64,000 bases of DNA, taken from assembly GCA_947381435.1 (NCBI GenBank), contig CANCVE010000004.1, forward strand, positions 1 through 64,000. Direction: 5' to 3'. The notes below the pieces were generated by a model. That model ran no database searches, had not been told where the DNA came from, and saw only the letters and a list, made by a program, of their open reading frames with translations. A program made the translations under genes and the position numbers. The DNA comes from Chitinophagaceae bacterium (GTDB taxonomy: Bacteria > Bacteroidota > Bacteroidia > Chitinophagales > Chitinophagaceae). Of the stretch, positions 1 to 64,000 are shown in pieces; positions within the stretch are counted from its first letter, which is position 1; every line of letters starts with the position of its first letter.

Positions 1-119
1 TGCTTACAGGAAAGGTGGATTTTTGTCCAATTGATGTGAATGAATACAGAAATAAGTACAAGGAGGATAAAATAGCGAGGCTGGAAAAGCAACTTGCCAA
101 GCTCAAAACTGCTGCGTAG
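1..119 (+). CDS. C-terminal fragment of an unrecognised protein
   Basis: Reading codons from base 3 gives an open frame of 38 residues ending at the TAG at 117-119; the gene begins outside the window. The tail is charged and probably helical (it ends KLKTAA) and contains the string DFCPIDVNEYRNKYKED. I do not recognise the family and assign no function. A dispersed repeat starts immediately after the stop. The frame is supported only by its openness and coding-like composition. Confidence 0.5.
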   Translation, partial: LTGKVDFCPIDVNEYRNKYKEDKIARLEKQLAKLKTAA

Positions 120-120
120 A

Positions 121-290
121 AGAGCAGTTATATAGTAGGTCACATAGACTCGATTATAAAAAAGTGAAACTTTTTTCTATGTGTTTTTTCTCTTAAACTA
201 TTTACTTGTAAAACCTATGTGATCTATGTCTCTATGAATCCTATGTGTTGAACTCTTTACTTCTCCATTAAGTTATGATAGCAGGTAATA
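121..290 (-). repeat. Dispersed CACATAGG-type intergenic repeat, inverted copy
   Basis: Read on the minus strand, this stretch shares long blocks with segments near 51215-51365, 55925-56095, 60827-60975 and 60984-61103. The shared blocks are TGGAGAAGTAAAGAG, then ACACATAGGATTCATAG, then ATAGATCACATAGGTTTTAC. All copies are intergenic. This is the only copy in the inverted orientation. No coding potential is visible in it. Confidence 0.7.
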
Positions 291-782
291 TTAATCTTTG
301 AAGGATAAAACTGCGTAACATCAGTGATTAAGCTCAGTAAGTAGTGGTAAAGATTTTTTTTGTTTCAAATTCCCTTTTTTCAATAAATCAAAGACCCAAA
401 GCATTTGCTGCCTTTAAATTTAAAAAACCATAATTTGATAAAACAAAAATTATTGGCGAGTATACATTTGCTGGCAAGCAATTTACATATATGCAGACAG
501 TATTGGAAAGGCTTACCCTTAACTGTTATTCCATTATTTTTATTCAATTTACCGATTTTATGTTGAAATAGTAGTCGTGAATGAACATTGGTTGAGTCTA
601 TTTATCAAAACTTCGATTGTAATTTGTTTGCACAGTATTCGCGTTTCACCTGCAACAGTGCCTTCCATAAAGTCATTAACTTTCGTCTCCCCGCAGCACT
701 TATTGTTACTCAACTTCAGAAAGACGGCTAGCTTTCACCTAAAACTGGGCTTGCTACGTTTCATTTTGCTTAAAAAGTCAGG
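291..782. other. Gene-less AT-rich stretch
   Basis: About 490 bases with no open frame that looks coding. A nominal frame at 577-816 has no recognisable family, no signal peptide pattern and runs into the tandem array. No hairpin terminator or clear promoter was seen. Confidence 0.4.
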
Positions 783-1045
783 AATTGTACAAAAAATCCA
801 TAGGGATCTTGCATAAAAGTATCTGGATTTTTTCAGGTTCTCTAGACATTGAAGGAAAATCCCTTTGGATTTTTTGTAAATCTCTAGACATTGGAGTAAA
901 ATCCCTCTGGATTTTTTGTAAATCTCTGGACATTGAAGGAAAATCCCTCTGGATTTTTTATAAATCTCTGGACATTTAGGAGAAATCCCTCTGGATTTTT
1001 TGTAAATCTCTAGACATTGAAGAAAAATCCATAGGAGTTTTTGCT
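783..1045. repeat. Tandem array, 42-bp unit (two diverged 21-bp halves)
   Basis: The GGATTTTTT landmark recurs at 825, 867, 909, 951 and 993, exactly 42 bp apart, with degraded units on each side. Each unit splits into two 21-bp halves that share AAATC-CT and a final ATT, so it probably arose by duplication of a 21-mer. Because 42 is a multiple of three, one frame stays open and reads a 14-residue repeat (KSLWIFCKSLDIEG). That frame lacks a good start and is probably not a gene. The array ends about 170 bp 5' of the SRPBCC gene. Confidence 0.85.
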
Positions 1046-1217
1046 GGATCCATAGGTGTTTTCACCGAAAGTGGCAGAACAGGTTATCCTTTGTTGGATG
1101 GTTTCAGTATTAGCTAGTGTCCAAACATTATTTTTTTATTAACAACCCAAAAAAATATTAACTCGAAGGCTATCTTCGTTACAGCGCCTTTATAATTAAT
1201 ATTAAATCTTTTAGAAA

Positions 1218-1634
1218 ATGGAAAAAATAAGTATCACAGTAGAAGCAACAATCAATGCCGCAGTACAAGAAGTATGGGAAAAGTGGACAACACCTGCACA
1301 CATCACTAAATGGAATGCTGCATCGGATGATTGGCATACGCCCTCTGCTGAGAATGATTTGAGAGAGGGTGGCAAATTTAGTGCAAGAATGGAAGCCAAA
1401 GATGGCAGTATGGGCTTTGATTTTGGAGGTATTTATGATACTGTTAAACCTTTTGAGTTGATTGAATATACATTGGGTGATGATAGAAAGGTGAAGATAG
1501 AATTTGAAGCGAATGGTAACGAAACTAGGGTTATAGAAACTTTTGAAGCTGAAAGTGTACACCCCGCAGAACTTCAACAAGCTGGATGGCAAGCCATTCT
1601 GAATAATTTTAAGAAATACGTAGAAGCAGTTTAA
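1218..1634 (+). CDS. SRPBCC / AHSA1-type ligand-binding protein
   Basis: The 138-residue protein opens with a beta strand (KISITVEATINA), then AAVQEVWEKWTTPAHITKW, the usual start of activator-of-Hsp90-ATPase-like START/SRPBCC domains. Strands follow with FGGIYDTVKPFELIEYTL, and the protein ends in a long helix (GWQAILNNFKKYVEAV). It covers one whole domain and has no signal peptide, so it should be cytoplasmic. The family binds hydrophobic ligands; the ligand here is unknown. It lies 22 bp before the next gene on the same strand and may be co-transcribed with it. Confidence 0.88.
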   Translation: MEKISITVEATINAAVQEVWEKWTTPAHITKWNAASDDWHTPSAENDLREGGKFSARMEAKDGSMGFDFGGIYDTVKPFELIEYTLGDDRKVKIEFEANGNETRVIETFEAESVHPAELQQAGWQAILNNFKKYVEAV

Positions 1635-1656
1635 GCCAAAACCTAAAATAGATACT

Positions 1657-2376
1657 ATGAAATTGATGAAAGTATTACCACTTTCCATTTTCCTGTTTAT
1701 ACAATATACATGTATAGATAAACTCTTTGCGCAGGATACCAATGGTAATGATAGTGCTACAATAGTTATAGAAAACGCAGTAGTAGCCATGGGAGGTAGG
1801 GAATATTTATCGAGCATAAGAACGCTTTATACCGATATGAGTGTGCAAACGGAAGGCAAGGCAATACATTGGATAAAGAAAGATATGCTACCTAATAAAA
1901 GCATATTTGAAGTGGTAAACAATGACAAAACTGTTTTTTATCAATGCTTTAATGGAGCTAAAGGTTACGAATTGCTCAACTCGAACAAGCTGGAACAAGA
2001 TGCGGAAGAACTGAAAGATAAAAAGAAACAGAAGAACATTTTTGCTGAATTGGACTATCTAAACAAAGCATTATGGACGGTAGAAATGGCTGGATACAAA
2101 AGGGTAAATGGAGAAGATTGTTATAGAATAAAAGTTTTTTCGCCAAATGGAACAATGAAGTATTTATGTTATAGCAAAAAGACATTCTTGAAACTTTCGG
2201 AAGAGGTACCCCAAAATTTAGCAAAGGAGAAATTTAAAACTACCGTGTTTGGTGGATATAAGAAATACGGAAAGTTGGTTTATTATACCACCATACAATC
2301 TGAGAATACAGCCATTGCCAGAATGGAAAAGTTATTGACAAACGAGAAAGTATCAAAAGCAGATTTCAAGGATTAG
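1657..2376 (+). CDS. Secreted LolA-like protein, unknown function
   Basis: The 239-residue product begins with a signal peptide (MKLMKVLPLSIFLFIQYTCI, then LFAQ before the mature part). The mature protein starts with a helix containing AVVAMGGREYLSSIRTL, followed by alternating strands such as VNGEDCYRIKVFSPNG and YSKKTFLKL. This pattern is typical of Bacteroidota outer-membrane lipoprotein-sorting-like proteins with a LolA/LppX fold. A periplasmic lipid-related role is possible but inferred from fold only. The stop overlaps the first base of a hairpin. Confidence 0.6.
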   Translation: MKLMKVLPLSIFLFIQYTCIDKLFAQDTNGNDSATIVIENAVVAMGGREYLSSIRTLYTDMSVQTEGKAIHWIKKDMLPNKSIFEVVNNDKTVFYQCFNGAKGYELLNSNKLEQDAEELKDKKKQKNIFAELDYLNKALWTVEMAGYKRVNGEDCYRIKVFSPNGTMKYLCYSKKTFLKLSEEVPQNLAKEKFKTTVFGGYKKYGKLVYYTTIQSENTAIARMEKLLTNEKVSKADFKD

Positions 2377-2406
2377 ATTTGTCGACCTTTAGAAAGTTGA
2401 CAAATC
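2376..2406. repeat. Palindrome, GATTTG-type family, copy 1
   Basis: GATTTGTC and GACAAATC form an 8-bp stem, extended inside by CCTTT/AAAG pairing. It begins at the last base of the preceding stop codon, so it may act as a transcript end, but no T-run follows. Two related palindromes lie at 2754-2785 and 2812-2845. Confidence 0.6.
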
Positions 2407-2423
2407 TTCGGCGTACCATCCCC

Positions 2424-2448
2424 GTTGTTGCGTCTTTTGACCAACAAC
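2424..2448. repeat. Palindrome, GTTGTTG-type family, copy 1
   Basis: GTTGTTG at 2424-2430 pairs with CAACAAC at 2442-2448. Related palindromes are at 2643-2667, 43678-43703 and 43738-43763. Confidence 0.55.
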
Positions 2449-2450
2449 AA

Positions 2451-2621
2451 TAGACCTCTTCGAAAATTGCTTTATGATAAAGAAGAGTGTCTTCTATCTG
2501 ATTTCTCTGTTTTTTCTGTGCCTTCTGTGGCAATCATTTTATACAATTATGTAGAATTTCTTTGCCACTGAGGCACTGAAGTAACAGAAAAAGAGAGAGA
2601 ATGGATTTCCGAAGAGGTCTA
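2451..2621. mobile_element. MITE-like element, copy 1 (171 bp)
   Basis: The segment is bounded by perfect 12-bp terminal inverted repeats (TAGACCTCTTCG and its complement). It is nearly identical, in inverted orientation, to 38742-38911. The interior also folds back on itself: CTGTGCCTTCTGTGGCAA pairs imperfectly with TTGCCACTGAGGCACTGAAG. It has no open frame. The outermost TA on each side could be a target duplication, as in Tc1/mariner-IS630-type elements, but two copies cannot prove this. Confidence 0.75.
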
Positions 2622-2642
2622 ATAAATCCAGCCATCTTGTAC

Positions 2643-2667
2643 GATGTTGGTGAAAACACACAACATC
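2643..2667. repeat. Palindrome, GATGTTG-type family, copy 2
   Basis: GATGTTG at 2643-2649 and CAACATC at 2661-2667 pair around an 11-base loop. The same family recurs near 43.7 kb. Confidence 0.55.
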
Positions 2668-2753
2668 GGCGGTGCAATCGCTTATGTCTAGCTGTCATTC
2701 CGAATGTCTCATCTGGCGCACCAGAAAAAAATGTGAATGACTTGTGGGACTAT

Positions 2754-2845
2754 GATTTGGTAACTTTTTTGGAAGTTGCCAAATCTAACGGACAGAGACT
2801 TGCTACATGTAGATTATTTACCAACTTCTGAAAAGTTGGCAAATC
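2754..2845. repeat. Two GATTTG-type palindromes, copies 2 and 3
   Basis: At 2754-2785, GATTTGG and CCAAATC flank AAC/GTT arms. At 2812-2845, ACCAACTT pairs with AAGTTGG and AAAT ends follow. Both resemble the hairpin at 2376-2406, so this 570-bp intergenic region holds three members of one palindromic family plus the MITE-like element. Confidence 0.55.
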
Positions 2846-2942
2846 AGGGACGTTTAAACCCTCGTCATTGTAAGGAATCGAAAATGAAACATACGGTTGG
2901 TGTAAGAGATTCCTAAAAGGAATGAAAAAGCAACATACTTTA

Positions 2943-5435
2943 CTAGAAAGTAAACCTAAAGCTTCCGAATATTCCGAAATTATTGATAGCCTGACTACTA
3001 GAAGCGGCAGGGGTAAGGCGCCACACAAAGTCTACTTTAAACACTTTGAAGATGTTATCAATGCCCGTTCCAAGTTCTAGATAAGCCTTTCCATTAAGAC
3101 TATTGTAAGGGTAGTTTCCTACAAAGTTTAAATCATGGTTCTGGCTCGATAAACTTCCCACTACACCTTTGGCACTCCAGGATTGTCTCCATTTTAGCAT
3201 TCTGGTTAAAGGAATATATTTAAAGATGCCACTACCTATCTTATGTTCAATATTAAATCCTGCATATTCATCGGCAATAAACTCAAAGCGATTCATCAAG
3301 TTAAAAGCATACTTACTATAGTACATCATTTCATTACCTGGCAATATTTGTAAAAAGTTGTAAGGTGCTGTTCCATAAACCTTTCCTGCAAAGAAGTTAT
3401 AGTAAACACTTCCATAAGGGGCAAGGCTAACATAATCGTACATGTTAAAGTCTACCTTATCGTAAGTGTAACTACTTTGCAAAACATTTTTAAACGCATG
3501 TGTGTATTGCAACTGAACAATTGGTTTGTCACTTCCTAGAGAGATGCGGTTAAAATTATCCTCGAAAGTTCGCTCGGCATAAGCATATCTAATCTTGGCA
3601 CTCGCCTCGAAGGAGTTAAACGGAACGCCCGAAGCAGAAGGGAAGAATTTGGTTGAAGGAAGATTTTGCAAAGCGGTAAACTCCTTACTAGAAGCCGCCA
3701 AACCAAACCCTAGGCCTTTAGCGGTTTCTTGGTAATATTCCAACCTTTTTTCTTCAGATTGTTGAAACTTAAATGGGATTCCCGGACGCCTGAAAAGTGT
3801 TGCAAATATGTTATCAGTTCCTAATTGACCATAATAAACCTGACCATTATCTAAATCGTTTCTATAAGAAGCCGTTACAAAGCCCCACGGTTCCCTTCCT
3901 AATAAGTATTTTATTTCTGCTTTTCCTTTAATTTGATTATCGGCAAAGCCATAAGCGCCATACCCATGCAGATAAATGTTTTTACTAAATCCAAAGTTCG
4001 TTGCTACATCAAAGCGAAGCCTCAATCCTTCCCAAGGATTGGTGCTAACCCAATTAAACCATGGACCAAATCGGAGATTGCCATAGTCTTTAGTTCCTTT
4101 AGTTACAAAGGCTAACGTATTTCGATAGTGTACATACGTTTTATTATTTTCGAGGGTATCTAATAGTTTATATACAGCCTTTTCGTTTTTACTCAACTCT
4201 TCATGCCTATGGCTAGCCCAAAAAGTATCAGACTCTTTCTTGTAATCGTTGGTTAATTGTACGCTTTCTGGTAGTTTAGATTTATTAACCTCCGTAGCCA
4301 CGGAATCGGAGTTTACGAGTACATTTCTATAGGTAGTTGTTTTTCTTCCTTTCAAAGAAAGATTCTTTTTACCTATTGGCGATATATCCGCCACAAACTT
4401 ATCCTTATACAAAAACCACGTGGAGTCATTAATCATTTTGTATTCTTGGATAATAGACAATCCACTCAGAAAGTTAATGTTGGCATCTACTGCAGGGCGT
4501 AAAGTAATTTTCTGTATTGCAAACGTGGTATCATGCACCCAACAGTCACCTTCAAAAACATCATCTCCTTTTCTTTTGGGAGTTATGCGCAAATGAACTA
4601 GTCTACGTTTGTTTAGGTATTGTGTATCCAAAAGTTTATAACTATAAAAATTGGGGGCACTCGAATTGAAAGGACTAATAAACTCCCTGTTGAAAACAGG
4701 TATTGTGCTGTTCATTACATTGATATTCTGGTACAATCCTCCTAATTGTTTCACCATGCTTTCATTGTTAATTCCATTTGTTCTAGCTGCTTTTATAAGT
4801 TCTTTCGCTTTATGGGGATCTTTCTGAAAGTAATAATCAGATAATGTTTCTGTAAGATATGCTGGCAAAAATGGCTTGTCCTCAGATGTCGAATCTATGT
4901 AGTCAAAAACAAAGTTTAAAGGTTTTAAAAGTGCATTTTTACTAAGTTTATTTGGGTTTATATTTTCGATATCTACTTCTAGTTTATTATAAATTTCATA
5001 GCTATAATTGTCCCAATGTGTTCTGTCATTGTAAGATTTATGTTTCATTATCTGTTTCCAAAACCATAATGCCCTATTGTATTTTGTTTTTACAACAGCT
5101 TCATTAGCAGGCGGTTGAAGCTCTAGTTTGCAAGTAAACTTAGTACTGTCACTAAAAGTATTTACGCTAATGGCAAGCGCTTTATAGCCCACGCTGCTGA
5201 TGATCAATGAATCTTTGGGGTTAATTCTATCTGTTTCTAGCAGAAATGTACCTGAGGAATCTGTAAGTACACCTTTACCACTATACTTAAATTTTGCTGA
5301 AGCAAAAGGTAGTGGTTCATCGCTTTGTTTGTCAAGAATTCGCCCTATAATTAATTTTCTTTGAGAAAATGAATTATTATTGAATGAGAGAAAAAAGAAC
5401 GTAAATAGGAAAATCTTAATCAATACTCTGAACAT
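2943..5435 (-). CDS. DUF5686 outer-membrane protein with carboxypeptidase-like regulatory domain
   Basis: The 830-residue protein has a signal peptide (residues 1-24, ending SFSQ). A CarboxypepD_reg-like beta-sandwich follows at about 27-110 (IIGRILDKQSDEPLPFASAKF, then LIISSVGYKALAI). The long DUF5686 region starts near 115 (NRALWFWKQIMKHK). The C-terminal half is rich in amphipathic strands and the last residue is phenylalanine (FRFTF), as in outer-membrane beta-barrels. The family is widespread in Bacteroidota and of unknown substrate; the regulatory domain is also found in TonB-dependent receptors. It is a single gene with no operon partner. Confidence 0.88.
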   Translation of the reverse strand: MFRVLIKIFLFTFFFLSFNNNSFSQRKLIIGRILDKQSDEPLPFASAKFKYSGKGVLTDSSGTFLLETDRINPKDSLIISSVGYKALAISVNTFSDSTKFTCKLELQPPANEAVVKTKYNRALWFWKQIMKHKSYNDRTHWDNYSYEIYNKLEVDIENINPNKLSKNALLKPLNFVFDYIDSTSEDKPFLPAYLTETLSDYYFQKDPHKAKELIKAARTNGINNESMVKQLGGLYQNINVMNSTIPVFNREFISPFNSSAPNFYSYKLLDTQYLNKRRLVHLRITPKRKGDDVFEGDCWVHDTTFAIQKITLRPAVDANINFLSGLSIIQEYKMINDSTWFLYKDKFVADISPIGKKNLSLKGRKTTTYRNVLVNSDSVATEVNKSKLPESVQLTNDYKKESDTFWASHRHEELSKNEKAVYKLLDTLENNKTYVHYRNTLAFVTKGTKDYGNLRFGPWFNWVSTNPWEGLRLRFDVATNFGFSKNIYLHGYGAYGFADNQIKGKAEIKYLLGREPWGFVTASYRNDLDNGQVYYGQLGTDNIFATLFRRPGIPFKFQQSEEKRLEYYQETAKGLGFGLAASSKEFTALQNLPSTKFFPSASGVPFNSFEASAKIRYAYAERTFEDNFNRISLGSDKPIVQLQYTHAFKNVLQSSYTYDKVDFNMYDYVSLAPYGSVYYNFFAGKVYGTAPYNFLQILPGNEMMYYSKYAFNLMNRFEFIADEYAGFNIEHKIGSGIFKYIPLTRMLKWRQSWSAKGVVGSLSSQNHDLNFVGNYPYNSLNGKAYLELGTGIDNIFKVFKVDFVWRLTPAASSSQAINNFGIFGSFRFTF

Positions 5436-5745
5436 ACTTCAAAAATAGGGGTAACAGATTAACTCTTCGCTTTCGCAATTAGTTAAAAGCTACAAAAGAT
5501 AGGTGAAATTTAATTTTATTCTAATAATTAAATGATTTAAATACAGGCAGCTATTGATTTAGAGGTTTTAAAACTTATTCGCCATTTAATATTCACAAAT
5601 CAATCAAAGTCAGATATAAATTTAATATAGCATGGTTTGTTTTAACAAACGTTGCCTAACTCAAATCTGTAATTGCTTGCTTCCCAGAATTATGGGTTTA
5701 TATAAACAAAAAAATCTGTGCATTAAAGTAAAGTGGACGAAATGG
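5436..5745. other. AT-rich intergenic region between two minus-strand genes
   Basis: These 310 bases hold the presumed 5' region of the DUF5686 gene and the 3' region of the next gene. I see no array, hairpin or recognisable promoter. Confidence 0.4.
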
Positions 5746-6285
5746 TTACTTATCCAATATTGCTTTTAAATTTGTTAAACCTGTAGATAAGTCATTGCCA
5801 ATCATTTTATCCATATTCATAAACAATAACATGATGTTTGTAGGATATTTCATTTTCCCAACAAAGCCCCATCTTACTTTAGTTTGGTTATTTAAACCTT
5901 GTTCTACAGTCATATATGCGTCTGAATAACTATCAAAAGGTCTGATAAAGTGAATGGTATAGTCTATGCTTTCATTTTCCACCATTGCTTTTATAGTTTG
6001 TTCGCCTTTACCAACCTCATTTTTCTCACTGTCCCATGCAGATACAAAGCCAACGGTACCATCTATTCCCTTGAATTCTTTTTTCATGTTTACATCCATA
6101 GAAGCCCATTTACTGTAATTATTCTGATTTTTAAGATACTTTATATAATTGTAAACAGAGTCTTTGGACTTGTTAATAGTAATATCCCGTTCAACAGAAT
6201 ACTCTTTTTTTATAAAGATAGCAGTAACAAGAGCAATAACTATAATTACTGCAAAGGCAATGAGGATGTACTTTAAAATATTCAT
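5746..6285 (-). CDS. Membrane-anchored SRPBCC family protein
   Basis: Of 179 residues, about 4-27 form one membrane segment (YILIAFAVIIVIALVTAIF). This is followed by the polyketide-cyclase/SRPBCC pattern: YSVERDITINKSKDSVYNYI, then YSKWASMDVNMKKEFKG and VGFVSAWDSEKNEVGKGEQ. Proteins of this type are common in Bacteroidota. The ligand is unknown. The domain is expected outside the cytoplasm or at the membrane; its side is not determined by the sequence. Confidence 0.82.
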   Translation of the reverse strand: MNILKYILIAFAVIIVIALVTAIFIKKEYSVERDITINKSKDSVYNYIKYLKNQNNYSKWASMDVNMKKEFKGIDGTVGFVSAWDSEKNEVGKGEQTIKAMVENESIDYTIHFIRPFDSYSDAYMTVEQGLNNQTKVRWGFVGKMKYPTNIMLLFMNMDKMIGNDLSTGLTNLKAILDK

Positions 6286-6425
6286 ACAGTTAGTTATTTT
6301 GTTAATTGAATTATCAATATTAAAACATTTAATCTTTATATGCTATTATTAAATAAAAATTATTTTTATTGGTACTAATTGTTATCAAAATTGTGAAATT
6401 AATTATAAATTGATAATTATCAATT

Positions 6426-6464
6426 AAAAAGTGCAGCTACTCGAACGTGGGGCTGCACTTTTTT
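6426..6464. terminator. Hairpin with T-run
   Basis: AAAAAGTGCAGC (6426-6437) pairs with GCTGCACTTTTTT (6452-6464), giving a strong stem with poly-T on both strands. It lies upstream of the tRNA promoter and 5' of the SRPBCC gene, so it does not end an obvious transcript. It may insulate the tRNA unit. Confidence 0.7.
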
Positions 6465-6600
6465 ATTTAAGAGAAGGGGCATATATGGGGGCAAGCTCCA
6501 GATGGGAAATGGAGTGGACTTGTGTTTGTGAAGCAATAATTATCACTTGTTAATTGACCATTATCTGTTGTATTAATTTTTATCAAATAGAAAAAAAATA

Positions 6601-6631
6601 TTGCTCAATTCAAATTGTTTCCATACATTTG
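6601..6631 (+). promoter_or_regulatory. Bacteroidota-type promoter for tRNA-Leu
   Basis: TTG at 6601-6603 and TACATTTG at 6624-6631 match the phylum's -33 (TTG) and -7 (TAnnTTTG) elements with a 20-bp spacer. The tRNA starts 11 bp after the -7 element. Confidence 0.75.
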
Positions 6632-6642
6632 CAGCCCTTAAT

Positions 6643-6727
6643 GCGGATGTGGCGAAATTGGCAGACGCACTAGACTTAGGATCTAGCGCCGTGAGGCATG
6701 TAGGTTCGACCCCTATCATCCGCACCA
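6643..6727 (+). tRNA. tRNA-Leu (anticodon UAG)
   Basis: The acceptor arms GCGGATG and CATCCGC pair. The anticodon stem CTAGA/TCTAG encloses loop CTTAGGA with anticodon TAG. A long variable arm typical of tRNA-Leu is present, and the T loop reads GGTTCGACCCC. The 3' CCA is encoded (6725-6727). It is 85 nt including CCA. Confidence 0.97.
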
Positions 6728-6732
6728 CTTCA

Positions 6733-6765
6733 AAAGCCCCCCAGCAGTTCTGAGGGGCTTTTTTA
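6733..6765 (+). terminator. Terminator after tRNA-Leu
   Basis: AAAGCCCC and GGGGCTTTTTT form a GC-rich hairpin followed by a T-run, six bases after the tRNA end. Confidence 0.88.
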
Positions 6766-6807
6766 ATTCAAAAAAACAACTACTCTTTAGAGTTTAATTA
6801 AAACATT

Positions 6808-8175
6808 ATGGCGAAAGTTACCAGAGAAAACATTGGGATTTTACACGACAAGATAACTGTTATCGTTACTCCTGCAGATTATACAGCCGATTATAAGAAG
6901 AAGTTAGCAAAAGCTGCGGCATCAGCAAATATTCCTGGATTCCGCAAAGGAAAGGTGCCCCCGGCAGTAGTGAATAAAATGTATGGGGAAAAGATAATAA
7001 TGGAGGAAGTACTAAAAATAACTGAAGTACAAATGACTTCCTACTTGGGAATTGAAAAAATTGACACTATCTCTCAGCCTTTGCCATTGTCAAGTACATT
7101 AAGTAACATTGACGTCAATAACTTGAAGGATTATCAATTTGAATTTGAAATAGGTATCAAACCAGAAGTTAACATCGATCCTAAAAGCATTAATGTAAAG
7201 CGTTATGTAATTGAAGTTACTGACAAAATGGTTGATGAACAGATAGACAGAATGCTTTTACAAGGTGGTAATATGACAGAACCTGAAACTGTGTCCACTG
7301 AAGAAGATGTAATAAATGCAACTTTTACAGAGGTTGATGCTGACGGAAATGTTATTGATGGTGGTGTAGATAAGGCAACTAATCTTAATGTTAAGCAGTT
7401 TGAAGAAGGATTTCGAAAGTCTCTATTTGGATTGAAAAAGGATGAATCAGTCATCTCAACTATCACAACTGCTTTTGACGAACTAGAAAGAGGGTTTATT
7501 TTAGAAAATCTTGGATTGGATAAAGAAGATGCAGGCAATGCAAACAAGAACTTTAAAATTACATTAACTAACATAGGTCTTCAAGTAAAAGCAGATTTGA
7601 ATGAAGATTTCTTTAAAAAGGTTTATCCTTCAAAAGAAATAACAACTGAGGCTGATTTTCGGGCTGCTCTGAAGGAAGAGGTTGTTGCTTACTTTGCTGA
7701 GCAATCTCGCAAGCAAATGCATGATCAAATATACCATTTTCTACTTGATGAGGTTAAGTTAGAATTGCCCAAGGAGTTTTTACTTAAACTTCTTGAAATG
7801 GGAGACGAAAAACGTAGAACTAGAGAGGAAGCATTGAGTATTTATCCCACTTTTGAAAATCAAATGAAATGGTCTTTGATTTCAGGTCAAATACAAAAAG
7901 ATGAAAATGTTAAAGTATTCCCTGATGATCTAAGGAATGCCGCAAAAGCACAACTTTATGAATATTTGGGTGGTCAAGTAGAGATGTTTGGTGATACTAA
8001 GTTTTTAGATGAGTATGCAGAAAGAATGCTGAAGGACAAGAAGTTTGTTGATGAAAAATATCCAGTAATTTTTGCAGATAAGATATTTACGGCAATACAA
8101 GATAAAGTTACGTCAACTGAAGAGGGAATAGACTTTGAGTCCTTTAATTCAAAATTGCACCATCATCATTATTAA
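6808..8175 (+). CDS. tig: Trigger factor, ribosome-associated chaperone
   Basis: The 455-residue protein has the ribosome-docking signature GFRKGKVP at residues 44-51 within the N-terminal domain. A PPIase-like middle region lies at about 150-245 and a helical C-terminal chaperone domain from about 265 (LNEDFFKKVYPSKEITTEADF). Trigger factor binds ribosomal protein L23 at the exit tunnel and shields nascent chains. The middle domain is diverged, as is usual in this phylum, so isomerase activity is uncertain. The C terminus ends in four histidines before a final tyrosine, which is unusual. The ATG is the first start after the tRNA terminator. Confidence 0.93.
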   Translation: MAKVTRENIGILHDKITVIVTPADYTADYKKKLAKAAASANIPGFRKGKVPPAVVNKMYGEKIIMEEVLKITEVQMTSYLGIEKIDTISQPLPLSSTLSNIDVNNLKDYQFEFEIGIKPEVNIDPKSINVKRYVIEVTDKMVDEQIDRMLLQGGNMTEPETVSTEEDVINATFTEVDADGNVIDGGVDKATNLNVKQFEEGFRKSLFGLKKDESVISTITTAFDELERGFILENLGLDKEDAGNANKNFKITLTNIGLQVKADLNEDFFKKVYPSKEITTEADFRAALKEEVVAYFAEQSRKQMHDQIYHFLLDEVKLELPKEFLLKLLEMGDEKRRTREEALSIYPTFENQMKWSLISGQIQKDENVKVFPDDLRNAAKAQLYEYLGGQVEMFGDTKFLDEYAERMLKDKKFVDEKYPVIFADKIFTAIQDKVTSTEEGIDFESFNSKLHHHHY

Positions 8176-8198
8176 TAAAAAGCAGTAATAACTAGTTG

Positions 8199-8234
8199 AA
8201 CAGGCCTTGGTATATACACCTAAGGCCTGTTTTG
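8199..8234 (+). terminator. Terminator after trigger factor gene
   Basis: AACAGGCCTTGG and TAAGGCCTGTTTTG form a hairpin 24 bp after the tig stop codon, ending in a short T-run. Confidence 0.85.
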
Positions 8235-8315
8235 CTGAAAATGTATCTATCAGTTAGTATTTTACTAATCATCATTGATGGTAATAAATATTTAACTTTC
8301 ATTCATTACAACTCT

Positions 8316-8323
8316 TACATTTG
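8316..8323 (+). promoter_or_regulatory. Possible -7 element (TACATTTG)
   Basis: An exact TAnnTTTG match lies 14 bp before the start of the DUF4290 gene. The upstream -33 element is weak, so this is tentative. Confidence 0.4.
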
Positions 8324-8337
8324 TAAATACTTCTTTT

Positions 8338-9186
8338 ATGAAATTACTACAATATAACACAAGCAGAACATACTTAGGTCTTAAGGAATACGGTAGACAC
8401 ATACAAAAAATGGTGGACTATCTATTGACTATCGAAGACAGAGATAAGAGAAATCAGCAGGCTAAGTCTGTGATTGAATTAATGGGTTTCTTAAATCCGC
8501 ACCTTAAGAATGTTGAAGACTTTAGGCACATGCTTTGGGATCATTTATTTGCTATGAGTGATTTTACTTTGGATGTTGACAGTCCTTATCCAATTCCGCA
8601 AAAGGAAACGTATAAGCAAAAGACAGATCCAATGAAATATCCAAGACGCTATCCTAAGTATGCACACCTTGGTAAGAACTTAGAATTGATAATGGATAAG
8701 GCCTTGGAAGAGCCAGACCAAGAACGCAAATTGGAATTTGCTAATTCTATTGCTTACTACATGAAGCTAACCTACAGTAATTGGCATAATGAACTTGTTC
8801 ATGATGATACAATCCGTAATGAGTTGAATCAACTAACAAAAGGAAAACTAGAATTCAGTAGTACTCCAAACATTAGACATAATAGGCAAGTCGCTTTTGA
8901 AAGGGATGACTTTAATAGAAGTTCTAGTGCGAATGTAAGCATTGCTGGAACTACACCGACTAGAAAAAGTTTTGGTAATGGAGGACGCAGTAATGATTCT
9001 AAAAATGCAGGAAGTGGGAGAAGTAATAGTGGACGTTCTGACGGTAGAAGTTCAAATTCCAGGGATGGAAATGGAGGAAAAGGTGGAAGTTCTTCCAATA
9101 ATAGAGGAGGAAGTGGTTCTTCATCTAATAATAGAAACGGTAATGGGGGTGGAGCACCAAGCCGTAATTTCAAGAAAAGATTTTAG
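8338..9186 (+). CDS. DUF4290 protein with Gly/Ser/Asn/Arg-rich tail
   Basis: Residues 1 to about 180 match the Bacteroidota-specific DUF4290 pattern (LKEYGRHIQKMVDYLLTIED, then LMGFLNPHLKNVEDFRHMLWDHLF, and a YPRRYPKYAHLGKN segment). The function of the family is unknown. From about residue 205 the 282-residue protein becomes low complexity, rich in G, S, N and R, and ends NFKKRF. This resembles RGG-like RNA-binding tails and suggests nucleic-acid contact, which is inference only. There is no signal peptide, so it should be cytoplasmic. It is monocistronic between two terminators. Confidence 0.85.
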   Translation: MKLLQYNTSRTYLGLKEYGRHIQKMVDYLLTIEDRDKRNQQAKSVIELMGFLNPHLKNVEDFRHMLWDHLFAMSDFTLDVDSPYPIPQKETYKQKTDPMKYPRRYPKYAHLGKNLELIMDKALEEPDQERKLEFANSIAYYMKLTYSNWHNELVHDDTIRNELNQLTKGKLEFSSTPNIRHNRQVAFERDDFNRSSSANVSIAGTTPTRKSFGNGGRSNDSKNAGSGRSNSGRSDGRSSNSRDGNGGKGGSSSNNRGGSGSSSNNRNGNGGGAPSRNFKKRF

Positions 9187-9222
9187 AAATCTGGATTTGT
9201 ATCCATTTAGTTATAATTAATT

Positions 9223-9257
9223 AAAAAGGGTTGTTTCATTTGAAACAACCCTTTTTA
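9223..9257 (+). terminator. Strong terminator, likely bidirectional
   Basis: AAAAGGGTTGTTTC and GAAACAACCCTTTT pair perfectly around a four-base loop, with A-run before and T-run after. It sits between converging transcripts (DUF4290 on plus, DUF1573 pair on minus) and can serve both. Confidence 0.9.
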
Positions 9258-9295
9258 TATTTAATGAGCTATATAAATCATTTACTATAACCAAA

Positions 9296-9664
9296 TTATT
9301 TCATTACCTCACCATCTATTTCTAGTACAACTGGCTCAGCGTGATTTGCAAATTTCACTGTTACTTCCTTTTTAAAGACGCCTAATGCTTCTGCATTGTA
9401 GGTAACCTTAATCTTTGCATCCTTTCCTTTGCCAATTGGCTCCTTTGGGTATTCAGGAGTTGTGCAGCCACAACCAGCCATTGCGTTTTCAACGATTAAA
9501 GGTTTGCTTCCTTCGTTTTTAAATACAAATAAGAAAGTAACAGGCTTATGTTGTTTAATTTTACCAAAACTATGCTTTAAATCTGTAAACTTAATGTTTG
9601 CTTGTGCAGACAGTTTAAGGCTGATAAATAAACTGAAAACAATTAATATTTTATACATATTCAT
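9296..9664 (-). CDS. DUF1573 protein (small, second of a pair)
   Basis: The 122-residue protein has a signal peptide (to about residue 21, LSAQA) and one DUF1573 immunoglobulin-like domain with the diagnostic motif AGCGCTTPEYPKEPI. It begins three bases after the stop of the upstream DUF1573 gene, so the two are co-transcribed. DUF1573 proteins are secreted beta-sandwiches common in Bacteroidota with no settled function. The two neighbouring cysteines in the motif are conserved in both copies. Confidence 0.9.
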   Translation of the reverse strand: MNMYKILIVFSLFISLKLSAQANIKFTDLKHSFGKIKQHKPVTFLFVFKNEGSKPLIVENAMAGCGCTTPEYPKEPIGKGKDAKIKVTYNAEALGVFKKEVTVKFANHAEPVVLEIDGEVMK

Positions 9665-9667
9665 TTA

Positions 9668-10153
9668 TTAGTTTGATGGATTCTTAAGTTTTTGTGTTGC
9701 ATCATTTGCTGGTGCTGGTTCTTCAGCTGGTTTAAATGTTTCTCCATGGAAACTTACTTGCTTTTGAAGTCCACTGTTAAAGAAGAAAGTTACAAATTTT
9801 GTAAAAGCACCATTGGTTCCGCCATTAAATCCTAGAGTTACTACTTTCGATTTGCCTGGAGCAATCTTTTCTCCTCTTGTGTAACCTTTTGGCGTAGTAC
9901 AACCACATCCTGCTTGCACGTTTTCTAGTGTAACTGAATCGGTGCTTATGTTCTTAACGGTAACTTGGTATTCTGTTGGCTTGCCAAAAACAATTCTACC
10001 AAAGTTATAATCTGCATTGGTAAACTGTAGAATACTGTTAATGTCTTTTTTTGCATCAATAACTCCCGGAGTCGTGCTTGTCTGAATTTGTGCTTTTGTA
10101 ACTGATGCCATTGCCAAAACAGCACATACGATAAGTGTAATCTTTTTCATCAT
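9668..10153 (-). CDS. DUF1573 protein (first of a pair)
   Basis: The 161-residue protein has a signal peptide (ending VTKAQ), a short linker and a DUF1573 domain with AGCGCTTPKGYTRGE. An acidic, Pro/Ala-rich tail ends the protein. It is the first gene of a two-gene minus-strand unit and is divergent from the E1 dehydrogenase gene. The pair probably arose by tandem duplication. Confidence 0.9.
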   Translation of the reverse strand: MMKKITLIVCAVLAMASVTKAQIQTSTTPGVIDAKKDINSILQFTNADYNFGRIVFGKPTEYQVTVKNISTDSVTLENVQAGCGCTTPKGYTRGEKIAPGKSKVVTLGFNGGTNGAFTKFVTFFFNSGLQKQVSFHGETFKPAEEPAPANDATQKLKNPSN

Positions 10154-10330
10154 TCTTAATTTAAGGTGTAAAAATATCTTTTTAATTTGTCTTTTTACTA
10201 AATATCAAGCCAAAATTTTTTAACCTCACGACTTTAATATTTTTTTATATTCGTAGCCTTAGAAAATTCATCTTTGCACCATAAAAAACTCTAAGGTTTT
10301 TGAAGTGTCACTATTAATTACATTTGTGCA

Positions 10331-12721
10331 ATGGAACAATCTTTAAACTTGTCTTACAAAGACGATATGCTTTCCTACGATGGCTTCAGAAATGAGGTAT
10401 TACACGATTATAGGATGGCTATTTTTAGCCGCGAAGTAAGCCTTTTGGGAAGAAGGGAAGTGTTGACGGGGAAGGCCAAGTTTGGTATTTTTGGTGATGG
10501 AAAGGAGCTGGCACAGATTGCTATGGCTAAGTATTTTAAGCCCGGCGATTTTAGAGCTGGCTATTACCGTGACCAAACATTTATGTTTGCATCGGGGTTG
10601 GCAAGTGCAGAACAATTCTATGCACAATTGTACGCTGACGCCGATATTAAAAATGAACCATGTAGTGCTGGTAGACAAATGGTTTCTCACTTTGCATCTC
10701 GCTTTGTAGACGATAATGGTAATTGGCTTGACCTTGCAAACAGAAAGAATGTTACCTCTGATATGGCACCAACTGCATCTCAGATGCCTCGTGCATTAGG
10801 ATTAGCGTTTGCTTCTAAATGCTTTAGAAATTCCCCACATTTAAGACGTTACGAAAGTTTAAGCCATAATGGCAATGAGGTTTGCTTCTGCACCATTGGC
10901 GATGCAAGTACTAGTGAAGGGCATTTCTTGGAAGCTATAAATGCTGCAGGAGTATTGCAAGTACCTCTGGCTATTTTTGTTTGGGATGATGGATATGGCA
11001 TCTCTGTTCCTAAGTCGCAGCAAACTACCAAGGGTTCTATATCAGCAGCATTAAAGGGCTATCAAAAGATTGATGGAACTAATGGTATAAATATTTATAA
11101 AGTAAAAGCATGGGATTATCCTGGAATGTGTGAGGTGTTTGAAGAAGGGATTCAGAAAGCAAGAGAAACACATACACCAGTTTTGTTTCATGTGGAAGAA
11201 GTTACTCAACCACAGGGTCATAGTACAAGTGGAAGCCATGAACGTTATAAAAAGCCTGAAAGATTGCAATGGGAGAGGGATTGGGATTGCATTAAAAAAA
11301 TGCGTGAATGGATAATAGAAAATGCAATAGGTAGTGAAGAAGAATTGCAAGTGTTTGAAATTGAGGCAAAGAACAAAGCACGTGATGCTAGAGATAAGGC
11401 TTGGGAAAACTATTTGCTTCCTCTAAAGTTGCAAGTCGAAAAAGCTATACAACTAGTTAATGAGTTAGTTGTAAAGGATACGGATACTCAAGTGCAACTA
11501 CACAAACTTTGTACTAGTTTGCAGCAGAATCCTGAGCATTTTCGTCGTCATATAATGCGCACTTTAGCTTTGGCCATAGATGCAGCACCAAATGCTTCAA
11601 ACATTGATACGGTTAAGAATTACTATGAGTTCTTAATGGAACAAAATAGAAAGCTGTACAACACATTCTTATATAATGAAGGACCTAAGAGTATTTTTAA
11701 AGTTGAAGAAGTAAGGCCGCTAGTTCCATTTGATGCACAACAGTTTAATGGATACGAAATATTGAATAAATACTTTGATACCTTATTTTCAAATAACCCT
11801 TTTGTGTTTGCTTTTGGTGAAGATGTAGGGATGATTGGAGATGTAAATCAAGGGTTTGCTGGCTTACAATTAAAGCATGGAGAAAATAGAATATTCGATA
11901 CAGGTATTCGAGAATTAACTATTATTGGTCAAGCAATTGGTATGGCTTTGCGTGGGTTGAGGCCAATTGCCGAGATTCAATATTTAGATTACCTTGTTTA
12001 TGGGCTTCAACCTTTAACGGATGATGTATCTACACTTCATTTCAGGACTTATGGTCAACAAAGCTGTCCTGTAATTATTCGCACAAGAGGACATCGTTTG
12101 GAAGGTATCTGGCATAGCGGTAGTCCGATGGGAATGATTATTAATTCATTGAGGGGTATGCACATTTGTGTTCCAAGAAACATGGTTCAGGCGGTAGGAA
12201 TGTACAATACCTTGCTAAAGGGGAACGATCCTGCGGTGGTTGTTGAATGCCTAAACGGTTATAGGTTAAAAGAAAAAATGCCAGCCAACTTATTAGAACT
12301 TACTGTTCCATTGGGTGTGCCAGAAGTGCTAAAAGAGGGTACCGATATTACTATTGTCTCTTATGGATCTACACTGCGTATTATTTATGATGCAGTAGAA
12401 AGATTAGAAAAAGAAGGTATCAGTTGCGAAATAATTGATGTACAAACATTACTTCCTTTCGATATCAATCACCTAATATTAGCTTCATTAAAGAAAACCA
12501 ATCGTATTATTTTCATTGATGAAGATGTACCGGGTGGAGCAGCAGCTTATATGTTTAATAAAGTAATGGAAGAACAAGGAGGTTATAAGTGGATTGATGT
12601 AGCGCCAAGAACCCTTACAGGTAAGGCACACCGACCAGGTTACGGCAGTGATGGCGATTACTTTAGCAAACCAAATGCAGAAGAAATATCTAGCACCATC
12701 AGGATTATGATTAATGAATAG
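10331..12721 (+). CDS. Fused alpha/beta E1 component of a 2-oxoacid (branched-chain type) dehydrogenase
   Basis: The first half of this 796-residue protein is the thiamin-diphosphate-binding alpha subunit. Its cofactor motif starts near residue 190 (IGDASTSEGHFLEAINAAG, then FVWDDGYGISVP). The second half, from about 475, is the beta subunit (FAFGEDVGMIGDVNQGFAGL, then IIRTRGHRLEGIWHSGSPMG and a C-terminal transketolase domain). E1 decarboxylates 2-oxoacids and passes the acyl group to lipoyl-E2. Single-chain E1 fusions are frequent in Bacteroidota. E2 and E3 are not in this window. Branched-chain rather than pyruvate substrate is inferred from family resemblance. Confidence 0.88.
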   Translation: MEQSLNLSYKDDMLSYDGFRNEVLHDYRMAIFSREVSLLGRREVLTGKAKFGIFGDGKELAQIAMAKYFKPGDFRAGYYRDQTFMFASGLASAEQFYAQLYADADIKNEPCSAGRQMVSHFASRFVDDNGNWLDLANRKNVTSDMAPTASQMPRALGLAFASKCFRNSPHLRRYESLSHNGNEVCFCTIGDASTSEGHFLEAINAAGVLQVPLAIFVWDDGYGISVPKSQQTTKGSISAALKGYQKIDGTNGINIYKVKAWDYPGMCEVFEEGIQKARETHTPVLFHVEEVTQPQGHSTSGSHERYKKPERLQWERDWDCIKKMREWIIENAIGSEEELQVFEIEAKNKARDARDKAWENYLLPLKLQVEKAIQLVNELVVKDTDTQVQLHKLCTSLQQNPEHFRRHIMRTLALAIDAAPNASNIDTVKNYYEFLMEQNRKLYNTFLYNEGPKSIFKVEEVRPLVPFDAQQFNGYEILNKYFDTLFSNNPFVFAFGEDVGMIGDVNQGFAGLQLKHGENRIFDTGIRELTIIGQAIGMALRGLRPIAEIQYLDYLVYGLQPLTDDVSTLHFRTYGQQSCPVIIRTRGHRLEGIWHSGSPMGMIINSLRGMHICVPRNMVQAVGMYNTLLKGNDPAVVVECLNGYRLKEKMPANLLELTVPLGVPEVLKEGTDITIVSYGSTLRIIYDAVERLEKEGISCEIIDVQTLLPFDINHLILASLKKTNRIIFIDEDVPGGAAAYMFNKVMEEQGGYKWIDVAPRTLTGKAHRPGYGSDGDYFSKPNAEEISSTIRIMINE

Positions 12722-12774
12722 AGCGTTTTAGTTATTTTAGTGGTTAGTTATTAGTTACGTGTTGTTACAAATAA

Positions 12775-12816
12775 AAACAAAAGAGGCTGTCCGATAAAGA
12801 CAGCCTCTTTTGTTTA
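12775..12816. terminator. Bidirectional terminator between converging genes
   Basis: AAAGAGGCTGTC and GACAGCCTCTTT form a long perfect stem with A- and T-runs outside. It lies between the E1 gene and the converging PhnA-like gene. Inverted heptamer-type repeats (TTAGTTAT and its complement) flank it at 12727-12763 and 12826-12851. Confidence 0.9.
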
Positions 12817-12851
12817 ATAAAATCTAATCACTAATAACTAACCACTAACAA

Positions 12852-13430
12852 CTATACTGCCTTCCGTACATACTTCGTCAATATAACAATGGTATGTCCT
12901 TCTATCTTGCCTTCTATTTGTTCGTCATTGTCGGGTACTAATCTTATTTTTCTAACCATTGTTCCTTTAGAAGCTATAAAGTTTGCACCTTTTATATTCA
13001 AGTTTTGGGTAAGTATCACGTTATCTCCCGTTGCCAAAACAACACCAAAGCTATCCTTATGAACCAATTTAGAAGCTTCCAATTCATCTTCCGCATTTGC
13101 CCACAATACCACCGCCTCATCCAAAGCCACTGATTCTATTGTTTCAGTAGCCCATTCTTCGGCACTTAGCTTACCTAACAATTTGTACGAAAGTGCTTGC
13201 ACAGATGGCACTTCACTCCAGATGCTACCTTCAAGGCAACGCCAGTAATTAGCGTCCGAATAATCTGATTCGGTTATTTTACTATAACAATCTGGGCACA
13301 AAGCAACCACATTGTCTATTGAATCATTACTCTTTGGGGGAACAGCATAAGCCTGAAGTTCTACATTTTCAGCGCTACATAGCTCGCAGGAATTGTTACA
13401 TCTGCTTTGTAATTGAGGGTTTATTGCCAT
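12852..13430 (-). CDS. PhnA-like zinc-ribbon protein
   Basis: From the ATG at 13430 the protein has 192 residues. The longer frame, up to 13499, starts with GTG and reads through repeat DNA, so I reject it. Two CxxC pairs (CNNSCELC near the start and CPDC at about 45) form a zinc ribbon. The C-terminal PhnA domain carries GDNVILTQNLNIKGANF and KGTMVRKIRLVPDNDEQIEGK. The family name comes from phosphonate operons, but PhnA itself is not required for phosphonate breakdown and its role is unclear. It stands alone. Confidence 0.87.
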   Translation of the reverse strand: MAINPQLQSRCNNSCELCSAENVELQAYAVPPKSNDSIDNVVALCPDCYSKITESDYSDANYWRCLEGSIWSEVPSVQALSYKLLGKLSAEEWATETIESVALDEAVVLWANAEDELEASKLVHKDSFGVVLATGDNVILTQNLNIKGANFIASKGTMVRKIRLVPDNDEQIEGKIEGHTIVILTKYVRKAV

Positions 13431-13481
13431 GCGGCGAATGTAGGATGATATTTTAACAATGAGTACTTTTACTGCCAAGAG

Positions 13482-13612
13482 CTTTACCACTAAGTTCACA
13501 AGAGAAAAACAAAGTACACTAAGGTTTCAAATTCGTATTTGTAACTCTACATAAATAATACCCTACAAACCTCGTGTTCTTGGTGAAAATCTTTGTGTTC
13601 CTTGTGGTAAAA
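13482..13612. repeat. Imperfect inverted repeat, ACCACAAGG family
   Basis: TTTACCACTAAGTTCACAAG at the left pairs with CTTTGTGTTCCTTGTGGTAA at the right over about 130 bp. Related foldback segments lie at 47637-47748 and 51368-51465. No open frame is present. Confidence 0.6.
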
Positions 13613-13677
13613 TCCCCCTAGTAGTACGATGTTTTACATTTATATTCGCTCCACATTAAATATTAATAGGAGGGGAA

Positions 13678-14010
13678 ATGATTAGAGCGATTAGTCTTTT
13701 GTTGTTGTCTAATATATTCATGACGTTTGCTTGGTATGGTAATCTCAAAAATACGGGGATGCCTTTGTGGAAGGCTATCATAGTGAGCTGGGGTATTGCC
13801 TTTTTCGAATATTGTTTAATGGTTCCTGCAAATAGAACTGGCTATGCCGATGGACTAAATGGCTTTCAATTGAAGATTACACAAGAAGTAATAACCCTCA
13901 TTGTATTTACCGTATTTGCCATATTCTACCTAAAAGAACCCTTCCGTTATAATTACCTTATCAGTTTTTTACTTGTTTTGGGAGCTGTTTATTTTGCTTT
14001 TAAAAAGTAA
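13678..14010 (+). CDS. DUF486 small membrane protein
   Basis: The 110-residue protein has four hydrophobic segments and the DUF486 signatures FMTFAWYGNLK and FEYCLMVPANRTGY, plus LKITQEVITLIVFTVFA. The family is a small inner-membrane protein related in topology to drug/metabolite transporters; its substrate is unknown. An AGGAGG sequence immediately before the ATG (aggaggggaaatg) is an unusually good ribosome binding site for this phylum. Confidence 0.88.
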   Translation: MIRAISLLLLSNIFMTFAWYGNLKNTGMPLWKAIIVSWGIAFFEYCLMVPANRTGYADGLNGFQLKITQEVITLIVFTVFAIFYLKEPFRYNYLISFLLVLGAVYFAFKK

Positions 14011-14122
14011 GCACTGATACTTTATTTCTTTTAAAATCCTGCTTCTTATCCCTAGTAAAGGTTACAAGCCATGATTTTTCAAGGATGTGGTTAGGAATAA
14101 ACTGTTTTCACCTGAATTAAAC

Positions 14123-14165
14123 AAAAAAGGCATCGCTATCTGTAATAGAATAACGATGCCTTTTA
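14123..14165. terminator. Terminator between converging genes
   Basis: AAAAAAGGCATCG pairs with CGATGCCTTTT. It follows the DUF486 gene and faces the minus-strand OmpA operon, so it may serve both. Confidence 0.8.
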
Positions 14166-14277
14166 ATATGTGTAGAAATTAGTTGAATTGATTAGAATCT
14201 AATGAAATTTAAACCTTTATAATGCCCTTTCAAATAATTCAAAATTTAAAATTCATCATTCAAAATAACAAAGTCAA

Positions 14278-16368
14278 TTACTTCTTAGTAGCCGCGTTTA
14301 TCTTAATCTCCACACGCCTGTTCAATGCACGTCCCTCAGGATTGTCTGAATTGTTGGCTGATACATTAGGCGCCACCGGAGTAGCTTTACCATAAGATTT
14401 CAATAACATTCTACTTGCATCAATACCCTGACTTACTATATAAGCCTTACAAGCTTCCGCCCTCGCCTCACCAAGTTTTAAGTTATACTCCTCTGTTCCC
14501 TTTGCATCCGTGTATCCATTAATATCCAATGAAATGGAAATAGTAGGATACTTTTTAAGGATAGAAACCACCTCATTCAACACAGTAACGCCTTCTTTCT
14601 TAACAACTGCTTTGTCAAAATCAAAATAAACAATCAATGGTTTCTCACTAATATTTATGGAGTCTTTTACTTGTTCTACATTCTTAGGAATCTCCACTGG
14701 TTTAGGCGTTAGGCAAAGCATAAAAGTATCTTCCACATCACTAGTTAATGGCTGCTGATGAATAGGAATAGCTGCCGTTTTTGGTAAATATCCTTCTCTA
14801 GCAATGTTTAAACTTGTAATTCCCTTAGCAGATTTTATAGCAAAATAGCCTTTATCATCGGTAGTAATTGAAATAACATCCTTTTTGCGTTTAGTTTCCT
14901 CAATAGTTGCACTAACTATTGGGCTATTTGTGCTACAATCCTTAATATATCCAACAATTGATTGTTTATATTTCTTAATCGGATATGTTTTATTCAATGC
15001 AAAAATCTCTAAGCAACAATCAGATGCTCTATCAGAACTGATGTAAGCTTTCTTCAATAAACTATCTGACGAAGTACTAAAAAAGTAAATATCATCCTTG
15101 GGAGAATTGGCGGGGTAACCAAGATTTACTGGTGCCTTCAAGGCTGTAATATCTCCTGTAGAAGCATAAATATCAAAGCCGCCCATGCCATCATAACCCT
15201 TACTGGCAAACACTAACGACTTACTAGCTACATGATAAAACGGTGCTTCTTCATCTGCTTTTGTATTAATAGATTTCAGGTTGAAAGGCTCGCCTACCAT
15301 GCCAGCGTTATCCAAAGGGGCAGCCCATATATCATAACTACCTACACCACCATCTCTGTTGGATGCATATAATAAATACTTTCCATCCTGAGAAACCGAA
15401 GGCTGAATGGCATTAAAACCTGCCTTATTTACTCTGTCATCAAGCTTAGTTGGTTCACCCCATTTGCCATCACTTTCCTTTTTACTTACATAAATAGCTA
15501 CCGACAATTTATCATCCGTAGTAGTGCTTCTACTAAAAAAAAGCTGGCTGTTATCTTGCGTAAAGGCAGCAGTAGCCTCATTAATAGACAGTTTAGAAGG
15601 AAATCTAAGCATGGTAGCCTTGCCACTAATTGAATCGTCGGCAGCAATAGTATTGGCAAACAAATGATTTACGTGCATATTGGTATGGCTATATTTATTA
15701 ACTGTATCTACAATCCTTGCCGATGTAAACACCAACGTATCCTTTATAAATACTGGCGCATAAGCACCTTCTGCTTGGTTAATATTGCCCCTAAGTTTCT
15801 TTAACGAGAACTGCTTTTGTGCTTCACTAGCCAACTGACTCTTTATATAACTGATGGTGGCAAGTTCCTTATTACCCATTTCTACACGAGATTTATCGGT
15901 CTTGTTTTCAGCAATAAAAGTCTTGAACTGTGCGGCTGCTTCATCATATTTATTATTACTGCGTAAATACACGCCATACCAATAGCGAGCAAGAGGGTAG
16001 GAGGACGGTGCAGTAGATTGCAATAAACGCGCATAGCACTTTTCGGCACGCAGATAATGGTTCTGGTTGCGATAGCTTTCTGCCAGATTATTGGCAATGT
16101 GGTCAGTAACCAATGGGCTGGTAGAAAGAATATTGTCTGCCACTGCCGCACTATCTGCCTTGGCAATTGGGTAATTCTTCTTCTGACCATAAGGTGTAAA
16201 AGCAACTACCGGCTTCCTGATACCTAAATATATTTCGTAGTTCACGATGGCATTGTAATAGTCGCCTTTATCAAAGAACTTATCAGCCGCTTTTAGGTCG
16301 AATTTGGGCTGTGCCATAACACTTATTTGAAGTAATAGACCGAGGCAAAGTATAATATTTCTTTTCAT
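14278..16368 (-). CDS. OmpA-family protein with TPR and WD40-like propeller (T9SS-associated)
   Basis: The 696-residue protein carries a signal peptide (to about 19, SVMAQ). TPR-like helices follow at about 25-170 (KFFDKGDYYNAIVNYEIYL), then a PD40/WD40-like propeller at about 195-460 (DGKYLLYASNRDGGVGSYDIW). A carboxypeptidase-regulatory-like domain lies near 475-555. The C-terminal OmpA peptidoglycan-binding domain starts near 580 (LDINGYTDAKGTEEYNLKL, ending RALNRRVEIKI). This architecture recurs next to PorP/SprF genes in gliding and T9SS loci. It is the third gene of the minus-strand operon and probably links the outer-membrane complex to peptidoglycan. Confidence 0.9.
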   Translation of the reverse strand: MKRNIILCLGLLLQISVMAQPKFDLKAADKFFDKGDYYNAIVNYEIYLGIRKPVVAFTPYGQKKNYPIAKADSAAVADNILSTSPLVTDHIANNLAESYRNQNHYLRAEKCYARLLQSTAPSSYPLARYWYGVYLRSNNKYDEAAAQFKTFIAENKTDKSRVEMGNKELATISYIKSQLASEAQKQFSLKKLRGNINQAEGAYAPVFIKDTLVFTSARIVDTVNKYSHTNMHVNHLFANTIAADDSISGKATMLRFPSKLSINEATAAFTQDNSQLFFSRSTTTDDKLSVAIYVSKKESDGKWGEPTKLDDRVNKAGFNAIQPSVSQDGKYLLYASNRDGGVGSYDIWAAPLDNAGMVGEPFNLKSINTKADEEAPFYHVASKSLVFASKGYDGMGGFDIYASTGDITALKAPVNLGYPANSPKDDIYFFSTSSDSLLKKAYISSDRASDCCLEIFALNKTYPIKKYKQSIVGYIKDCSTNSPIVSATIEETKRKKDVISITTDDKGYFAIKSAKGITSLNIAREGYLPKTAAIPIHQQPLTSDVEDTFMLCLTPKPVEIPKNVEQVKDSINISEKPLIVYFDFDKAVVKKEGVTVLNEVVSILKKYPTISISLDINGYTDAKGTEEYNLKLGEARAEACKAYIVSQGIDASRMLLKSYGKATPVAPNVSANNSDNPEGRALNRRVEIKINAATKK

Positions 16369-16476
16369 TAGAAATGAGTTTATTAAAATGGGTAAAGTAG
16401 TTTTTGATTGAATGTAGATGACAGATAAATATCAATCTCTCTTATCAAGTCAATCATTCAAATCATTTAATCATCA

Positions 16477-17472
16477 TTAAAACCGAGGACATTTAAAGTA
16501 ATCCTTATGTTTTTTATGATCCATATACATCAACGAGATTTCAGTACTGTTGGCACCGCCAGCTAGCGTGCCTAGCTTAGAAGTATTAGCATCATAACTA
16601 AAACCGAAAGTAAATCCGTCATAGCTAACGCCCAGATAGGGATAAATGGCATCATTAACCCTATAGTTTATACCCGCAGATACATCTACAATTGGGGTTG
16701 CTGCCATCTGTACATAACCCCCAATCATGGCTTCGCTTACATTCCCTTGCCACATATATAAGGCATTAGGAACAAGGTGTGCCTTTTCTGATAAGTAAAT
16801 ATTGGCACCTCCATGAACGGTATAGCGAACAGGCAGTGTAGAATTATAGGCAGTAGACAATGATGGATCTTTTGGACTAGTAATATGTGCCGCAGAGAAA
16901 CCCGCAAACATATTTACCTTTTTATCGGCATCAGCATCATAATACATAACACCCGTACTCATATCGAAAGAGGTAGCAGAAGGCTTAGCCGTACTCTCAT
17001 CCACAGGAAGGGCGGGATTGTAAGCATCATTCTGGTATTGAGAATTAACCTGAGCCGCAGAGAAGTCGAAACGGCGACCAATGATTCCTGCTTGCAAGGC
17101 GAACGTAATAACCTTATCACCATTTCTACCAAGCCTGATTCCTGAATAGGCAATGGATAATTGATCATTATTATACTTATAACCAGCTGTTCCTGCACTT
17201 TGCTGCAATAGATTCAAACCAAAACTTAGGTTCTTATCTGTCGTAATATCTGCCGATAACCCTATTGTGTTAAACCCATTATTAATATTGCCCCACTGAT
17301 TTCTATTTATTAGGGATACCCTATAGTTCCCATCAATAGAGCCCGTCAATGCAGGGTTTAGCCATAACGGATACATGTAATACTGCGAAAAGTGTGGGTC
17401 TACCTGTGCACTCGATTTTAACCCAACCATACTAAACAGGATGATTGCCAGGGTTGTTTTTATCTTAGTCAT
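16477..17472 (-). CDS. PorP/SprF family type IX secretion membrane protein
   Basis: The 331-residue protein has a signal peptide ending KSSAQ and then the family hallmark DPHFSQYYMYPLWLNPALTG. Beta-barrel strands with GLSADITTDKNLSFGLNLLQQ-type turns follow. PorP/SprF proteins are outer-membrane partners that export or anchor adhesins carrying type B C-terminal domains. Here it starts three bases after the stop of just such a protein (17476-20352), which strongly supports a matched adhesin-anchor pair. Confidence 0.93.
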   Translation of the reverse strand: MTKIKTTLAIILFSMVGLKSSAQVDPHFSQYYMYPLWLNPALTGSIDGNYRVSLINRNQWGNINNGFNTIGLSADITTDKNLSFGLNLLQQSAGTAGYKYNNDQLSIAYSGIRLGRNGDKVITFALQAGIIGRRFDFSAAQVNSQYQNDAYNPALPVDESTAKPSATSFDMSTGVMYYDADADKKVNMFAGFSAAHITSPKDPSLSTAYNSTLPVRYTVHGGANIYLSEKAHLVPNALYMWQGNVSEAMIGGYVQMAATPIVDVSAGINYRVNDAIYPYLGVSYDGFTFGFSYDANTSKLGTLAGGANSTEISLMYMDHKKHKDYFKCPRF

Positions 17473-17475
17473 TTC

Positions 17476-20352
17476 TTATCTTATTAAATTGATAATTCCT
17501 TTTTTAGTTACTGTTCCTCCGGTAGGCAAGGTAAGTTTCACTACATACACATAAGCTCCCGGTGGCTGAGGTTTGTTTTTATAATCTCCTTTCCAACCAA
17601 CAGTAGCATCATTTAGTTTGCCATTTGGTGCATCGAATATTTTATTCCCCCATGAATCAAATATGGTTAAACTCACATTACTATAAGCTGCACCAATACC
17701 CCTTACATAGAATACATCATTACCATTCTTATCGCCATTAGGGCTAAATAAATTAGGTATAAACACTTCTTGCGATGAAACTGTAATAGTATGATAAGCC
17801 GTATCGCTACCACATGTCGCAGAAGGGATGGTGTAAGAAACCGTTGCAGTACCTAAAGCTACACCAGTCACTTTTCCATTGTTATCTATTGTGGCAACAG
17901 TTGTTGGGGTAATGCTCCACACACCGCCTGTAGTAGCATCATCCAAATCAATGGATTGATGAAGCTCTACAGCTGAAGGTCCAGTAATTGCATCCACTGA
18001 TGCTTTTGGCGTTACACTTAAAACTAACGTAGCGGCACTATCACAACCAATGCTATTGGTAAGGTGGATGGTGTAAGTGCCAGCTGTATTGTAGGCTATC
18101 CCATTCCAGGTATAAGGAAAAGAATTAGCACAAATACTTACTGGAGTAGTAGAAGTAGTTCCTGCTTTTAAAGAGAGTACCAACGTGGCTGCACTATCAC
18201 AACCTTCACTGTTAGTAAGGTGGGCGATATAAGTTCCAATGGTACTGTAAGTAGCTCCATTCCATGTGTAAGGAAGACTAGAAGGGCAAATACTCATGTT
18301 TGTAGTAGAAGAAGTACCCGCTTTTAAAGAGAGTACCAGCGTAGCAATACTATCACATCCTGCACTGCTATTAGTTTTAAAAGTGTAAGTTCCAACTGCT
18401 GTATAAGCTGTACCATTCCAATTATAAGGAAGGCTACAAACACTAATGTTTGTGGTTGATGTTAGTGTAGGCGTTACCGAAAGTACTAAGGTTGCAGCAC
18501 TGTCGCAACCATCATTATTGGTAAGGTGTACTAAGAAAGTACCCGCAGCAGCATACGATTGACCATTCCATGTGTAAGGTAAACCTGCCGGACAAATAGT
18601 AATGGAAGTAGTAGAACTTGTAGGTTGTTTTACAGATAATACCAATGTAGCTACACTATCACAACCCTTGCTATTGGTAAGTTTAGCGGTGTAAGTACCG
18701 GCCGTTGTGTAAGTAGTTCCATTAAATGTATAACTACCTCCTTGGCAAATGCTAGCCATATTGCTCGATGTACTACTCGCATTAATGGTAACACTTGTGG
18801 TATAAGGACAAGTATAAGCTGTACCATTCAGCGTGTAAGTAACAGTATATGTTCCCGGTTTACTCTTAGCTAAATCTAATTGCCCCGTCTTGGAATCTAA
18901 TATTAAATCAGAAGAACTGGCAGAATAAACGCCGCCTTCATTATCACCGGTTTGGGTAACACTTGCTGTGCCGTTATTGCAGAAAGGATTGCCAGAGTAG
19001 ATAATATTGCTATTCAATACTTTTATTTTAACACTATCCGATGCAGTAGAACATCCAAAGGCTGTAGCTTTTACTGCATAAGCATTGGTAGCAGTAGCCG
19101 AATAAGTAGTGCTGTTAGTACCTACATTGCCAAGAGCATTTGCCCATTGGTAGCTTGCACCACTAGTTTGCGATGCGGTAGTAATGGTTAAGGTAGATGC
19201 TGACGCATTACAAACTGTATCTACCGAAGCGGTAATAACAGGTTTAGTCGGGTAGGGGTGCACATTTACCACAATAGAAACCGTATCGCTTTCGCAGCCA
19301 TTGCTATTATTAAATTCAGTAATTAAATACTTAGTAGAACCTACTTTATTTACATCAACTATAGGAGTAGTTAAACTAAAATTATTATTTGATGGAGGAA
19401 TATTTGGTGGCGTAAACCAATGCAATACATCATTGGTAGGATCATTAATGCCCACCGAAAACGCAAATGGCTGACCAATACAAATGTTATTAGGCGTTAC
19501 AGGGTTTGCAGGAGGGGTAGGCCTTTGTGCAACACCACCTTCTGCCACACTAGCCGCATCATAAATGGTGAAGTTGCCGCCAAGATATTTTACAATTGTA
19601 TTAGTAGTGTACGTATTATCTGTAAATGGAGTAGGCGATAGCGTATTGGTATACAAATCTATTGGGTAAACATTTCCATCATCACTAAGGGCAAATGTCT
19701 GGTTGTTTTTACATGGTACATTAACGCTCGATATGCCAAAGATCTTTTTGTTAGGGTCAAAGGAGAATAAAGTATCTTGAGTAGCACCCTTTGTTAAGTT
19801 TATTTTTATGATACCTTGAATAGTGGCAGCTGCGTTTTCTACAGTCTCATAGAGGTTTCCACCCCAGAAAATCATATCTCCACCACAGCTCCATAAGGTT
19901 CCTTTATTATTTTTTAATACGATGGATGCAGGTTGTTTATTGGCGGGCAAGCTCGGGTCATAGATGTCCACAAAAGTTCCATCCCCCGCATATATTATCC
20001 CTTTACTATCAACGGTAAGGCCATAAGATTTTGTATTAGGGAATTTATATATTGACTTTGGGTTTATCGTTACGGTAAGTGTAGACTTATTGTAGTAGCC
20101 ACTCCAAAGCGTACCATTACTTTCAGATAAATAAATAGAATCTTTATTTAAAGCTATCGAGAAAGCCTTTGTATAAGGTGTTTTTTTTGGCAAAATAGTT
20201 ATCGGCTGTGGAACACCAAAAGTATCTGCCTTACTATCCACATTTACACTGTATAGTTTACCCGTACTTGTTAAAAAGATGAAATTGCCATTTTGTGCAT
20301 TCGAACAGAGGCAAATTAGGACAAAGATTGTGGGGAGGAAAAGCCTTTTCAT
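17476..20352 (-). CDS. Repeat adhesin with gliding-motility-associated (T9SS type B) C-terminal domain
   Basis: I start at the ATG at 20352 (MKRLFLPTIFVLICLCSNAQ, a good signal peptide), giving 958 residues; the longer frame to 20418 begins with TTG. The N-terminal 280 residues look like a propeller (TSTGKLYSVNVDSKADTF). A PKD/Ig-like region follows. Five cysteine-containing repeats of 50-52 residues are then seen (pattern C...LPYTWNG..Y...GTY..HLTNS.GCDSAATLVLS). The C-terminal 95 residues are the type B sorting domain (FIPNLFSPNGDKNGNDVF, then FDSWGNKIFDA and PPGAYVYVVKL). It should be secreted by T9SS and held at the surface with the adjacent PorP/SprF protein. Confidence 0.92.
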   Translation of the reverse strand: MKRLFLPTIFVLICLCSNAQNGNFIFLTSTGKLYSVNVDSKADTFGVPQPITILPKKTPYTKAFSIALNKDSIYLSESNGTLWSGYYNKSTLTVTINPKSIYKFPNTKSYGLTVDSKGIIYAGDGTFVDIYDPSLPANKQPASIVLKNNKGTLWSCGGDMIFWGGNLYETVENAAATIQGIIKINLTKGATQDTLFSFDPNKKIFGISSVNVPCKNNQTFALSDDGNVYPIDLYTNTLSPTPFTDNTYTTNTIVKYLGGNFTIYDAASVAEGGVAQRPTPPANPVTPNNICIGQPFAFSVGINDPTNDVLHWFTPPNIPPSNNNFSLTTPIVDVNKVGSTKYLITEFNNSNGCESDTVSIVVNVHPYPTKPVITASVDTVCNASASTLTITTASQTSGASYQWANALGNVGTNSTTYSATATNAYAVKATAFGCSTASDSVKIKVLNSNIIYSGNPFCNNGTASVTQTGDNEGGVYSASSSDLILDSKTGQLDLAKSKPGTYTVTYTLNGTAYTCPYTTSVTINASSTSSNMASICQGGSYTFNGTTYTTAGTYTAKLTNSKGCDSVATLVLSVKQPTSSTTSITICPAGLPYTWNGQSYAAAGTFLVHLTNNDGCDSAATLVLSVTPTLTSTTNISVCSLPYNWNGTAYTAVGTYTFKTNSSAGCDSIATLVLSLKAGTSSTTNMSICPSSLPYTWNGATYSTIGTYIAHLTNSEGCDSAATLVLSLKAGTTSTTPVSICANSFPYTWNGIAYNTAGTYTIHLTNSIGCDSAATLVLSVTPKASVDAITGPSAVELHQSIDLDDATTGGVWSITPTTVATIDNNGKVTGVALGTATVSYTIPSATCGSDTAYHTITVSSQEVFIPNLFSPNGDKNGNDVFYVRGIGAAYSNVSLTIFDSWGNKIFDAPNGKLNDATVGWKGDYKNKPQPPGAYVYVVKLTLPTGGTVTKKGIINLIR

Positions 20353-20742
20353 TATAAAATCTTTAGTAAAAGAGGTAAAAAGAACGCAAATTAGCATTCT
20401 AGTTGGTACGAATAGCAAAATATTTTCATGTTCACCTATTTCCAGCCAAATACTTTTAATTAATGAGGTTACTTGTAATTAATTAGGTAACAATTAGCAG
20501 TGAACAGTTATCAGTGAACAGTAAACAGTTATCAGTGAACAGTAAACTGTGAACAGTTATCAGTGAACAGTGAAAAGTTATCTCTGATCTATGGTAATTA
20601 ATTACTATAAAAAAAGAGAGCAATTACAGTGCATCTTTACACTAATAACTGCTCCCTAAATACTGTTAACTGCTAACTCCTATATACTGTTATCTAATAT
20701 CTAACCACTAATAACTAACCACTAATAACTAATAACTAGTAA
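20353..20742. repeat. Heptamer-type simple repeats in intergenic region
   Basis: At about 20483-20580, AGTGAAC, AGTAAAC and AGTTATC heptamers alternate in phase. At about 20696-20747, the string ACTAATAACTAACC recurs. No gene is present in these 390 bases. Similar short repeats occur at 12727-12851, 39013-39074, 40516-40573 and 48731-48800. Confidence 0.65.
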
Positions 20743-21711
20743 CTAGCCAATCGTTTCTATTTCATAAGTGGCAGGGTTTACTGCGCTAGCATTTTTTACC
20801 AATAAAAAGGTGTTATCAATATCTCCCAAACTAGATGGAACCACAATTGAAGCTTTTCCCGGTGCTACTGTACACATTAATAATGTTGGCAATCCATCGG
20901 CAGTAGCGGCTGTCCAAACTTCTATGTTGGCATTGATGCATTTGTTTCTGATGGCAATCGTTACACTATCAGTAAGAGAACGGTTGGCTACCACGGCAGT
21001 TTCATCAATTATTAGTGTATTATTATAAAACACATGTTTGCGGTGCCCAGTAGTGTAAAGCAGGTTGAAGTTGAGAAAGCCACTACATTTTACCACATCC
21101 ATAGGAAAAAGGATGGCTATTTTATGAATATCTATTGATAATGCCCTTTCTACATCTAGTACACCTTTATGTTTTCCAGTTCTGTCAGTCGATAAATCTA
21201 CAATAGATACGCCTTGGTCAGAGCGAAGCGTTTCGTATTCCGCCTGAAAACCTTGTAATTCAGTTGTTACTTCTACACCCAGTATTGCGGCATATTTGGT
21301 TGCTGCCTTGTTTACACGCTTCGTAATTATTGGCATTTCTGTACGGGAGGGGTTTGTGTAATCATATAGTTCATGTGGATAAAATTCCTTGAATGCCAGT
21401 TTATCCTTGCCACCCACCTTTTCGGCAATCACACCTTTCAGCCTACTCATGCTTTTACAGAATTTATAAACCATTACATCCACATCATCAGTTTGAGCTG
21501 TTTGAAGATTCTGCGTGGTGTCTATACCGCTCACACTATCTTCAAGCACGGCTATCAATGGTGTAAGAATTGCAATTTCTGCATCAAAAATATTTGCGAT
21601 ATTACCTTTTATCAACCTTTTTAAATGATCTTTTGCATGCAATAAAAGCCTGTCAGGCGTAATAAGTGCTGAATCATAAAAATTTCCGAATATCTTAGTT
21701 ACGTTAATCAT
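20743..21711 (-). CDS. Unrecognised cytoplasmic protein, helical N-terminus and beta-rich C-terminus
   Basis: I start at the ATG at 21711 (MINVTKIFGNFYDS), giving 322 residues; a longer frame runs on without a stop into the tandem array but only because the array lacks stops. There is no signal peptide. Residues 1-160 look like long helices (LLLHAKDHLKRLIKGNIANI, then AATKYAAILGVEVTTELQGF). The C-terminal third looks like a beta-sandwich (ANIEVWTAATADGLPTLLMC, then DIDNTFLLVKNASAVN). I do not recognise a named family. A 42-bp tandem array begins about 73 bp upstream, as for the gene at 54331-55395. Confidence 0.75.
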   Translation of the reverse strand: MINVTKIFGNFYDSALITPDRLLLHAKDHLKRLIKGNIANIFDAEIAILTPLIAVLEDSVSGIDTTQNLQTAQTDDVDVMVYKFCKSMSRLKGVIAEKVGGKDKLAFKEFYPHELYDYTNPSRTEMPIITKRVNKAATKYAAILGVEVTTELQGFQAEYETLRSDQGVSIVDLSTDRTGKHKGVLDVERALSIDIHKIAILFPMDVVKCSGFLNFNLLYTTGHRKHVFYNNTLIIDETAVVANRSLTDSVTIAIRNKCINANIEVWTAATADGLPTLLMCTVAPGKASIVVPSSLGDIDNTFLLVKNASAVNPATYEIETIG

Positions 21712-21784
21712 GTTTTTTGTATTAAATGTGTGAAAGATGGAAGGGATACTCCCTTCGTTTTTTGAATTTTCAAGCGTAAAAAAA

Positions 21785-22037
21785 GTCTTGTGCCATATCT
21801 TTTTTTTGGAAGATGCCATCCAAGACATCTTGTGCCATACCATTTTTTTGAAAGGTGCCACCCAAGAAGTCTTAAGCCATACCATTTTTTTGGTAGATGC
21901 CATCCAAGAAGTCTTGGGTCGTACCATTTTTTTGGAAGTTGGTACTCAAGAAGTCTTGAGCCATACCATTTTTTTGGAAGGTATAGTCCAAGAAGTCTTG
22001 TGCCATACCATTTCTTTTTTAGAAATGGCTGCCAATG
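21785..22037. repeat. Tandem array, exact 42-bp unit, six copies
   Basis: The TCTTG landmark occurs at 21786, 21828, 21870, 21912, 21954 and 21996 (TCTTA at 21870), each 42 bp apart. Each unit holds two related stretches about 21 bp apart (TGCCATACCA and TGCCATCCAA). Several frames stay open on both strands for lack of stops, giving 14-residue repeats that I treat as non-coding. The array lies upstream of the minus-strand gene at 20743-21711. Confidence 0.9.
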
Positions 22038-22726
22038 AAATTTATCCAATACCTGTTTTTGCGAATGCCCTAAAGAAGATGTGGGGCGGTAGAATGTTTT
22101 TTGAGTACTTGTGGCAGAGGCAATTTATCCAGCAACTTGGACGTTTTTGATAGATGAAAGCTATCCTTTTTGTGCTGTGATAAAAACTGAAAGTAGCCAT
22201 TGTAGCCGTTTATTTTGTGATTCGATTAAAGGTGAGTGCTTTATTGAATAATGTACTGTTAATTATTTTTTATTAACATTTTAAATGGATTTTTATATAA
22301 TTAAATTGCCATTTACCCCTAAAAATATATCTGTGTTAGAGGTGTTTTTATTTTTTATTTAGAGCGAATCGCAATCTTTTCAACTTTAAGTTTGTAGTAA
22401 TTGTGTAATTTAATGTACTCACGATTTTATTGTTTAATAATTTAGCCAATAATTGTTTTGTTTTGATTAATTGGCATGATAAAATACATATTTTTAAGTT
22501 TTTAATGTTTATAAGTGTAGATTTAATTGTTTAATTAGTAACAATTTAGTAATATCGCACTTCGTAGTAATGTGGCTACATGCTTTATTTTCGCAAATTC
22601 TGTTGTCCCACGGCAATTAGAAAGAACGAATTGCTGTACGAAAGAGAATAATTAGGATTTATAAAATGCAGAAGGGTTACAAACAATAGAGAATATATTA
22701 TTGTTGTTAGGTAATGGCAAATAAAC
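22038..22726. other. AT-rich gene-less stretch upstream of the giant adhesin
   Basis: About 690 bases with very high A+T around 22240-22560. I see no coding frame, tRNA or clear promoter. It may hold distal regulatory DNA for the divergent genes on either side. Confidence 0.4.
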
Positions 22727-22761
22727 AAACCTTCATAGGGTTCAAAACCCTTTGAAGGTTT
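22727..22761. repeat. Perfect-type palindrome AAACCTTC...GAAGGTTT
   Basis: AAACCTTCATAGGGTT pairs with AACCCTTTGAAGGTTT with one mismatch and almost no loop. No T-run follows, so it is more likely a REP-like palindrome than a terminator. Confidence 0.65.
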
Positions 22762-22806
22762 CAGGTTAGCTCAATTCGAATATAAACCTGAGTTTCAAAC
22801 TGAGGA

Positions 22807-23254
22807 ATTAATTAGTGATTCTCAAGTTTGTTGTAAATGACAAAAGGTTCATTTCGAATATCACGATGATTGTCACCCTGAGCCTGTCGAAGGGCAAATG
22901 GGTTAAATCATCATTATTGAATTTGAAATATTTACAAACTTGTCATTGGCGCTTGTAGAAGCGTAAACAGGTTAAAAGCTGGTAATGACGTTTAAACTTT
23001 TACAAAGATGTCATTGGCAGGCTGTAGAAGGCGAGGTGATAGGTTTTAAATGATTGCGCTTCGACAAGCTGCAAATGACAAGTTTGTATAACCGCTCAGG
23101 TCTAGCCGTCATTGTAAGGAACGAAGCAACCTTTTAATAAGATTAAGCGTACTAATCCTAAAAAGGTTGCTTCGTTCCTCGCAATGACGCGAGGATTATG
23201 AAGAAGTACTTAGCAAAATGTCATTGATAACAAACTTGAGAATCACTAATTAAT
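22807..23254. mobile_element. MITE-like segment with 26-bp perfect terminal inverted repeats
   Basis: The 26 bases at 22807-22832 (starting ATTAATTAGTGATTCTCAAG) are the exact complement of 23229-23254. After three mismatched bases the match resumes for AATGACA/TGTCATT. The 448-bp interior has no open frame but contains a CCTGAGCCTGTCGAAGGG string and a nested 29-bp hairpin. No target duplication is evident. Confidence 0.65.
23108..23189. repeat. REP-like hairpin (GTCATTG...CAATGAC)
   Basis: The arm 23108-23136 (CGTCATTGTAAGGAACGAAG onward) pairs with 23161-23189 over 29 bases with few mismatches around a 24-base loop. Palindromes carrying GGAACGAAGCAA are a widespread intergenic repeat type in bacteria. 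Confidence 0.7.
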
Positions 23255-23303
23255 GAGTCAGCCTGACAGTCAGGTAGATTTTAGGAGAAACAGGGAAGAA
23301 TAT

Positions 23304-23385
23304 TCTGAATCAGGATTAGAAAGATTTACGGATTAGTAGGATGCAAATCCTCAATATCCTAAAATCCTGTAAATCCTGATTCAGA
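23304..23385. repeat. Foldback repeat starting TCTGAATCAGGATT
   Basis: TCTGAATCAGGATT at the left pairs with AATCCTGATTCAGA at the right, with further AGGATTT/AAATCCT pairing inside. It lies 43 bp upstream of the giant gene. The same left arm reappears near 56189. Confidence 0.65.
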
Positions 23386-23428
23386 CAAGCATAAACAACA
23401 ACATAAACTTAATAATTTAAGCATTAAT

Positions 23429-26400
23429 ATGGTATTCAGCAACGCGAACACTAAGAGAACAATTATTAGTATTTCTGCAGCCCAAACTGCATCTGAAACA
23501 CAAACTGTGCGAACGATAGAGAAGCTATCCAAGTCTACGTCTATTTTAAAAAGCCTTACCCTACTATTGATGGGTATGGCTTTTTTTGTTGGAGGAGTAA
23601 AAGGGCAGTATTCTATTGCAGGTACTGGTTCAGGAAATACATATACTCAAAATTTTGATGCCTTTAGAGGAACATCTGCAACTCTCCCCGCTAACTGGGC
23701 TGTGTCTTCTGCAACATATAACGCAACATACGCAGTCTTAACTTCTGGTGCAGCATCTCCAACGGTTTCAAATGCATCAGGTAACAATTGTTATGCAGGC
23801 AGGAGTTCTAGTTCCAGTACAAACTATTGTATCCTACAAAAACAAGCCACATCAGGTAGTACTACCTTTACATTTAGTGCAACCAATGGTACTGGATCAA
23901 CATTGAATGGTTTCACAATAACGTGGAATGCAAAACAATATTCTCAAGCAGGTCGACCAACAACACTCGATTTTCAATATAGAATAAATGGAGGCTCTTA
24001 TGTGAAAACTGGAATTACTGGTACAACTTTGTATACAGCTACAACTGGTTCTTCTACAACATTCTCTGAAAGTTCAACTTCTTACTCCATAACAATAACT
24101 GGAATATCAATTACAGCAAATCAAACCGTGGATTTTCAATTCGTTGTTGCAAATGGTGGTACTTCTGGAAGTAATGCTCATTTGGGAGTAGATGACTTTA
24201 ATATGTATGCTTCTGCTACACCAACTACCTACACCCTTACCTACAGTGGCAATTCTAGTACAAGTGGAACTGCCCCAACAGATGCTAGTAGCCCTTATTC
24301 TTCTGGAGCATCCATAACAACCCAAGCAAATAGCGGAACATTAGCAAAAACTAACTACACTTTTGCTGGCTGGAATACTGCTACCGATGGTAGTGGTACT
24401 AGTTATGCAGTATCTACTGCAAGTGCTTTTAGTATGCCTGCTGCAAACACAACACTTTATGCTAAATGGACATATAACGTAACCTACAATGGTAATAGCA
24501 ACACTAGTGGTTCTGTGCCAACAGATGCTACAAACTATACACAAGCAGCGGCTGTAACTACTGCAGCTAATTCTGGAAGTTTAGTAAGAACAGGGTATGC
24601 ATTTGCCGGCTGGAATACAGCCGCAGACGGAACTGGAACAAGCTACACGGCTTCTCAGGCAAGTGCATTTACCAATGCAGGTAATATAACCTTATACGCA
24701 AAATGGTCGCCTACTTACACCCTAACATATAGTGGTAATACAAATACAAGTGGTACTGCACCTACCGACGGAAGTAGTCCTTATGTTTCTGGGGCAGCTA
24801 TAACAACACAAGCAAATAGTGGAACATTAGCAAAAACTAACTACACTTTTGCAGGATGGAATACTTCGGCAGATGGTAGTGGTACGAGCTATGCGGTTTC
24901 GACTGCAAGTGCATTTTCAATGCCTGCTGCCAATACAACACTTTACGCTAAATGGACGTATAACGTAACCTATAACGGTAATAGTAATACTGGTGGTACA
25001 GTGCCAACAGATGCTACCAATTACACGCAGGCTGCTGCAGTAACTACAGCAGCAAACTCTGGAAGTTTAGTAAGGACAGGTTATACATTCTCAGGATGGA
25101 ATACAGCCGCTGACGGCAGCGGAACTAGCTACACTGTTTCTCAAGCAAGTGCATTTACCAATACAGGTAATATAACACTTTATGCTAAATGGACGCCTAC
25201 TTATACCCTCACATACAGTGGTAATACCAATACAAGTGGTACAGCACCGAATGATGGAAGTAGTCCGTACATATCAGGGGCATCCGTTACTACTGCCGCA
25301 AATTCGGGAACATTAGTAAAAACAAACTACACATTTGCAGGTTGGAATACAGCCGCAGATGGAAGTGGAACAAGCTATTCTGTATCAACAGCGAGTGCTT
25401 TTGCAATGCCTTCTGCAAACACAACCCTTTATGCTAAATGGACATACACAGTAACCTATAATGGAAATAGCAATACTGGAGGAACAGTCCCAACCGATGC
25501 AACAAACTATACACAGACAGCTTCTGTAACTACAGCTGCAAACTCTGGATCATTAGTAAGAACAGGGTATACATTTGCTGGGTGGAATACATTAGCAAAT
25601 GGAACTGGAACAAGTTATTCAGTTTCACAAGCAAGTGCATTTACCAATGCAGGTAACATTACGCTTTATGCTAAATGGACAATAAACAGCTACAACTTAT
25701 CTTATGATGGTAATGGTAGTGATGGTGGTACAGCAGTAAGTTCTAGCTCTAACAACTATAACGCTTCTGTTACCTTGCCTAGTTGCACATTTACTTTAAC
25801 TGGTTACACTTTCTCTACCTGGAATACACAAGCAGATGGTTTAGGAACAGACTATGCTGCGGGCGCACCCTATAGTATGCCCGCAAGTGCAACAACATTA
25901 TACGCTAAGTGGATATCTGCTGCATTGCCAGTTTGCCCATCTTCTACAGCAGTAACCCCATCGGCAACTCAAACTGTTTGTCAAGGAGTTGCTGCTAGTC
26001 TGCTTACTGCTGCCATTACTAATACGGGTGCTGCAGGTTCGCCTACACTGCTATATCAATGGTATTATAATACCACCAATAGCAATACGGTAAGTGGTGC
26101 TACAGTAATTAGTGGAGCTACCAATAGCACATACACGCCATTGAGTACTGCTGCCGAAGTGGGTACTCGCTATTACTTCTGTGTGGGTTATGCCACAGAT
26201 AATAGTTGTGGACAATCAAATACTACTCAATCATTAGCTTCTAATACAGTACAAGTAACGGTGAATGCTACACCATCTGCACCAACAGGTACTGCTGCTC
26301 AATCTTTTTGTAGTGGTGCAAGCCCTACGGTAGCCAATTTAACGGCAACAGGGAGTTCTTTAATTTGGTACACAACAGCAGGCGGTGCCACAGTAGCTAC

Positions 26401-29400
26401 CGGCGCATTGGTAGACGGAACTACGTATTATGTTAGCCAAACGGTTAGTAATTGTGAATCGAGTGCAAGATTTGCCGTAGTAGCTACCGTAAACACCACC
26501 CCTTCTGTTACTACTGCCAATACTGCTTCTGTATGTAGTGGTGGCACTACCAGCATAAGCCTTACAGCTAGTGCAGCAAGCACTTTTGCTTGGACACTAG
26601 GTACAAATACAGGTAGCATTACAGGTGCTTCAGCTTCTAATGGAAGCAGCATAGCTCAAGCATTAACCAACCCAAGCAACAGCACTGCGGGGTCAATTGT
26701 GTATGCAGTTACTCCAACATCAACTGTAGGCTCATGTGTGGGTAGTGCAACCAACATTACGGTTACAGTAAACCCTACACCTGCTGTTACCAATGCTACA
26801 TCGGCTTCTACTTGTAGCGGTACAAGCCCTAGCCTAAGTTTAACGGCAAGTGCGGCAAGTACTTTTGCTTGGACGCTTGGTATAAACACAGGTAGCATTA
26901 CAGGTGCAACTGCTACAAGTGGTAGCAGCATTGCCCAAACACTAACCAATCCAAGCAACAGCACCGCAGGTTCTGTAGTATATGCTGTTACCCCAACAGC
27001 AACTTTAGGTAGTTGTGTTGGTACTGCAACAAATGTTACCATTACGGTAAATCCTGCGCCATCACTTACTAATTCCACTACACCATCTACTTGTAGCGGA
27101 ACAAGTCCTGCTTTAAGTTTAACTGCAAGTGTAGCAAGCTCTTTTGCTTGGACACTCGGTACAAATACAGGTAGCATTACTGGTGCAACTGCCACCTCTG
27201 GCACAAGCATTAACCAAACACTTACCAACCCAAGCAATAGTACGGCTGGTTCAATAGTATATACGGTTACCCCAACAGCAACTTTAGGTAGTTGTGCAGG
27301 CACACCTACCAACGTTACCGTTACGGTAAACCCTGCTCCTGTGGCTCCTACTGGTACTACGCCACAAATATTTTGTGTTTCTGGTACTGTTGCTAGCTTA
27401 TCAGCTACGGGCACTGGTATATTATGGTATGCTGCCGTAAATGGTGGTGTAGCACTTTCTACTTCTACAGCCTTAGTAAATGGAACAATCTATTATGCTA
27501 GCCAAACGGTGGGTGGATGCGAGAGTAGCAGTACAAATAGTAGCCGTTTGGCTGTAACTGCTACCATTACTTCCTTAACTGCTCCTACAGCAACTGCTGC
27601 AACAAGCACTACTTCTAATGGTTTTACTGCTAACTGGGGGTCAGTAGGTTGTGCAACTAGTTATGCATTAGATGTTTACACTGGAACTAGTTCAACTTTA
27701 TCAGAAGGCTTTGAAACTGGTTTAAGTACATCAGGGTATATTACGGGTGGTGGTTCGTTAACATCATTGGCAAGTGGTACTTGGACTTTTGAATCTGGTG
27801 GTCTTAGAAACGCTACAAATGTTCATTCTAATTCGTATAGTTGTCAGATTAAAACAGGTGCTACCAATTATGCGGCCACAACTTTAAATGATTGTGGAGT
27901 TGTAACATTTTGGTGGTTCAATAGTACACCACCAACCGTTAAGTATGGTACTACTACTTATGCAACTACACAAATTGCTAATACGGGTAGTTGGTATCAA
28001 TTTAGTTGTGCTATAAACTCTATAGCATCCAATACTCTTTATTTTTATAATTCATCTGGGGCAACTGGTTATTTAGATGATGTATCTATGACAGCTTCAA
28101 GAACCAACATAATTACAGGGCAGTCTGTAGTTGGTACAACATATAATGTTACAGGTTTAAGCGGTTCTACCACCTATAATTATGTTGTTAGGTCTGTGAA
28201 TGGTACATCTTCTGTAAACTCTAATGTAATTAGTGTAACAACAACTACTCCTTCTTATTATAGTAAATCAACAGGTAATTTGGATGTATTAAGTACATGG
28301 GGTACCAATACAGATGGTACTGGTACTGCACCTGCTGATTTTACTACGGCTGGTGTGGTATATAATATAGTTAATAATACTACCCCAACCATCGGTGCAG
28401 CTTGGACGGTTTCTGGTTCAGGTGCAAAGGTTGTAGTAGGAGATGGTACAGCTACGGCTATTAATTTTACGATTCCTTCTTCTTTTGCCTACACTGGAAC
28501 AATAGATGTTACTGCTAATTCAATTTTAACGTTGCAGAACACTATTCCAACAATTGGAACATTGAGCGCTACTAGTACAGTGGTGTATGATGGAGGTACT
28601 GCTCAGAACATTAGTGCGGCTACCTATGGCAACCTTACTGTACAGAATAGTGGGGCAGCTAAAACATTAGCAGGTGCTGTAACGCTTTTAGGAAACACAT
28701 TCATTTTGGCTTCTGGTACTACATTAACCTCTGGAACTAATGTGATTAGTTTTAATGCTGCAGGTGGAACTGCAACTATTAATGGTATCTTTCAAACAGC
28801 TAATTCTACAGGCTTCTCTGGTGGTGCAGCTACCTCTATTTCTAGTACCAATACACCAACGGTAACCTTAGGTGCTACATCTACAATAGAATATAATGCT
28901 ACCTCTACTAGCCAAGCAATCACTGCAAGGGCTGATTATTATAATTTAATCTTGACAGGCGGATCTTCTGGTAGTTTTCTAAAAGCAATGGGTACAACAC
29001 CTACTATAGTAGCAGGTGGAACATTTACCGTAAATAGTACGGCAATTGCAAACTTTATTACCACACAGATGCTATTTGGCGGTGCCGGTTGTACGGTAAA
29101 TATTAATGGAACATTGCAAACGCAAAAAGCTACTGGTGGATTGACGGGAGCTTCTACCTCTGTCTTCCAAAGTACAAATGCGCCAACAGTAAATTTGGGT
29201 GCAAGCTCTACTATTATCTACAACGGTACAGGTGCTCAAGTAGTTTCTGCAAACACTTACGCCAATCTAACTATAAGTGGTACAAGGTCTTCTACGCCAA
29301 CTATAACTTTGGCAAGTGGAACAATCACGGTTACTGGTACAGTATCAAATGCCATTTCTGGTGCAGTGGTTTGGTCTAATAGTGGCAATACTTTCGATTA

Positions 29401-32400
29401 TGCTTCGGCTTCTGCTCAAACCATTGCAGCATTGTTCTACAACGACTTGACAAATTCCGGTAATGGTGCAAGAACATTAGTGGGTACAACAGGTACAATA
29501 GATATTGCAGGTACTTACACGCCTACTACTGCTGCCATTACAGTTAGCACTAGTACCATTAACTTTAGTGGTGCAGACGGACAAACAATACCTGCTACTA
29601 ATTACTATAGCCTGTCTTCTAGCAATAATGCAAGAACATTGGCAAGTACAGGTTCAATTATTATAGCAGGTACTTTCACAACAGGTACAGGTCTTTACAC
29701 CATCGGAACAAGTACCATAAACTTCAATGGTACCACTGCGCAAACAATACCAATACCTGCGGTGGCTAGTGGTAGCAACTACTACAACCTAACTTACAGT
29801 GGAACTAGCACAGCAACACTTTCTGGGAATACTTCAATAGCTGGAGATATATCAATTACTAATGGAATATTAGTAGGAACCTCGTCTACTAACCGTACAG
29901 TTACAGCAACAAATTTGACAATGTCAACTGGCACAGTGTTTAGAATGGTTGATGAAACAAGCAATCCTGCTACTGGAACATTTACCTTGAATTTGAATGG
30001 TAATTTAACTATAAATGGTAATGCTGAGTTATATTCCGCTTATTACACTACGGTTCAACCTACTGGTGTTGGAAATATAAATCTAAAAGGAAATTTAAGT
30101 ACAGTAAATTCTAGTGGGGATAATTTATATACCTATTCAACTACTAATGGTACGATTACATTTACAGGCACAGGCGGTTCTCCTTCAAGTACGCAAATAA
30201 TAAGTTTTAGTGATCCAACAAAGGTACACTACACTAATTTTTCTGTTGCAAATGGAGCGTATGTACAACTTAATTCAAACGTTACTTTATCAGCATGGAC
30301 AACCCCTGTTACAAATCAAAGTTCATTTACTATATTAAATGGCGGCTATTTAAATATGGTGGATAAAACCATCACTATCAACTTAACATCTTATCCTTCA
30401 TACAATAGTAATACGAGTTGTTTTGCTTCTTTTAATCTAAATTCAGGAGGGACTTTGGTAACTTCAAACAGCAATGGATTAAGTACTAATGGAAGTGTTC
30501 AACCAGGATCTATTTCTCAACTTACTCGTACTTTTAGTAGTGCTGCAAATTATGAATTTAAAGGAGCAACAACTGGCGTGTTTATTTCCACACCTACAGC
30601 TAATACCGTAAATAATTTAACCATTAATTCTAGTGGTACAACTTTAAGTCAACCATTTATTGTTACTGGTACTGTTGGTTTAACAGCGGGCATTCTAACC
30701 ACTACTGCAACCAATTCTTTAACGCTAACCAATACGGCCAATACAGCTATAAGTGGTGGAAGCACTTCTGCCTTTATTAATGGACCAATTACTTGGACAC
30801 TAGGAAGCACTTCCACAGGAACTTACACCATTCCATTAGGTGTTACTTCTGTTTATTATCCTTTAGCTTTTGTGACAGGTACTAATACAGGTAGCCCTAC
30901 AATTACTGCACAAGCGTTTACAGCCACTACAGGTTCAGTAGATGCAACTTTGTCCTCTGTAAGTTCTTCAGAGTATTGGAAGTTAGTGACAACAGGTAGT
31001 TTTAATGCTTCTTCTTTCTCAATTGCTAAATCTAACTTAGCCAATCTTACTACTTTCAACACAATTGGTTCAAATACATCCAACTCTTCTTACACAGATA
31101 TAGGTGGAAATGCAGGAACACTTAGCGGACAAAATGGTGTAGTAAGTAGTGTAAATGGTTTAACTGGTGCGGGTACTAAATACTTAGCATTAGGCGTAAT
31201 CTCTTCTAGTCCAAATGTTTCAGTAAGTGGTACTTTAACTGCACTTACTACAACTTATGGTTTGCCAAGCACCACAACTTCATTTAATGTAAGTGGACAA
31301 AATTTAACGGCAGACGTCACCATAAAACCTCCTGTTGGTTTTGAAGTATCTACTACTACAGACTTTTCTAGCAATATTGGTAATAACAGTTCTCCACTTG
31401 TAGTTTCTGCTTCTGGAACATTAAATTCAACCCCTGTTTATGTTCGATTGTTAGCTACCGCTAGTGTAGGAACATACAATGGAAATATAACTTGTTCAAC
31501 TACTGGGGCGGCACTATCTAAAAGTGTAGCAACAGTAAATAGTTCAGTTACAGCTAAAGCATTATCAATAGCTGGTTTAACCATTCCTGCAAGTAGAACT
31601 TATGATGGAACTACTTTTGCTTCGGTAACGGGAACGCCTGCCTTAGCAACTTCAGAAACGGCAGGAACTGGTACGTCCACAGATGGTAACCCTATCACTG
31701 GAGACGATGTTAGCTTATCTGTTGGTTCGGTGACTGGTACTTACAATTCTGCAAATGTAACTTCTGCAACAACGATAACCATTGGAGGGATTACCCTTGC
31801 TGGTACTTCGGCAGCGAATTATACCTTAACTACAACAGCTAGTGCTAGCATAACAACTGCGGCATTGTCACTAACGGCTTCAGCTCAGTCTAAAAATTAT
31901 GGGGTTTCATCCTCTACAAGTGGTACAATAAACACTAACTATACTATTTCTGGTTTATTTGGTTCAGATGCTGTAAATGTTGCATTGGCTTACAGTGGAA
32001 GTCCTGCTGGTAATTTAGCGACAGCAAATGCAGGCACTTATACCATTACACCTTCAATAACTTCATTCAGTACAGGAACTAGTTCAAATTATGGAGTACC
32101 TAGCATCACAACAGGAACATTAACTATCAATGGAAGCGTTCCTAGTGTTCCAACAGTAACAGCCATTATTCCTGGTAATAATCAATTGACCATAAACTTT
32201 ACTGCAGGTTCTACTGGAGGATACGCAATTACAAATTATAAATATTCTACTGATGGTGGTTTAAGTTTTAAATCGGCAGGAACTTCTTCCTCACCATTAG
32301 TTATTACGGTGGCATCAGGTAGCGCAGCTTCTTTAGCAAATGGCACTTCTTATGATGTGCAAATTAAAGCCGTTAATTCCCTTGGTGACGGTGCTGCAAC

Positions 32401-35400
32401 CTCTACTGTTGCAGCCACACCTATAAATGCCTCTGTGCCTGGTGCTCCAACTATTGTATCAGCAACTGCTACCGGAAACAGTGGAGAGGTAGCTGTTGCA
32501 TTTGTTGCACCTGTATCTAATGGTAACGCAACTATAACAACATATACTGCAACTTCTAACCCAGGTGGAATTACAGGAACACTTTCTCAATCAGGTAGTG
32601 GAACAATAACAGTAACAGGCTTATCGAATGGGACTTCTTATACTTTCTCAGTTACTGCTACAAATGTCGTAGGAACTGGCGCGGCTAGTTCTTCATCTAG
32701 TTCAACTATACCTTTTATCGCTACGCCAAAAATTTCAGTTTCAACTGCTGGCAATTACACATTTACTGTTCCTGTAGGTGTCACTTCTTTAGTAATTGAA
32801 TCTTATGGAGCTGGTGGCGGTGGTGGTGGTACTGGTGCGAATTTTACTCTTGGTGGAGGCGGTGCAGGAGGCTCTTATGTAAAACATACAATAGCCGTAA
32901 CTCCAGGAACTGTCTATAATTATACTGTCGGTTCTGGTGGAACTGCTGGTACTTCTGCTGGTACTTCTGGTAGTCAAGGTGGAAGTACTTTCTTTGGAAA
33001 TAATACTGCTGGTGCTTCTTCTGGAGCTATAATATTATCCACTGGAGGTGCTGGTGGAGGTGGTAATGTTACCGCTGGTACAAGTACAAGCAATTGGAGT
33101 GGTGGTGTCGCTGCTCTAGGTGGAATAGGCTCTATAAGCGGAAATTTGCCAGTTACTGGTGCTGCAATTAATAGTGCTGGAAGTAATGGAGAAACACCCG
33201 TTGGTGGTGTTACAAAACAATCTGGCGCTGGTGGTGTAAGTAGCGGTCCTGATGCAGGAAGTGCGGGTGCTTACAGAACAACTGCGGGTACAGGAAATTC
33301 GGGTTCTTCACCAGGTGGTGGCGCAAGTGGAGGAATAACGCAAAGTGGAACTTCCGCAGGTGGCAAAGGTGGAGATGGAGGTTTGTTTATATCTTATACT
33401 TTACCTATTACAACAGATATATTAACTCCTGGTATCACAACCTATAATTTCCCAACTGGTGTAACACAAGCACTTATTGAGTGTTGGGGTAGTGGAGGTG
33501 CAGGGGGATCTGCAACAGGTTCTACACTTTACAGAGCTACAGGGGGAGGTGCATCTGCAGGTGCTTACGCCAATAAACTTCTTACCGTAAACCCGAGTAC
33601 TAATTATACAGTAAGTGTTGGAGCTTCAGTAACTTCATCAACAGCAAATAATGCCGTAGTAAATGGTAATGCTTCATATTTTAAAGATGCAACAACAGTT
33701 TTTGCAGAAGGTGGCGCTGGTGGTAAGAGTGTATTAGTATCAAATGCTGTTTTACTTGGTGTTGGGGGGGTAGCTTCAAGCAGCAGTAGTATTGGTGATG
33801 TAGTTTATAAAGGTGGTAATGGTTCAACTTCTACTGATGCTTCAAATTCTACAGGGTCAAGTTCTGGTGGTGGAGGTAGTGGAGCAATTACTGGAATTGG
33901 AAATAATGCGACTTTAAATACAGGAGGTAGTGCTGGTAATGGCGGGGCAGCCCTAATTGATGCAAATAATATAAGCATCAGTGGTGCAGGTGGCACAGGT
34001 GGATCATCTGGCGCAAATGGGGGTCCAGGATCAGCTCCTGGTGGTGGTGGTGGTGGTGCTTGGGCTGCCGCTTCTACTTCTGTTAGAACAGGTGGAGCTG
34101 GTGGAGCTGGTCAGATAAATGTAAATTATTATCTAGTCCCTACCATCTCTGGTACTTCTCCAACTTATGTAGCAGCAGGTAGCGGTAGTTTCACAATAAC
34201 AGCAACTGGAACCAATTTCTTTAATGGCATATCTGCTATTACATGGGGAGGAGTTACTCTAACTACAACTTATGTAAATGCATATACTTTAACGGCTACT
34301 GTACCAACTGCAAATATTGCTAGTCCGGGTACTGTTGCTATCGGAATTACAAATACCGGTGCTTATGGAACTTCCACTAGTTTAACAACACAAACATTTA
34401 CCATAAATCCTTCTGTAACTTTTGATGCTAATACGGGAACGGGTAGTATGTCTGTTCAAGGTATTTTTGCGAATACTTCTGCTAATTTAACAACCAATAC
34501 GTTCACTAAAATTGGTTACACGTTTAGTGGTTGGGCAACTACTGCTGGTGGTGCTGTTGCATATGCCGATGGTGCTAGCTATAGTATTGTAACATCGAAT
34601 GTTACTCTTTTTGCAAAATGGACTGCTAACACTTATACTGTTGCCTTCAATAACAATGGAGGTACAGGAACAATGAGTAATCAATCGGTAACTTATGACC
34701 TTCCAGCTAATTTAACCAGCAATACCTTTACTAGAACAGGTTACACATTTGCAGGATGGGCAACTACATCGGGTGGTTCAGTTGCATATGCTAATGGAGC
34801 AAGTTACACTACTGGAGCTTCTAATGTTACCCTTTATGCAAAATGGACAGGTATTGCAGGTAACTGGGTAGGTACAAACAGTACAAGTTGGAATACATCT
34901 GCAAACTGGGCTGATGGTAATGTACCTAGTTCTGGGGCAAATGTCACTATTAACGCGGGTACTACTTTCCCACCAGTTTTAGACGTTGATGCCACTGTAG
35001 GTAACTTGGTAGTTGCTACAGGAACTGCCTTGAGTGTTGGTGCTAAGACACTAACCTTGAATGGCACTTACAATGCTGGTAGCCAATTAGGTACTATTGC
35101 CGCAACTACGGCTGGTAATATCATCTTTAATGGTTCAGCAGGCACAGTTTACTTTACGCCAACGTTTAGCACATTCAATAATATCACGGTAAACACAGGA
35201 GCAACAGTAAATCTTGTTAATACAGTTTCTAATAATGGAACCTTTTCATTAACTGGAGGTACACTAAATGTACTTGCTGCTGAAACCTTAGGTAACTTCT
35301 CTATCTCTGGCGGTGCACTAAATATTAATACTGGGGTTAATCTAACATTTTCTGGAACATATTCTGGCACAGGTGGTGCTATGACCAATGGTGGTACCAT

Positions 35401-38400
35401 TACCTTAACTGGTGGTAGTAAAACATTCCCAGGAAATGCTGTTACTTTCCCAACCACTACAGTATCAGGAAATACACTTCCTTACATGAATAACTTAACC
35501 ATCAGTTTAAGTAGTTCAACAAATGCTATTACTTGGTCAACGCCTGGTGCAACCATGATAATAGCAGGTACTTTAACATTAACAAATGGTATTGTAACTA
35601 CTTCGTTAACTAACAACCTGTCATTGGCAAATCCTGTTACAGGTTTATCAGGAGGAAGTGCTTCATCATACATCAATGGTCCATTAGGTATAGGATACAC
35701 AGCTAGTGGTGTTACTGGTACTTATCCTATTGGGGCAGGAGGTAATTATCGCCCTGTTCAGTTTACCTATACTGCTTGTGCAACCTGTGCAACCAGTCCA
35801 AATATTGTAATTATTCAGCAAAATGAAGGTGCTTATCCTTCTATCAGTTCATCTTATAGTACAGCGCGTTTTGGTAACAGATATTATACTGTTATACAAA
35901 GTCCTGGTGCTTATCCGTATACGATGAACATTAACAATAATGGTGGTACTGCTACTGGCACAGCTAAAGCCTTTGTTTGGGAATATGATGGAAATCTTAC
36001 CTATGCAGCTAATACTAACATTACAGCAGCACCAACATCTACCTATTATGGTTTTAGTTTTTCTCCTACGGCAATTACTAATACCATTGATTATGTTGAA
36101 TTGACCGAAACTTCAATTCCGTTAACCATTACTAGTGCTGTGACTGCTAATAAAGTGTATGATGGAAACACTACCGCAACTGTTTCTGGTGCAACTTTAA
36201 GTGGTGTGGTAAGTCCAGATGCTGTTACATTGGTGCCAGTTTACAGATACAGTCAGAGTACTCCTGGTACAAGTCTGGCTATTACTAGTACTTCTTCAAT
36301 TACCGGTACTAATGCGGCAGCTTATACGCTTTCACAACCTAGCTTAACAGCTAGAGATATTAATACAGGTACTGTCGGTTCTTGGTTGGGTGTAGTAAGT
36401 ACAGATTATAATAATGTAGCAAACTGGCAGAGTTATAGTGTTCCATTAGCTTCAAGTAATGTTACCATTCCTGCTTCTGGAATCACAAACTATCCTGTTT
36501 TGGCTGGTGCTACAACGTTGAATAATTTGACCATCAACAGTGGAACATTGAGTCTCAACGGTCAAACGCTAACTGTTAATGGTACAATAAGTGGTGCAGG
36601 TACAATTACTCCAACTGCTACTTCTTCGCTAGTTATTGGTGGTACTGCGGGTACCATCAACTTTACTAGTGGAAGTAACACTATTAAAGACCTAACGCTT
36701 AATAGTAGTGCAACTGCAACTTTAGGAGGAACTACCAATATTACAGCAGGTGTTACTCCGGGTACTGTAACTATAGCAAGTGGAGCAACGCTAAATACTG
36801 GAGGAAATCTTGTAATTAAATCTGATGCATTGGGTACTGCACGCATTTCACAAAGTGCAGGTACAATATCTGGCAATGTAACAGTAGAGCGTTTCATTAC
36901 TGCAAAATCTGGTCGTAGATTTAGTTTTGTCGGTACGCCAGTTACACAGTCTGTTCGTAATGGATGGCAACAACAGATTTACATTTCTGGTCCTGGTACT
37001 GGTGGATTACCTTGCGGTAGCACAACAGGTAATGGGCAGACATCTACGGATAAGTACAATAGCAATGGTTTTGATGCTACCATTACCGGTGCAAATACTA
37101 TCTTACAATACAATGCAGCGGTTGTAAAAAGCAGTCACTATTCTGGAATTGCTAATACGGGTGTTAGTTTATCACCTGGAACCGGTTACTCTGTAAATAT
37201 TCGTGGCAATAGAAATAGTGCTACTGTAACCTGCGATAATCAATTGAATAATACTGCTCCAACAGCTCCAGAGGCTGTAACCCTAAGTGCTACTGGTACG
37301 GTAACTACTGGAAATTTAGTTGTAGCATTAAATGATAAAGCTGTTCACAACTTTACATTATTGGCAAATCCATATCCTAGTCAGATTAGTTTTCTAGCAT
37401 TTAAAGGGGATAATAGTATTATCAACAATAAAATGTGGACTTTCAGTCCATTTGGATCTGGCAACTTTACTACCCTTTCCAATGGGCACATTGTAAATGG
37501 TGCAACAGGTTATGATGATACTTATGGAAACATTATTGCAAGTGGTCAGGCGTTCTTTGTAGAAGCAAATACCAATGGTAGTGTAACATTTAGCGAATCA
37601 CATAAGGTAAGTGGTAGTCTTCCAAATACGCAATACTTTGGTATTGCACCAGAGAAGTCCATGAGGATTGGGTTCTATAGTGCCTCAACAAGATTAGATG
37701 AAATACTTCTAATCTACAATAAGCAAGGAACTAAAGATTACGATGCAAATTGGGATGCAACATCTATGAGTTTAACAAGTCAGTCATTGGTGGCCTATAA
37801 GGGTAGCAATAAATTGGCAATTGCTTATCTACCAGATTCTACTGTCGCTGATACCACACAATTAGGTGTTGCCATAAAAGCAGGTAGTTATGCATTAAAG
37901 TTCAGTCAGCTAGAAACTATTGACAGTTTGCAAACTATTACTTTAGTTGATAAGTTCTTAGGTACTTCAACAGACATTCGTAGTAATTCAACCTACAATT
38001 TCAATGTTACCACAGATACTGCAAGTAAGGGTGCAAACAGGTTTAAAGTTGTGTTGAGTGGCGCTGTTCCTTTGGCTGTAAACTTTGTAGGAATCAATGC
38101 TACACAGAATACAAATTGTGTAGCCGTTAATTGGTCAGTAGCCAATGAAGCAAAAATTGCATCTTATAGCGTTGAGAGAAGTACAGATGGTGTACACTTT
38201 ACTGCAGTAAGCAACTGCAAAGCTACAGGAGCATCAACCTACACTGTTCAAGATGCTAACCTTCCTGCAAGTGCAAATACTTTATACTACCGTGTTAAGG
38301 CAATTGACAACTTAGGTAAAGCAACTTACACCAATGTAATTGTACTTACAATTCAAGATTCACGATTCACGGGATTATCAATTTTCCCTAACCCTGTTCA

Positions 38401-38620
38401 ACGTAAGCTAAACTTAACGATTGCTGGTTCAACAAGTGGTAGTCTGTACACAGTGAAGATTACGACTGCTACTGGTAAGTTAGCATTTACTAAGTCTGCT
38501 GTTCCTGTCTCTGGAAATGCCATCACTTTCGATGCAAGTAGCTTTGCAGCAGGCGTGTACTTAATAGAATTAACGGATGCAAAGGGTAATAAACTTGTAA
38601 GTAAGTTTGTAAAAGATTAA
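23429..38620 (+). CDS. Giant secreted multidomain adhesin with T9SS type A sorting domain
   Basis: This single 5063-residue frame has an extended N-terminus and then a signal-like segment at about 43-65 (ILKSLTLLLMGMAFFVGG). Seven InlB-type B repeats lie at about 268-829 (each ends TLYAKW). Three 93-residue PKD-like repeats lie at about 1023-1300 (FAWTLGTNTGSITGA). A fibronectin-like and lectin-like region follows at about 1380-1560, then long Ser/Thr/Asn-rich filamentous repeats. YDG/MBG-type domains are near 2710-2900 and two Fn3 domains near 2902-3090. A glycine-rich stretch spans about 3125-3565, with two more InlB repeats at about 3665-3808. Two GxWxG...NW modules lie near 3810 and 4318. 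The last 80 residues are a type A sorting domain (LSIFPNPVQRKLNLTI, ending KLVSKFVKD). It is surface-exposed and probably adhesive. Confidence 0.95.
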   Translation: MVFSNANTKRTIISISAAQTASETQTVRTIEKLSKSTSILKSLTLLLMGMAFFVGGVKGQYSIAGTGSGNTYTQNFDAFRGTSATLPANWAVSSATYNATYAVLTSGAASPTVSNASGNNCYAGRSSSSSTNYCILQKQATSGSTTFTFSATNGTGSTLNGFTITWNAKQYSQAGRPTTLDFQYRINGGSYVKTGITGTTLYTATTGSSTTFSESSTSYSITITGISITANQTVDFQFVVANGGTSGSNAHLGVDDFNMYASATPTTYTLTYSGNSSTSGTAPTDASSPYSSGASITTQANSGTLAKTNYTFAGWNTATDGSGTSYAVSTASAFSMPAANTTLYAKWTYNVTYNGNSNTSGSVPTDATNYTQAAAVTTAANSGSLVRTGYAFAGWNTAADGTGTSYTASQASAFTNAGNITLYAKWSPTYTLTYSGNTNTSGTAPTDGSSPYVSGAAITTQANSGTLAKTNYTFAGWNTSADGSGTSYAVSTASAFSMPAANTTLYAKWTYNVTYNGNSNTGGTVPTDATNYTQAAAVTTAANSGSLVRTGYTFSGWNTAADGSGTSYTVSQASAFTNTGNITLYAKWTPTYTLTYSGNTNTSGTAPNDGSSPYISGASVTTAANSGTLVKTNYTFAGWNTAADGSGTSYSVSTASAFAMPSANTTLYAKWTYTVTYNGNSNTGGTVPTDATNYTQTASVTTAANSGSLVRTGYTFAGWNTLANGTGTSYSVSQASAFTNAGNITLYAKWTINSYNLSYDGNGSDGGTAVSSSSNNYNASVTLPSCTFTLTGYTFSTWNTQADGLGTDYAAGAPYSMPASATTLYAKWISAALPVCPSSTAVTPSATQTVCQGVAASLLTAAITNTGAAGSPTLLYQWYYNTTNSNTVSGATVISGATNSTYTPLSTAAEVGTRYYFCVGYATDNSCGQSNTTQSLASNTVQVTVNATPSAPTGTAAQSFCSGASPTVANLTATGSSLIWYTTAGGATVATGALVDGTTYYVSQTVSNCESSARFAVVATVNTTPSVTTANTASVCSGGTTSISLTASAASTFAWTLGTNTGSITGASASNGSSIAQALTNPSNSTAGSIVYAVTPTSTVGSCVGSATNITVTVNPTPAVTNATSASTCSGTSPSLSLTASAASTFAWTLGINTGSITGATATSGSSIAQTLTNPSNSTAGSVVYAVTPTATLGSCVGTATNVTITVNPAPSLTNSTTPSTCSGTSPALSLTASVASSFAWTLGTNTGSITGATATSGTSINQTLTNPSNSTAGSIVYTVTPTATLGSCAGTPTNVTVTVNPAPVAPTGTTPQIFCVSGTVASLSATGTGILWYAAVNGGVALSTSTALVNGTIYYASQTVGGCESSSTNSSRLAVTATITSLTAPTATAATSTTSNGFTANWGSVGCATSYALDVYTGTSSTLSEGFETGLSTSGYITGGGSLTSLASGTWTFESGGLRNATNVHSNSYSCQIKTGATNYAATTLNDCGVVTFWWFNSTPPTVKYGTTTYATTQIANTGSWYQFSCAINSIASNTLYFYNSSGATGYLDDVSMTASRTNIITGQSVVGTTYNVTGLSGSTTYNYVVRSVNGTSSVNSNVISVTTTTPSYYSKSTGNLDVLSTWGTNTDGTGTAPADFTTAGVVYNIVNNTTPTIGAAWTVSGSGAKVVVGDGTATAINFTIPSSFAYTGTIDVTANSILTLQNTIPTIGTLSATSTVVYDGGTAQNISAATYGNLTVQNSGAAKTLAGAVTLLGNTFILASGTTLTSGTNVISFNAAGGTATINGIFQTANSTGFSGGAATSISSTNTPTVTLGATSTIEYNATSTSQAITARADYYNLILTGGSSGSFLKAMGTTPTIVAGGTFTVNSTAIANFITTQMLFGGAGCTVNINGTLQTQKATGGLTGASTSVFQSTNAPTVNLGASSTIIYNGTGAQVVSANTYANLTISGTRSSTPTITLASGTITVTGTVSNAISGAVVWSNSGNTFDYASASAQTIAALFYNDLTNSGNGARTLVGTTGTIDIAGTYTPTTAAITVSTSTINFSGADGQTIPATNYYSLSSSNNARTLASTGSIIIAGTFTTGTGLYTIGTSTINFNGTTAQTIPIPAVASGSNYYNLTYSGTSTATLSGNTSIAGDISITNGILVGTSSTNRTVTATNLTMSTGTVFRMVDETSNPATGTFTLNLNGNLTINGNAELYSAYYTTVQPTGVGNINLKGNLSTVNSSGDNLYTYSTTNGTITFTGTGGSPSSTQIISFSDPTKVHYTNFSVANGAYVQLNSNVTLSAWTTPVTNQSSFTILNGGYLNMVDKTITINLTSYPSYNSNTSCFASFNLNSGGTLVTSNSNGLSTNGSVQPGSISQLTRTFSSAANYEFKGATTGVFISTPTANTVNNLTINSSGTTLSQPFIVTGTVGLTAGILTTTATNSLTLTNTANTAISGGSTSAFINGPITWTLGSTSTGTYTIPLGVTSVYYPLAFVTGTNTGSPTITAQAFTATTGSVDATLSSVSSSEYWKLVTTGSFNASSFSIAKSNLANLTTFNTIGSNTSNSSYTDIGGNAGTLSGQNGVVSSVNGLTGAGTKYLALGVISSSPNVSVSGTLTALTTTYGLPSTTTSFNVSGQNLTADVTIKPPVGFEVSTTTDFSSNIGNNSSPLVVSASGTLNSTPVYVRLLATASVGTYNGNITCSTTGAALSKSVATVNSSVTAKALSIAGLTIPASRTYDGTTFASVTGTPALATSETAGTGTSTDGNPITGDDVSLSVGSVTGTYNSANVTSATTITIGGITLAGTSAANYTLTTTASASITTAALSLTASAQSKNYGVSSSTSGTINTNYTISGLFGSDAVNVALAYSGSPAGNLATANAGTYTITPSITSFSTGTSSNYGVPSITTGTLTINGSVPSVPTVTAIIPGNNQLTINFTAGSTGGYAITNYKYSTDGGLSFKSAGTSSSPLVITVASGSAASLANGTSYDVQIKAVNSLGDGAATSTVAATPINASVPGAPTIVSATATGNSGEVAVAFVAPVSNGNATITTYTATSNPGGITGTLSQSGSGTITVTGLSNGTSYTFSVTATNVVGTGAASSSSSSTIPFIATPKISVSTAGNYTFTVPVGVTSLVIESYGAGGGGGGTGANFTLGGGGAGGSYVKHTIAVTPGTVYNYTVGSGGTAGTSAGTSGSQGGSTFFGNNTAGASSGAIILSTGGAGGGGNVTAGTSTSNWSGGVAALGGIGSISGNLPVTGAAINSAGSNGETPVGGVTKQSGAGGVSSGPDAGSAGAYRTTAGTGNSGSSPGGGASGGITQSGTSAGGKGGDGGLFISYTLPITTDILTPGITTYNFPTGVTQALIECWGSGGAGGSATGSTLYRATGGGASAGAYANKLLTVNPSTNYTVSVGASVTSSTANNAVVNGNASYFKDATTVFAEGGAGGKSVLVSNAVLLGVGGVASSSSSIGDVVYKGGNGSTSTDASNSTGSSSGGGGSGAITGIGNNATLNTGGSAGNGGAALIDANNISISGAGGTGGSSGANGGPGSAPGGGGGGAWAAASTSVRTGGAGGAGQINVNYYLVPTISGTSPTYVAAGSGSFTITATGTNFFNGISAITWGGVTLTTTYVNAYTLTATVPTANIASPGTVAIGITNTGAYGTSTSLTTQTFTINPSVTFDANTGTGSMSVQGIFANTSANLTTNTFTKIGYTFSGWATTAGGAVAYADGASYSIVTSNVTLFAKWTANTYTVAFNNNGGTGTMSNQSVTYDLPANLTSNTFTRTGYTFAGWATTSGGSVAYANGASYTTGASNVTLYAKWTGIAGNWVGTNSTSWNTSANWADGNVPSSGANVTINAGTTFPPVLDVDATVGNLVVATGTALSVGAKTLTLNGTYNAGSQLGTIAATTAGNIIFNGSAGTVYFTPTFSTFNNITVNTGATVNLVNTVSNNGTFSLTGGTLNVLAAETLGNFSISGGALNINTGVNLTFSGTYSGTGGAMTNGGTITLTGGSKTFPGNAVTFPTTTVSGNTLPYMNNLTISLSSSTNAITWSTPGATMIIAGTLTLTNGIVTTSLTNNLSLANPVTGLSGGSASSYINGPLGIGYTASGVTGTYPIGAGGNYRPVQFTYTACATCATSPNIVIIQQNEGAYPSISSSYSTARFGNRYYTVIQSPGAYPYTMNINNNGGTATGTAKAFVWEYDGNLTYAANTNITAAPTSTYYGFSFSPTAITNTIDYVELTETSIPLTITSAVTANKVYDGNTTATVSGATLSGVVSPDAVTLVPVYRYSQSTPGTSLAITSTSSITGTNAAAYTLSQPSLTARDINTGTVGSWLGVVSTDYNNVANWQSYSVPLASSNVTIPASGITNYPVLAGATTLNNLTINSGTLSLNGQTLTVNGTISGAGTITPTATSSLVIGGTAGTINFTSGSNTIKDLTLNSSATATLGGTTNITAGVTPGTVTIASGATLNTGGNLVIKSDALGTARISQSAGTISGNVTVERFITAKSGRRFSFVGTPVTQSVRNGWQQQIYISGPGTGGLPCGSTTGNGQTSTDKYNSNGFDATITGANTILQYNAAVVKSSHYSGIANTGVSLSPGTGYSVNIRGNRNSATVTCDNQLNNTAPTAPEAVTLSATGTVTTGNLVVALNDKAVHNFTLLANPYPSQISFLAFKGDNSIINNKMWTFSPFGSGNFTTLSNGHIVNGATGYDDTYGNIIASGQAFFVEANTNGSVTFSESHKVSGSLPNTQYFGIAPEKSMRIGFYSASTRLDEILLIYNKQGTKDYDANWDATSMSLTSQSLVAYKGSNKLAIAYLPDSTVADTTQLGVAIKAGSYALKFSQLETIDSLQTITLVDKFLGTSTDIRSNSTYNFNVTTDTASKGANRFKVVLSGAVPLAVNFVGINATQNTNCVAVNWSVANEAKIASYSVERSTDGVHFTAVSNCKATGASTYTVQDANLPASANTLYYRVKAIDNLGKATYTNVIVLTIQDSRFTGLSIFPNPVQRKLNLTIAGSTSGSLYTVKITTATGKLAFTKSAVPVSGNAITFDASSFAAGVYLIELTDAKGNKLVSKFVKD
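24230..25687 (+). repeat. Three 486-bp direct repeats inside the giant gene
   Basis: The string reading YTLTYSGN starts at 24230, 24716 and 25202, exactly 486 bp apart. Each unit encodes one pair of alternating InlB-type domains (YTLTYSGN type then YNVTYNGN or YTVTYNGN type). The DNA repeats differ mainly at third codon positions. Confidence 0.85.
26500..27336 (+). repeat. Three 279-bp direct repeats inside the giant gene
   Basis: The cysteine codon before SG recurs at about 26534, 26813 and 27092, 279 bp apart, giving three 93-residue PKD-like domains with AWTLG.NTGSITGA. The DNA is highly similar between units. Confidence 0.82.
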
Positions 38621-38673
38621 GCTAATTAATATTTGATAATTCTGAATTAATATTAGCTTAGTTAAACAATAAT

Positions 38674-38717
38674 AAAACGGTCAATAACTCTCTAAAGGTT
38701 ATTGACCGTTTTTTTTT
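38674..38717 (+). terminator. Terminator of the giant adhesin gene
   Basis: AAAACGGTCAATAAC pairs with GTTATTGACCGTTTT and is followed by a long T-run, 53 bp after the stop codon. Confidence 0.92.
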
Positions 38718-38741
38718 GGGCGTATGAATGAGTTTGTTAAA

Positions 38742-38911
38742 TAGACCTCTTCGGAAATCCATTCTCTCTCTTTTTCTGTTACCTCAGTGCCTCAGTGGCA
38801 AAGAAATTCTACATAATTGTATAAAATGATTGCCACAGAAGGCACAGAAAAAACAGAGAAATCATATAGAAGACACTCTTTTTTATCATAAAGCAATTAT
38901 CGAAGAGGTCT
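38742..38911. mobile_element. MITE-like element, copy 2 (170 bp, inverted)
   Basis: It is bounded by TAGACCTCTTCG and CGAAGAGGTCTA and matches 2451-2621 in reverse complement almost base for base. It is inserted just downstream of the giant gene's terminator, disrupting nothing. Confidence 0.75.
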
Positions 38912-39074
38912 AATGTAAATTGCTATTGGTTGCTTTCATTATCTACTAAAAAATAGGAGCAATGGCTAAGATAAGTAGGGGGGTATTGAAAATGTTTGCG
39001 CTCCAAATTGTAAACTCTCATAACTCATAACTCATATCTCCTAACTCATATCAGATATCTCATAACTAACAACT
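38912..39074. repeat. Heptamer-type repeats before the permease gene end
   Basis: CTCATAA and related seven-base strings recur at about 39013-39074 directly after a short unremarkable spacer. No gene is present. Confidence 0.5.
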
Positions 39075-40352
39075 CTATTCGTATCTCAAAGCAACTATTG
39101 GGTTTAATCTAGCTGCTTTCATAGCTGGATAGATCCCTGCTGCCAAACCAACAATAGAGCAGATGATGATGCCTGAAATAACCCATGCCCAAGGAATAAC
39201 GAAGCCTGTATGGAGAAATAAACCGAATAGATTACCTACCATAACGCCGAGTATAATACCAAATAAGGCACCCAATAAGCTAATGATCATACTTTCAAAG
39301 AGAAATTGTTGGCGTATGTTGCTGCTTTTACCACCAATTGCTTTAATTAAACCAACTTCTCTGGTACGTTCATTCACAGAAACAAGCATAATGTTCATCA
39401 ATCCAATGGCTGCCCCAATCAATGTTATTAAACCAATAGCACCAGCACTTCCAGTGATGCTACTGAGGAATCCGATAAACATCTCCGCAAACTTATCACT
39501 CTTCTCAATCAAAAAATTATCTTCTTCTGTAGGTTCTAGCTTTCGTACCTTTCTAAATAGGGCGGTTGTTTCATCAATACCGCCTTCCAATGCTTGTACA
39601 CCATTTACCAAGACACCAATACTAAACGAATTTGATGGGCCACTAAATCTTGCACTGTTATTATAGGGGGTAATGATGGCCTCGTCTTGCCTAAGAAATG
39701 AGCTACTACCTTTACTTTTCAGCAAACCTATTACTCTGAAAGACATACCACCTACCAATATTATTTTATCTACACACTGTTCAGGAGTTTCATCACCAAA
39801 AAGCTTGGTGCCAATGTTGTAACCTACTAAGCAAACATTTCTACCGCTTTCTATATCGAGTGAACTAAAGTTTCTACCATTTTGAATTGTGTAGCCATTT
39901 ACACTTATATAATTTTCGTCGCCACCAAATACAGTGCCTTGTGGGTTTGTCTTCTTGTCTTTATACCTACATTCTACTCTTCCGCCCATTCTAAATGAGA
40001 TGCTGACAACAGCAGGATATTCGAAGTTGGACTTAAAAAGTAACGCTTCTTCTTTTGTGATTACTTTGCCAAGATTAGATTTCTTTTCTTTTTGTCCACG
40101 TTTTGATAATGCAATCTCCTCTCTATCATGATGTCCAAATTTAGACTTACTCTCTTTGAAACTAATGCTAAAAGCATTGGCACCCATGGAAGAAAAGCTT
40201 TCTCTTAGGCTTTGATTCATAGATTCTATTGCAGTAATTATTCCTATTAAAGCCATGATGCCAAAGGCAATGATAGCAACGGTGATGCCTGTACGAAGTC
40301 TATTGCTTTTGACTGTACGAAAGGCCAATAAAAAAGAATCAGAAATTGTCAT
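39075..40352 (-). CDS. FtsX/MacB-type ABC transporter permease
   Basis: The 425-residue protein has one N-terminal membrane segment after SFLLAFRTVKSNRLRTGITV, a MacB-like periplasmic domain at about 50-280, and three C-terminal membrane segments of the FtsX domain. The conserved VNERTREVGLIKAIGGKSSN and the terminal KAARLNPIVALRYE are typical. Such permeases work with an ATPase subunit in mechanotransmission or export; no ATPase gene is adjacent, so its partner must be elsewhere. Confidence 0.9.
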   Translation of the reverse strand: MTISDSFLLAFRTVKSNRLRTGITVAIIAFGIMALIGIITAIESMNQSLRESFSSMGANAFSISFKESKSKFGHHDREEIALSKRGQKEKKSNLGKVITKEEALLFKSNFEYPAVVSISFRMGGRVECRYKDKKTNPQGTVFGGDENYISVNGYTIQNGRNFSSLDIESGRNVCLVGYNIGTKLFGDETPEQCVDKIILVGGMSFRVIGLLKSKGSSSFLRQDEAIITPYNNSARFSGPSNSFSIGVLVNGVQALEGGIDETTALFRKVRKLEPTEEDNFLIEKSDKFAEMFIGFLSSITGSAGAIGLITLIGAAIGLMNIMLVSVNERTREVGLIKAIGGKSSNIRQQFLFESMIISLLGALFGIILGVMVGNLFGLFLHTGFVIPWAWVISGIIICSIVGLAAGIYPAMKAARLNPIVALRYE

Positions 40353-40798
40353 TCAAATGGTTATTGATGCTCAGGGATAAAGGTAGGGGGATTTGGTATT
40401 GGTCAAACATTCGGTAGTCATATCAATAGTTATTCAATAACAAATTTGTCTTGTATTCCTTATTATTTCCTGCAGTACGCTTGGTCTACATACGGCTCCA
40501 TTGATAGCATTAGGAAGTTGAAAGTAACAAGTTGTAAGTATTACGTTGTACGTGTTAAGTTATACGTATTAAGTCAAAAAGACATTTTCTTACATTTAAA
40601 GTTGCACAATATATTTTTTCAACATTTCTTACTTTCAATTATATATTTTTCCTCTATTACAAAATCAAAAGTTACAGCACTATTGTAAAATGTAGATGTT
40701 TATCATGTTAACTTTTATTATTATCTCAACAACAAGTTTTACTTTCAACTTATGACTCACGACTCCCGACGCACAACTCCCGACTTAACTAAAGTATT
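40353..40798. other. Intergenic region between divergent genes with short repeats
   Basis: These 446 bases separate the permease gene from the amidohydrolase-like gene. Repeated AAGTTGTAAGTATTACG-like strings occur at about 40516-40573, and ACTCACGACTCCCGAC at about 40750. No clear gene or terminator is visible. Confidence 0.45.
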
Positions 40799-41713
40799 AT
40801 GAATAAGATTAGCTTGATTTTACTGTTTTGTATTGCCGCTTTTGCAAGTGTATCTGCACAGCCATTTAAAGAAGGTAATGTGTATTTTGATAAGAATAAA
40901 TGGGTGGAGTTTGTACCTGGCAATATGCCACTAGTGATAAGTGTGCCGCATGGTGGACTGATTAATTTAATAGATGTTCCTGATAGGGATTGCCCTGATG
41001 CAGTAACTGTTATTGATTCTAAAACCCAGGATTTAGCAAAGGCAATAGATTCTGTTTTTAGGCGCGATTACCACTTTCATCCGTACATTATACTCTGCAA
41101 TTTAAGAAGATTGAAGGTAGATATGAACCGAGAAATAGAATTGGGTACTTGTGGTAATGAAGAGATGAGGGCACCTTGGATGCATTGGCATAACATGGTA
41201 GACACTGCTTTGGCGATGGCTGTAAAGCAATATGGGCAGTCTGTATATATTGATTTGCATGCACAAGGGCATCCAGAACAAAGGCTAGAATTGGGTTATT
41301 TATTAAAAGAGAATGAGCTGAAAGAATCCAACACGAGTGGAAACGATACTGTTTATTCCAGTAAATCATCCATCAAGAACCTAATTACTGCTAGCAAAGG
41401 AAAGCTCAATTTAAAAGAGATGCTTACGGGTCCTAATGCCTTCGGTACTTGGATGGTGGAATCTGGCTTTCAGTCTGTGCCTAGCAAACAAGATCCGTAT
41501 CCATACCCAAATCAGAAGTATTTTAATGGGGGATACAATACTTCTCGTTACACCAAAACGCCTTATGTTTTTGGATGGCAGATAGAAACAAATTATAAAG
41601 GTGTAAGGGATACGCCAAACGCTTACTACAAGTTTGCAGAGGCTTTTGTAAAGAATATAATGCGATACATAGCTACCTATACCACCATAGATGTAAAGCA
41701 AATGGGCAAATAG
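40799..41713 (+). CDS. Secreted N-formylglutamate amidohydrolase-like protein
   Basis: The 304-residue protein has a signal peptide (MNKISLILLFCIAAFASVSA, then QP). The motifs PLVISVPHGG, LKVDMNREIELGTC, VYIDLHAQGH and GWQIETNYKGVRDT match the metal-binding core of the N-formylglutamate amidohydrolase (HutG-like, PF05013) fold. That family hydrolyses N-formyl amino acids in the histidine pathway. A secreted version with no hut genes nearby probably acts on a different amide, so the substrate is left open. Confidence 0.75.
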   Translation: MNKISLILLFCIAAFASVSAQPFKEGNVYFDKNKWVEFVPGNMPLVISVPHGGLINLIDVPDRDCPDAVTVIDSKTQDLAKAIDSVFRRDYHFHPYIILCNLRRLKVDMNREIELGTCGNEEMRAPWMHWHNMVDTALAMAVKQYGQSVYIDLHAQGHPEQRLELGYLLKENELKESNTSGNDTVYSSKSSIKNLITASKGKLNLKEMLTGPNAFGTWMVESGFQSVPSKQDPYPYPNQKYFNGGYNTSRYTKTPYVFGWQIETNYKGVRDTPNAYYKFAEAFVKNIMRYIATYTTIDVKQMGK

Positions 41714-41852
41714 TTTTTTTGTTTAAGTTGGTTACTGTTAGTCAACATATAAGAGCATGGCTTTAATTTAAAGCTGTGCTTTTCTTTTTTATAGAATTAA
41801 GTGTTTTGTTTGCAAATCAATGAACTTTAGTGAATTTTATTTTACCTAAGCG

Positions 41853-41948
41853 ATTCCCAGTTACAAACTGGTTCGACTGATACACACAACTGAAACGGGT
41901 GCGGTAGCCCTAGTAGATATTAGCGAGTAACGTGGACTAGCTGGGAAT
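41853..41948. repeat. Inverted repeat ATTCCCAG...CTGGGAAT
   Basis: ATTCCCAG at 41853-41860 pairs with CTGGGAAT at 41941-41948, enclosing an internal CAGTTACAAACTG palindrome. Its right end touches the stop codon of the minus-strand beta-barrel gene, so it could mark the end of that transcript. Confidence 0.5.
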
Positions 41949-42592
41949 TATAACTGATAGCCAACCGTTATATACGAAGCAAGTGGAAGTGCAATGGTTC
42001 CTGGGCTATTCTTAGCAATATTGAGAATACCTATTGTTTTTCTTGCAGCTATTTCTATTCTATTAGTAAAGTGATATTGCAAACCAAATACAAGTCCCAA
42101 ATCGATTTTTTTGAAGGCCTCATTATTATTATACGCGTCATATCTATCAACTTTTACTTTTGAACTTGTTAAATAGCCTAATTGTAGCCCTGGCATGATA
42201 GAAAGACCCGTTTTAGGTATTGTAACTTTTAATATTATGGGCAATTGCAAATAATTCAACCTCATTTTAGTTGTGAGCATTCCCAAATTACTACCAACAC
42301 TATCAGTATAATTAATATTGTTGATTCTAAAAGCAAGTTGTGAAAACGAAAGTTCGGGTTGAATAGATAATAATCTACTAACTTTCATCCAGCAATATGC
42401 ACCAGCTGTATAAGAAAGACCAGAAGATACGTCATAATTAAATTCATCACTTGAAATCAGTGTGCGACCGTAAATAGCCCCAGCTTTAATTCCATAACCA
42501 AATTTATTAGCCCCTTCATTGTTTCCAGATTGGGCTATTGTGGCCGATGCAAATAGCATAAATAGGATAAGGAGTTTGAAAATAGTTTTCAT
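41948..42592 (-). CDS. Outer-membrane beta-barrel (PorT-like) protein
   Basis: From the ATG at 42592 the protein has 214 residues with a signal peptide (MKTIFKLLILFMLFASATIAQ). Alternating strands follow, with GYGIKAGAIYGRTLI, SYTAGAYCWMKVSRLLSIQPELSFSQ and LGLVFGLQYHFTNRIEIAARK. This is the PF13568-type outer membrane beta-barrel common in Bacteroidota. No specific role is apparent. Confidence 0.82.
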   Translation of the reverse strand: MKTIFKLLILFMLFASATIAQSGNNEGANKFGYGIKAGAIYGRTLISSDEFNYDVSSGLSYTAGAYCWMKVSRLLSIQPELSFSQLAFRINNINYTDSVGSNLGMLTTKMRLNYLQLPIILKVTIPKTGLSIMPGLQLGYLTSSKVKVDRYDAYNNNEAFKKIDLGLVFGLQYHFTNRIEIAARKTIGILNIAKNSPGTIALPLASYITVGYQL

Positions 42593-42909
42593 GTTTAATG
42601 TTTTGTCCAAAAGTAAATGTATTTATAGTATGATGGCTTACAATTTTCCACTACCTCAAGTTTTCAGCCAAGCCGGTCAATTGCACTTAGCAAACTGCCG
42701 CATGAATCTCTTCATGTACCTTCCGTTACTTATTCCCCAATAATAAACAACTTGTATCTATTTAAACTTTAGTAACTGCAAGCACATGATGGGAGTCATT
42801 AGACCCCGACATTCATGCGCAAGTTGGGTGAGTCCCTGTAACACCCTAATCTGACATGAACTAGCTGTGAACCTACTTTCACAAGCTTGGTTAATATTAT
42901 TCTTTCAAT
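42593..42909. other. Intergenic region without recognised features
   Basis: These 317 bases lie between two minus-strand genes. I see no array, strong hairpin or gene in them. Confidence 0.4.
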
Positions 42910-43572
42910 TTATTGCAAGTTAATTTGTGTCATTTTAATTTTAGAGAAATCATCATTTAATTCTACTTCATACAAAACCTCATCTTCATCAGCAAACTTT
43001 TTATCGCCGTTTTTATCTTTTTGTAATTTGATAATGAGTTTTTTATCGTCAACAGATGAAGTCCAGGAAACAACGTTCATATCCGATGGCGCAATCTGTT
43101 TTACTTTACTTCCAGATTTCGTAGAAATGTAAAGTGTAACGGGGTCTCCCAAGTCTATTACACCATCCTTGTTATACTCATCGGTTCTTACTGCAAAAAT
43201 TATAACATTATTAGCAAGAACCCCACTTTGAGGAGCCATTCGTACCCGGCTATACCAATTAATTGGCAATTTATTGCCAGATTCAACGGGATAAATTGAA
43301 ACCGGATAAGTAGAAAATAGTTTTGCAGTCTTATTAGTTTCAGAATTATAAATAAAAACATTTGTCCAATTATCTATACCATTGTTAAGTCTGTTCTGAA
43401 AAGAATATTTATCCCTATCTGTTTTATTAAGTAGACTTCCCATAATATAAAAACTACTGCTATCTAGCTGTAATGGATAGGAGTATGAAACAGCATTAGG
43501 CACGTCGTATTGCGCCAAAGTTTTTAAGTTGAAAAATAAAGAAATAATAGTGGATAAAAGTAATAGTTTCAT
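42910..43572 (-). CDS. Secreted protein with two EF-hand-like acidic loops, family unknown
   Basis: The 220-residue product has a signal peptide (ending LKTLAQ) and a beta-rich body. Two short acidic loops fit the calcium-binding EF-hand/dockerin pattern: EYNKDGVIDLGD (E1, N3, D5, G6, I8, D12) and DKNGDKKFADED (D1, N3, D5, D12). I do not recognise a named family. Calcium binding is inferred from spacing only. It is a single gene on the minus strand. Confidence 0.7.
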   Translation of the reverse strand: MKLLLLSTIISLFFNLKTLAQYDVPNAVSYSYPLQLDSSSFYIMGSLLNKTDRDKYSFQNRLNNGIDNWTNVFIYNSETNKTAKLFSTYPVSIYPVESGNKLPINWYSRVRMAPQSGVLANNVIIFAVRTDEYNKDGVIDLGDPVTLYISTKSGSKVKQIAPSDMNVVSWTSSVDDKKLIIKLQKDKNGDKKFADEDEVLYEVELNDDFSKIKMTQINLQ

Positions 43573-44331
43573 TTTTTTTGTTTAGATATAGTAATAAATT
43601 TTTTTTCAAAGGTGCAGAAGAAATATGAATAAATACAACACTTACTTTTTACCTCTGTCGGTATTTCCCCACTCGCCGATGTTGGGTGTTCTTCACCAAC
43701 ATCATAAATGCCATTTATTCACTTCCTCTTATTTGAAGTTGTTGGTGAAGAACACCCAACAACAGCGAGTATTAATATTCCAATTTCTAAAAGCTTTATA
43801 GTCAGGTCTTCTTATCGTTTCAAATTTCTATCACCCATTTCCTTTCTATCTTCCAAAGGTGTAAGTAAACTGCCAATAAATAAAATATATTTTTCACTAC
43901 AGTGATTAAATGATGCACTTATTGAACTGATATGCCTAAAGAAAGCCTAATTCAAAAAAGCAATTTTCTGTAAAGAAGCATTCTCCTACCCAAGAAGGGG
44001 CACTCTGTTTCCTTGCCGTGTGGATAAGTCTGCACCCTGACTGGACAGTAAAACGCCTGTCAACAAAGGTCAGGATTAAGGATAAATCCGTCATAAAAAA
44101 CAGGAATAAAAGTTCAGGTGTAAACCCAATTTAGTAATAACAAAAAAAGTGTAAAAATGAGTAGGAATAAGGATCCCGGTTGACAATGAAAGGCAGGAAT
44201 AAAGGCAGCTTCTGTAACACATTTTTAGGGTTACGAATTTTGCCCTATCCTTGCCTTACTAACAAAACAAAAGGTGACATCAAAAAGTAGTTTTTAACCC
44301 CAAAATGTGTCAACCTTTTTTAGGAAGGGTC
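43573..44331. other. Gene-less region before the 21-bp array
   Basis: Apart from the paired palindromes at 43678-43763, about 760 bases hold no convincing coding frame. AGGAATAA recurs several times between 44090 and 44215, but with no fixed period. Confidence 0.4.
43678..43763. repeat. Two GTTGG-type palindromes in inverted orientation
   Basis: GATGTTGG/CCAACATC (43678-43703) and GTTGTTGG/CCAACAAC (43738-43763) are each perfect 8-bp stems. They carry the same core TGTTGGGTGTTCTTCACCAA in opposite orientation. The pair could also fold together. Confidence 0.7.
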
Positions 44332-44646
44332 ACTCCGACCAAAGAGAACGATACTCCGACCAAAGAGAAAGGTTCTCCGACCAAAGAGAACGATACTCCG
44401 ACAAAAGAGAACGATACTCCGACAAAAGAGAACGATTCTCCGACCAAAGAGAACGATACTCCGACTAAAGAGAAAGATCCTCCGACCAAAGAGAAAGGTT
44501 CTCCGACCAAAGAGAACGATACTCCGACAAAAGAGAAAGGTTCTCCGACACAAGAGAAAGATTCTCCGACTAAAGAGAAAGGTTCTCCGACCCAAGAGAA
44601 AGATTCTCCGACTAAAGAGAAAGATACTCCGACTAAAGAGATTAAT
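44332..44646. repeat. Tandem array, 15 exact 21-bp units
   Basis: The 315 bases divide into 15 units of 21 bp, each starting with (A/T)CTCCGAC or CCTCCGAC and containing AAAGAGAA, with variation at a few positions (for example AACGAT or AAAGGT ends). Degraded units continue to about 44715. An ATG-started frame at 44305-44649 reads a TPTKEND-type heptapeptide repeat, but it has no leader, domain or plausible start signal. The array lies 245 bp 5' of the FIST gene in a divergent intergenic region. Confidence 0.92.
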
Positions 44647-44891
44647 TGACTAAAGAATAAGACTCACAGACACAAGAGAAGTTCTGATTGACTAAAGAGT
44701 AAGACTCACAGAATAAACAGCAAAAAATACAAATATAAAAATTGCAATAGGATTCCTGTCACAATTCAGGACATTCTATTTAACTCAGAAATGCTTTTTG
44801 TTTATCTATTGTGTCGATTATATAATTATTTTTTCATTCAATAAAAACATCATAGTTTCACCACCTAAACATTACACTTAAATAAAGCTTT

Positions 44892-46022
44892 ATGAAAACA
44901 ACACAACTACACTTTATAAATGGTGCATGGCAAGATGCTTCTCCATCATTGCAAGTAGCACCACAATTGGTTTTGGCTTTTGGCGATACTGCATTGGTAG
45001 GCGATTCGGAAATATATGAATATCTGAAAGGAAAGTTCTCGAATGCAAACATTGTTTTGGCATCTACATCGGGCGAAATATTGGGTAATGAATTGTTTGA
45101 TGAAACCGTTGCTGTTACGGCCATTCAGTTTGAGAATACGGAAATTAAAGCAGTAGAAACCAACTTCTCTGAACATGAAAATAGTTTTGAAGTAGGTAAG
45201 TTTTTGATGAATGAATTACTAGCGGATGATTTAACTTCTGTATTGGTTATTTCTGATGGAGGGCTAATTAATGGTAGTGAATTGGTAAGTGGACTAAACG
45301 AAAATAAGCCAGAACATGTATTGGTTACTGGTGGGTTAGCTGGTGATGCTGCCCGCTTTAAACAAACCTTTGTAGGCTTAAATGAAGTAGGCTCTGTAGG
45401 TAAGATTGTGGCAATTGGGTTTTATGGTTCTAATATACATGTTGGGCATAGTTCTTTTGGTGGTTGGGACGAATTTGGAAGGGAACGTGTGGTAACAAAA
45501 AGCGAGAAAAATGTGTTATATGAATTGGATAACGAAAGTGCCTTGGATTTGTATAAAGAATACCTCGGTCCGTATGTAGACGAGCTACCAGGTTCGGCTT
45601 TATTATTCCCTTTGTCAATTAAAATTGATGATGAAAATATCAACTTAGTGCGTACAATATTGTCAATAGATGAAGTAGAGAAATCGATGACTTTTGCTGG
45701 AAACTTGCCGGTGGGCAGCAAAGTTCGCTTGATGAAGGCAAATTTTGATAAGCTAATCAACGCATCAACTGATGCTGCAACAGAATCCTTGATTGAGAAG
45801 AAAGCGCCAGAATTAGCCATTCTAATTAGTTGTGTAGGAAGGAAACTGGTATTGCAAGAGCGCACTGTAGAAGAGGTAGAAGCAGCTAGAAAGATATTTG
45901 GAGATGCTACTGCCATCACAGGATTCTACTCTTATGGAGAAATTTCTCCATTTAATCCAAATACTAAGTGCGAATTGCACAATCAAACAATGACAATCAC
46001 AACATTTACCGAAACAACTTAG
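44892..46022 (+). CDS. FIST domain sensory protein
   Basis: The 376-residue protein contains FIST_N at about 25-220 (LVLAFGDTALVGDSEIYEYL, NIVLASTSGEILGNELFDE, LVTGGLAGDAARFKQTFV) and FIST_C at about 225-360 (LYKEYLGPYVDELPGSALLF, ending ITGFYSYGEISPF). FIST is a predicted small-ligand sensor found with signal-transduction proteins. It is cytoplasmic and has no output domain of its own. The hybrid histidine kinase gene follows 93 bp downstream on the same strand, which suggests that the two form one sensory module. Confidence 0.92.
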   Translation: MKTTQLHFINGAWQDASPSLQVAPQLVLAFGDTALVGDSEIYEYLKGKFSNANIVLASTSGEILGNELFDETVAVTAIQFENTEIKAVETNFSEHENSFEVGKFLMNELLADDLTSVLVISDGGLINGSELVSGLNENKPEHVLVTGGLAGDAARFKQTFVGLNEVGSVGKIVAIGFYGSNIHVGHSSFGGWDEFGRERVVTKSEKNVLYELDNESALDLYKEYLGPYVDELPGSALLFPLSIKIDDENINLVRTILSIDEVEKSMTFAGNLPVGSKVRLMKANFDKLINASTDAATESLIEKKAPELAILISCVGRKLVLQERTVEEVEAARKIFGDATAITGFYSYGEISPFNPNTKCELHNQTMTITTFTETT

Positions 46023-46115
46023 AATGTGTTTTGAAACAGATTGATAAATGAAAGGAAGAATTGTAAATTTTACTAGATTGTCCTTTCATTCAAATCATAT
46101 AATCATAATAAGAAT

Positions 46116-47630
46116 ATGGCATTGCATAAAATAATAGACAATCTTTTAGCAAAGCATTTCCAAGAAGGATATGACAAGGACGATAAGAACTTCATTAAGT
46201 TCTTAGAGGCAGTTTCTAGTCATTATAACACATTCGAGCGTGACAAGAAGATTACAGAACATGCGTTTACTATTAGCGAGAAAGAGTATGTAAATGTTAC
46301 TGAAAACCTAAAAGCGCAAAATGAAATTACTAAGAAGTCTATTGAAAAATTGAAGGATGCCATCATTCATCTTTCTCCACATAGGGCAACTGCATTTAAA
46401 CAACATGATAGTGACGATGATAATGATATTATTTCCATCATATCTTTTCTTTCCGAATTAATTAAGAAATCAAAGGCTTTAGAATTAGATTTAATTAAAG
46501 CTAAAGAGTTTGCGGAAAAAGCAGCATTAGCTAAAAGCGAGTTTTTAAGTGTTATGAGTCATGAGATTCGTACACCATTAAATGCTATTATTGGTACAAT
46601 TTCCTTGTTTAAATTTCAGGAAGGATTGGATGAACCCAAGAAGGACTTGCTACGAGTGATGGAAATCTCTTCCGAAAATTTACTTAGCCTCATCAATGAT
46701 GTGCTAGACTTTAGCAAGATGGAAGAAGGGAAGATTCATTTTGCTGAAAGGGATATAGAGATAAAAGCATTCCTTAAAAACATCCGATTGGCAAATAGGG
46801 TAAGAGCCGAAGAAAAGGGCAATAACCTTAAAGTAATGCTTGATGATGACATTCCTGACTTTGTAATTGGTGATGATTTAAGGCTCGGGCAAATATTAAA
46901 TAACCTGATTTCAAATGCGGTTAAGTTTACCCGAAACGGTACTGTTACCATCACCGCTAGTTTGGAGAAAAGGACACCTGAATATATAGAACTTTACTTT
47001 GAAGTAGCTGATACGGGGATTGGTATTCCTGAAGACAAACAAAAGCTAATTTTTGAACGCTTTACACAAGCTAACAACAATATTACTAGAGAATATGGTG
47101 GTTCTGGTCTTGGGTTAACCATCATTAAAAGATTGTTGCTACTACAAGGTAGTGAGATTCAACTTGCCAGTACGGTAGGTAAAGGATCTAAGTTCTTCTT
47201 TTACCTGAAGTTCAAGAGCAGTGATTCTAAAGCCAAGGAATTATCGGAAGTTAGTACCCTTAAGTCAGACTTAAATGGAATTAGTATCTTGTTGGTTGAA
47301 GATGTAGAGTTTAATATTTTCGTTGCCGAAATGATGTTGGGCAATTGGAATGCTAAAGTAGATAAGGCGGAGAACGGACATGTGGCAATAGATAAAATAA
47401 AGAATAACCATTACGACTTAGTATTAATGGATATTCAGATGCCAGTAATGGATGGCTATACTGCCACGCAAGAGATTAGAAAGTTTAATACAACGGTTCC
47501 AATTATAGCGCTTACTGCATCCATTTCTATTGATATTCAAGAAAAGGCAACCGAAGTAGGCATGAATGGATTTATTACTAAACCATTTAACCCCAATGAG
47601 TTGTTTGCCATCATTAGTAAGAACGTGTAA
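46116..47630 (+). CDS. Cytoplasmic hybrid histidine kinase (HisKA-HATPase-REC)
   Basis: The 504-residue protein has no membrane segment or PAS domain. Residues 1-130 are helical and probably coiled coil (ITKKSIEKLKDAIIHLS). The H-box FLSVMSHEIRTPLNAIIG gives phospho-acceptor His149. The ATPase boxes follow (ILNNLISNAVKFTRNGTVTI, VADTGIGIPEDKQKLIF, GGSGLGLTIIKRLL). A C-terminal receiver carries Asp439 in LVLMDIQMPVMDGYTATQ and a late KPFNP. Lacking a sensor, it likely depends on the adjacent FIST protein for input. Confidence 0.93.
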   Translation: MALHKIIDNLLAKHFQEGYDKDDKNFIKFLEAVSSHYNTFERDKKITEHAFTISEKEYVNVTENLKAQNEITKKSIEKLKDAIIHLSPHRATAFKQHDSDDDNDIISIISFLSELIKKSKALELDLIKAKEFAEKAALAKSEFLSVMSHEIRTPLNAIIGTISLFKFQEGLDEPKKDLLRVMEISSENLLSLINDVLDFSKMEEGKIHFAERDIEIKAFLKNIRLANRVRAEEKGNNLKVMLDDDIPDFVIGDDLRLGQILNNLISNAVKFTRNGTVTITASLEKRTPEYIELYFEVADTGIGIPEDKQKLIFERFTQANNNITREYGGSGLGLTIIKRLLLLQGSEIQLASTVGKGSKFFFYLKFKSSDSKAKELSEVSTLKSDLNGISILLVEDVEFNIFVAEMMLGNWNAKVDKAENGHVAIDKIKNNHYDLVLMDIQMPVMDGYTATQEIRKFNTTVPIIALTASISIDIQEKATEVGMNGFITKPFNPNELFAIISKNV

Positions 47631-47636
47631 AATGAT

Positions 47637-47748
47637 TTAACCACAAAGTACACAATGAAAAGAAACACAAGGTGCACTAAGTTCTTTGTTTGCTCTTTAA
47701 TTTAGCCCTAGTGTACTTTGTGGAAACATTAGTGAACCTTGTGGTTAA
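47637..47748. repeat. Imperfect inverted repeat, ACCACAAAG family
   Basis: AACCACAAAGTACACA at the left pairs with GTGTACTTTGTGG and CCTTGTGGTT at the right. It resembles the foldbacks at 13482-13612 and 51368-51465 and directly follows the kinase gene. Confidence 0.6.
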
Positions 47749-47766
47749 TAATATTTAGATTTCAAT

Positions 47767-47799
47767 GCCCTTAATTGTAACAGATTAGGGGCTTTTTTA
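47767..47799 (+). terminator. Terminator of the FIST-kinase unit
   Basis: GCCCTTAAT pairs with ATTAGGGGC and is followed by seven T residues. It lies 20 bp before the next start codon. Confidence 0.75.
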
Positions 47800-47817
47800 T
47801 AAAAAGCATGAATCAGA

Positions 47818-48729
47818 ATGATGAATACAATTCCCCCATATCTACAGCAAGGCGACACCATTGGAATAGTTTGTCCCTCGGGATATTTGCCTTATAACAA
47901 TGCAGAAACTTGTATTGCGACTTTAAAACAATGGGGGTTTAAGGTTAAAGTGGGTAAAACCTTGGGCAATCAATTTAACTACTTTTCGGGTACCGATGAA
48001 GAAAGATTAGCCGACTTGCAATCTATGCTTGATGATAAAACTCTAAAAGCAATACTGTGTGGTAGAGGTGGGTATGGACTTAGTAGGATTATTGATTCCA
48101 TGAACTTTGAATCTTTCATTCAATACCCCAAATGGATAATTGGGTTTAGCGATATAACTATTCTTCATGCCCACATTAATAAACATTTTGGAATAGCAAC
48201 TATGCACGCCCCAATGGCTGCTGCTTTTAATGATAGAGGCTTTGAAAACGAATATGTACAATCATTGAAGCAAGTGTTAGTAGGTGAAGAAATTAGCTAC
48301 TCTTGCGCTGCACATCCGCTAAATAAAACGGGGAATGCACAAGGAGAGCTCATTGGAGGAAACCTAACTATTATTGCTCACTTGATTGGCTCAAATTCAG
48401 GGTATGATACTACCAGAAAGATTCTTTTCATGGAAGACATTGGAGAATATCTATACAATATAGATCGTTTATTTATTCAACTAAAAAGAAGTGGTCTATT
48501 ACATAATCTTGCTGCATTAGTGATTGGTGGATTCACTGACATGAAAGATACCATCATTCCTTATGGCAGTGATGTATATTCTATCATTCATGAACACCTT
48601 TCAAGTTATGATTATCCAGTTTGCTTTGGTTTCCCTGTAGGTCATCAAACCAATAATTACGCATTAAAAGTAGGAGGCGTATATCAGTTGAGTGTAACAG
48701 ACAATGAAGTGGTTCTTAAAGAAAGATAG
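47818..48729 (+). CDS. LD-carboxypeptidase (peptidase family S66)
   Basis: The 303-residue protein starts with the family pattern LQQGDTIGIVCPSGYLP, then ILCGRGGYGLSRIID. The catalytic serine is in WIIGFSDITILHAHI. The catalytic glutamate region follows (GNLTIIAHLIGS, then FMEDIGEYLYNIDRLF). The C-terminal histidine is in CFGFPVGHQTNNYALKVG. S66 enzymes cleave the L-lysyl/diaminopimelyl-D-alanine bond of murein tetrapeptides during cell-wall recycling. No signal peptide is present, so it is cytoplasmic. Starts at 47818 or 47821 are equally possible. Confidence 0.92.
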   Translation: MMNTIPPYLQQGDTIGIVCPSGYLPYNNAETCIATLKQWGFKVKVGKTLGNQFNYFSGTDEERLADLQSMLDDKTLKAILCGRGGYGLSRIIDSMNFESFIQYPKWIIGFSDITILHAHINKHFGIATMHAPMAAAFNDRGFENEYVQSLKQVLVGEEISYSCAAHPLNKTGNAQGELIGGNLTIIAHLIGSNSGYDTTRKILFMEDIGEYLYNIDRLFIQLKRSGLLHNLAALVIGGFTDMKDTIIPYGSDVYSIIHEHLSSYDYPVCFGFPVGHQTNNYALKVGGVYQLSVTDNEVVLKER

Positions 48730-48747
48730 TAGATATTAGTTAGTGGA

Positions 48748-48803
48748 TATTAGTTAGGAGATATTATTTGTACACGACACAATTAATATCTCCTATCTAA
48801 TAT
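48748..48803. terminator. Foldback between converging genes
   Basis: TTAGGAGATATTA pairs with TAATATCTCCTA between the LD-carboxypeptidase and GH43 genes. There is no clean T-run, and the arms are heptamer-type repeat DNA, so a terminator role is tentative. Confidence 0.45.
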
Positions 48804-48816
48804 ATACTAGCTAAAC

Positions 48817-50493
48817 TTACTTCTCTATTCTAAACCAATCATAATCTGCATAACCTGTCTCATAAGTTTTGCCATGACGTGTAGCAAATATGCCCACTTT
48901 GGCACCTACCCACTTACCTTTCTTAGCTTCAAACGCTTCTCCTATTGGTTTGTAAGTAATACCATCCTCACTATAGCTAAAGTTGCACAGTGCATTGCCA
49001 TAATCTGTATTCTCTGCATTATGTACTTGTTTATTATCTGGTGCAGCATTGGTTATGTTAACTTTAAAGTATAGGGTTTCGCTATTTACAACAACATTTC
49101 CAATCTTCTGTTCACCTTTACCATGTTCCGCATCAATACATTTGGTTTGAGAAACAACCAGTCCTTGCGGTGTCTTTTTTACTGATAAGTAGGAGTAATC
49201 AATACCTGTTACGATAATACCAGTCTCTTCATCATCCGTTCTAGGAGTAAAGGTAAACTTAGTGCTAGCCGTGAAGTTAGGTGCTGGGAATTTCTGTGTC
49301 AACAAGTTAGGCACTTGCCAAAAGTTATTTGAACCCTCTGGAACAGGCACATTATACAAACGGATAAACCCATAGCTTCTGCCCGCAGGAAAACCAAAGT
49401 TGCTTTTAGGGTTTGCATTCCACTGCCACTGAAGACCAAGTTTGCTCTCATTGAATTCATCACTTTCTACTGGTGTAGCTATTGGATACACTTTACCTAC
49501 ATTAGGTTTCTTATAGCTTTGTACTGGTTCGCCTATTCCGTTTCCATCTACATCTACGCCCATCATTGGCCAATCGTTCACCCATTTTACTGGCTCTAGG
49601 TGGGCTATTCTACCATAAGTATCTTTATCTTGAAAGTGAATAAACCAACTCTCACCAGTTTGCGTATCTACCCATCCCCCTTGGTGAGGGCCATTGGTAA
49701 TCGATTTACCTTGCTCTAAAACAATCTTTTGTTCATAAGGTCCATAAATATTTTTACTCCTCATGGCTAGTTGCCACCCCTTACCTACACCACCAGCCGG
49801 CGCCATAATGTAGTAATAACCATTGCGTTTGTATAGTTTTGGCCCTTCGAGTGTAGGGTTTTTGTCGTGACCATCTAATACTATTGCACCATCATCCAAT
49901 ACACGTGTGCCATCTGCACTCATTTTGTTTAGTATTAATGTGCTTTTCATACCAGCCCTACTTGCAGCTAAACCGTTTATGAGATAAGCTTCACCATCCT
50001 CATCCCAAAAAGGGCATGGGTCAATCCATCCTTTCGCTTTTTTAACTAATAAAGGCAGACTCCATGGGCCAGCAGGATTGGTTGCTTTAATCATATAAAT
50101 ACCTAAGTCGGGATCAGGATAATATAAATAAAACTCCCCATTATGAAAGCGGATGGCAGGGGCCCAAACGCCACCACCATTCTGAACGGTATCAAATCTG
50201 TCATAAGGAGGTTGTAGCGTAAGTGCATTCCCGATGATAGTCCAGTTTACCAAGTCTTTAGAGTGAAGTATAGGAATACCAGGCACATAATTGAAGCTAG
50301 ATGCTACCAAATAATAATCATCACCAACACGAATTACATCAGGATCTGAATAGTCGGCATGGATAATTGGGTTTTTAAAAGTACCATCTCCATTATCGGC
50401 AACCCAAACTTTAGATACGTAGTTGGAGGGCTTTTGAGCATTAGAAATGTAGGTTGAGGAGAATAGAATGACTAAAGCAATTAATTTTTTCAT
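48817..50493 (-). CDS. Glycoside hydrolase family 43 (beta-xylosidase/arabinosidase type)
   Basis: The 558-residue protein has a signal peptide (MKKLIALVILFSSTYISNAQ). A five-bladed propeller carries the three GH43 acidic residues: the base in HADYSDPDVIRVGDDYYLVA, the modulator in GWIDPCPFWDEDGEAYLING, and the acid in TLEGPKLYKRNGYYYIM. A C-terminal concanavalin-like domain starts near 350 (SKLGLQWQWNANPKSNFGF). It should act in the periplasm or at the surface on xylan- or arabinan-type oligosaccharides. No SusC/SusD genes are adjacent, so it is not in an obvious polysaccharide utilisation locus. Confidence 0.92.
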   Translation of the reverse strand: MKKLIALVILFSSTYISNAQKPSNYVSKVWVADNGDGTFKNPIIHADYSDPDVIRVGDDYYLVASSFNYVPGIPILHSKDLVNWTIIGNALTLQPPYDRFDTVQNGGGVWAPAIRFHNGEFYLYYPDPDLGIYMIKATNPAGPWSLPLLVKKAKGWIDPCPFWDEDGEAYLINGLAASRAGMKSTLILNKMSADGTRVLDDGAIVLDGHDKNPTLEGPKLYKRNGYYYIMAPAGGVGKGWQLAMRSKNIYGPYEQKIVLEQGKSITNGPHQGGWVDTQTGESWFIHFQDKDTYGRIAHLEPVKWVNDWPMMGVDVDGNGIGEPVQSYKKPNVGKVYPIATPVESDEFNESKLGLQWQWNANPKSNFGFPAGRSYGFIRLYNVPVPEGSNNFWQVPNLLTQKFPAPNFTASTKFTFTPRTDDEETGIIVTGIDYSYLSVKKTPQGLVVSQTKCIDAEHGKGEQKIGNVVVNSETLYFKVNITNAAPDNKQVHNAENTDYGNALCNFSYSEDGITYKPIGEAFEAKKGKWVGAKVGIFATRHGKTYETGYADYDWFRIEK

Positions 50494-50576
50494 TGAAGCC
50501 TGTTGTTTAAAACGTTATTATTTTTCTGTAAAACTAATAAATCTTGATTGATTATGATTAATTAGGTTTAATTGGA

Positions 50577-50664
50577 TGCATAAAAGATTTTCGCTTTTAA
50601 GACGCATTGATATGCGTCTCTACATTCGCAACATAATTTATAAAGCGAAAAACTTTTATGCGCC
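50577..50664. repeat. Nested inverted repeat GCATAAAAG...CTTTTATGC
   Basis: GCATAAAAGATTTTCGCTTT pairs with AAAGCGAAAAACTTTTATGC, enclosing AGACGCAT/ATGCGTCT, another palindrome. It lies upstream of the GH43 gene and downstream of the VOC gene. Confidence 0.65.
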
Positions 50665-50720
50665 CGTTTAATTTGTATTCAGAAGTTTTTCAATAGAGGA
50701 CGACGTACTGTTACTAATAA

Positions 50721-51110
50721 TTAGTTTTCATACAATTCTAAAGGCAAATCATCGGGATCTTTAAAGAAAAAGAACTTCTTATTAGTAGATTCATCTACTC
50801 TAATAGGTTCACATTCTATTCCTGATAACTCTAATTGCAACTTTGCTTCGCTAATATTATCAACAGTAAAAGCCAAATGCCTCAAACCCATGGCTTCTGG
50901 TCTGGTTGGTCTTAGTGCTGGAGAAGGAAAGGAAAATAATTCGATGGTATAATGTCCATTCAAGGATAAGTCTAGTTTATAGCTATCCCTTTCTTGTCTG
51001 TAAATCTCTTGGTCAATGTTAAAGCCAAGTATCTGTGTGTAGAAGTGTTTGCTTTTTTCGTAATTACTACAGATGATGGCAATATGATGAACTCCTTTTA
51101 ATGATAGCAT
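50721..51110 (-). CDS. VOC (glyoxalase-like) family protein
   Basis: The 129-residue protein has the two beta-alpha-beta-beta-beta modules of the vicinal-oxygen-chelate fold. Metal-ligand positions are His8 or His9 (LKGVHHIAIICSNYEKS), the glutamate in YTIELFSFP, the histidine in GLRHLAFTVDN and the glutamate in PLELYEN. It resembles the YaeR/SMU1112-type group of glyoxalase-like proteins. The substrate is unknown. It is monocistronic. Confidence 0.88.
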   Translation of the reverse strand: MLSLKGVHHIAIICSNYEKSKHFYTQILGFNIDQEIYRQERDSYKLDLSLNGHYTIELFSFPSPALRPTRPEAMGLRHLAFTVDNISEAKLQLELSGIECEPIRVDESTNKKFFFFKDPDDLPLELYEN

Positions 51111-51214
51111 ATTCTTATATTGAGATTAATAGAGGGCAAATCTACTTTTAATGTAACTACCAAGAATGTTTTACCACAGATTTAAAAGTTGTGGGGTATT
51201 GTTTCCGAGTTATA

Positions 51215-51365
51215 TAACTTATGGAGAAGTAAAGAGTTTCAACACATAGTTTTCATAGGCACATAGTCAACATAGGTTTAGCGTGTAAGTAGTTTGAGAA
51301 AAAGGACACATTGAGAATGCTATTTCATAGCATTGATCAACATCTTTTGAAAGAAGTTTTATAGT
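51215..51365 (+). repeat. Dispersed CACATAGG-type intergenic repeat
   Basis: It begins TTATGGAGAAGTAAAGAG and contains AACACATAG, CATAGG and the small hairpin ATGCTATTTCATAGCAT. It matches the copies at 121-290 (inverted), 55925-56095, 60827-60975 and 60984-61103. Confidence 0.7.
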
Positions 51366-51367
51366 GG

Positions 51368-51465
51368 GCGTTAACAAGGAACACAAAGATTTTACATTGA
51401 ATGAAACATACCTCCCATGTTTCAATAATACCCCCATATCCTTGTGTTCCTAGTGATGAAATAAT
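51368..51465. repeat. Imperfect inverted repeat, AAGGAACACAAAG family
   Basis: AACAAGGAACACAAAG pairs with CCTTGTGTTCCTAG across about 95 bp. It abuts the 3' end of the glutathione peroxidase gene and belongs with the foldbacks at 13482-13612 and 47637-47748. Confidence 0.55.
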
Positions 51466-51473
51466 TCAATATT

Positions 51474-52064
51474 TTATTTCTCGATGGCTTCAATCACACG
51501 TTTATCTAAGGGAGAAAAGCCCTGATAAAAAAAGTTCGTAAGCGTTCCGTCTTCATTGATGAGGTATTTGCAAAAGTTCCAAGTAGGTTCTTTCTTGCAC
51601 CAGCCATTTTTAGTTTCATCGGTAAGCCATTTATATATTTCTGTTTGATTCTCTCCTTTCAATACACTCCCTTTTTTCATTACAGGAAAAGTAACGCCGT
51701 AGTTTAGCTTGCAAAACTGTGCAATAGTAGAATCGGCATGTGGCTCTTGCCCTCTAAAGTCGTTTGATGGAAAGGCAATGATTACTAGTTTGTCCTTATA
51801 CCTTTTATAAAGCGTTTCTAGTTCTTTATACTGAGCTGTGTAACCACAATTGCTAGCAGTATTTACTAGTAATAGTTTCTTGCCTTTGTATTTTTCCAAC
51901 AAAAATGTGTCGTTGTTATTTGCCATTACCTCAATAGTATAAATGCTAGTAAGCGGGAGTTTATTATTCTGGTTTATAAGCCAAGCATCTTTAGCAGGCA
52001 ATAGCTTGTTTATAAATAATAAAAAAGGATAGATGAACTTTAGAAAAGTTTGTTGAAATGTCAT
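51474..52064 (-). CDS. Glutathione peroxidase family protein (cysteine type)
   Basis: From the ATG at 52064 the protein has 196 residues; the extension to 52088 begins with TTG. After an N-terminal hydrophobic stretch (FIYPFLLFINKLL) the thioredoxin-fold core carries the peroxidatic cysteine in NTASNCGYTAQYKELE. FPSNDFRGQEP and EPTWNFCKYLI supply the catalytic partners. The active site uses TGT/TGC cysteine codons, so it is not a selenoprotein. The family reduces peroxides, usually with thioredoxin in bacteria. The hydrophobic N-terminus may anchor or export it. Confidence 0.9.
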   Translation of the reverse strand: MTFQQTFLKFIYPFLLFINKLLPAKDAWLINQNNKLPLTSIYTIEVMANNNDTFLLEKYKGKKLLLVNTASNCGYTAQYKELETLYKRYKDKLVIIAFPSNDFRGQEPHADSTIAQFCKLNYGVTFPVMKKGSVLKGENQTEIYKWLTDETKNGWCKKEPTWNFCKYLINEDGTLTNFFYQGFSPLDKRVIEAIEK

Positions 52065-52252
52065 ACTGCTATTTGGGTAGTACAACAACCTTTAACCACA
52101 AATAGTTTTATGAAGTAAATGCGGACTCCAACGAAGTCAATTATTACTCCCGCCTACTATCCACTAAACGCTAATATCATCCTTAACAATTTGGTTACGA
52201 TGCGTTAATGATAGGGTAACATTAGTTGCGGTATTTTGACAAACTTTAAGAA

Positions 52253-53128
52253 ATGGAAAGAAGACAAGTTGAAGTGGTTGTAATGAGTGATCTTCACTTG
52301 GGCACCTATGGTTGCAATGCAAAAGAAATAGTAGACTATCTTAAAAGTATTTCTCCGCAGATTTTGGTTCTCAATGGCGATATCATTGATGGTTGGCAAT
52401 TTAAAAAGAGTTATTTCCCTGTAGCCCACATGCAAGTTATAAAAGAAATAATGAACTTGCTAAGCAAAGGCACAAGGGTAATATACATTACCGGAAACCA
52501 TGACGAAATGATGCGTCGATACTCCGATTTGCAAATAGGCAACTTTCAATTGACAGATAAACTAGTGATGGAAATAAATGGTAAAATGACATGGATGTTT
52601 CATGGAGACGTGTTTGATGCCACTACAAAAGGAGGGGCAAAACTATTAGCAAAGCTTGGCGGACAAGGATATGATTTACTCATCATCATTAATGGTATTA
52701 TTAATTGGATGCTTAAATTGATGGGAAAAGAGAAGATGAGTTTTAGTAAGAAGGTGAAGAATGGCGTTAAGAAAGCTGTATCGTGGATTGGCGATTTTGA
52801 ACAGACCGCTGCTGAACTAGCCATAGAAAAGAAATACGACTATGTGATATGTGGTCACATCCATCAACCACAAAAAAGAGTAGTTACTACCGATAAAGGA
52901 AGTGTTATTTATTTGAATAGTGGTGATTGGATAGAAAACTTAACAGCATTGGAATACAATAATAATGATTGGACTATTTATCAATACGACGCTAAACAAT
53001 TTAATACACCAAAGGCGCCTGTGGTAGCTATGGAGAAGCGTTTGCCAAAGCTAAATGTGATGCCGGAGGAGATAATGCTGTATAATTCTGTAATATCAAT
53101 GGGAGGTGCGGTGAAATTAACTTTATAA
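52253..53128 (+). CDS. UDP-2,3-diacylglucosamine diphosphatase-like metallophosphoesterase
   Basis: The 291-residue protein has the calcineurin-like metal motifs: VVVMSDLHLGTYG, LVLNGDIIDGW, YITGNHDEMMR and CGHIHQPQKR. These match the LpxH-like group that cleaves UDP-2,3-diacylglucosamine to lipid X in lipid A synthesis. Bacteroidota carry several paralogues and the closest group here is the LpxH-related one that sits with glycosyltransferases, so the exact substrate is uncertain. The next gene starts 10 bp after its stop, which indicates an operon. Confidence 0.82.
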   Translation: MERRQVEVVVMSDLHLGTYGCNAKEIVDYLKSISPQILVLNGDIIDGWQFKKSYFPVAHMQVIKEIMNLLSKGTRVIYITGNHDEMMRRYSDLQIGNFQLTDKLVMEINGKMTWMFHGDVFDATTKGGAKLLAKLGGQGYDLLIIINGIINWMLKLMGKEKMSFSKKVKNGVKKAVSWIGDFEQTAAELAIEKKYDYVICGHIHQPQKRVVTTDKGSVIYLNSGDWIENLTALEYNNNDWTIYQYDAKQFNTPKAPVVAMEKRLPKLNVMPEEIMLYNSVISMGGAVKLTL

Positions 53129-53138
53129 AATTGTTGTT

Positions 53139-54224
53139 ATGCAATATGCAAATAAGTTACTCAAAATATTGTATTCAGTTCAGGCCACTGGCAATGGGCA
53201 CATAGCTAGGGCTATGCAACTATTACCTTACTTACAACAGTATGGCGAAGTAGATGTGTTTTTGAGTGGAAGCAATAGCAACCTCAATGCTGCCTTGCCC
53301 ATAAAATATAGGAGCAAAGGATTGAGTTTGTTTTATGGCAATAGGGGAGGACTCGATTACCTAAAGATGTGGAAGGAATTGAGCATTAGCAGGATATGGA
53401 AGGAAGCCCATGAGTTGCCCGTAGAGCACTATGATTTAGTGATTAATGATTTTGAAAGTATAACCTCACTTGCTTGTAAGATAAAGAAGGTAAAGAGCAT
53501 TAATTTTGGTCACCAGGCAAGTTTTCTTTCTAGTAATACTCCAACACCCGCCAAGAGAGACCTCATTGGCGAATGGATACTGAAACATTATGCTACTGCT
53601 AGCGCTAATGTGGGGCTACATTTTGAGAGTTATGATGATTTTATTTACTCTCCCATCATCAAGGACAATATTATAAAGGCACAACCAACCAATATAGGGC
53701 ATGTATCTGTTTATTTGTCGCATTATAGTGATGAGGTAGTGGTAAATGCACTTAAGGCTTGTGCAGATATTCCTTTTCAGGTGTTTTCTAAGAAGGTTAC
53801 TAATGCCGAGCAAAAAGGAAATGTTACCTTACTGCCTATTAGCAATGAAGGGTTTAATAATAGTATGATTAATGCCGCAGGTGTAATTACTGGAGCTGGT
53901 TTCGAGACTCCTGCAGAGGCTTTGTATCTGGGAAAAAAGCTGATGTGTTTACCTATCAAGGGGCAATACGAGCAGTTGTGTAATGCAGCCGCACTAGAAA
54001 GATTCAGGGTGCCGATAGTAGATAAAATTGATGGTAAATTTGGTAACAACATCTATCAATGGCTTTCTGGGATGCATCCTAAGCCTTTGGAGCTTACAAA
54101 GTCTACCCAACAAATAGTTGATATAGTAATAGAGAAAGGATTAGCCCAAAAAGGTGTGGATCAATCAGCAAATAAATACGGCCTTGCCCAACATCATTAC
54201 CCAGATAATCTTTCGTTGGCATAG
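53139..54224 (+). CDS. GT-B type glycosyltransferase
   Basis: The 361-residue protein begins with the sugar-acceptor loop ILYSVQATGNGHIARAMQLL, typical of GT-B glycosyltransferases related to MurG and UDP-glucosyltransferases (PF13528). The C-terminal half carries the donor-binding pattern MINAAGVITGAGFETPAEAL, then LCLPIKGQYEQLCNAAALER-like residues. It is probably cytoplasmic and peripheral to the membrane. Tight linkage to the LpxH-like phosphatase gene suggests a role in glycolipid or lipopolysaccharide synthesis, which is inference. Confidence 0.82.
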   Translation: MQYANKLLKILYSVQATGNGHIARAMQLLPYLQQYGEVDVFLSGSNSNLNAALPIKYRSKGLSLFYGNRGGLDYLKMWKELSISRIWKEAHELPVEHYDLVINDFESITSLACKIKKVKSINFGHQASFLSSNTPTPAKRDLIGEWILKHYATASANVGLHFESYDDFIYSPIIKDNIIKAQPTNIGHVSVYLSHYSDEVVVNALKACADIPFQVFSKKVTNAEQKGNVTLLPISNEGFNNSMINAAGVITGAGFETPAEALYLGKKLMCLPIKGQYEQLCNAAALERFRVPIVDKIDGKFGNNIYQWLSGMHPKPLELTKSTQQIVDIVIEKGLAQKGVDQSANKYGLAQHHYPDNLSLA

Positions 54225-54262
54225 TTGTTTTTGCTGATGAATGACAATATTATACTATTATG

Positions 54263-54301
54263 AAAAAGTCCTCAATACTTTTGCAGTAATGAGGGCTTTT
54301 T
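54263..54301. terminator. Terminator between converging genes
   Basis: AAAAAGTCCTCA pairs with TGAGGGCTTTTT around a 15-base loop, 38 bp after the glycosyltransferase stop. It also faces the minus-strand gene at 54331-55395. Confidence 0.82.
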
Positions 54302-54330
54302 GTATGTTTCTTATAGCTGATTAATTGCCA

Positions 54331-55395
54331 TTAAACTGTCCCACTTTCAGGTACTATTTCTACCACAACCTCGGTTGCAAGCTTTGCGGCTGCTTTTGCT
54401 TCCTTTCTTACTTTAGCTTTTGCTGCAATAATGGCTTTTTCGTCGGCAATGGCTTGAGCGAGCGTTACTTTTAGGGCAGTTTCCTGTTCTGGCGTCATTA
54501 CACCGGGTATAAGGTTTACAAAAAAGGAATTCTTTTTACCACGTACTATATCTACTGCTACTATTTTGGTAAGGAAGCCGGGCTTTTTAAAGGTTCCAAT
54601 TGCTGAACCCGCCATTACGGTAGTATATTGTAGCACACCTCCCACATTGCTGACCAATACCTCTTTTGATTTTGACAATGTACATTCTACACCCGCTAAT
54701 ACTCCCCCTGTTTCTGTACTAGAAATATTGAAGATTACCGGCGTGTGAAGCACTGTGATAGCAGGAATTTTACAAGCCTTAATTAATAGGTTATAGAATG
54801 TGCTATTTGTTTTCTTGTACTTCTTAGCAAGCAACTTTACCGTTAGCACATTTTCGTTCATCACCTTCATGGTGTCTTCGAACTTCTTTGTAACAACGCT
54901 TGAGCCACCATTTACTAGGTTTGAGGAGCTTGTAAGACCTGTGTACTTGGTTATTGAGGTTAAAAAAGTGGCCAATTGTGCGGCTGTAATATAATCGACT
55001 GTTATAAGTGCTAAGTTATCGTGCATTGTATTGTATGCACTCATTAACCGGCTGCCACAAAGTGCATCAGATTTTGAGAAATAGTAAGATACTGTACCAT
55101 GCAAAGACTTAGACAATATTAGGTTCTTATCCAAATTTAATTTCACTATGCAGCTAGCACTTAATTCGGCTGCTATGGCGCAGGAGTTGATTTTTGCTAT
55201 CATTTTTTCGGCACTATAGCCTGTATTATCAGCGGCTGCTTCGATAGATGCCTCAATGGACAATTCATTGTCGGCTCGGACTTTTATTGCCAAGGCAATA
55301 AAGGCAGGATTATCTGCATACTCAGCTTCTTTATCATTTATAAACGTTACCAAGGAATCATTTCTTGTTCTTCTTGCTTGCAATGCATTTTTCAT
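54331..55395 (-). CDS. Unrecognised protein, helical bundle plus beta-sandwich
   Basis: I start at the ATG at 55395 (MKNALQARRTRNDSLVTFIN), giving 354 residues; the nearby upstream start is TTG. There is no signal peptide. Residues 1-210 look like a long-helix bundle (AFIALAIKVRADNELSIEAS, then FLTSITKYTGLTSSSN). Residues 225-310 look like a carboxypeptidase-regulatory-like beta-sandwich (GGVLAGVECTLSKSKEVLVS, then AIGTFKKPGFLTKIVAVDI). An Ala/Lys-rich helix ends the protein. I know no name for it. Size, layout and the upstream 42-bp array parallel the gene at 20743-21711, though the sequences are not obviously homologous. Confidence 0.78.
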   Translation of the reverse strand: MKNALQARRTRNDSLVTFINDKEAEYADNPAFIALAIKVRADNELSIEASIEAAADNTGYSAEKMIAKINSCAIAAELSASCIVKLNLDKNLILSKSLHGTVSYYFSKSDALCGSRLMSAYNTMHDNLALITVDYITAAQLATFLTSITKYTGLTSSSNLVNGGSSVVTKKFEDTMKVMNENVLTVKLLAKKYKKTNSTFYNLLIKACKIPAITVLHTPVIFNISSTETGGVLAGVECTLSKSKEVLVSNVGGVLQYTTVMAGSAIGTFKKPGFLTKIVAVDIVRGKKNSFFVNLIPGVMTPEQETALKVTLAQAIADEKAIIAAKAKVRKEAKAAAKLATEVVVEIVPESGTV

Positions 55396-55462
55396 TTTTT
55401 TCAATTTTAAGTATGATTAACTAATTTTTAAACCCTTTTTTCACTCCATTTTCAATTATGCT

Positions 55463-55700
55463 TACAGATGTGTGTTTTATGCCGTATGATTGATCAAATA
55501 CCTTGTATGATTAATGTTTTATTCCGTATGATTAGTCAAATACCTTGTATGATTAGTGTTTTATCTTGTATGATTAGTCAAATACTTTGTATGATTAGAG
55601 TTTTATTCCGTATGATTAGTTAAATACCTAGTATGATTAGTGTTTTATCTTGTATGATTAATCAAATACCTTGTATGATTAGTGTTTTATGCGTTCATGA
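55463..55700. repeat. Tandem array, 21-bp units in alternating A/B pairs (42 bp)
   Basis: GTATGATT occurs at 55484, 55505, 55526, 55547, 55568, 55589, 55610, 55631, 55652 and 55673, exactly 21 bp apart. Two unit types alternate: one continues AGTCAAATACCTT, the other AGTGTTTTAT, so the higher-order period is 42 bp. Degraded units flank both ends. It starts about 68 bp upstream of the minus-strand gene at 54331-55395. Confidence 0.93.
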
Positions 55701-55924
55701 TCAAAAAAGATGCAGGGAGTTATATTTTTCCTCTTGTGAGGGTTATTACTTCTTAATTGCAAGCGAGTGAAACGGTATGAAAAATTATACATAGTTACCT
55801 TTTAATTATTTTACAAAAATCCACCGTATGCCACTTTTAATCATTATACAATTCTTGGTATTAGTTATATGATTACTGGGTTTTATTAGTTTTCATCGCC
55901 AAAGATTACTATTACCCGGCGATG

Positions 55925-56095
55925 TAGCTTATGGAGAAGTAAAGGGGGTCAACACATAGGATTCATAGGAACATAGATCACATAGGTTTAAATTATTATT
56001 TTAAGTTTTAAATTTTGAATTTTGAAGATAAGGTCACACAGAAAATGTTATTTCATAACATTGACCAACAATTTTTGAAAAAACTTATATATTAG
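55925..56095 (+). repeat. Dispersed CACATAGG-type intergenic repeat
   Basis: It shows TTATGGAGAAGTAAAG, CAACACATAGGATTCATAGG, ACATAGATCACATAGG and a late ATGTTATTTCATAACAT hairpin. It precedes recombinase remnant copy 1, as two further copies precede remnant copy 2. Confidence 0.7.
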
Positions 56096-56304
56096 GAACA
56101 TAAGGAACCTAGTTTTTTTTTAAATCGTGGTGCTGTAGGCATCTCTTAAAAAATAAATCCTTGTTTTATGGTTAGGATTGTCTGAATCAGGATTAATTTG
56201 ATTTAAGGATATGTAGGATTACTGAGTGATCTAATTTTTAAATCCTACATTCAATCTAATACTGTTTTAGACTTACTACAAAAAAAATTATCCTTCCTGA
56301 ATAT

Positions 56305-56781
56305 TGGTGCTGTAGGCATTTTTTAAAAAATGAATCCTTGTTTTATGGTTAAACATTCAGACTGTTCAATATTAGAAGTTGCTAAAATATTAGAGTGAGA
56401 TGCCTACGGCATGACAAGCAAAGTGCCTCCCCTTTCTTTGTAATAAACCTGAAATTGCAACTTTAAGGTTGTTGTTTATACTGAACTATTTGTTTGGGGT
56501 AGTTATTAATAGTAAGATTAATAACTACAAGTGATGCCATAAAAGCAACTGTGCTAGGGGTATTTAATAAGCATCAAGCCCATGAAAGGAGCGAAGATGG
56601 TAGCGAATTTGACGTTGAATAGTGGGGGAACTGAGGTAACGATTATTCAAAAAATAATGGGACATAATGATATTATACAACTATGCGTTATTTGCATACT
56701 AGCAACAAAGATTAATTGAAAATATTAAGCCCGTTGGATAGTTTGAATTTGTAGATATAGATTCCCTTAAATTTGTATTTG
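56305..56781 (+). repeat. Direct repeat unit, copy 1 (pairs with 61137-61613)
   Basis: About 477 bp align with 61137-61613 at a constant offset of 4832 bp. A 17-bp match (CTCATATTAAAGAGTTA) at 56874-56890 and 61706-61722 keeps the same offset after a 92-bp stretch that is not obviously similar. The first 45 bases (GTGCTGTAGGCAT onward) are also duplicated at 56130-56173, around a 130-bp insert found only in this copy. Confidence 0.85.
56581..56754 (+). pseudogene. Remnant of a tyrosine recombinase C-terminus, copy 1
   Basis: From ATG 56597 the frame reads LNSGGTEVTIIQKIMGHND. This matches the catalytic box of phage-type integrases (consensus L.SG.D...IQ..LGH....T..Y). The following frame at 56719-56754 reads KILSPLDSLNL, a usual integrase tail, but in a different frame. 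The catalytic tyrosine segment is lost (ILATKIN instead of a Y..H pattern). Only the last 60 or so codons remain, so it is inactive. Confidence 0.65.
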
Positions 56782-56917
56782 CGAAGATTTTAGATAACAA
56801 AAACAATTGACTGGAATCCTATGTAACAACGGGTTTCAAAAAAAAGCGAAAGTTTGTAAGAGGTTAAAACATTCTCATATTAAAGAGTTATAGGTTATTG
56901 TATAAAAAGCATAAAAT

Positions 56918-58447
56918 ATGAATAAGACAATATTTAGGTTAATCATTTTAGTATTTCTTTTTACTAAAGTATCAGGACAAAAGTTTGATGGTTATAGATA
57001 TATTATAGTAGAACCTTTGGTTTACCAAAACGGAAGTATAGACCCATTTGGAGTGATAACAACTTTACAAAATTCGTTTTCTAACTATGGATTCATATTA
57101 ATAGATAGAGACACAAAAAAATGGTCTAATGAACTAAGAATTGACCAATGCCCAATTTTAGATTGCCAAGTACAACACAATATTGGCAATTCTGTTTTTA
57201 ATCCATTCAAGGTTACAATAGTGTTACGAAACTGTAAAAATGAAATCGTATTTAATACAGAGCAAACTGCTTATAACGGATTTAGGACTGATGGGGGCAA
57301 TATCTTAAAAGCACTAAGTAAATGTATAGATGAAATCACATCTTTCAAATATTCGTACAATTCCATGCGTACTCCGCAAATTCAACTTCCTACAGTTGAA
57401 AATACAAATGAAACCGAAGAATCAATTAAATCATATCTAAGTTCAAATAAAATAGACCCGATAGAAGGTATATATAAATCTTATCAAAGTGACCATGTTT
57501 CTTATTATAAATTTGGAATAATCCGTAAGGGAGATAAATTCAAGGCTATAATTTTAGAAAGCGATTTGAAATTTTGGAATCAGGGTGAAGTAAAAGCAAT
57601 TTTTGAACACAGTAGCATGAAAGATGTATATTCAGTAAAATGGTATAAAGCACTTAAAACATCTGAAGAAACTTTTGGCTATTTAAAAAATGGCGGTATT
57701 CTTTCCATAGAATTCTCAAATCCCCAAACAAATGAAAAAAAGCAAGACCAATTTGTAAAAATGTTTCCAACATTTGATGAAGTAGAATCTCAATCTAAAA
57801 GTAACAATGCAAAAGCATCTGGGAGTGGGTTTTTCTTAACTACTGATGGAATTATTGGAACAAATGCACACGTTATTTCAGGTGCTTCAAAAATTGAAAT
57901 TACAATTTCAAATGAACTTGGAAATTTCAATTACAAATCAAAAGTATTATTAGTAGATAATAAGAACGATGTTGCTTTGATACAAATTGATGATGATAAA
58001 TTCAAGGGACTAAGTTCTATACCATATGGCATAACTGAAAATTCAGATGTTGGATCAAAAGTTTTTACAATTGGGTATCCTTTAAACAACATTATGGGTA
58101 CAAATTACAAAGTTACGGATGGAATTATAAGTTCTAAAAGTGGAATTGGTGATGATTTAAGGTATTATCAAATTTCGGTACCTCTGCAACCTGGAAATAG
58201 TGGAGGACCGTTATTTAATAAAGACGGCAATATTATTGGCTTGACAACTTCAAAACTAAATGGTGAAGCAATTGGTACGCAAGTTGAAAACGTGAATTAT
58301 GCAATCAAGTCTTCTTATTTACTGAACTTATTTAATATGCTTCCTAATTCATCAAAGCTTACGACAAATTCAGAAGTTTCCTCGAAAGAATTACAAGACC
58401 AAGTGAAAGTACTTAAAAACTATGTTTGTTTGATTAGGATATATTAA
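56918..58447 (+). CDS. Secreted trypsin-like (S1C) serine protease
   Basis: The 509-residue protein has a signal peptide (MNKTIFRLIILVFLFTKVSG). A divergent N-terminal region of about 280 residues has no family I can name. A trypsin-like domain follows from about 300. The triad residues are visible: His in GIIGTNAHVISGAS, Asp in DNKNDVALIQID, and Ser in PLQPGNSGGPLFNKDGNIIG. No PDZ domain is present, unlike DegP/HtrA. It is the first cargo gene after remnant copy 1, 27 bp beyond the shared CTCATATTAAAGAGTTA motif. Confidence 0.87.
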   Translation: MNKTIFRLIILVFLFTKVSGQKFDGYRYIIVEPLVYQNGSIDPFGVITTLQNSFSNYGFILIDRDTKKWSNELRIDQCPILDCQVQHNIGNSVFNPFKVTIVLRNCKNEIVFNTEQTAYNGFRTDGGNILKALSKCIDEITSFKYSYNSMRTPQIQLPTVENTNETEESIKSYLSSNKIDPIEGIYKSYQSDHVSYYKFGIIRKGDKFKAIILESDLKFWNQGEVKAIFEHSSMKDVYSVKWYKALKTSEETFGYLKNGGILSIEFSNPQTNEKKQDQFVKMFPTFDEVESQSKSNNAKASGSGFFLTTDGIIGTNAHVISGASKIEITISNELGNFNYKSKVLLVDNKNDVALIQIDDDKFKGLSSIPYGITENSDVGSKVFTIGYPLNNIMGTNYKVTDGIISSKSGIGDDLRYYQISVPLQPGNSGGPLFNKDGNIIGLTTSKLNGEAIGTQVENVNYAIKSSYLLNLFNMLPNSSKLTTNSEVSSKELQDQVKVLKNYVCLIRIY

Positions 58448-58477
58448 AACAATTATCAAGGACAAAAAATAAAAATT

Positions 58478-58822
58478 ATGGAAGAGTAATACCAATCTTT
58501 TAAAAAAATTATTAGCTTAAAAGATAAAATAAGAAAGTCGACAAATAGGAATGAAATAATAACTTATTTGACCAATTTAATACAAATTGCCAAAGATACA
58601 CCTCTAAGGAGGAATGGATTATTAGATATCACTCATTATCAAGAAACAAGAAAAAGGTCAATTAATATGTTAGTAACAGATTAAAAAGTAATTAAAGATG
58701 GAAGTTATTGTGATTTAGAAACAATTCACTTTCAAACTGCTTGTGAAATATTGAAACTATTGTTGACAATGGTAAATGGAGGAATATCAGAAGTAGACAA
58801 ATTAATAACTCAATTTGGATAA
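58478..58822 (+). pseudogene. Small broken gene with two in-frame stops
   Basis: From ATG 58478 one frame runs 114 codons to TAA 58820-58822, interrupted only by TAA at codon 4 (58487) and codon 69 (58682). It reads soluble, helix-like protein (RNEIITYLTNLIQIAKDTPL, then LETIHFQTACEILKLLL). The two stops are the only lesions, which suggests a recently inactivated small gene of unknown family. It lies 30 bp after the protease stop. Confidence 0.5.
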
Positions 58823-58940
58823 TTGGGTTAAGGAATAAGTTTGACGTACTCTATAACAACCTACAACACAAATATTGCAAACATGGCTGGGGATGGAATA
58901 AGCTCGGCTTAGGTGGTTTATTTAAGCTTTTGTTTCGGTG

Positions 58941-59057
58941 GCCTAACACTAATGGGTATCGGTTCTTACATTTGGCTTTCGGAATTGGAATTAAGCTTTA
59001 GTGGTCGGCAGAAGGAACATTCTTGCCAGCCAAAGTCTCAATACCTGTTCGTTAGCT
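58941..59057. other. attC-like imperfect palindrome, site A
   Basis: The left core GCCTAAC fits the attC R'' consensus RYYYAAC. The right core GTTAGCT fits five of the first six-seven positions of GTTRRRY. Inside, GGTAT at the left pairs with ATACC at the right and TTTGGCT pairs with AGCCAAA, giving the R''-L''-L'-R' layout of an integron recombination site. The length of 117 bp is in the attC range. It shares TTTCGG..CCTAACACTA and TTCGTTAGC with site B. The imperfect right core keeps confidence low. Confidence 0.4.
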
Positions 59058-59211
59058 GCTATATAACTCGAAGATTTGTTAATTTGAAAACAATAATACA
59101 GAGACGTTAGAAAATATAAAAATGAATTTAGAATTAGAGGTAGCTTATAAAGTCATCATCATTTGGAATCAACTTTTAGGATGACCTTATATAAATTTAT
59201 AAATTAAACAA

Positions 59212-60240
59212 ATGGAAAAAATTAATTGGGAAATTCTGGCGTTTTTAAGGTTCATATTAGCATCAGTAGTTATGATTGGGCATTTGTCTGATGGAAGAGA
59301 CATTGGATTTCTAAAAGTTTTCACATATTTGGGATCCTTTGAAGCAATCCTTGGTTTTCTTGTTGTTAGTGGATTTTCTATAGGCAAATCGATTATTAGA
59401 AACCAAGAGGATTACTTAAAAAGAAGAATATTCAGAATATATCCTGTTTATATTGCTAGTATTTTATTTGGGCTATTAACTTCTTCCATTAGTAGCATTC
59501 ATATTAATTTTCATTTTATGCTTACCTTTTTCATAAATTTCTTTTTCTTAAATAATATTGTTGCTAAAATTACCGATAGTCATTTTCTTTTTAACACCCC
59601 AGCTTGGACTTTAAACGTTGAAGTTTGGATGTATTGCTTAGCGCCCTTTTTGCTAAAATTAAAAAAGAACACATTGGTTTTCTTAATATTCGCTTCCTTT
59701 ATTTGTTATCTAAGCTATGAATCCGGGAGGACATTGTTCCATTGGCCATATTATTTTGGAACTATGTATGGTATAAATCTTGTTTTATTGGCATTCATTT
59801 GGATTACAGGGTTCTGTTTGGCAATATTCCCAGAAAGCAATAAATTAAATCGAAGGATAATCATATTTCTTTTTACTGGGCATCTACTTTTAAAAATTGG
59901 CATACAAATAATATTCAGAATCAAACACCATTCAATAAATGAATTGATTCGTGAAGACGTTGCGTGTTTTATTGGCAATATTATTTGTTTAACAACAGTT
60001 TATTTTATAATATTTTATTCTTTTAAGGCTTCAATATTTAAGCCATTTACAAAGAGGGTATTTAATTTATTAGGTAACATATCCTATCCATTGTATTTAA
60101 CCCATTGTACTACTTTTGGATTTTTAGCAACAAAGTACAATCTTAAAAATCCTTTCTTATTGATTTTGGCGGCAATTACAATTTCATATTTGATTTATGC
60201 CACTTTTGATTTCTATAGTAGAAAAAGAGCATTGAGTTGA
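59212..60240 (+). CDS. Membrane acyltransferase (acyltransferase 3 family)
   Basis: The 342-residue protein has about ten hydrophobic segments. The catalytic-type histidine is in ASVVMIGHLSDGRDIG, followed by FLVVSGFSIGKSII and the family hallmark YLKRRIFRIYPVYIAS. Acyltransferase 3 enzymes move acetyl or other acyl groups onto extracytoplasmic sugars such as O-antigen or exopolysaccharide. Cargo gene between attC-like site A and an IS91-like remnant. Its codons are noticeably AT-rich, which fits acquired DNA. Confidence 0.88.
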   Translation: MEKINWEILAFLRFILASVVMIGHLSDGRDIGFLKVFTYLGSFEAILGFLVVSGFSIGKSIIRNQEDYLKRRIFRIYPVYIASILFGLLTSSISSIHINFHFMLTFFINFFFLNNIVAKITDSHFLFNTPAWTLNVEVWMYCLAPFLLKLKKNTLVFLIFASFICYLSYESGRTLFHWPYYFGTMYGINLVLLAFIWITGFCLAIFPESNKLNRRIIIFLFTGHLLLKIGIQIIFRIKHHSINELIREDVACFIGNIICLTTVYFIIFYSFKASIFKPFTKRVFNLLGNISYPLYLTHCTTFGFLATKYNLKNPFLLILAAITISYLIYATFDFYSRKRALS

Positions 60241-60313
60241 TGATGGAATAAATAATTATTACCACACAATTTTTAAGATTGAAAATATGGGTAGTTAGGT
60301 TGACAAATTACAG

Positions 60314-60322
60314 CTGCTAACA
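60314..60322. other. Truncated cassette-type left core (CTGCTAACA)
   Basis: CTGCTAACA is the same nine-base start that opens the element after the Mrr-type gene (62651-62659). It lies 74 bp after the acyltransferase stop and is cut off by the IS91-like remnant, so it may be an interrupted site. A nine-base match alone is weak. Confidence 0.25.
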
Positions 60323-60339
60323 TCTAGGATTTCGTTGCG

Positions 60340-60704
60340 CCCCTTAGGGCATGTAATGAAAAACCTGTTGAATGAAACCTACCGTAGCCCTTCCAATCCC
60401 CTATTTATTATGGAGTTGTCGTCTGTGTTACTCTTGGTTTAGTAGGCAGTTTTGGAAGCTGCTTTTTTGACTGGTTGCTTTGGTTTTCATTTTTGGTTGC
60501 CAACTGCCGTGTTTTTGTTTGGTTTGCCACATAAATGCACCTACCCATTAATTACTCACGAGCGCTGGTTTGTGTTGCCATAAGATATTTTGCAGGAGGT
60601 CATCGCTTATCGAATGTCTCTATTGTTATAAGCTTGCCCGTTTTGCAACAAGGACATTTGCGTAAGTGAGTTTTTAGCTCCCTACTGATAGGTTTCACCT
60701 TCAT
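60340..60704 (-). pseudogene. 3' remnant of an IS91-like element
   Basis: On the minus strand, 60704-60600 encodes a 34-residue tail containing LRKCPCCKTGKLITIETFDKR, the cysteine-rich C-terminus typical of IS91-family (Y2) transposases of Bacteroidota. The following 260 bases have no frame and end near CAACAGGTTTTTCATT, resembling the non-coding end of such elements. The catalytic part is absent, so the copy is dead. Confidence 0.55.
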
Positions 60705-60826
60705 CTGTTACTTAATTCAGGTAGTTTCTTTCGTTTTCAAGTACTACTGAGAATGCCGTAATGCCATATCATGAGAAGTAAAGGGGGGCAACTCATAGTT
60801 AAAGATTATAGGGGCTAATGTTTCCG

Positions 60827-61103
60827 AGTTATATAACTTATGGAGAAGTAAAGAGCTTAAACACACAGGATTCATAGGAACATAGATCACATAGGTTTTA
60901 CTTGAAAATGGGTTAAGAAAAAGGACACATAGGAATGCTACTTCGTAGCATTAACCAACATTTTTTGAAAAAGTTATATAGTAGGGTTCATTGTAACATA
61001 GATCACATAGGTTTTACTTGTAAATGATTTAAGAAAAAGGTCACATAGAGAATGCTATTTCGTTGCATTGACCAACATTTTTTTGAAAAGGTTATATAGT
61101 AGC
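60827..61103 (+). repeat. Two tandem CACATAGG-type repeats
   Basis: Units at 60827-60975 and 60984-61103 both contain ACATAGATCACATAGGTTTTACTTG, in part, then AAGAAAAAGG, ACATAG and an ATGCTA...AGCAT or GCAT hairpin, and end AGTTATATAGTAG or GGTTATATAGTAG. They precede recombinase remnant copy 2. Confidence 0.7.
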
Positions 61104-61136
61104 AACATAAGGAACTTAGTTTTATTTTTAAATTGT

Positions 61137-61613
61137 GATGCTGTAAGCATCTTTTAAAAAATGAATCCTTGTTTTATGGTTAAGCATTCAGTCTGTTCAA
61201 TATTTAGTAGTTGCTTAAAATTAGAGTGAGATGCCTACGGCATGACAAGCAAAGTGCCTCCCCTTTCTTTGTAATAAACCTGAAATTGCAACTTTAAGGT
61301 TGTTGTTTATACTGAACTATTTGTTTGGGGTAGTTATTAATAGTAAGATTAATACATACGAGTGATGCCTTAGAAGCAACTGTGCTAGGAGGTATTTAAT
61401 AAACATTAAGCCCATGAAAGGAGTGAAGATGGTAGCAAGTTTGACGTTGACTAGCGGGGGAATTGATGTAACGATTATTCAAAAAATAATGGGAAATAAT
61501 GATATTAAACAACGATGTGTTTTTTGCATACAAGCAATAAAGATTTGTTGAAAATATTAAGTCCTTTAGATACATTGAATTTGGATATATAGATTCCCTT
61601 AGATTTGTATTAA
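61137..61613 (+). repeat. Direct repeat unit, copy 2
   Basis: This is the counterpart of 56305-56781 at a 4832-bp offset. It lacks the 130-bp insert and the extra 45-bp duplication seen in copy 1. Together the two copies bracket the protease and acyltransferase genes. Confidence 0.85.
61413..61611 (+). pseudogene. Remnant of a tyrosine recombinase C-terminus, copy 2
   Basis: From ATG 61429 the frame reads LTSGGIDVTIIQKIMGNNDI. The histidine of the usual LGH box is asparagine here. A later frame reads LLKILSPLDTLNLDI. The frames do not join, and the tyrosine region is lost, so it is inactive and decayed differently from copy 1. Confidence 0.65.
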
Positions 61614-61617
61614 AGCT

Positions 61618-61709
61618 ACTGGAAGGCGACCGCGTATATTTAATTAAAAGCATAACAATCAACAGGTTAACTAATTATGCGCGGTGAGAAAAAAGAAACC
61701 AGTAGCTCA
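61618..61709. repeat. Inverted repeat AGCTACTGG...CCAGTAGCT
   Basis: AGCTACTGG (from 61614) and CCAGTAGCT (to about 61708) are exact complements enclosing GACCGCGTATA and TTATGCGCGGT, which also pair imperfectly. The structure fills the 92-bp segment that is not shared with copy 1. It sits 48 bp before the Mrr-type gene. Confidence 0.5.
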
Positions 61710-61756
61710 TATTAAAGAGTTAGCAGTCATTTTAAACTACAACAACAAAACATAAA

Positions 61757-62638
61757 ATGGAAATACCAAAGTTTGACGAGACATTTCTTCCAATACTTGA
61801 AGTTCTTAAAAGTGGTGAAATTTTTAAGTCGAGAGAACTTATTGAAGAGGTGAAAACAAAATTTTATTCTGGACTAAGTGACGAACAACTCAAACATCAA
61901 ACAAAATCAGGTGATTTACTTATTGACAACAGAATTGCTTGGGGCAAGTCATACCTCAAAAAAGGTGGTTTTATTTCATTTCCTGAGCGAGGACATGTTC
62001 AAATAACAGAAAAAGGGAAAAATCATTCAGCTACAATGACGGTTAGAGATTTAGAAAATGAAAGTTCGATGTTTGAGTTTTATAAGCCAGAAAAAGAAAC
62101 TAATCAAACCGAAAAGAATATTAAAGTTGACATTTCATCACCGCAAGACTTAATAGACGAAGGCTTTAACAGGATTGAACGGGATGTTAAGAATGATCTT
62201 TTGCTGAAACTGAAAAATATTGATCCGTATTTTTTTGAAAAAGTAGTTCTAAGGCTACTAAAAAAGATGGGGTATGGTGATTTTATAGAAACAACAAAAT
62301 CTAATGATGGTGGTATAGACGGTATAATAAATGAAGACAAACTTGGACTTGACAAAATATACATACAAGCAAAACGATTTAATGAGGGGAAGGTTAGAGA
62401 AAAAGACATTAGGAATTTTATAGGTGCTATGAGTGGTGACACAAATAAAGGTGTGTTTGTTACAACATCTGAATTTGATGAAAAGGCAAAAGAAAAAGCA
62501 CGTTCTGCACATCATAAAATAATTTGCATTGACGGACAAAAGTTAGTGACACTTATGCATGAGTTTAATGTAGGCATTCAAATAAAGACAACTTATGAAA
62601 TCAAACAAATTGACGAAGACTTTTTTGACGAACAGTAG
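61757..62638 (+). CDS. Mrr-type restriction endonuclease
   Basis: The 293-residue protein has an N-terminal winged-helix Mrr_N domain at about 1-95 (SGEIFKSRELIEEVKTKFYS, then YLKKGGFISFPERGHVQITE). The C-terminal Mrr_cat PD-(D/E)xK nuclease starts near 155 (DPYFFEKVVLRLLKKMGYGD). The active-site residues are in SNDGGIDGII and IYIQAKRF. Mrr enzymes cleave methylated or foreign DNA and are defence genes. No methylase is adjacent, as expected for a type IV enzyme. It is a cargo gene directly after recombinase remnant copy 2. Confidence 0.9.
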   Translation: MEIPKFDETFLPILEVLKSGEIFKSRELIEEVKTKFYSGLSDEQLKHQTKSGDLLIDNRIAWGKSYLKKGGFISFPERGHVQITEKGKNHSATMTVRDLENESSMFEFYKPEKETNQTEKNIKVDISSPQDLIDEGFNRIERDVKNDLLLKLKNIDPYFFEKVVLRLLKKMGYGDFIETTKSNDGGIDGIINEDKLGLDKIYIQAKRFNEGKVREKDIRNFIGAMSGDTNKGVFVTTSEFDEKAKEKARSAHHKIICIDGQKLVTLMHEFNVGIQIKTTYEIKQIDEDFFDEQ

Positions 62639-62650
62639 GAGACAAAATGT

Positions 62651-62707
62651 CTGCTAACAAAAGTGTTTAGTAAAGTGCTTGGACGGAAGAAATTCAGGAA
62701 TAGTGTT
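62651..62707. repeat. Post-gene repeat, copy 1 (AACAAAAGTGTTT type)
   Basis: Starting 13 bp after the Mrr stop, CTGCTAACAAAAGTGTTTAG is followed by TAAAGTGCTTGGACGGAAGAAAT. It matches 63612-63670 at roughly three of four positions. It forms the left part of a longer structure that ends with site B. Confidence 0.65.
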
Positions 62708-62727
62708 TTCTTTAGCAGTAGTTTCGG

Positions 62728-62825
62728 ACCTAACACTAGGGGACAATCGGGAAATAATTAAGAAACGTACATCGTATGTAGGAACGTTGTTTTTCTTAAA
62801 CATTCTGTTTACTAGTTCGTTAGCG
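62728..62825. other. attC-like imperfect palindrome, site B
   Basis: The left core ACCTAAC fits RYYYAAC and the right core begins GTTAG. Inside, ACTAG at the left pairs with CTAGT at the right, and TTAAGAAA pairs with TTTCTTAA. The length is 98 bp. It shares CCTAACACTA and TTCGTTAGC with site A, which lies after an unrelated gene. The right core departs from GTTRRRY in its last two bases, so the label is tentative. Confidence 0.4.
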
Positions 62826-62867
62826 GTTACTATAAGACTGAAACCATAAACATAAATTTGATAAAAA

Positions 62868-63587
62868 ATGATAGACAATTTACCGACATATATTTCGCTG
62901 TCTTTTGGAGTGACTACACTTGTGGCCTTGCAACTTTTTATCTGGACTATTAGAAATTCATATTCTAAACAAACACAAAAAAAGGCAACCCCCATTTTTA
63001 TAAGCTTTACACTTTGGTTGACAATTCAAGCTGTTTTAACATATAATAATGTATACAATAGCGACACAAATTCCTTTCCTCCAAAAATTATGTTGATTGG
63101 AATATTGCCGACAATTTTGACAATCATTTTTTTGTTTGCAACACCAAAAGGAAGGCTTTTTATTGACAGTTTATCGCTGAAACATTTGACCTCTCTTAAT
63201 ATAGTGAGAATACCTGTTGAGTTAGTTTTGTTGTGGCTTTTCTTGAACAAAGCAATTCCTAAACTTATGACTTTTGAGGGAAGAAACTTTGACATTCTTG
63301 CAGGCGTAACAGCACCATTTGTTGTGTATTATGGCTTGACAAAAAAGAAATTGAGCAGACAAGTTATTTTGATCTGGAACTTTGTTTGTTTAGGGCTTTT
63401 GGCAAATATTGTGGTGATTGCTTTACTTTCTGCACCATCACCAATACAAAAATTTGCTTTTGACCAACCGAACATAGCAATTTTATATTTTCCATTTAGC
63501 TGGTTGCCCACTTTTATAGTTCCCTTAGTGCTTTTTGGACATCTAGCTTCAATTAGACAATTATTGAAACAGAATACTGACAGATAA
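62868..63587 (+). CDS. Polytopic membrane protein, family unknown
   Basis: The 239-residue protein has about seven hydrophobic segments (for example YISLSFGVTTLVALQLFIWT, IMLIGILPTILTIIFLFA, FPFSWLPTFIVPLVLFGHLA). It ends in a short charged tail. There is no signal peptide or recognisable catalytic motif. I do not assign a function. It is a single-gene cargo between two related palindromic elements and is AT-rich like its neighbours. Confidence 0.75.
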   Translation: MIDNLPTYISLSFGVTTLVALQLFIWTIRNSYSKQTQKKATPIFISFTLWLTIQAVLTYNNVYNSDTNSFPPKIMLIGILPTILTIIFLFATPKGRLFIDSLSLKHLTSLNIVRIPVELVLLWLFLNKAIPKLMTFEGRNFDILAGVTAPFVVYYGLTKKKLSRQVILIWNFVCLGLLANIVVIALLSAPSPIQKFAFDQPNIAILYFPFSWLPTFIVPLVLFGHLASIRQLLKQNTDR

Positions 63588-63611
63588 ACAAAAGAAATAA
63601 CAATGAATGTG

Positions 63612-63705
63612 GCACACAAAAGTGTTTTGGAAAGTGCTTGCCGAAGGAAGTAATTGACCAATTAGTCTAGGCTTATTATTCTGTTCGCTAAAAGTACACG
63701 AACAG
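63612..63705. repeat. Post-gene repeat, copy 2, with terminal hairpin
   Basis: ACACAAAAGTGTTTTGGAAA, then GTGCTTGCCGAAGGAAG, matches 62654-62707. A hairpin CTGTTCG/CGAACAG follows at 63681-63705. The CCTAACACTA/GTTAGC part of sites A and B is missing, so this copy is truncated. The hairpin could end the minus-strand regulator transcript. Confidence 0.55.
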
Positions 63706-63734
63706 CCTTGAAGATACCGCCAATCTAGATTTTT

Positions 63735-64000
63735 TTAAACGCTAATTTCAAGCTTATATCCTTTGCCGCGTATAACAACAATGTTGATGTTAGGATCTGA
63801 TTCCAGTTTTTTTCTAAGTTTTGAAATGAACATATCTAGACTGCGGCCTACTATAACCCCTTCATCTTCCCATATTTCTTTTTGCAGCCTGCTTCGATCT
63901 ATCGCCTCGTTTGGTGACAAAGCAAAAATGTGTAGTACACGGGTTTCAGTTCTAGTTAAGTTTATGGTATTTCCATTTGTCATGAGCCTATGCGTCTCCA
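63735..64000 (-). CDS. OmpR/PhoB-type response regulator, C-terminal part
   Basis: The frame is open to the window edge, so the N-terminal receiver lies outside. The visible 88 residues are a winged-helix DNA-binding domain: INLTRTETRVLHIFALSPNE, then IDRSRLQKEIWEDEGVIVGR, SLDMFISKLRKKLESDP and the wing VIRGKGYKLEI. Regulators of this type bind direct repeats when phosphorylated by a partner kinase. The ATG at 63983 is internal; codons before it continue the linker. Confidence 0.9.
   Translation of the reverse strand, partial: ETHRLMTNGNTINLTRTETRVLHIFALSPNEAIDRSRLQKEIWEDEGVIVGRSLDMFISKLRKKLESDPNINIVVIRGKGYKLEISV

Follow-up and report, generated by a model that had tools for sequence, protein, structure and literature searches.

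Cis elements are normally recognised through conserved sequence, and several classes of short repeats resemble in part the arrays reported here. Iterons lie upstream of rep genes, parC/parS centromere arrays lie upstream of adaptor genes, and the heptameric STRR repeats of cyanobacteria form short intergenic tandem arrays. Like iterons and parC/parS, the present arrays consist of direct repeats in helical phase, with a unit of roughly two turns, and adjoin a gene for a ~300-aa protein. In contrast to those systems, the neighbouring gene has 17 chromosomal copies, each with a different array, and the protein families A1 and A2 match no Pfam or NCBIfam model at its cut-off, any binding here being putative. 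With STRR they share the form of short intergenic tandem arrays, and the host genome also carries separate 7/14-bp arrays; unlike STRR, the 21/42-bp arrays have no 7-bp substructure, identity at lags 7 and 14 being at background.

For Porphyromonas gingivalis, one report (PMC4596501) describes the 23-bp BrickBuilt and 41-bp MITE464/PgRS direct repeats, which are mutually unrelated, and mentions 22-bp repeats; BrickBuilt and PgRS are dispersed intergenic elements with up to about 20 copies each, and each element type there has one unit sequence, a leader, a tail and IS5-like terminal inverted repeats. The arrays studied here are likewise dispersed intergenic minisatellites with a tandem direct-repeat core in a Bacteroidota genome, but a quarter of the genome already yields dozens of unit families, and the arrays are tied to orphan gene families. 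Terminal inverted repeats are missing from most of them (9 of 131 arrays have an inverted-flank score of at least 24 versus 1.3 expected, a small excess). As to a leader and tail, homology within families mostly stops close to the edge of the array, and caps are common, as judged by eye, to the copies of array 1 and to those of array 4. A full-text search, with most subscription papers and bioRxiv outside its scope, found no description of such a system beyond BrickBuilt (PMC4596501) and a remark on intergenic tandem repeats in lake Planctomycetota (PMC9426551).

The window, a stretch of 64,000 nucleotides from a Chitinophagaceae bacterium (GCA_947381435.1, contig CANCVE010000004.1), contains four arrays, none assigned to a strand, all sitting where an earlier note on this DNA had put them, to within a few bases. 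Array 1 (783-1045) is capped and has a 42-bp unit with faint 21-bp halves; its core (P42) spans 839-1030, with diverged caps extending to 783-1045, and a gene for an AHSA1-type protein (1218-1634, plus strand; Pfam PF08327, E 2e-23) starts 187 bp past it (TRF end 1030). Array 2 (21783-22018; 42-bp unit, P42) begins 71 bp upstream of the start of the gene for an orphan ~320-aa protein of family A2 (20743-21711, minus strand). Array 3 (44332-44717) has a 21-bp unit (P21) in 14.8 copies to 44641, followed by a decayed tail, and a FIST-domain protein gene (44892-46022, plus strand; Pfam FIST E 3.6e-39, FIST_C E 3.6e-35) starts 250 bp past the array. Array 4 (55472-55722) has a 42/84-bp unit composed of two 21-bp halves, with the repeat body at 55472-55690 (P42/84, 21-bp half-units), and begins 67 bp upstream of the open reading frame of an orphan ~357-aa protein of family A1 (54331-55404, minus strand). 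Traces of 21-bp half-units had been claimed for both 42-bp arrays; they are present in array 1 (lag-21 identity 0.51), whereas halves were not measurable in array 2 (0.22, chance level). In all four, the units abut with no spacers between them, and a CRISPR array was rejected on this ground; Rfam gave only tRNA over the window.

None of the four arrays is a singleton. When each site is scored once, even where inverted or overlapping matches coincide there, diverged copies of arrays 1, 2, 3 and 4 were found at two, three, seven and three places elsewhere in the host genome, including contigs C53 and C125 for array 1, C19, C52 and C69 for array 2, and C56, C92 and C195 for array 4.

That unrelated arrays share one period, as the earlier note had held, is borne out well above chance both genome-wide and in the close relative G005, and the note had understated it. 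In a host-genome sample of 1,258,469 bp (1.26 Mb, 26% of the genome), 87 of the 102 tandem regions of at least 90 bp had a base period of 21-22 or 41-43 bp, namely 21 (52 regions), 22 (7), 41 (11), 42 (14) and 43 bp (3); one array is included twice because it is cut at a stretch boundary (L067/L068). By comparison, only five regions arose in a first-order Markov null as long as the sample, the longest of 42 bp and none reaching 90 bp. The corresponding count in G005 was 48 of 57, and across the 159 regions of the two genomes the base period was 15-19 bp in none, 20-22 bp in 91, 23-39 bp in one, 40-44 bp in 44 and some other value in 23. Non-heptameric repeats shorter than 90 bp likewise peak at 21 bp (19/54). 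No such arrays were found in about 274 kb from other genera. Within the arrays there was no signal at lags 7, 10, 11 or 14, and a 10.5-bp substructure was rejected on testing.

The arrays are intergenic, with no sign of translation. An open frame is present in 84 of the 105 arrays with a period divisible by 3 (unit-permuted expectation, 84.0) and in 8 of the 30 with other periods (expectation, 6.0); since these counts match the permuted expectation, translation does not explain the period, and the codon constraint that the earlier note had named as fatal to its claim is not what was found. It is extremely unlikely that codon constraint or heptamer repeats produce the period: both 21 and 42 are divisible by 3 and by 7, and distinct 7/14-bp arrays do occur in the host genome, but open frames stay at the permuted level, the period is no multiple of 3 in 30 of 135 arrays, and no array of the host genome has a lag-7 or lag-14 identity above 0.45. 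The gaps that hold arrays are divergent in 28 cases, tandem in 30 and convergent in 11, a distribution not clearly unlike that of all long gaps (68, 126 and 37 of 231, respectively).

The 135 arrays of the host and G005 fall into 76 sequence families. Among the 45 families with a 21-bp consensus, mean similarity was no higher than chance (10.11 versus 10.08 after shuffling), with a small excess of look-alikes in the tail (13 family pairs with at least 14 of 21 matches versus 5.1 expected), and no motif common to families emerged, as 5-, 6- and 7-mers never rose above the shuffled maxima. Homology between dispersed copies of a family stops at the array edge, with 75 of 90 ends lying within 60 bp of it (45 pairs, one of them two halves of a single cut array). 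A class of elements that has spread and diversified, one of the options raised in the earlier note, is thus borne out by the dispersed diverged copies and the 76 families. Inside an array, unit likeness falls neither with distance nor towards the edges, and conservation inside the 21-bp unit is clustered. Of four ortholog pairs compared, two showed concerted change (for example, 0.87 and 0.82 within arrays and 0.64 between them), and unrelated arrays occupy the same syntenic gap of two species in two cases (L084/L134; L173 versus the window). Turnover is not universal: among eight syntenic gaps that hold an array in the host genome, five have a matching or degenerate one in the other species; no clean empty site was found.

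Orphan proteins stand behind two of the four window arrays, and searches of Pfam, NCBIfam and PHROG with A1 and A2 returned no family that passes the curated cut-off or E 0.001. In most members of the genus, each genome yields 9 to 19 matches to these orphan families; A2 homologues also occur in 11 other genera, and a search of plasmids gave no A2 match. Among A2 copies whose flank was long enough, drawn from 10 genomes, a 41/42-bp array lies upstream in 37 of 38 (13/13 in the host genome and 24/25 in nine others, with one further case in L147), or 31 of 32 when the six seed genes are left out; downstream arrays number 0 of 40 (0/13 and 0/27). Comparable long-gap genes have any array in 63 of 229 cases and a 40-44-bp array in 30 of 229. 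The array ends 34-61 bp before the ATG in 9 of 37 A2 copies; other arrays lie 200-564 bp away. Upstream arrays were also found for A1 (8/13 genus copies; 3/6 in the host genome), F223 (5/6), F206 (6/7) and F229 (3/3), and the period class goes with the family, being 41/42 bp for A2 and mostly 21 bp for A1, F206 and F223. This family-specific coupling was absent from the earlier note.

At A2, array position and period persist while the letters often change. Within the host genome, identity of its proteins to the copy in the window is as low as 12-19%. Alike arrays were found in 0 of 555 protein pairs below 250 bits and in 10 of 111 above, with orientation relative to the gene held in all 10. 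Array similarity was undetectable in 23 of 32 pairs of at least 400 bits (up to 85% identical) and in five of the seven pairs at 80-90% identity, and it was kept in all three pairs above 90%, one of them at 96%. The Bacteroidota promoter motif was not enriched beside A2 arrays (5 sites versus 4.4).

Inverted repeats at p≤0.05 occurred in 17 of 87 host arrays, 9 of 23 G005 arrays and 14 of 37 A2 arrays, compared with 19 of 400 random genomic 21/42-mers (100 shuffles); together with the clustered conservation in the 21-bp unit, this enrichment hints at sequence-specific recognition. Compensatory change within stems (RNA/dyad covariation) was weak, at 11 versus 6.2 expected. DNA curvature, another option of the earlier note, found weak support in a wedge model with assumed parameters: the model gives the arrays a stronger curvature than intergenic DNA free of arrays, but all arrays together do not exceed natural intergenic units tiled at equal period (0.884 versus 0.890, sd 0.008). 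Only the arrays fronting A2 exceed the tiled control in curvature (0.890 versus 0.918, sd 0.011), a level reached by 0 of 40 control sets, with only 23 of 36 A2 arrays beating their own control median. Three-turn periods (31-32 bp) are nearly absent although the model bends them well (0.896 at 32 bp).

How the arrays might act, if they do, can be read in several ways. In one, the hypervariable orphan proteins or their partners might act as dimers, each binding the array that belongs to it, so as to autoregulate or to mark the locus, with array and protein changing together and solitary arrays serving as wider targets. The private array of nearly every A2 copy, the divergence of A2 proteins within one genome, the restriction of array likeness to alike proteins and the enriched inverted repeats all favour such cognate recognition, which we nevertheless consider rather unlikely: arrays outpace proteins in change, compensatory stem change is weak, and unrelated housekeeping genes are also fronted by arrays. 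Moreover, the predicted folds, a helical bundle plus a beta domain, offer no confident DNA-binding match; that of A1 (pTM 0.36, low confidence) matches transthyretin or carboxypeptidase-regulatory-like structures in its C-terminal part only, and that of A2 (pTM 0.46) has no PDB match at E 0.001.

A selfish or mutational origin would have the arrays made and spread by a minisatellite-like element, or by copying in steps of two turns, and would trace their association with genes to the sites at which they arise or are tolerated. It would account for dispersed bodies whose homology ends at their edges, for the 21-bp peak among shorter repeats and for unit likeness independent of distance and edge proximity. 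It predicts neither the strictly upstream A2 pattern nor the dependence of period class on gene family, and terminal inverted repeats are rare; we judge it unlikely. Very unlikely, in our assessment, is that the repeats act as RNA in a transcribed 5' leader, for instance on translation or stability. The nine A2 arrays ending closest to the ATG leave no room for a separate promoter between, and the inverted repeats would suit such a role, but other arrays lie 200-564 bp off, stems show little compensatory change, and Rfam detects only tRNA in the window.

The period lock, intergenic place, coupling to orphan families, sequence turnover at a kept place and dispersal of array bodies are directly established. 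Our preferred reading, held tentatively and a little short of an even chance, is that the arrays are upstream DNA modules whose period, place (up to ~0.6 kb before the gene start) and unit likeness are kept while the letters drift or are replaced, with a role bound to the period. The period would equal two or four helical turns, so that in-phase repeats could bend the DNA before the gene coherently or offer a binding face at regular intervals there, either of which may be used in expression of that gene; exchange inside the array would hold the units alike. We would place, with similar reserve, the wider proposal of a lineage-specific cis system in which each member of several hypervariable orphan families has a private helically phased array read by period rather than sequence, the family setting the period class and bodies budding off as solitary copies. 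Against the phased-module reading weigh the near absence of three-turn periods, an all-array curvature no greater than the period gives, the array similarity kept in all three protein pairs above 90%, the lack of promoter-motif enrichment beside A2 arrays, the inverted repeats with clustered conservation, and the FIST gene, for which an array was seen in only 3 of 10 genomes (1.5 kb examined). Sequence-based annotation would miss such an element, whose place and period are kept but whose letters change. The arrays give a first handle on the orphan protein families and, if the role is confirmed, would be a direct test bed for whether selection in a bacterial chromosome can act on nothing more than DNA shape or phase. 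In the preferred reading, the solitary arrays before other genes would be offshoots that may or may not work.

The four tandem arrays of the window were confirmed at their places (array 1, 783-1045; array 2, 21783-22018; array 3, 44332-44717; array 4, 55472-55722). An earlier note had described 21-bp halves in both 42-bp arrays, i.e., arrays 1 and 2; such half-units were measurable in array 1 but not in array 2, and they were also measurable in array 4. Diverged copies of arrays 1, 2, 3, and 4 were located at 2, 3, 7, and 3 other places, respectively, in the window's own genome (4.88 Mb, 231 contigs). The closest named matches to a window protein came from Chitinophagaceae bacterium MAGs, at 86 and 83% identity.

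The common 21/42-bp period, noted earlier for these four arrays, holds genome-wide. When 60 stretches besides the window (1,258,469 bp, 26% of the genome) were surveyed with TRF, 223 merged regions were obtained, 102 of which were at least 90 bp long; the base period was 21, 22, 41, 42, or 43 bp in 87 of these 102, with one boundary-cut array counted twice, while a Markov null of equal size yielded 5 regions, the longest being 42 bp. The same base periods were found in 48 of 57 such regions of the same-genus genome G005 (793,214 bp). With both genomes pooled (n = 159 regions), base periods of 20-22 bp and 40-44 bp occurred in 91 and 44 regions, respectively, compared to none at 15-19 bp and one at 23-39 bp. 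The remaining same-genus stretches (238 kb) provided 10 listed arrays, among which those in loci L024 and L093 appear to be one array in two records and that in L153 sits amid heptamer arrays. The 32 loci sampled from other genera (296 kb, approximately 22 kb of it counted twice) yielded no array, compared to approximately 19 expected at the density of the own genome, and 50 kb of E. coli contained no array of 90 bp and a single 48-bp repeat with a 21-bp period.

Within arrays, identity by lag peaked at 21, 42, 63, 84, 105, and 126, as well as at 41, 82, and 123, with no peak near 7, 10, 11, or 14. Because 21-mer units 2, 4, or 6 apart were more alike (0.83-0.85) than those 1, 3, or 5 apart (0.79-0.80), a 42-bp pair often serves as the working unit. 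Likeness between 21-mer units did not fall with distance, and likeness to the consensus remained level across the array from one edge to the other (0.84 to 0.81). In 38 families, the conserved positions within the 21-bp unit were clustered (z of 4.8 at lag 1 and 3.1 at lag 2), and inverted repeats were enriched (p ≤ 0.05 in 17 of 87 own arrays and 9 of 23 G005 arrays, compared to 19 of 400 random genomic 21/42-mers), with little compensatory change.

The arrays are largely intergenic, as 78 of the 87 own arrays lay outside called genes; the other 9 fell either in low-scoring ORFs mostly made of the array itself or, in the case of array 2, within a stretch that extends the N terminus of a real gene. 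The possibility that the arrays are translated, their period following from codon constraint, was not borne out, since open frames were no commoner than in unit-permuted arrays. No clear bias toward divergent gaps was seen for all arrays together.

When families having a 21-bp consensus were compared with one another, their mean similarity matched the value for shuffled units, apart from a small tail excess. The 135 own and G005 arrays fell into 76 blastn families, of which 46 were singletons and 10 contained arrays from both species. The arrays are also dispersed; among alike copies within the own genome, 75 of 90 ends showed likeness ending no more than 60 bp from the edge of the array. When the own genome and G005 were compared across 82 syntenic gene pairs, an array was present in neither species for 74, in both for 5, and in the own genome only for 3, in one of which a decayed array was visible in G005. 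Arrays in the five shared gaps were homologous in four and unrelated in one, where they lie at L084:10959-11153 and L134:8773-9068 (21/42 and 41/82 bp). Among four ortholog pairs tested, concerted change was clear in L062/L198 and in window array 4 versus genome G003, L066/L209 gave no clear sign either way, and L051/L193 displayed none, the orthologs being more alike than the units.

Two window arrays front orphan genes: array 2 lies 71 bp upstream of one for a ~320-aa protein (20743-21711, minus strand; family A2), and array 4 lies 67 bp upstream of a 357-aa ORF (54331-55404, minus strand; family A1); neither protein had a Pfam or NCBIfam match reaching the cut-off. In the predicted A2 fold (mean pLDDT 79, pTM 0.46), a long helical part reaching approximately residue 218 is followed by a beta domain at the C terminus. 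The A2 alignment consisted of six members picked for having arrays in front and was weak, with 16-19% identity between members and the window copy; an A2 model search of the own genome gave 19 matches, with E values down to 1e-127. Among the 17 inspected, 13 had 300 bp or more of sequence upstream; each of these 13 had an array within 600 bp upstream, and none had one downstream. A2 matches occurred in 11 of 13 genomes of the genus, own included, and 27 non-own loci were cut. Of 25 with at least 400 bp upstream, 24 had an array no more than 700 bp away, the most distant being 83 bp long and at 564 bp; L264, the sole exception, carries a repeat with a period of 118 bp in its place. No array was found downstream of the gene in any of the 27 loci. 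An additional copy in L147 has a 42-bp array immediately upstream. The count without the six seed genes was 31 of 32. As background, 229 own genes preceded by a gap of 350 bp or more were counted; 63 of them had an array of any such period, and 30 had a 40-44-bp array within 600 bp. The 37 counted A2 arrays had base periods of 41 (16 arrays) or 42 (21 arrays), with a median length of 231 bp and a median distance of 163 bp. Across the order, A2 was found in 26 of 298 sampled genomes (own included) and 12 of 141 genera.

Arrays were found within 600 bp upstream of 3 of 6 own A1 copies and upstream of 8 of 13 genus copies (base period 21 in 7 of the 8), and downstream of none of 16; A2 is therefore coupled to arrays almost completely, and A1 in part. 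Three further families had an array in front within 450 bp, namely F223 (5/6), F206 (6/7), and F229 (3/3); among members not picked for arrays only, the counts were 2/3, 4/5, and 1/1, respectively. Many arrays front other genes, including FIST (array 3), AHSA1 (array 1), and plainly housekeeping ones, and these are less constant, the FIST gene having an array within the surrounding 1.5 kb in 3 of 10 genomes. Several A2 copies on own contigs C60, C73, C16, C29, and C116 and A1 C-terminal pieces on C49, C212, C128, and C140 were cut by contig ends, as if shared parts of the copies were breaking the assembly.

Among 37 A2 modules, arrays were alike in 10 of 666 pairs, all 10 in the same orientation relative to the gene. 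Arrays were alike in 3 of 3 protein pairs more than 90% identical (array identity 96% in one and 74-77% in two), 2 of 7 at 80-90%, 4 of 15 at 70-80%, and 0 of 7 at 60-70%; thus, array letters are lost before those of the protein, while the period is retained. In contrast to the A2 orientation rule, two A1 paralogs of genome G010 (L178 and L185) have alike array units in opposite orientation, approximately 525 bp upstream.

Period lock, position, coupling to gene families, sequence turnover, and dispersal are all shown by these data, and what reads the array is inferred. Among the candidate explanations, a period-bound upstream DNA element ranks as the most likely. Cognate binding of the array ranks next in likelihood, and a selfish two-turn element third. 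Curvature, a possible role suggested earlier, fared differently by group in a wedge model. Exact repeats were predicted to be most bent at 21 bp (0.857), followed by 32 (0.896) and 22 (0.898), among the periods tried. Predicted bending of all 116 arrays matched that of tiled natural units, whereas the 36 A2 arrays were more bent (0.890 versus 0.918); none of 40 control sets was as low as 0.890, and singly 23 of 36 A2 arrays exceeded the control. The nearest published kind that we found is the BrickBuilt/PgRS pair of P. gingivalis, with units of 23 and 41 bp (PMC4596501). As far as that source describes them, the pair shares with our arrays the two-turn and four-turn unit lengths and an intergenic place, whereas the arrays here comprise many families and are tied to gene families.

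Other repeats were also noticed. Separate from the 21/42-bp arrays, 7/14-bp arrays with ACTAATA-like and CAGTGAA-like units occur at window positions 20498-20578, 20694-20749, 39016-39075, 40529-40574, and 48727-48766; in the sampled genome, such arrays keep away from divergent gaps, where 2 of the 54 placed ones lie, and are located near gene ends. A single ORF of 5063 codons (23429-38620) carries long internal repeats, a 486-bp unit present three times at 24225-25680 and a 279-bp unit at 26570-27336. A dispersed 116-bp repeat starting with AGGATTCATAGGAACATAGATCACATAGG is doubled at 60867-61102 and recurs at approximately 55958, and interspersed CCTTTGTGTTCCTTGTGG-like repeats with an internal period of approximately 21 bp are present at L033:9051-9179, L036:9318-9357, and L044:10816-10855.
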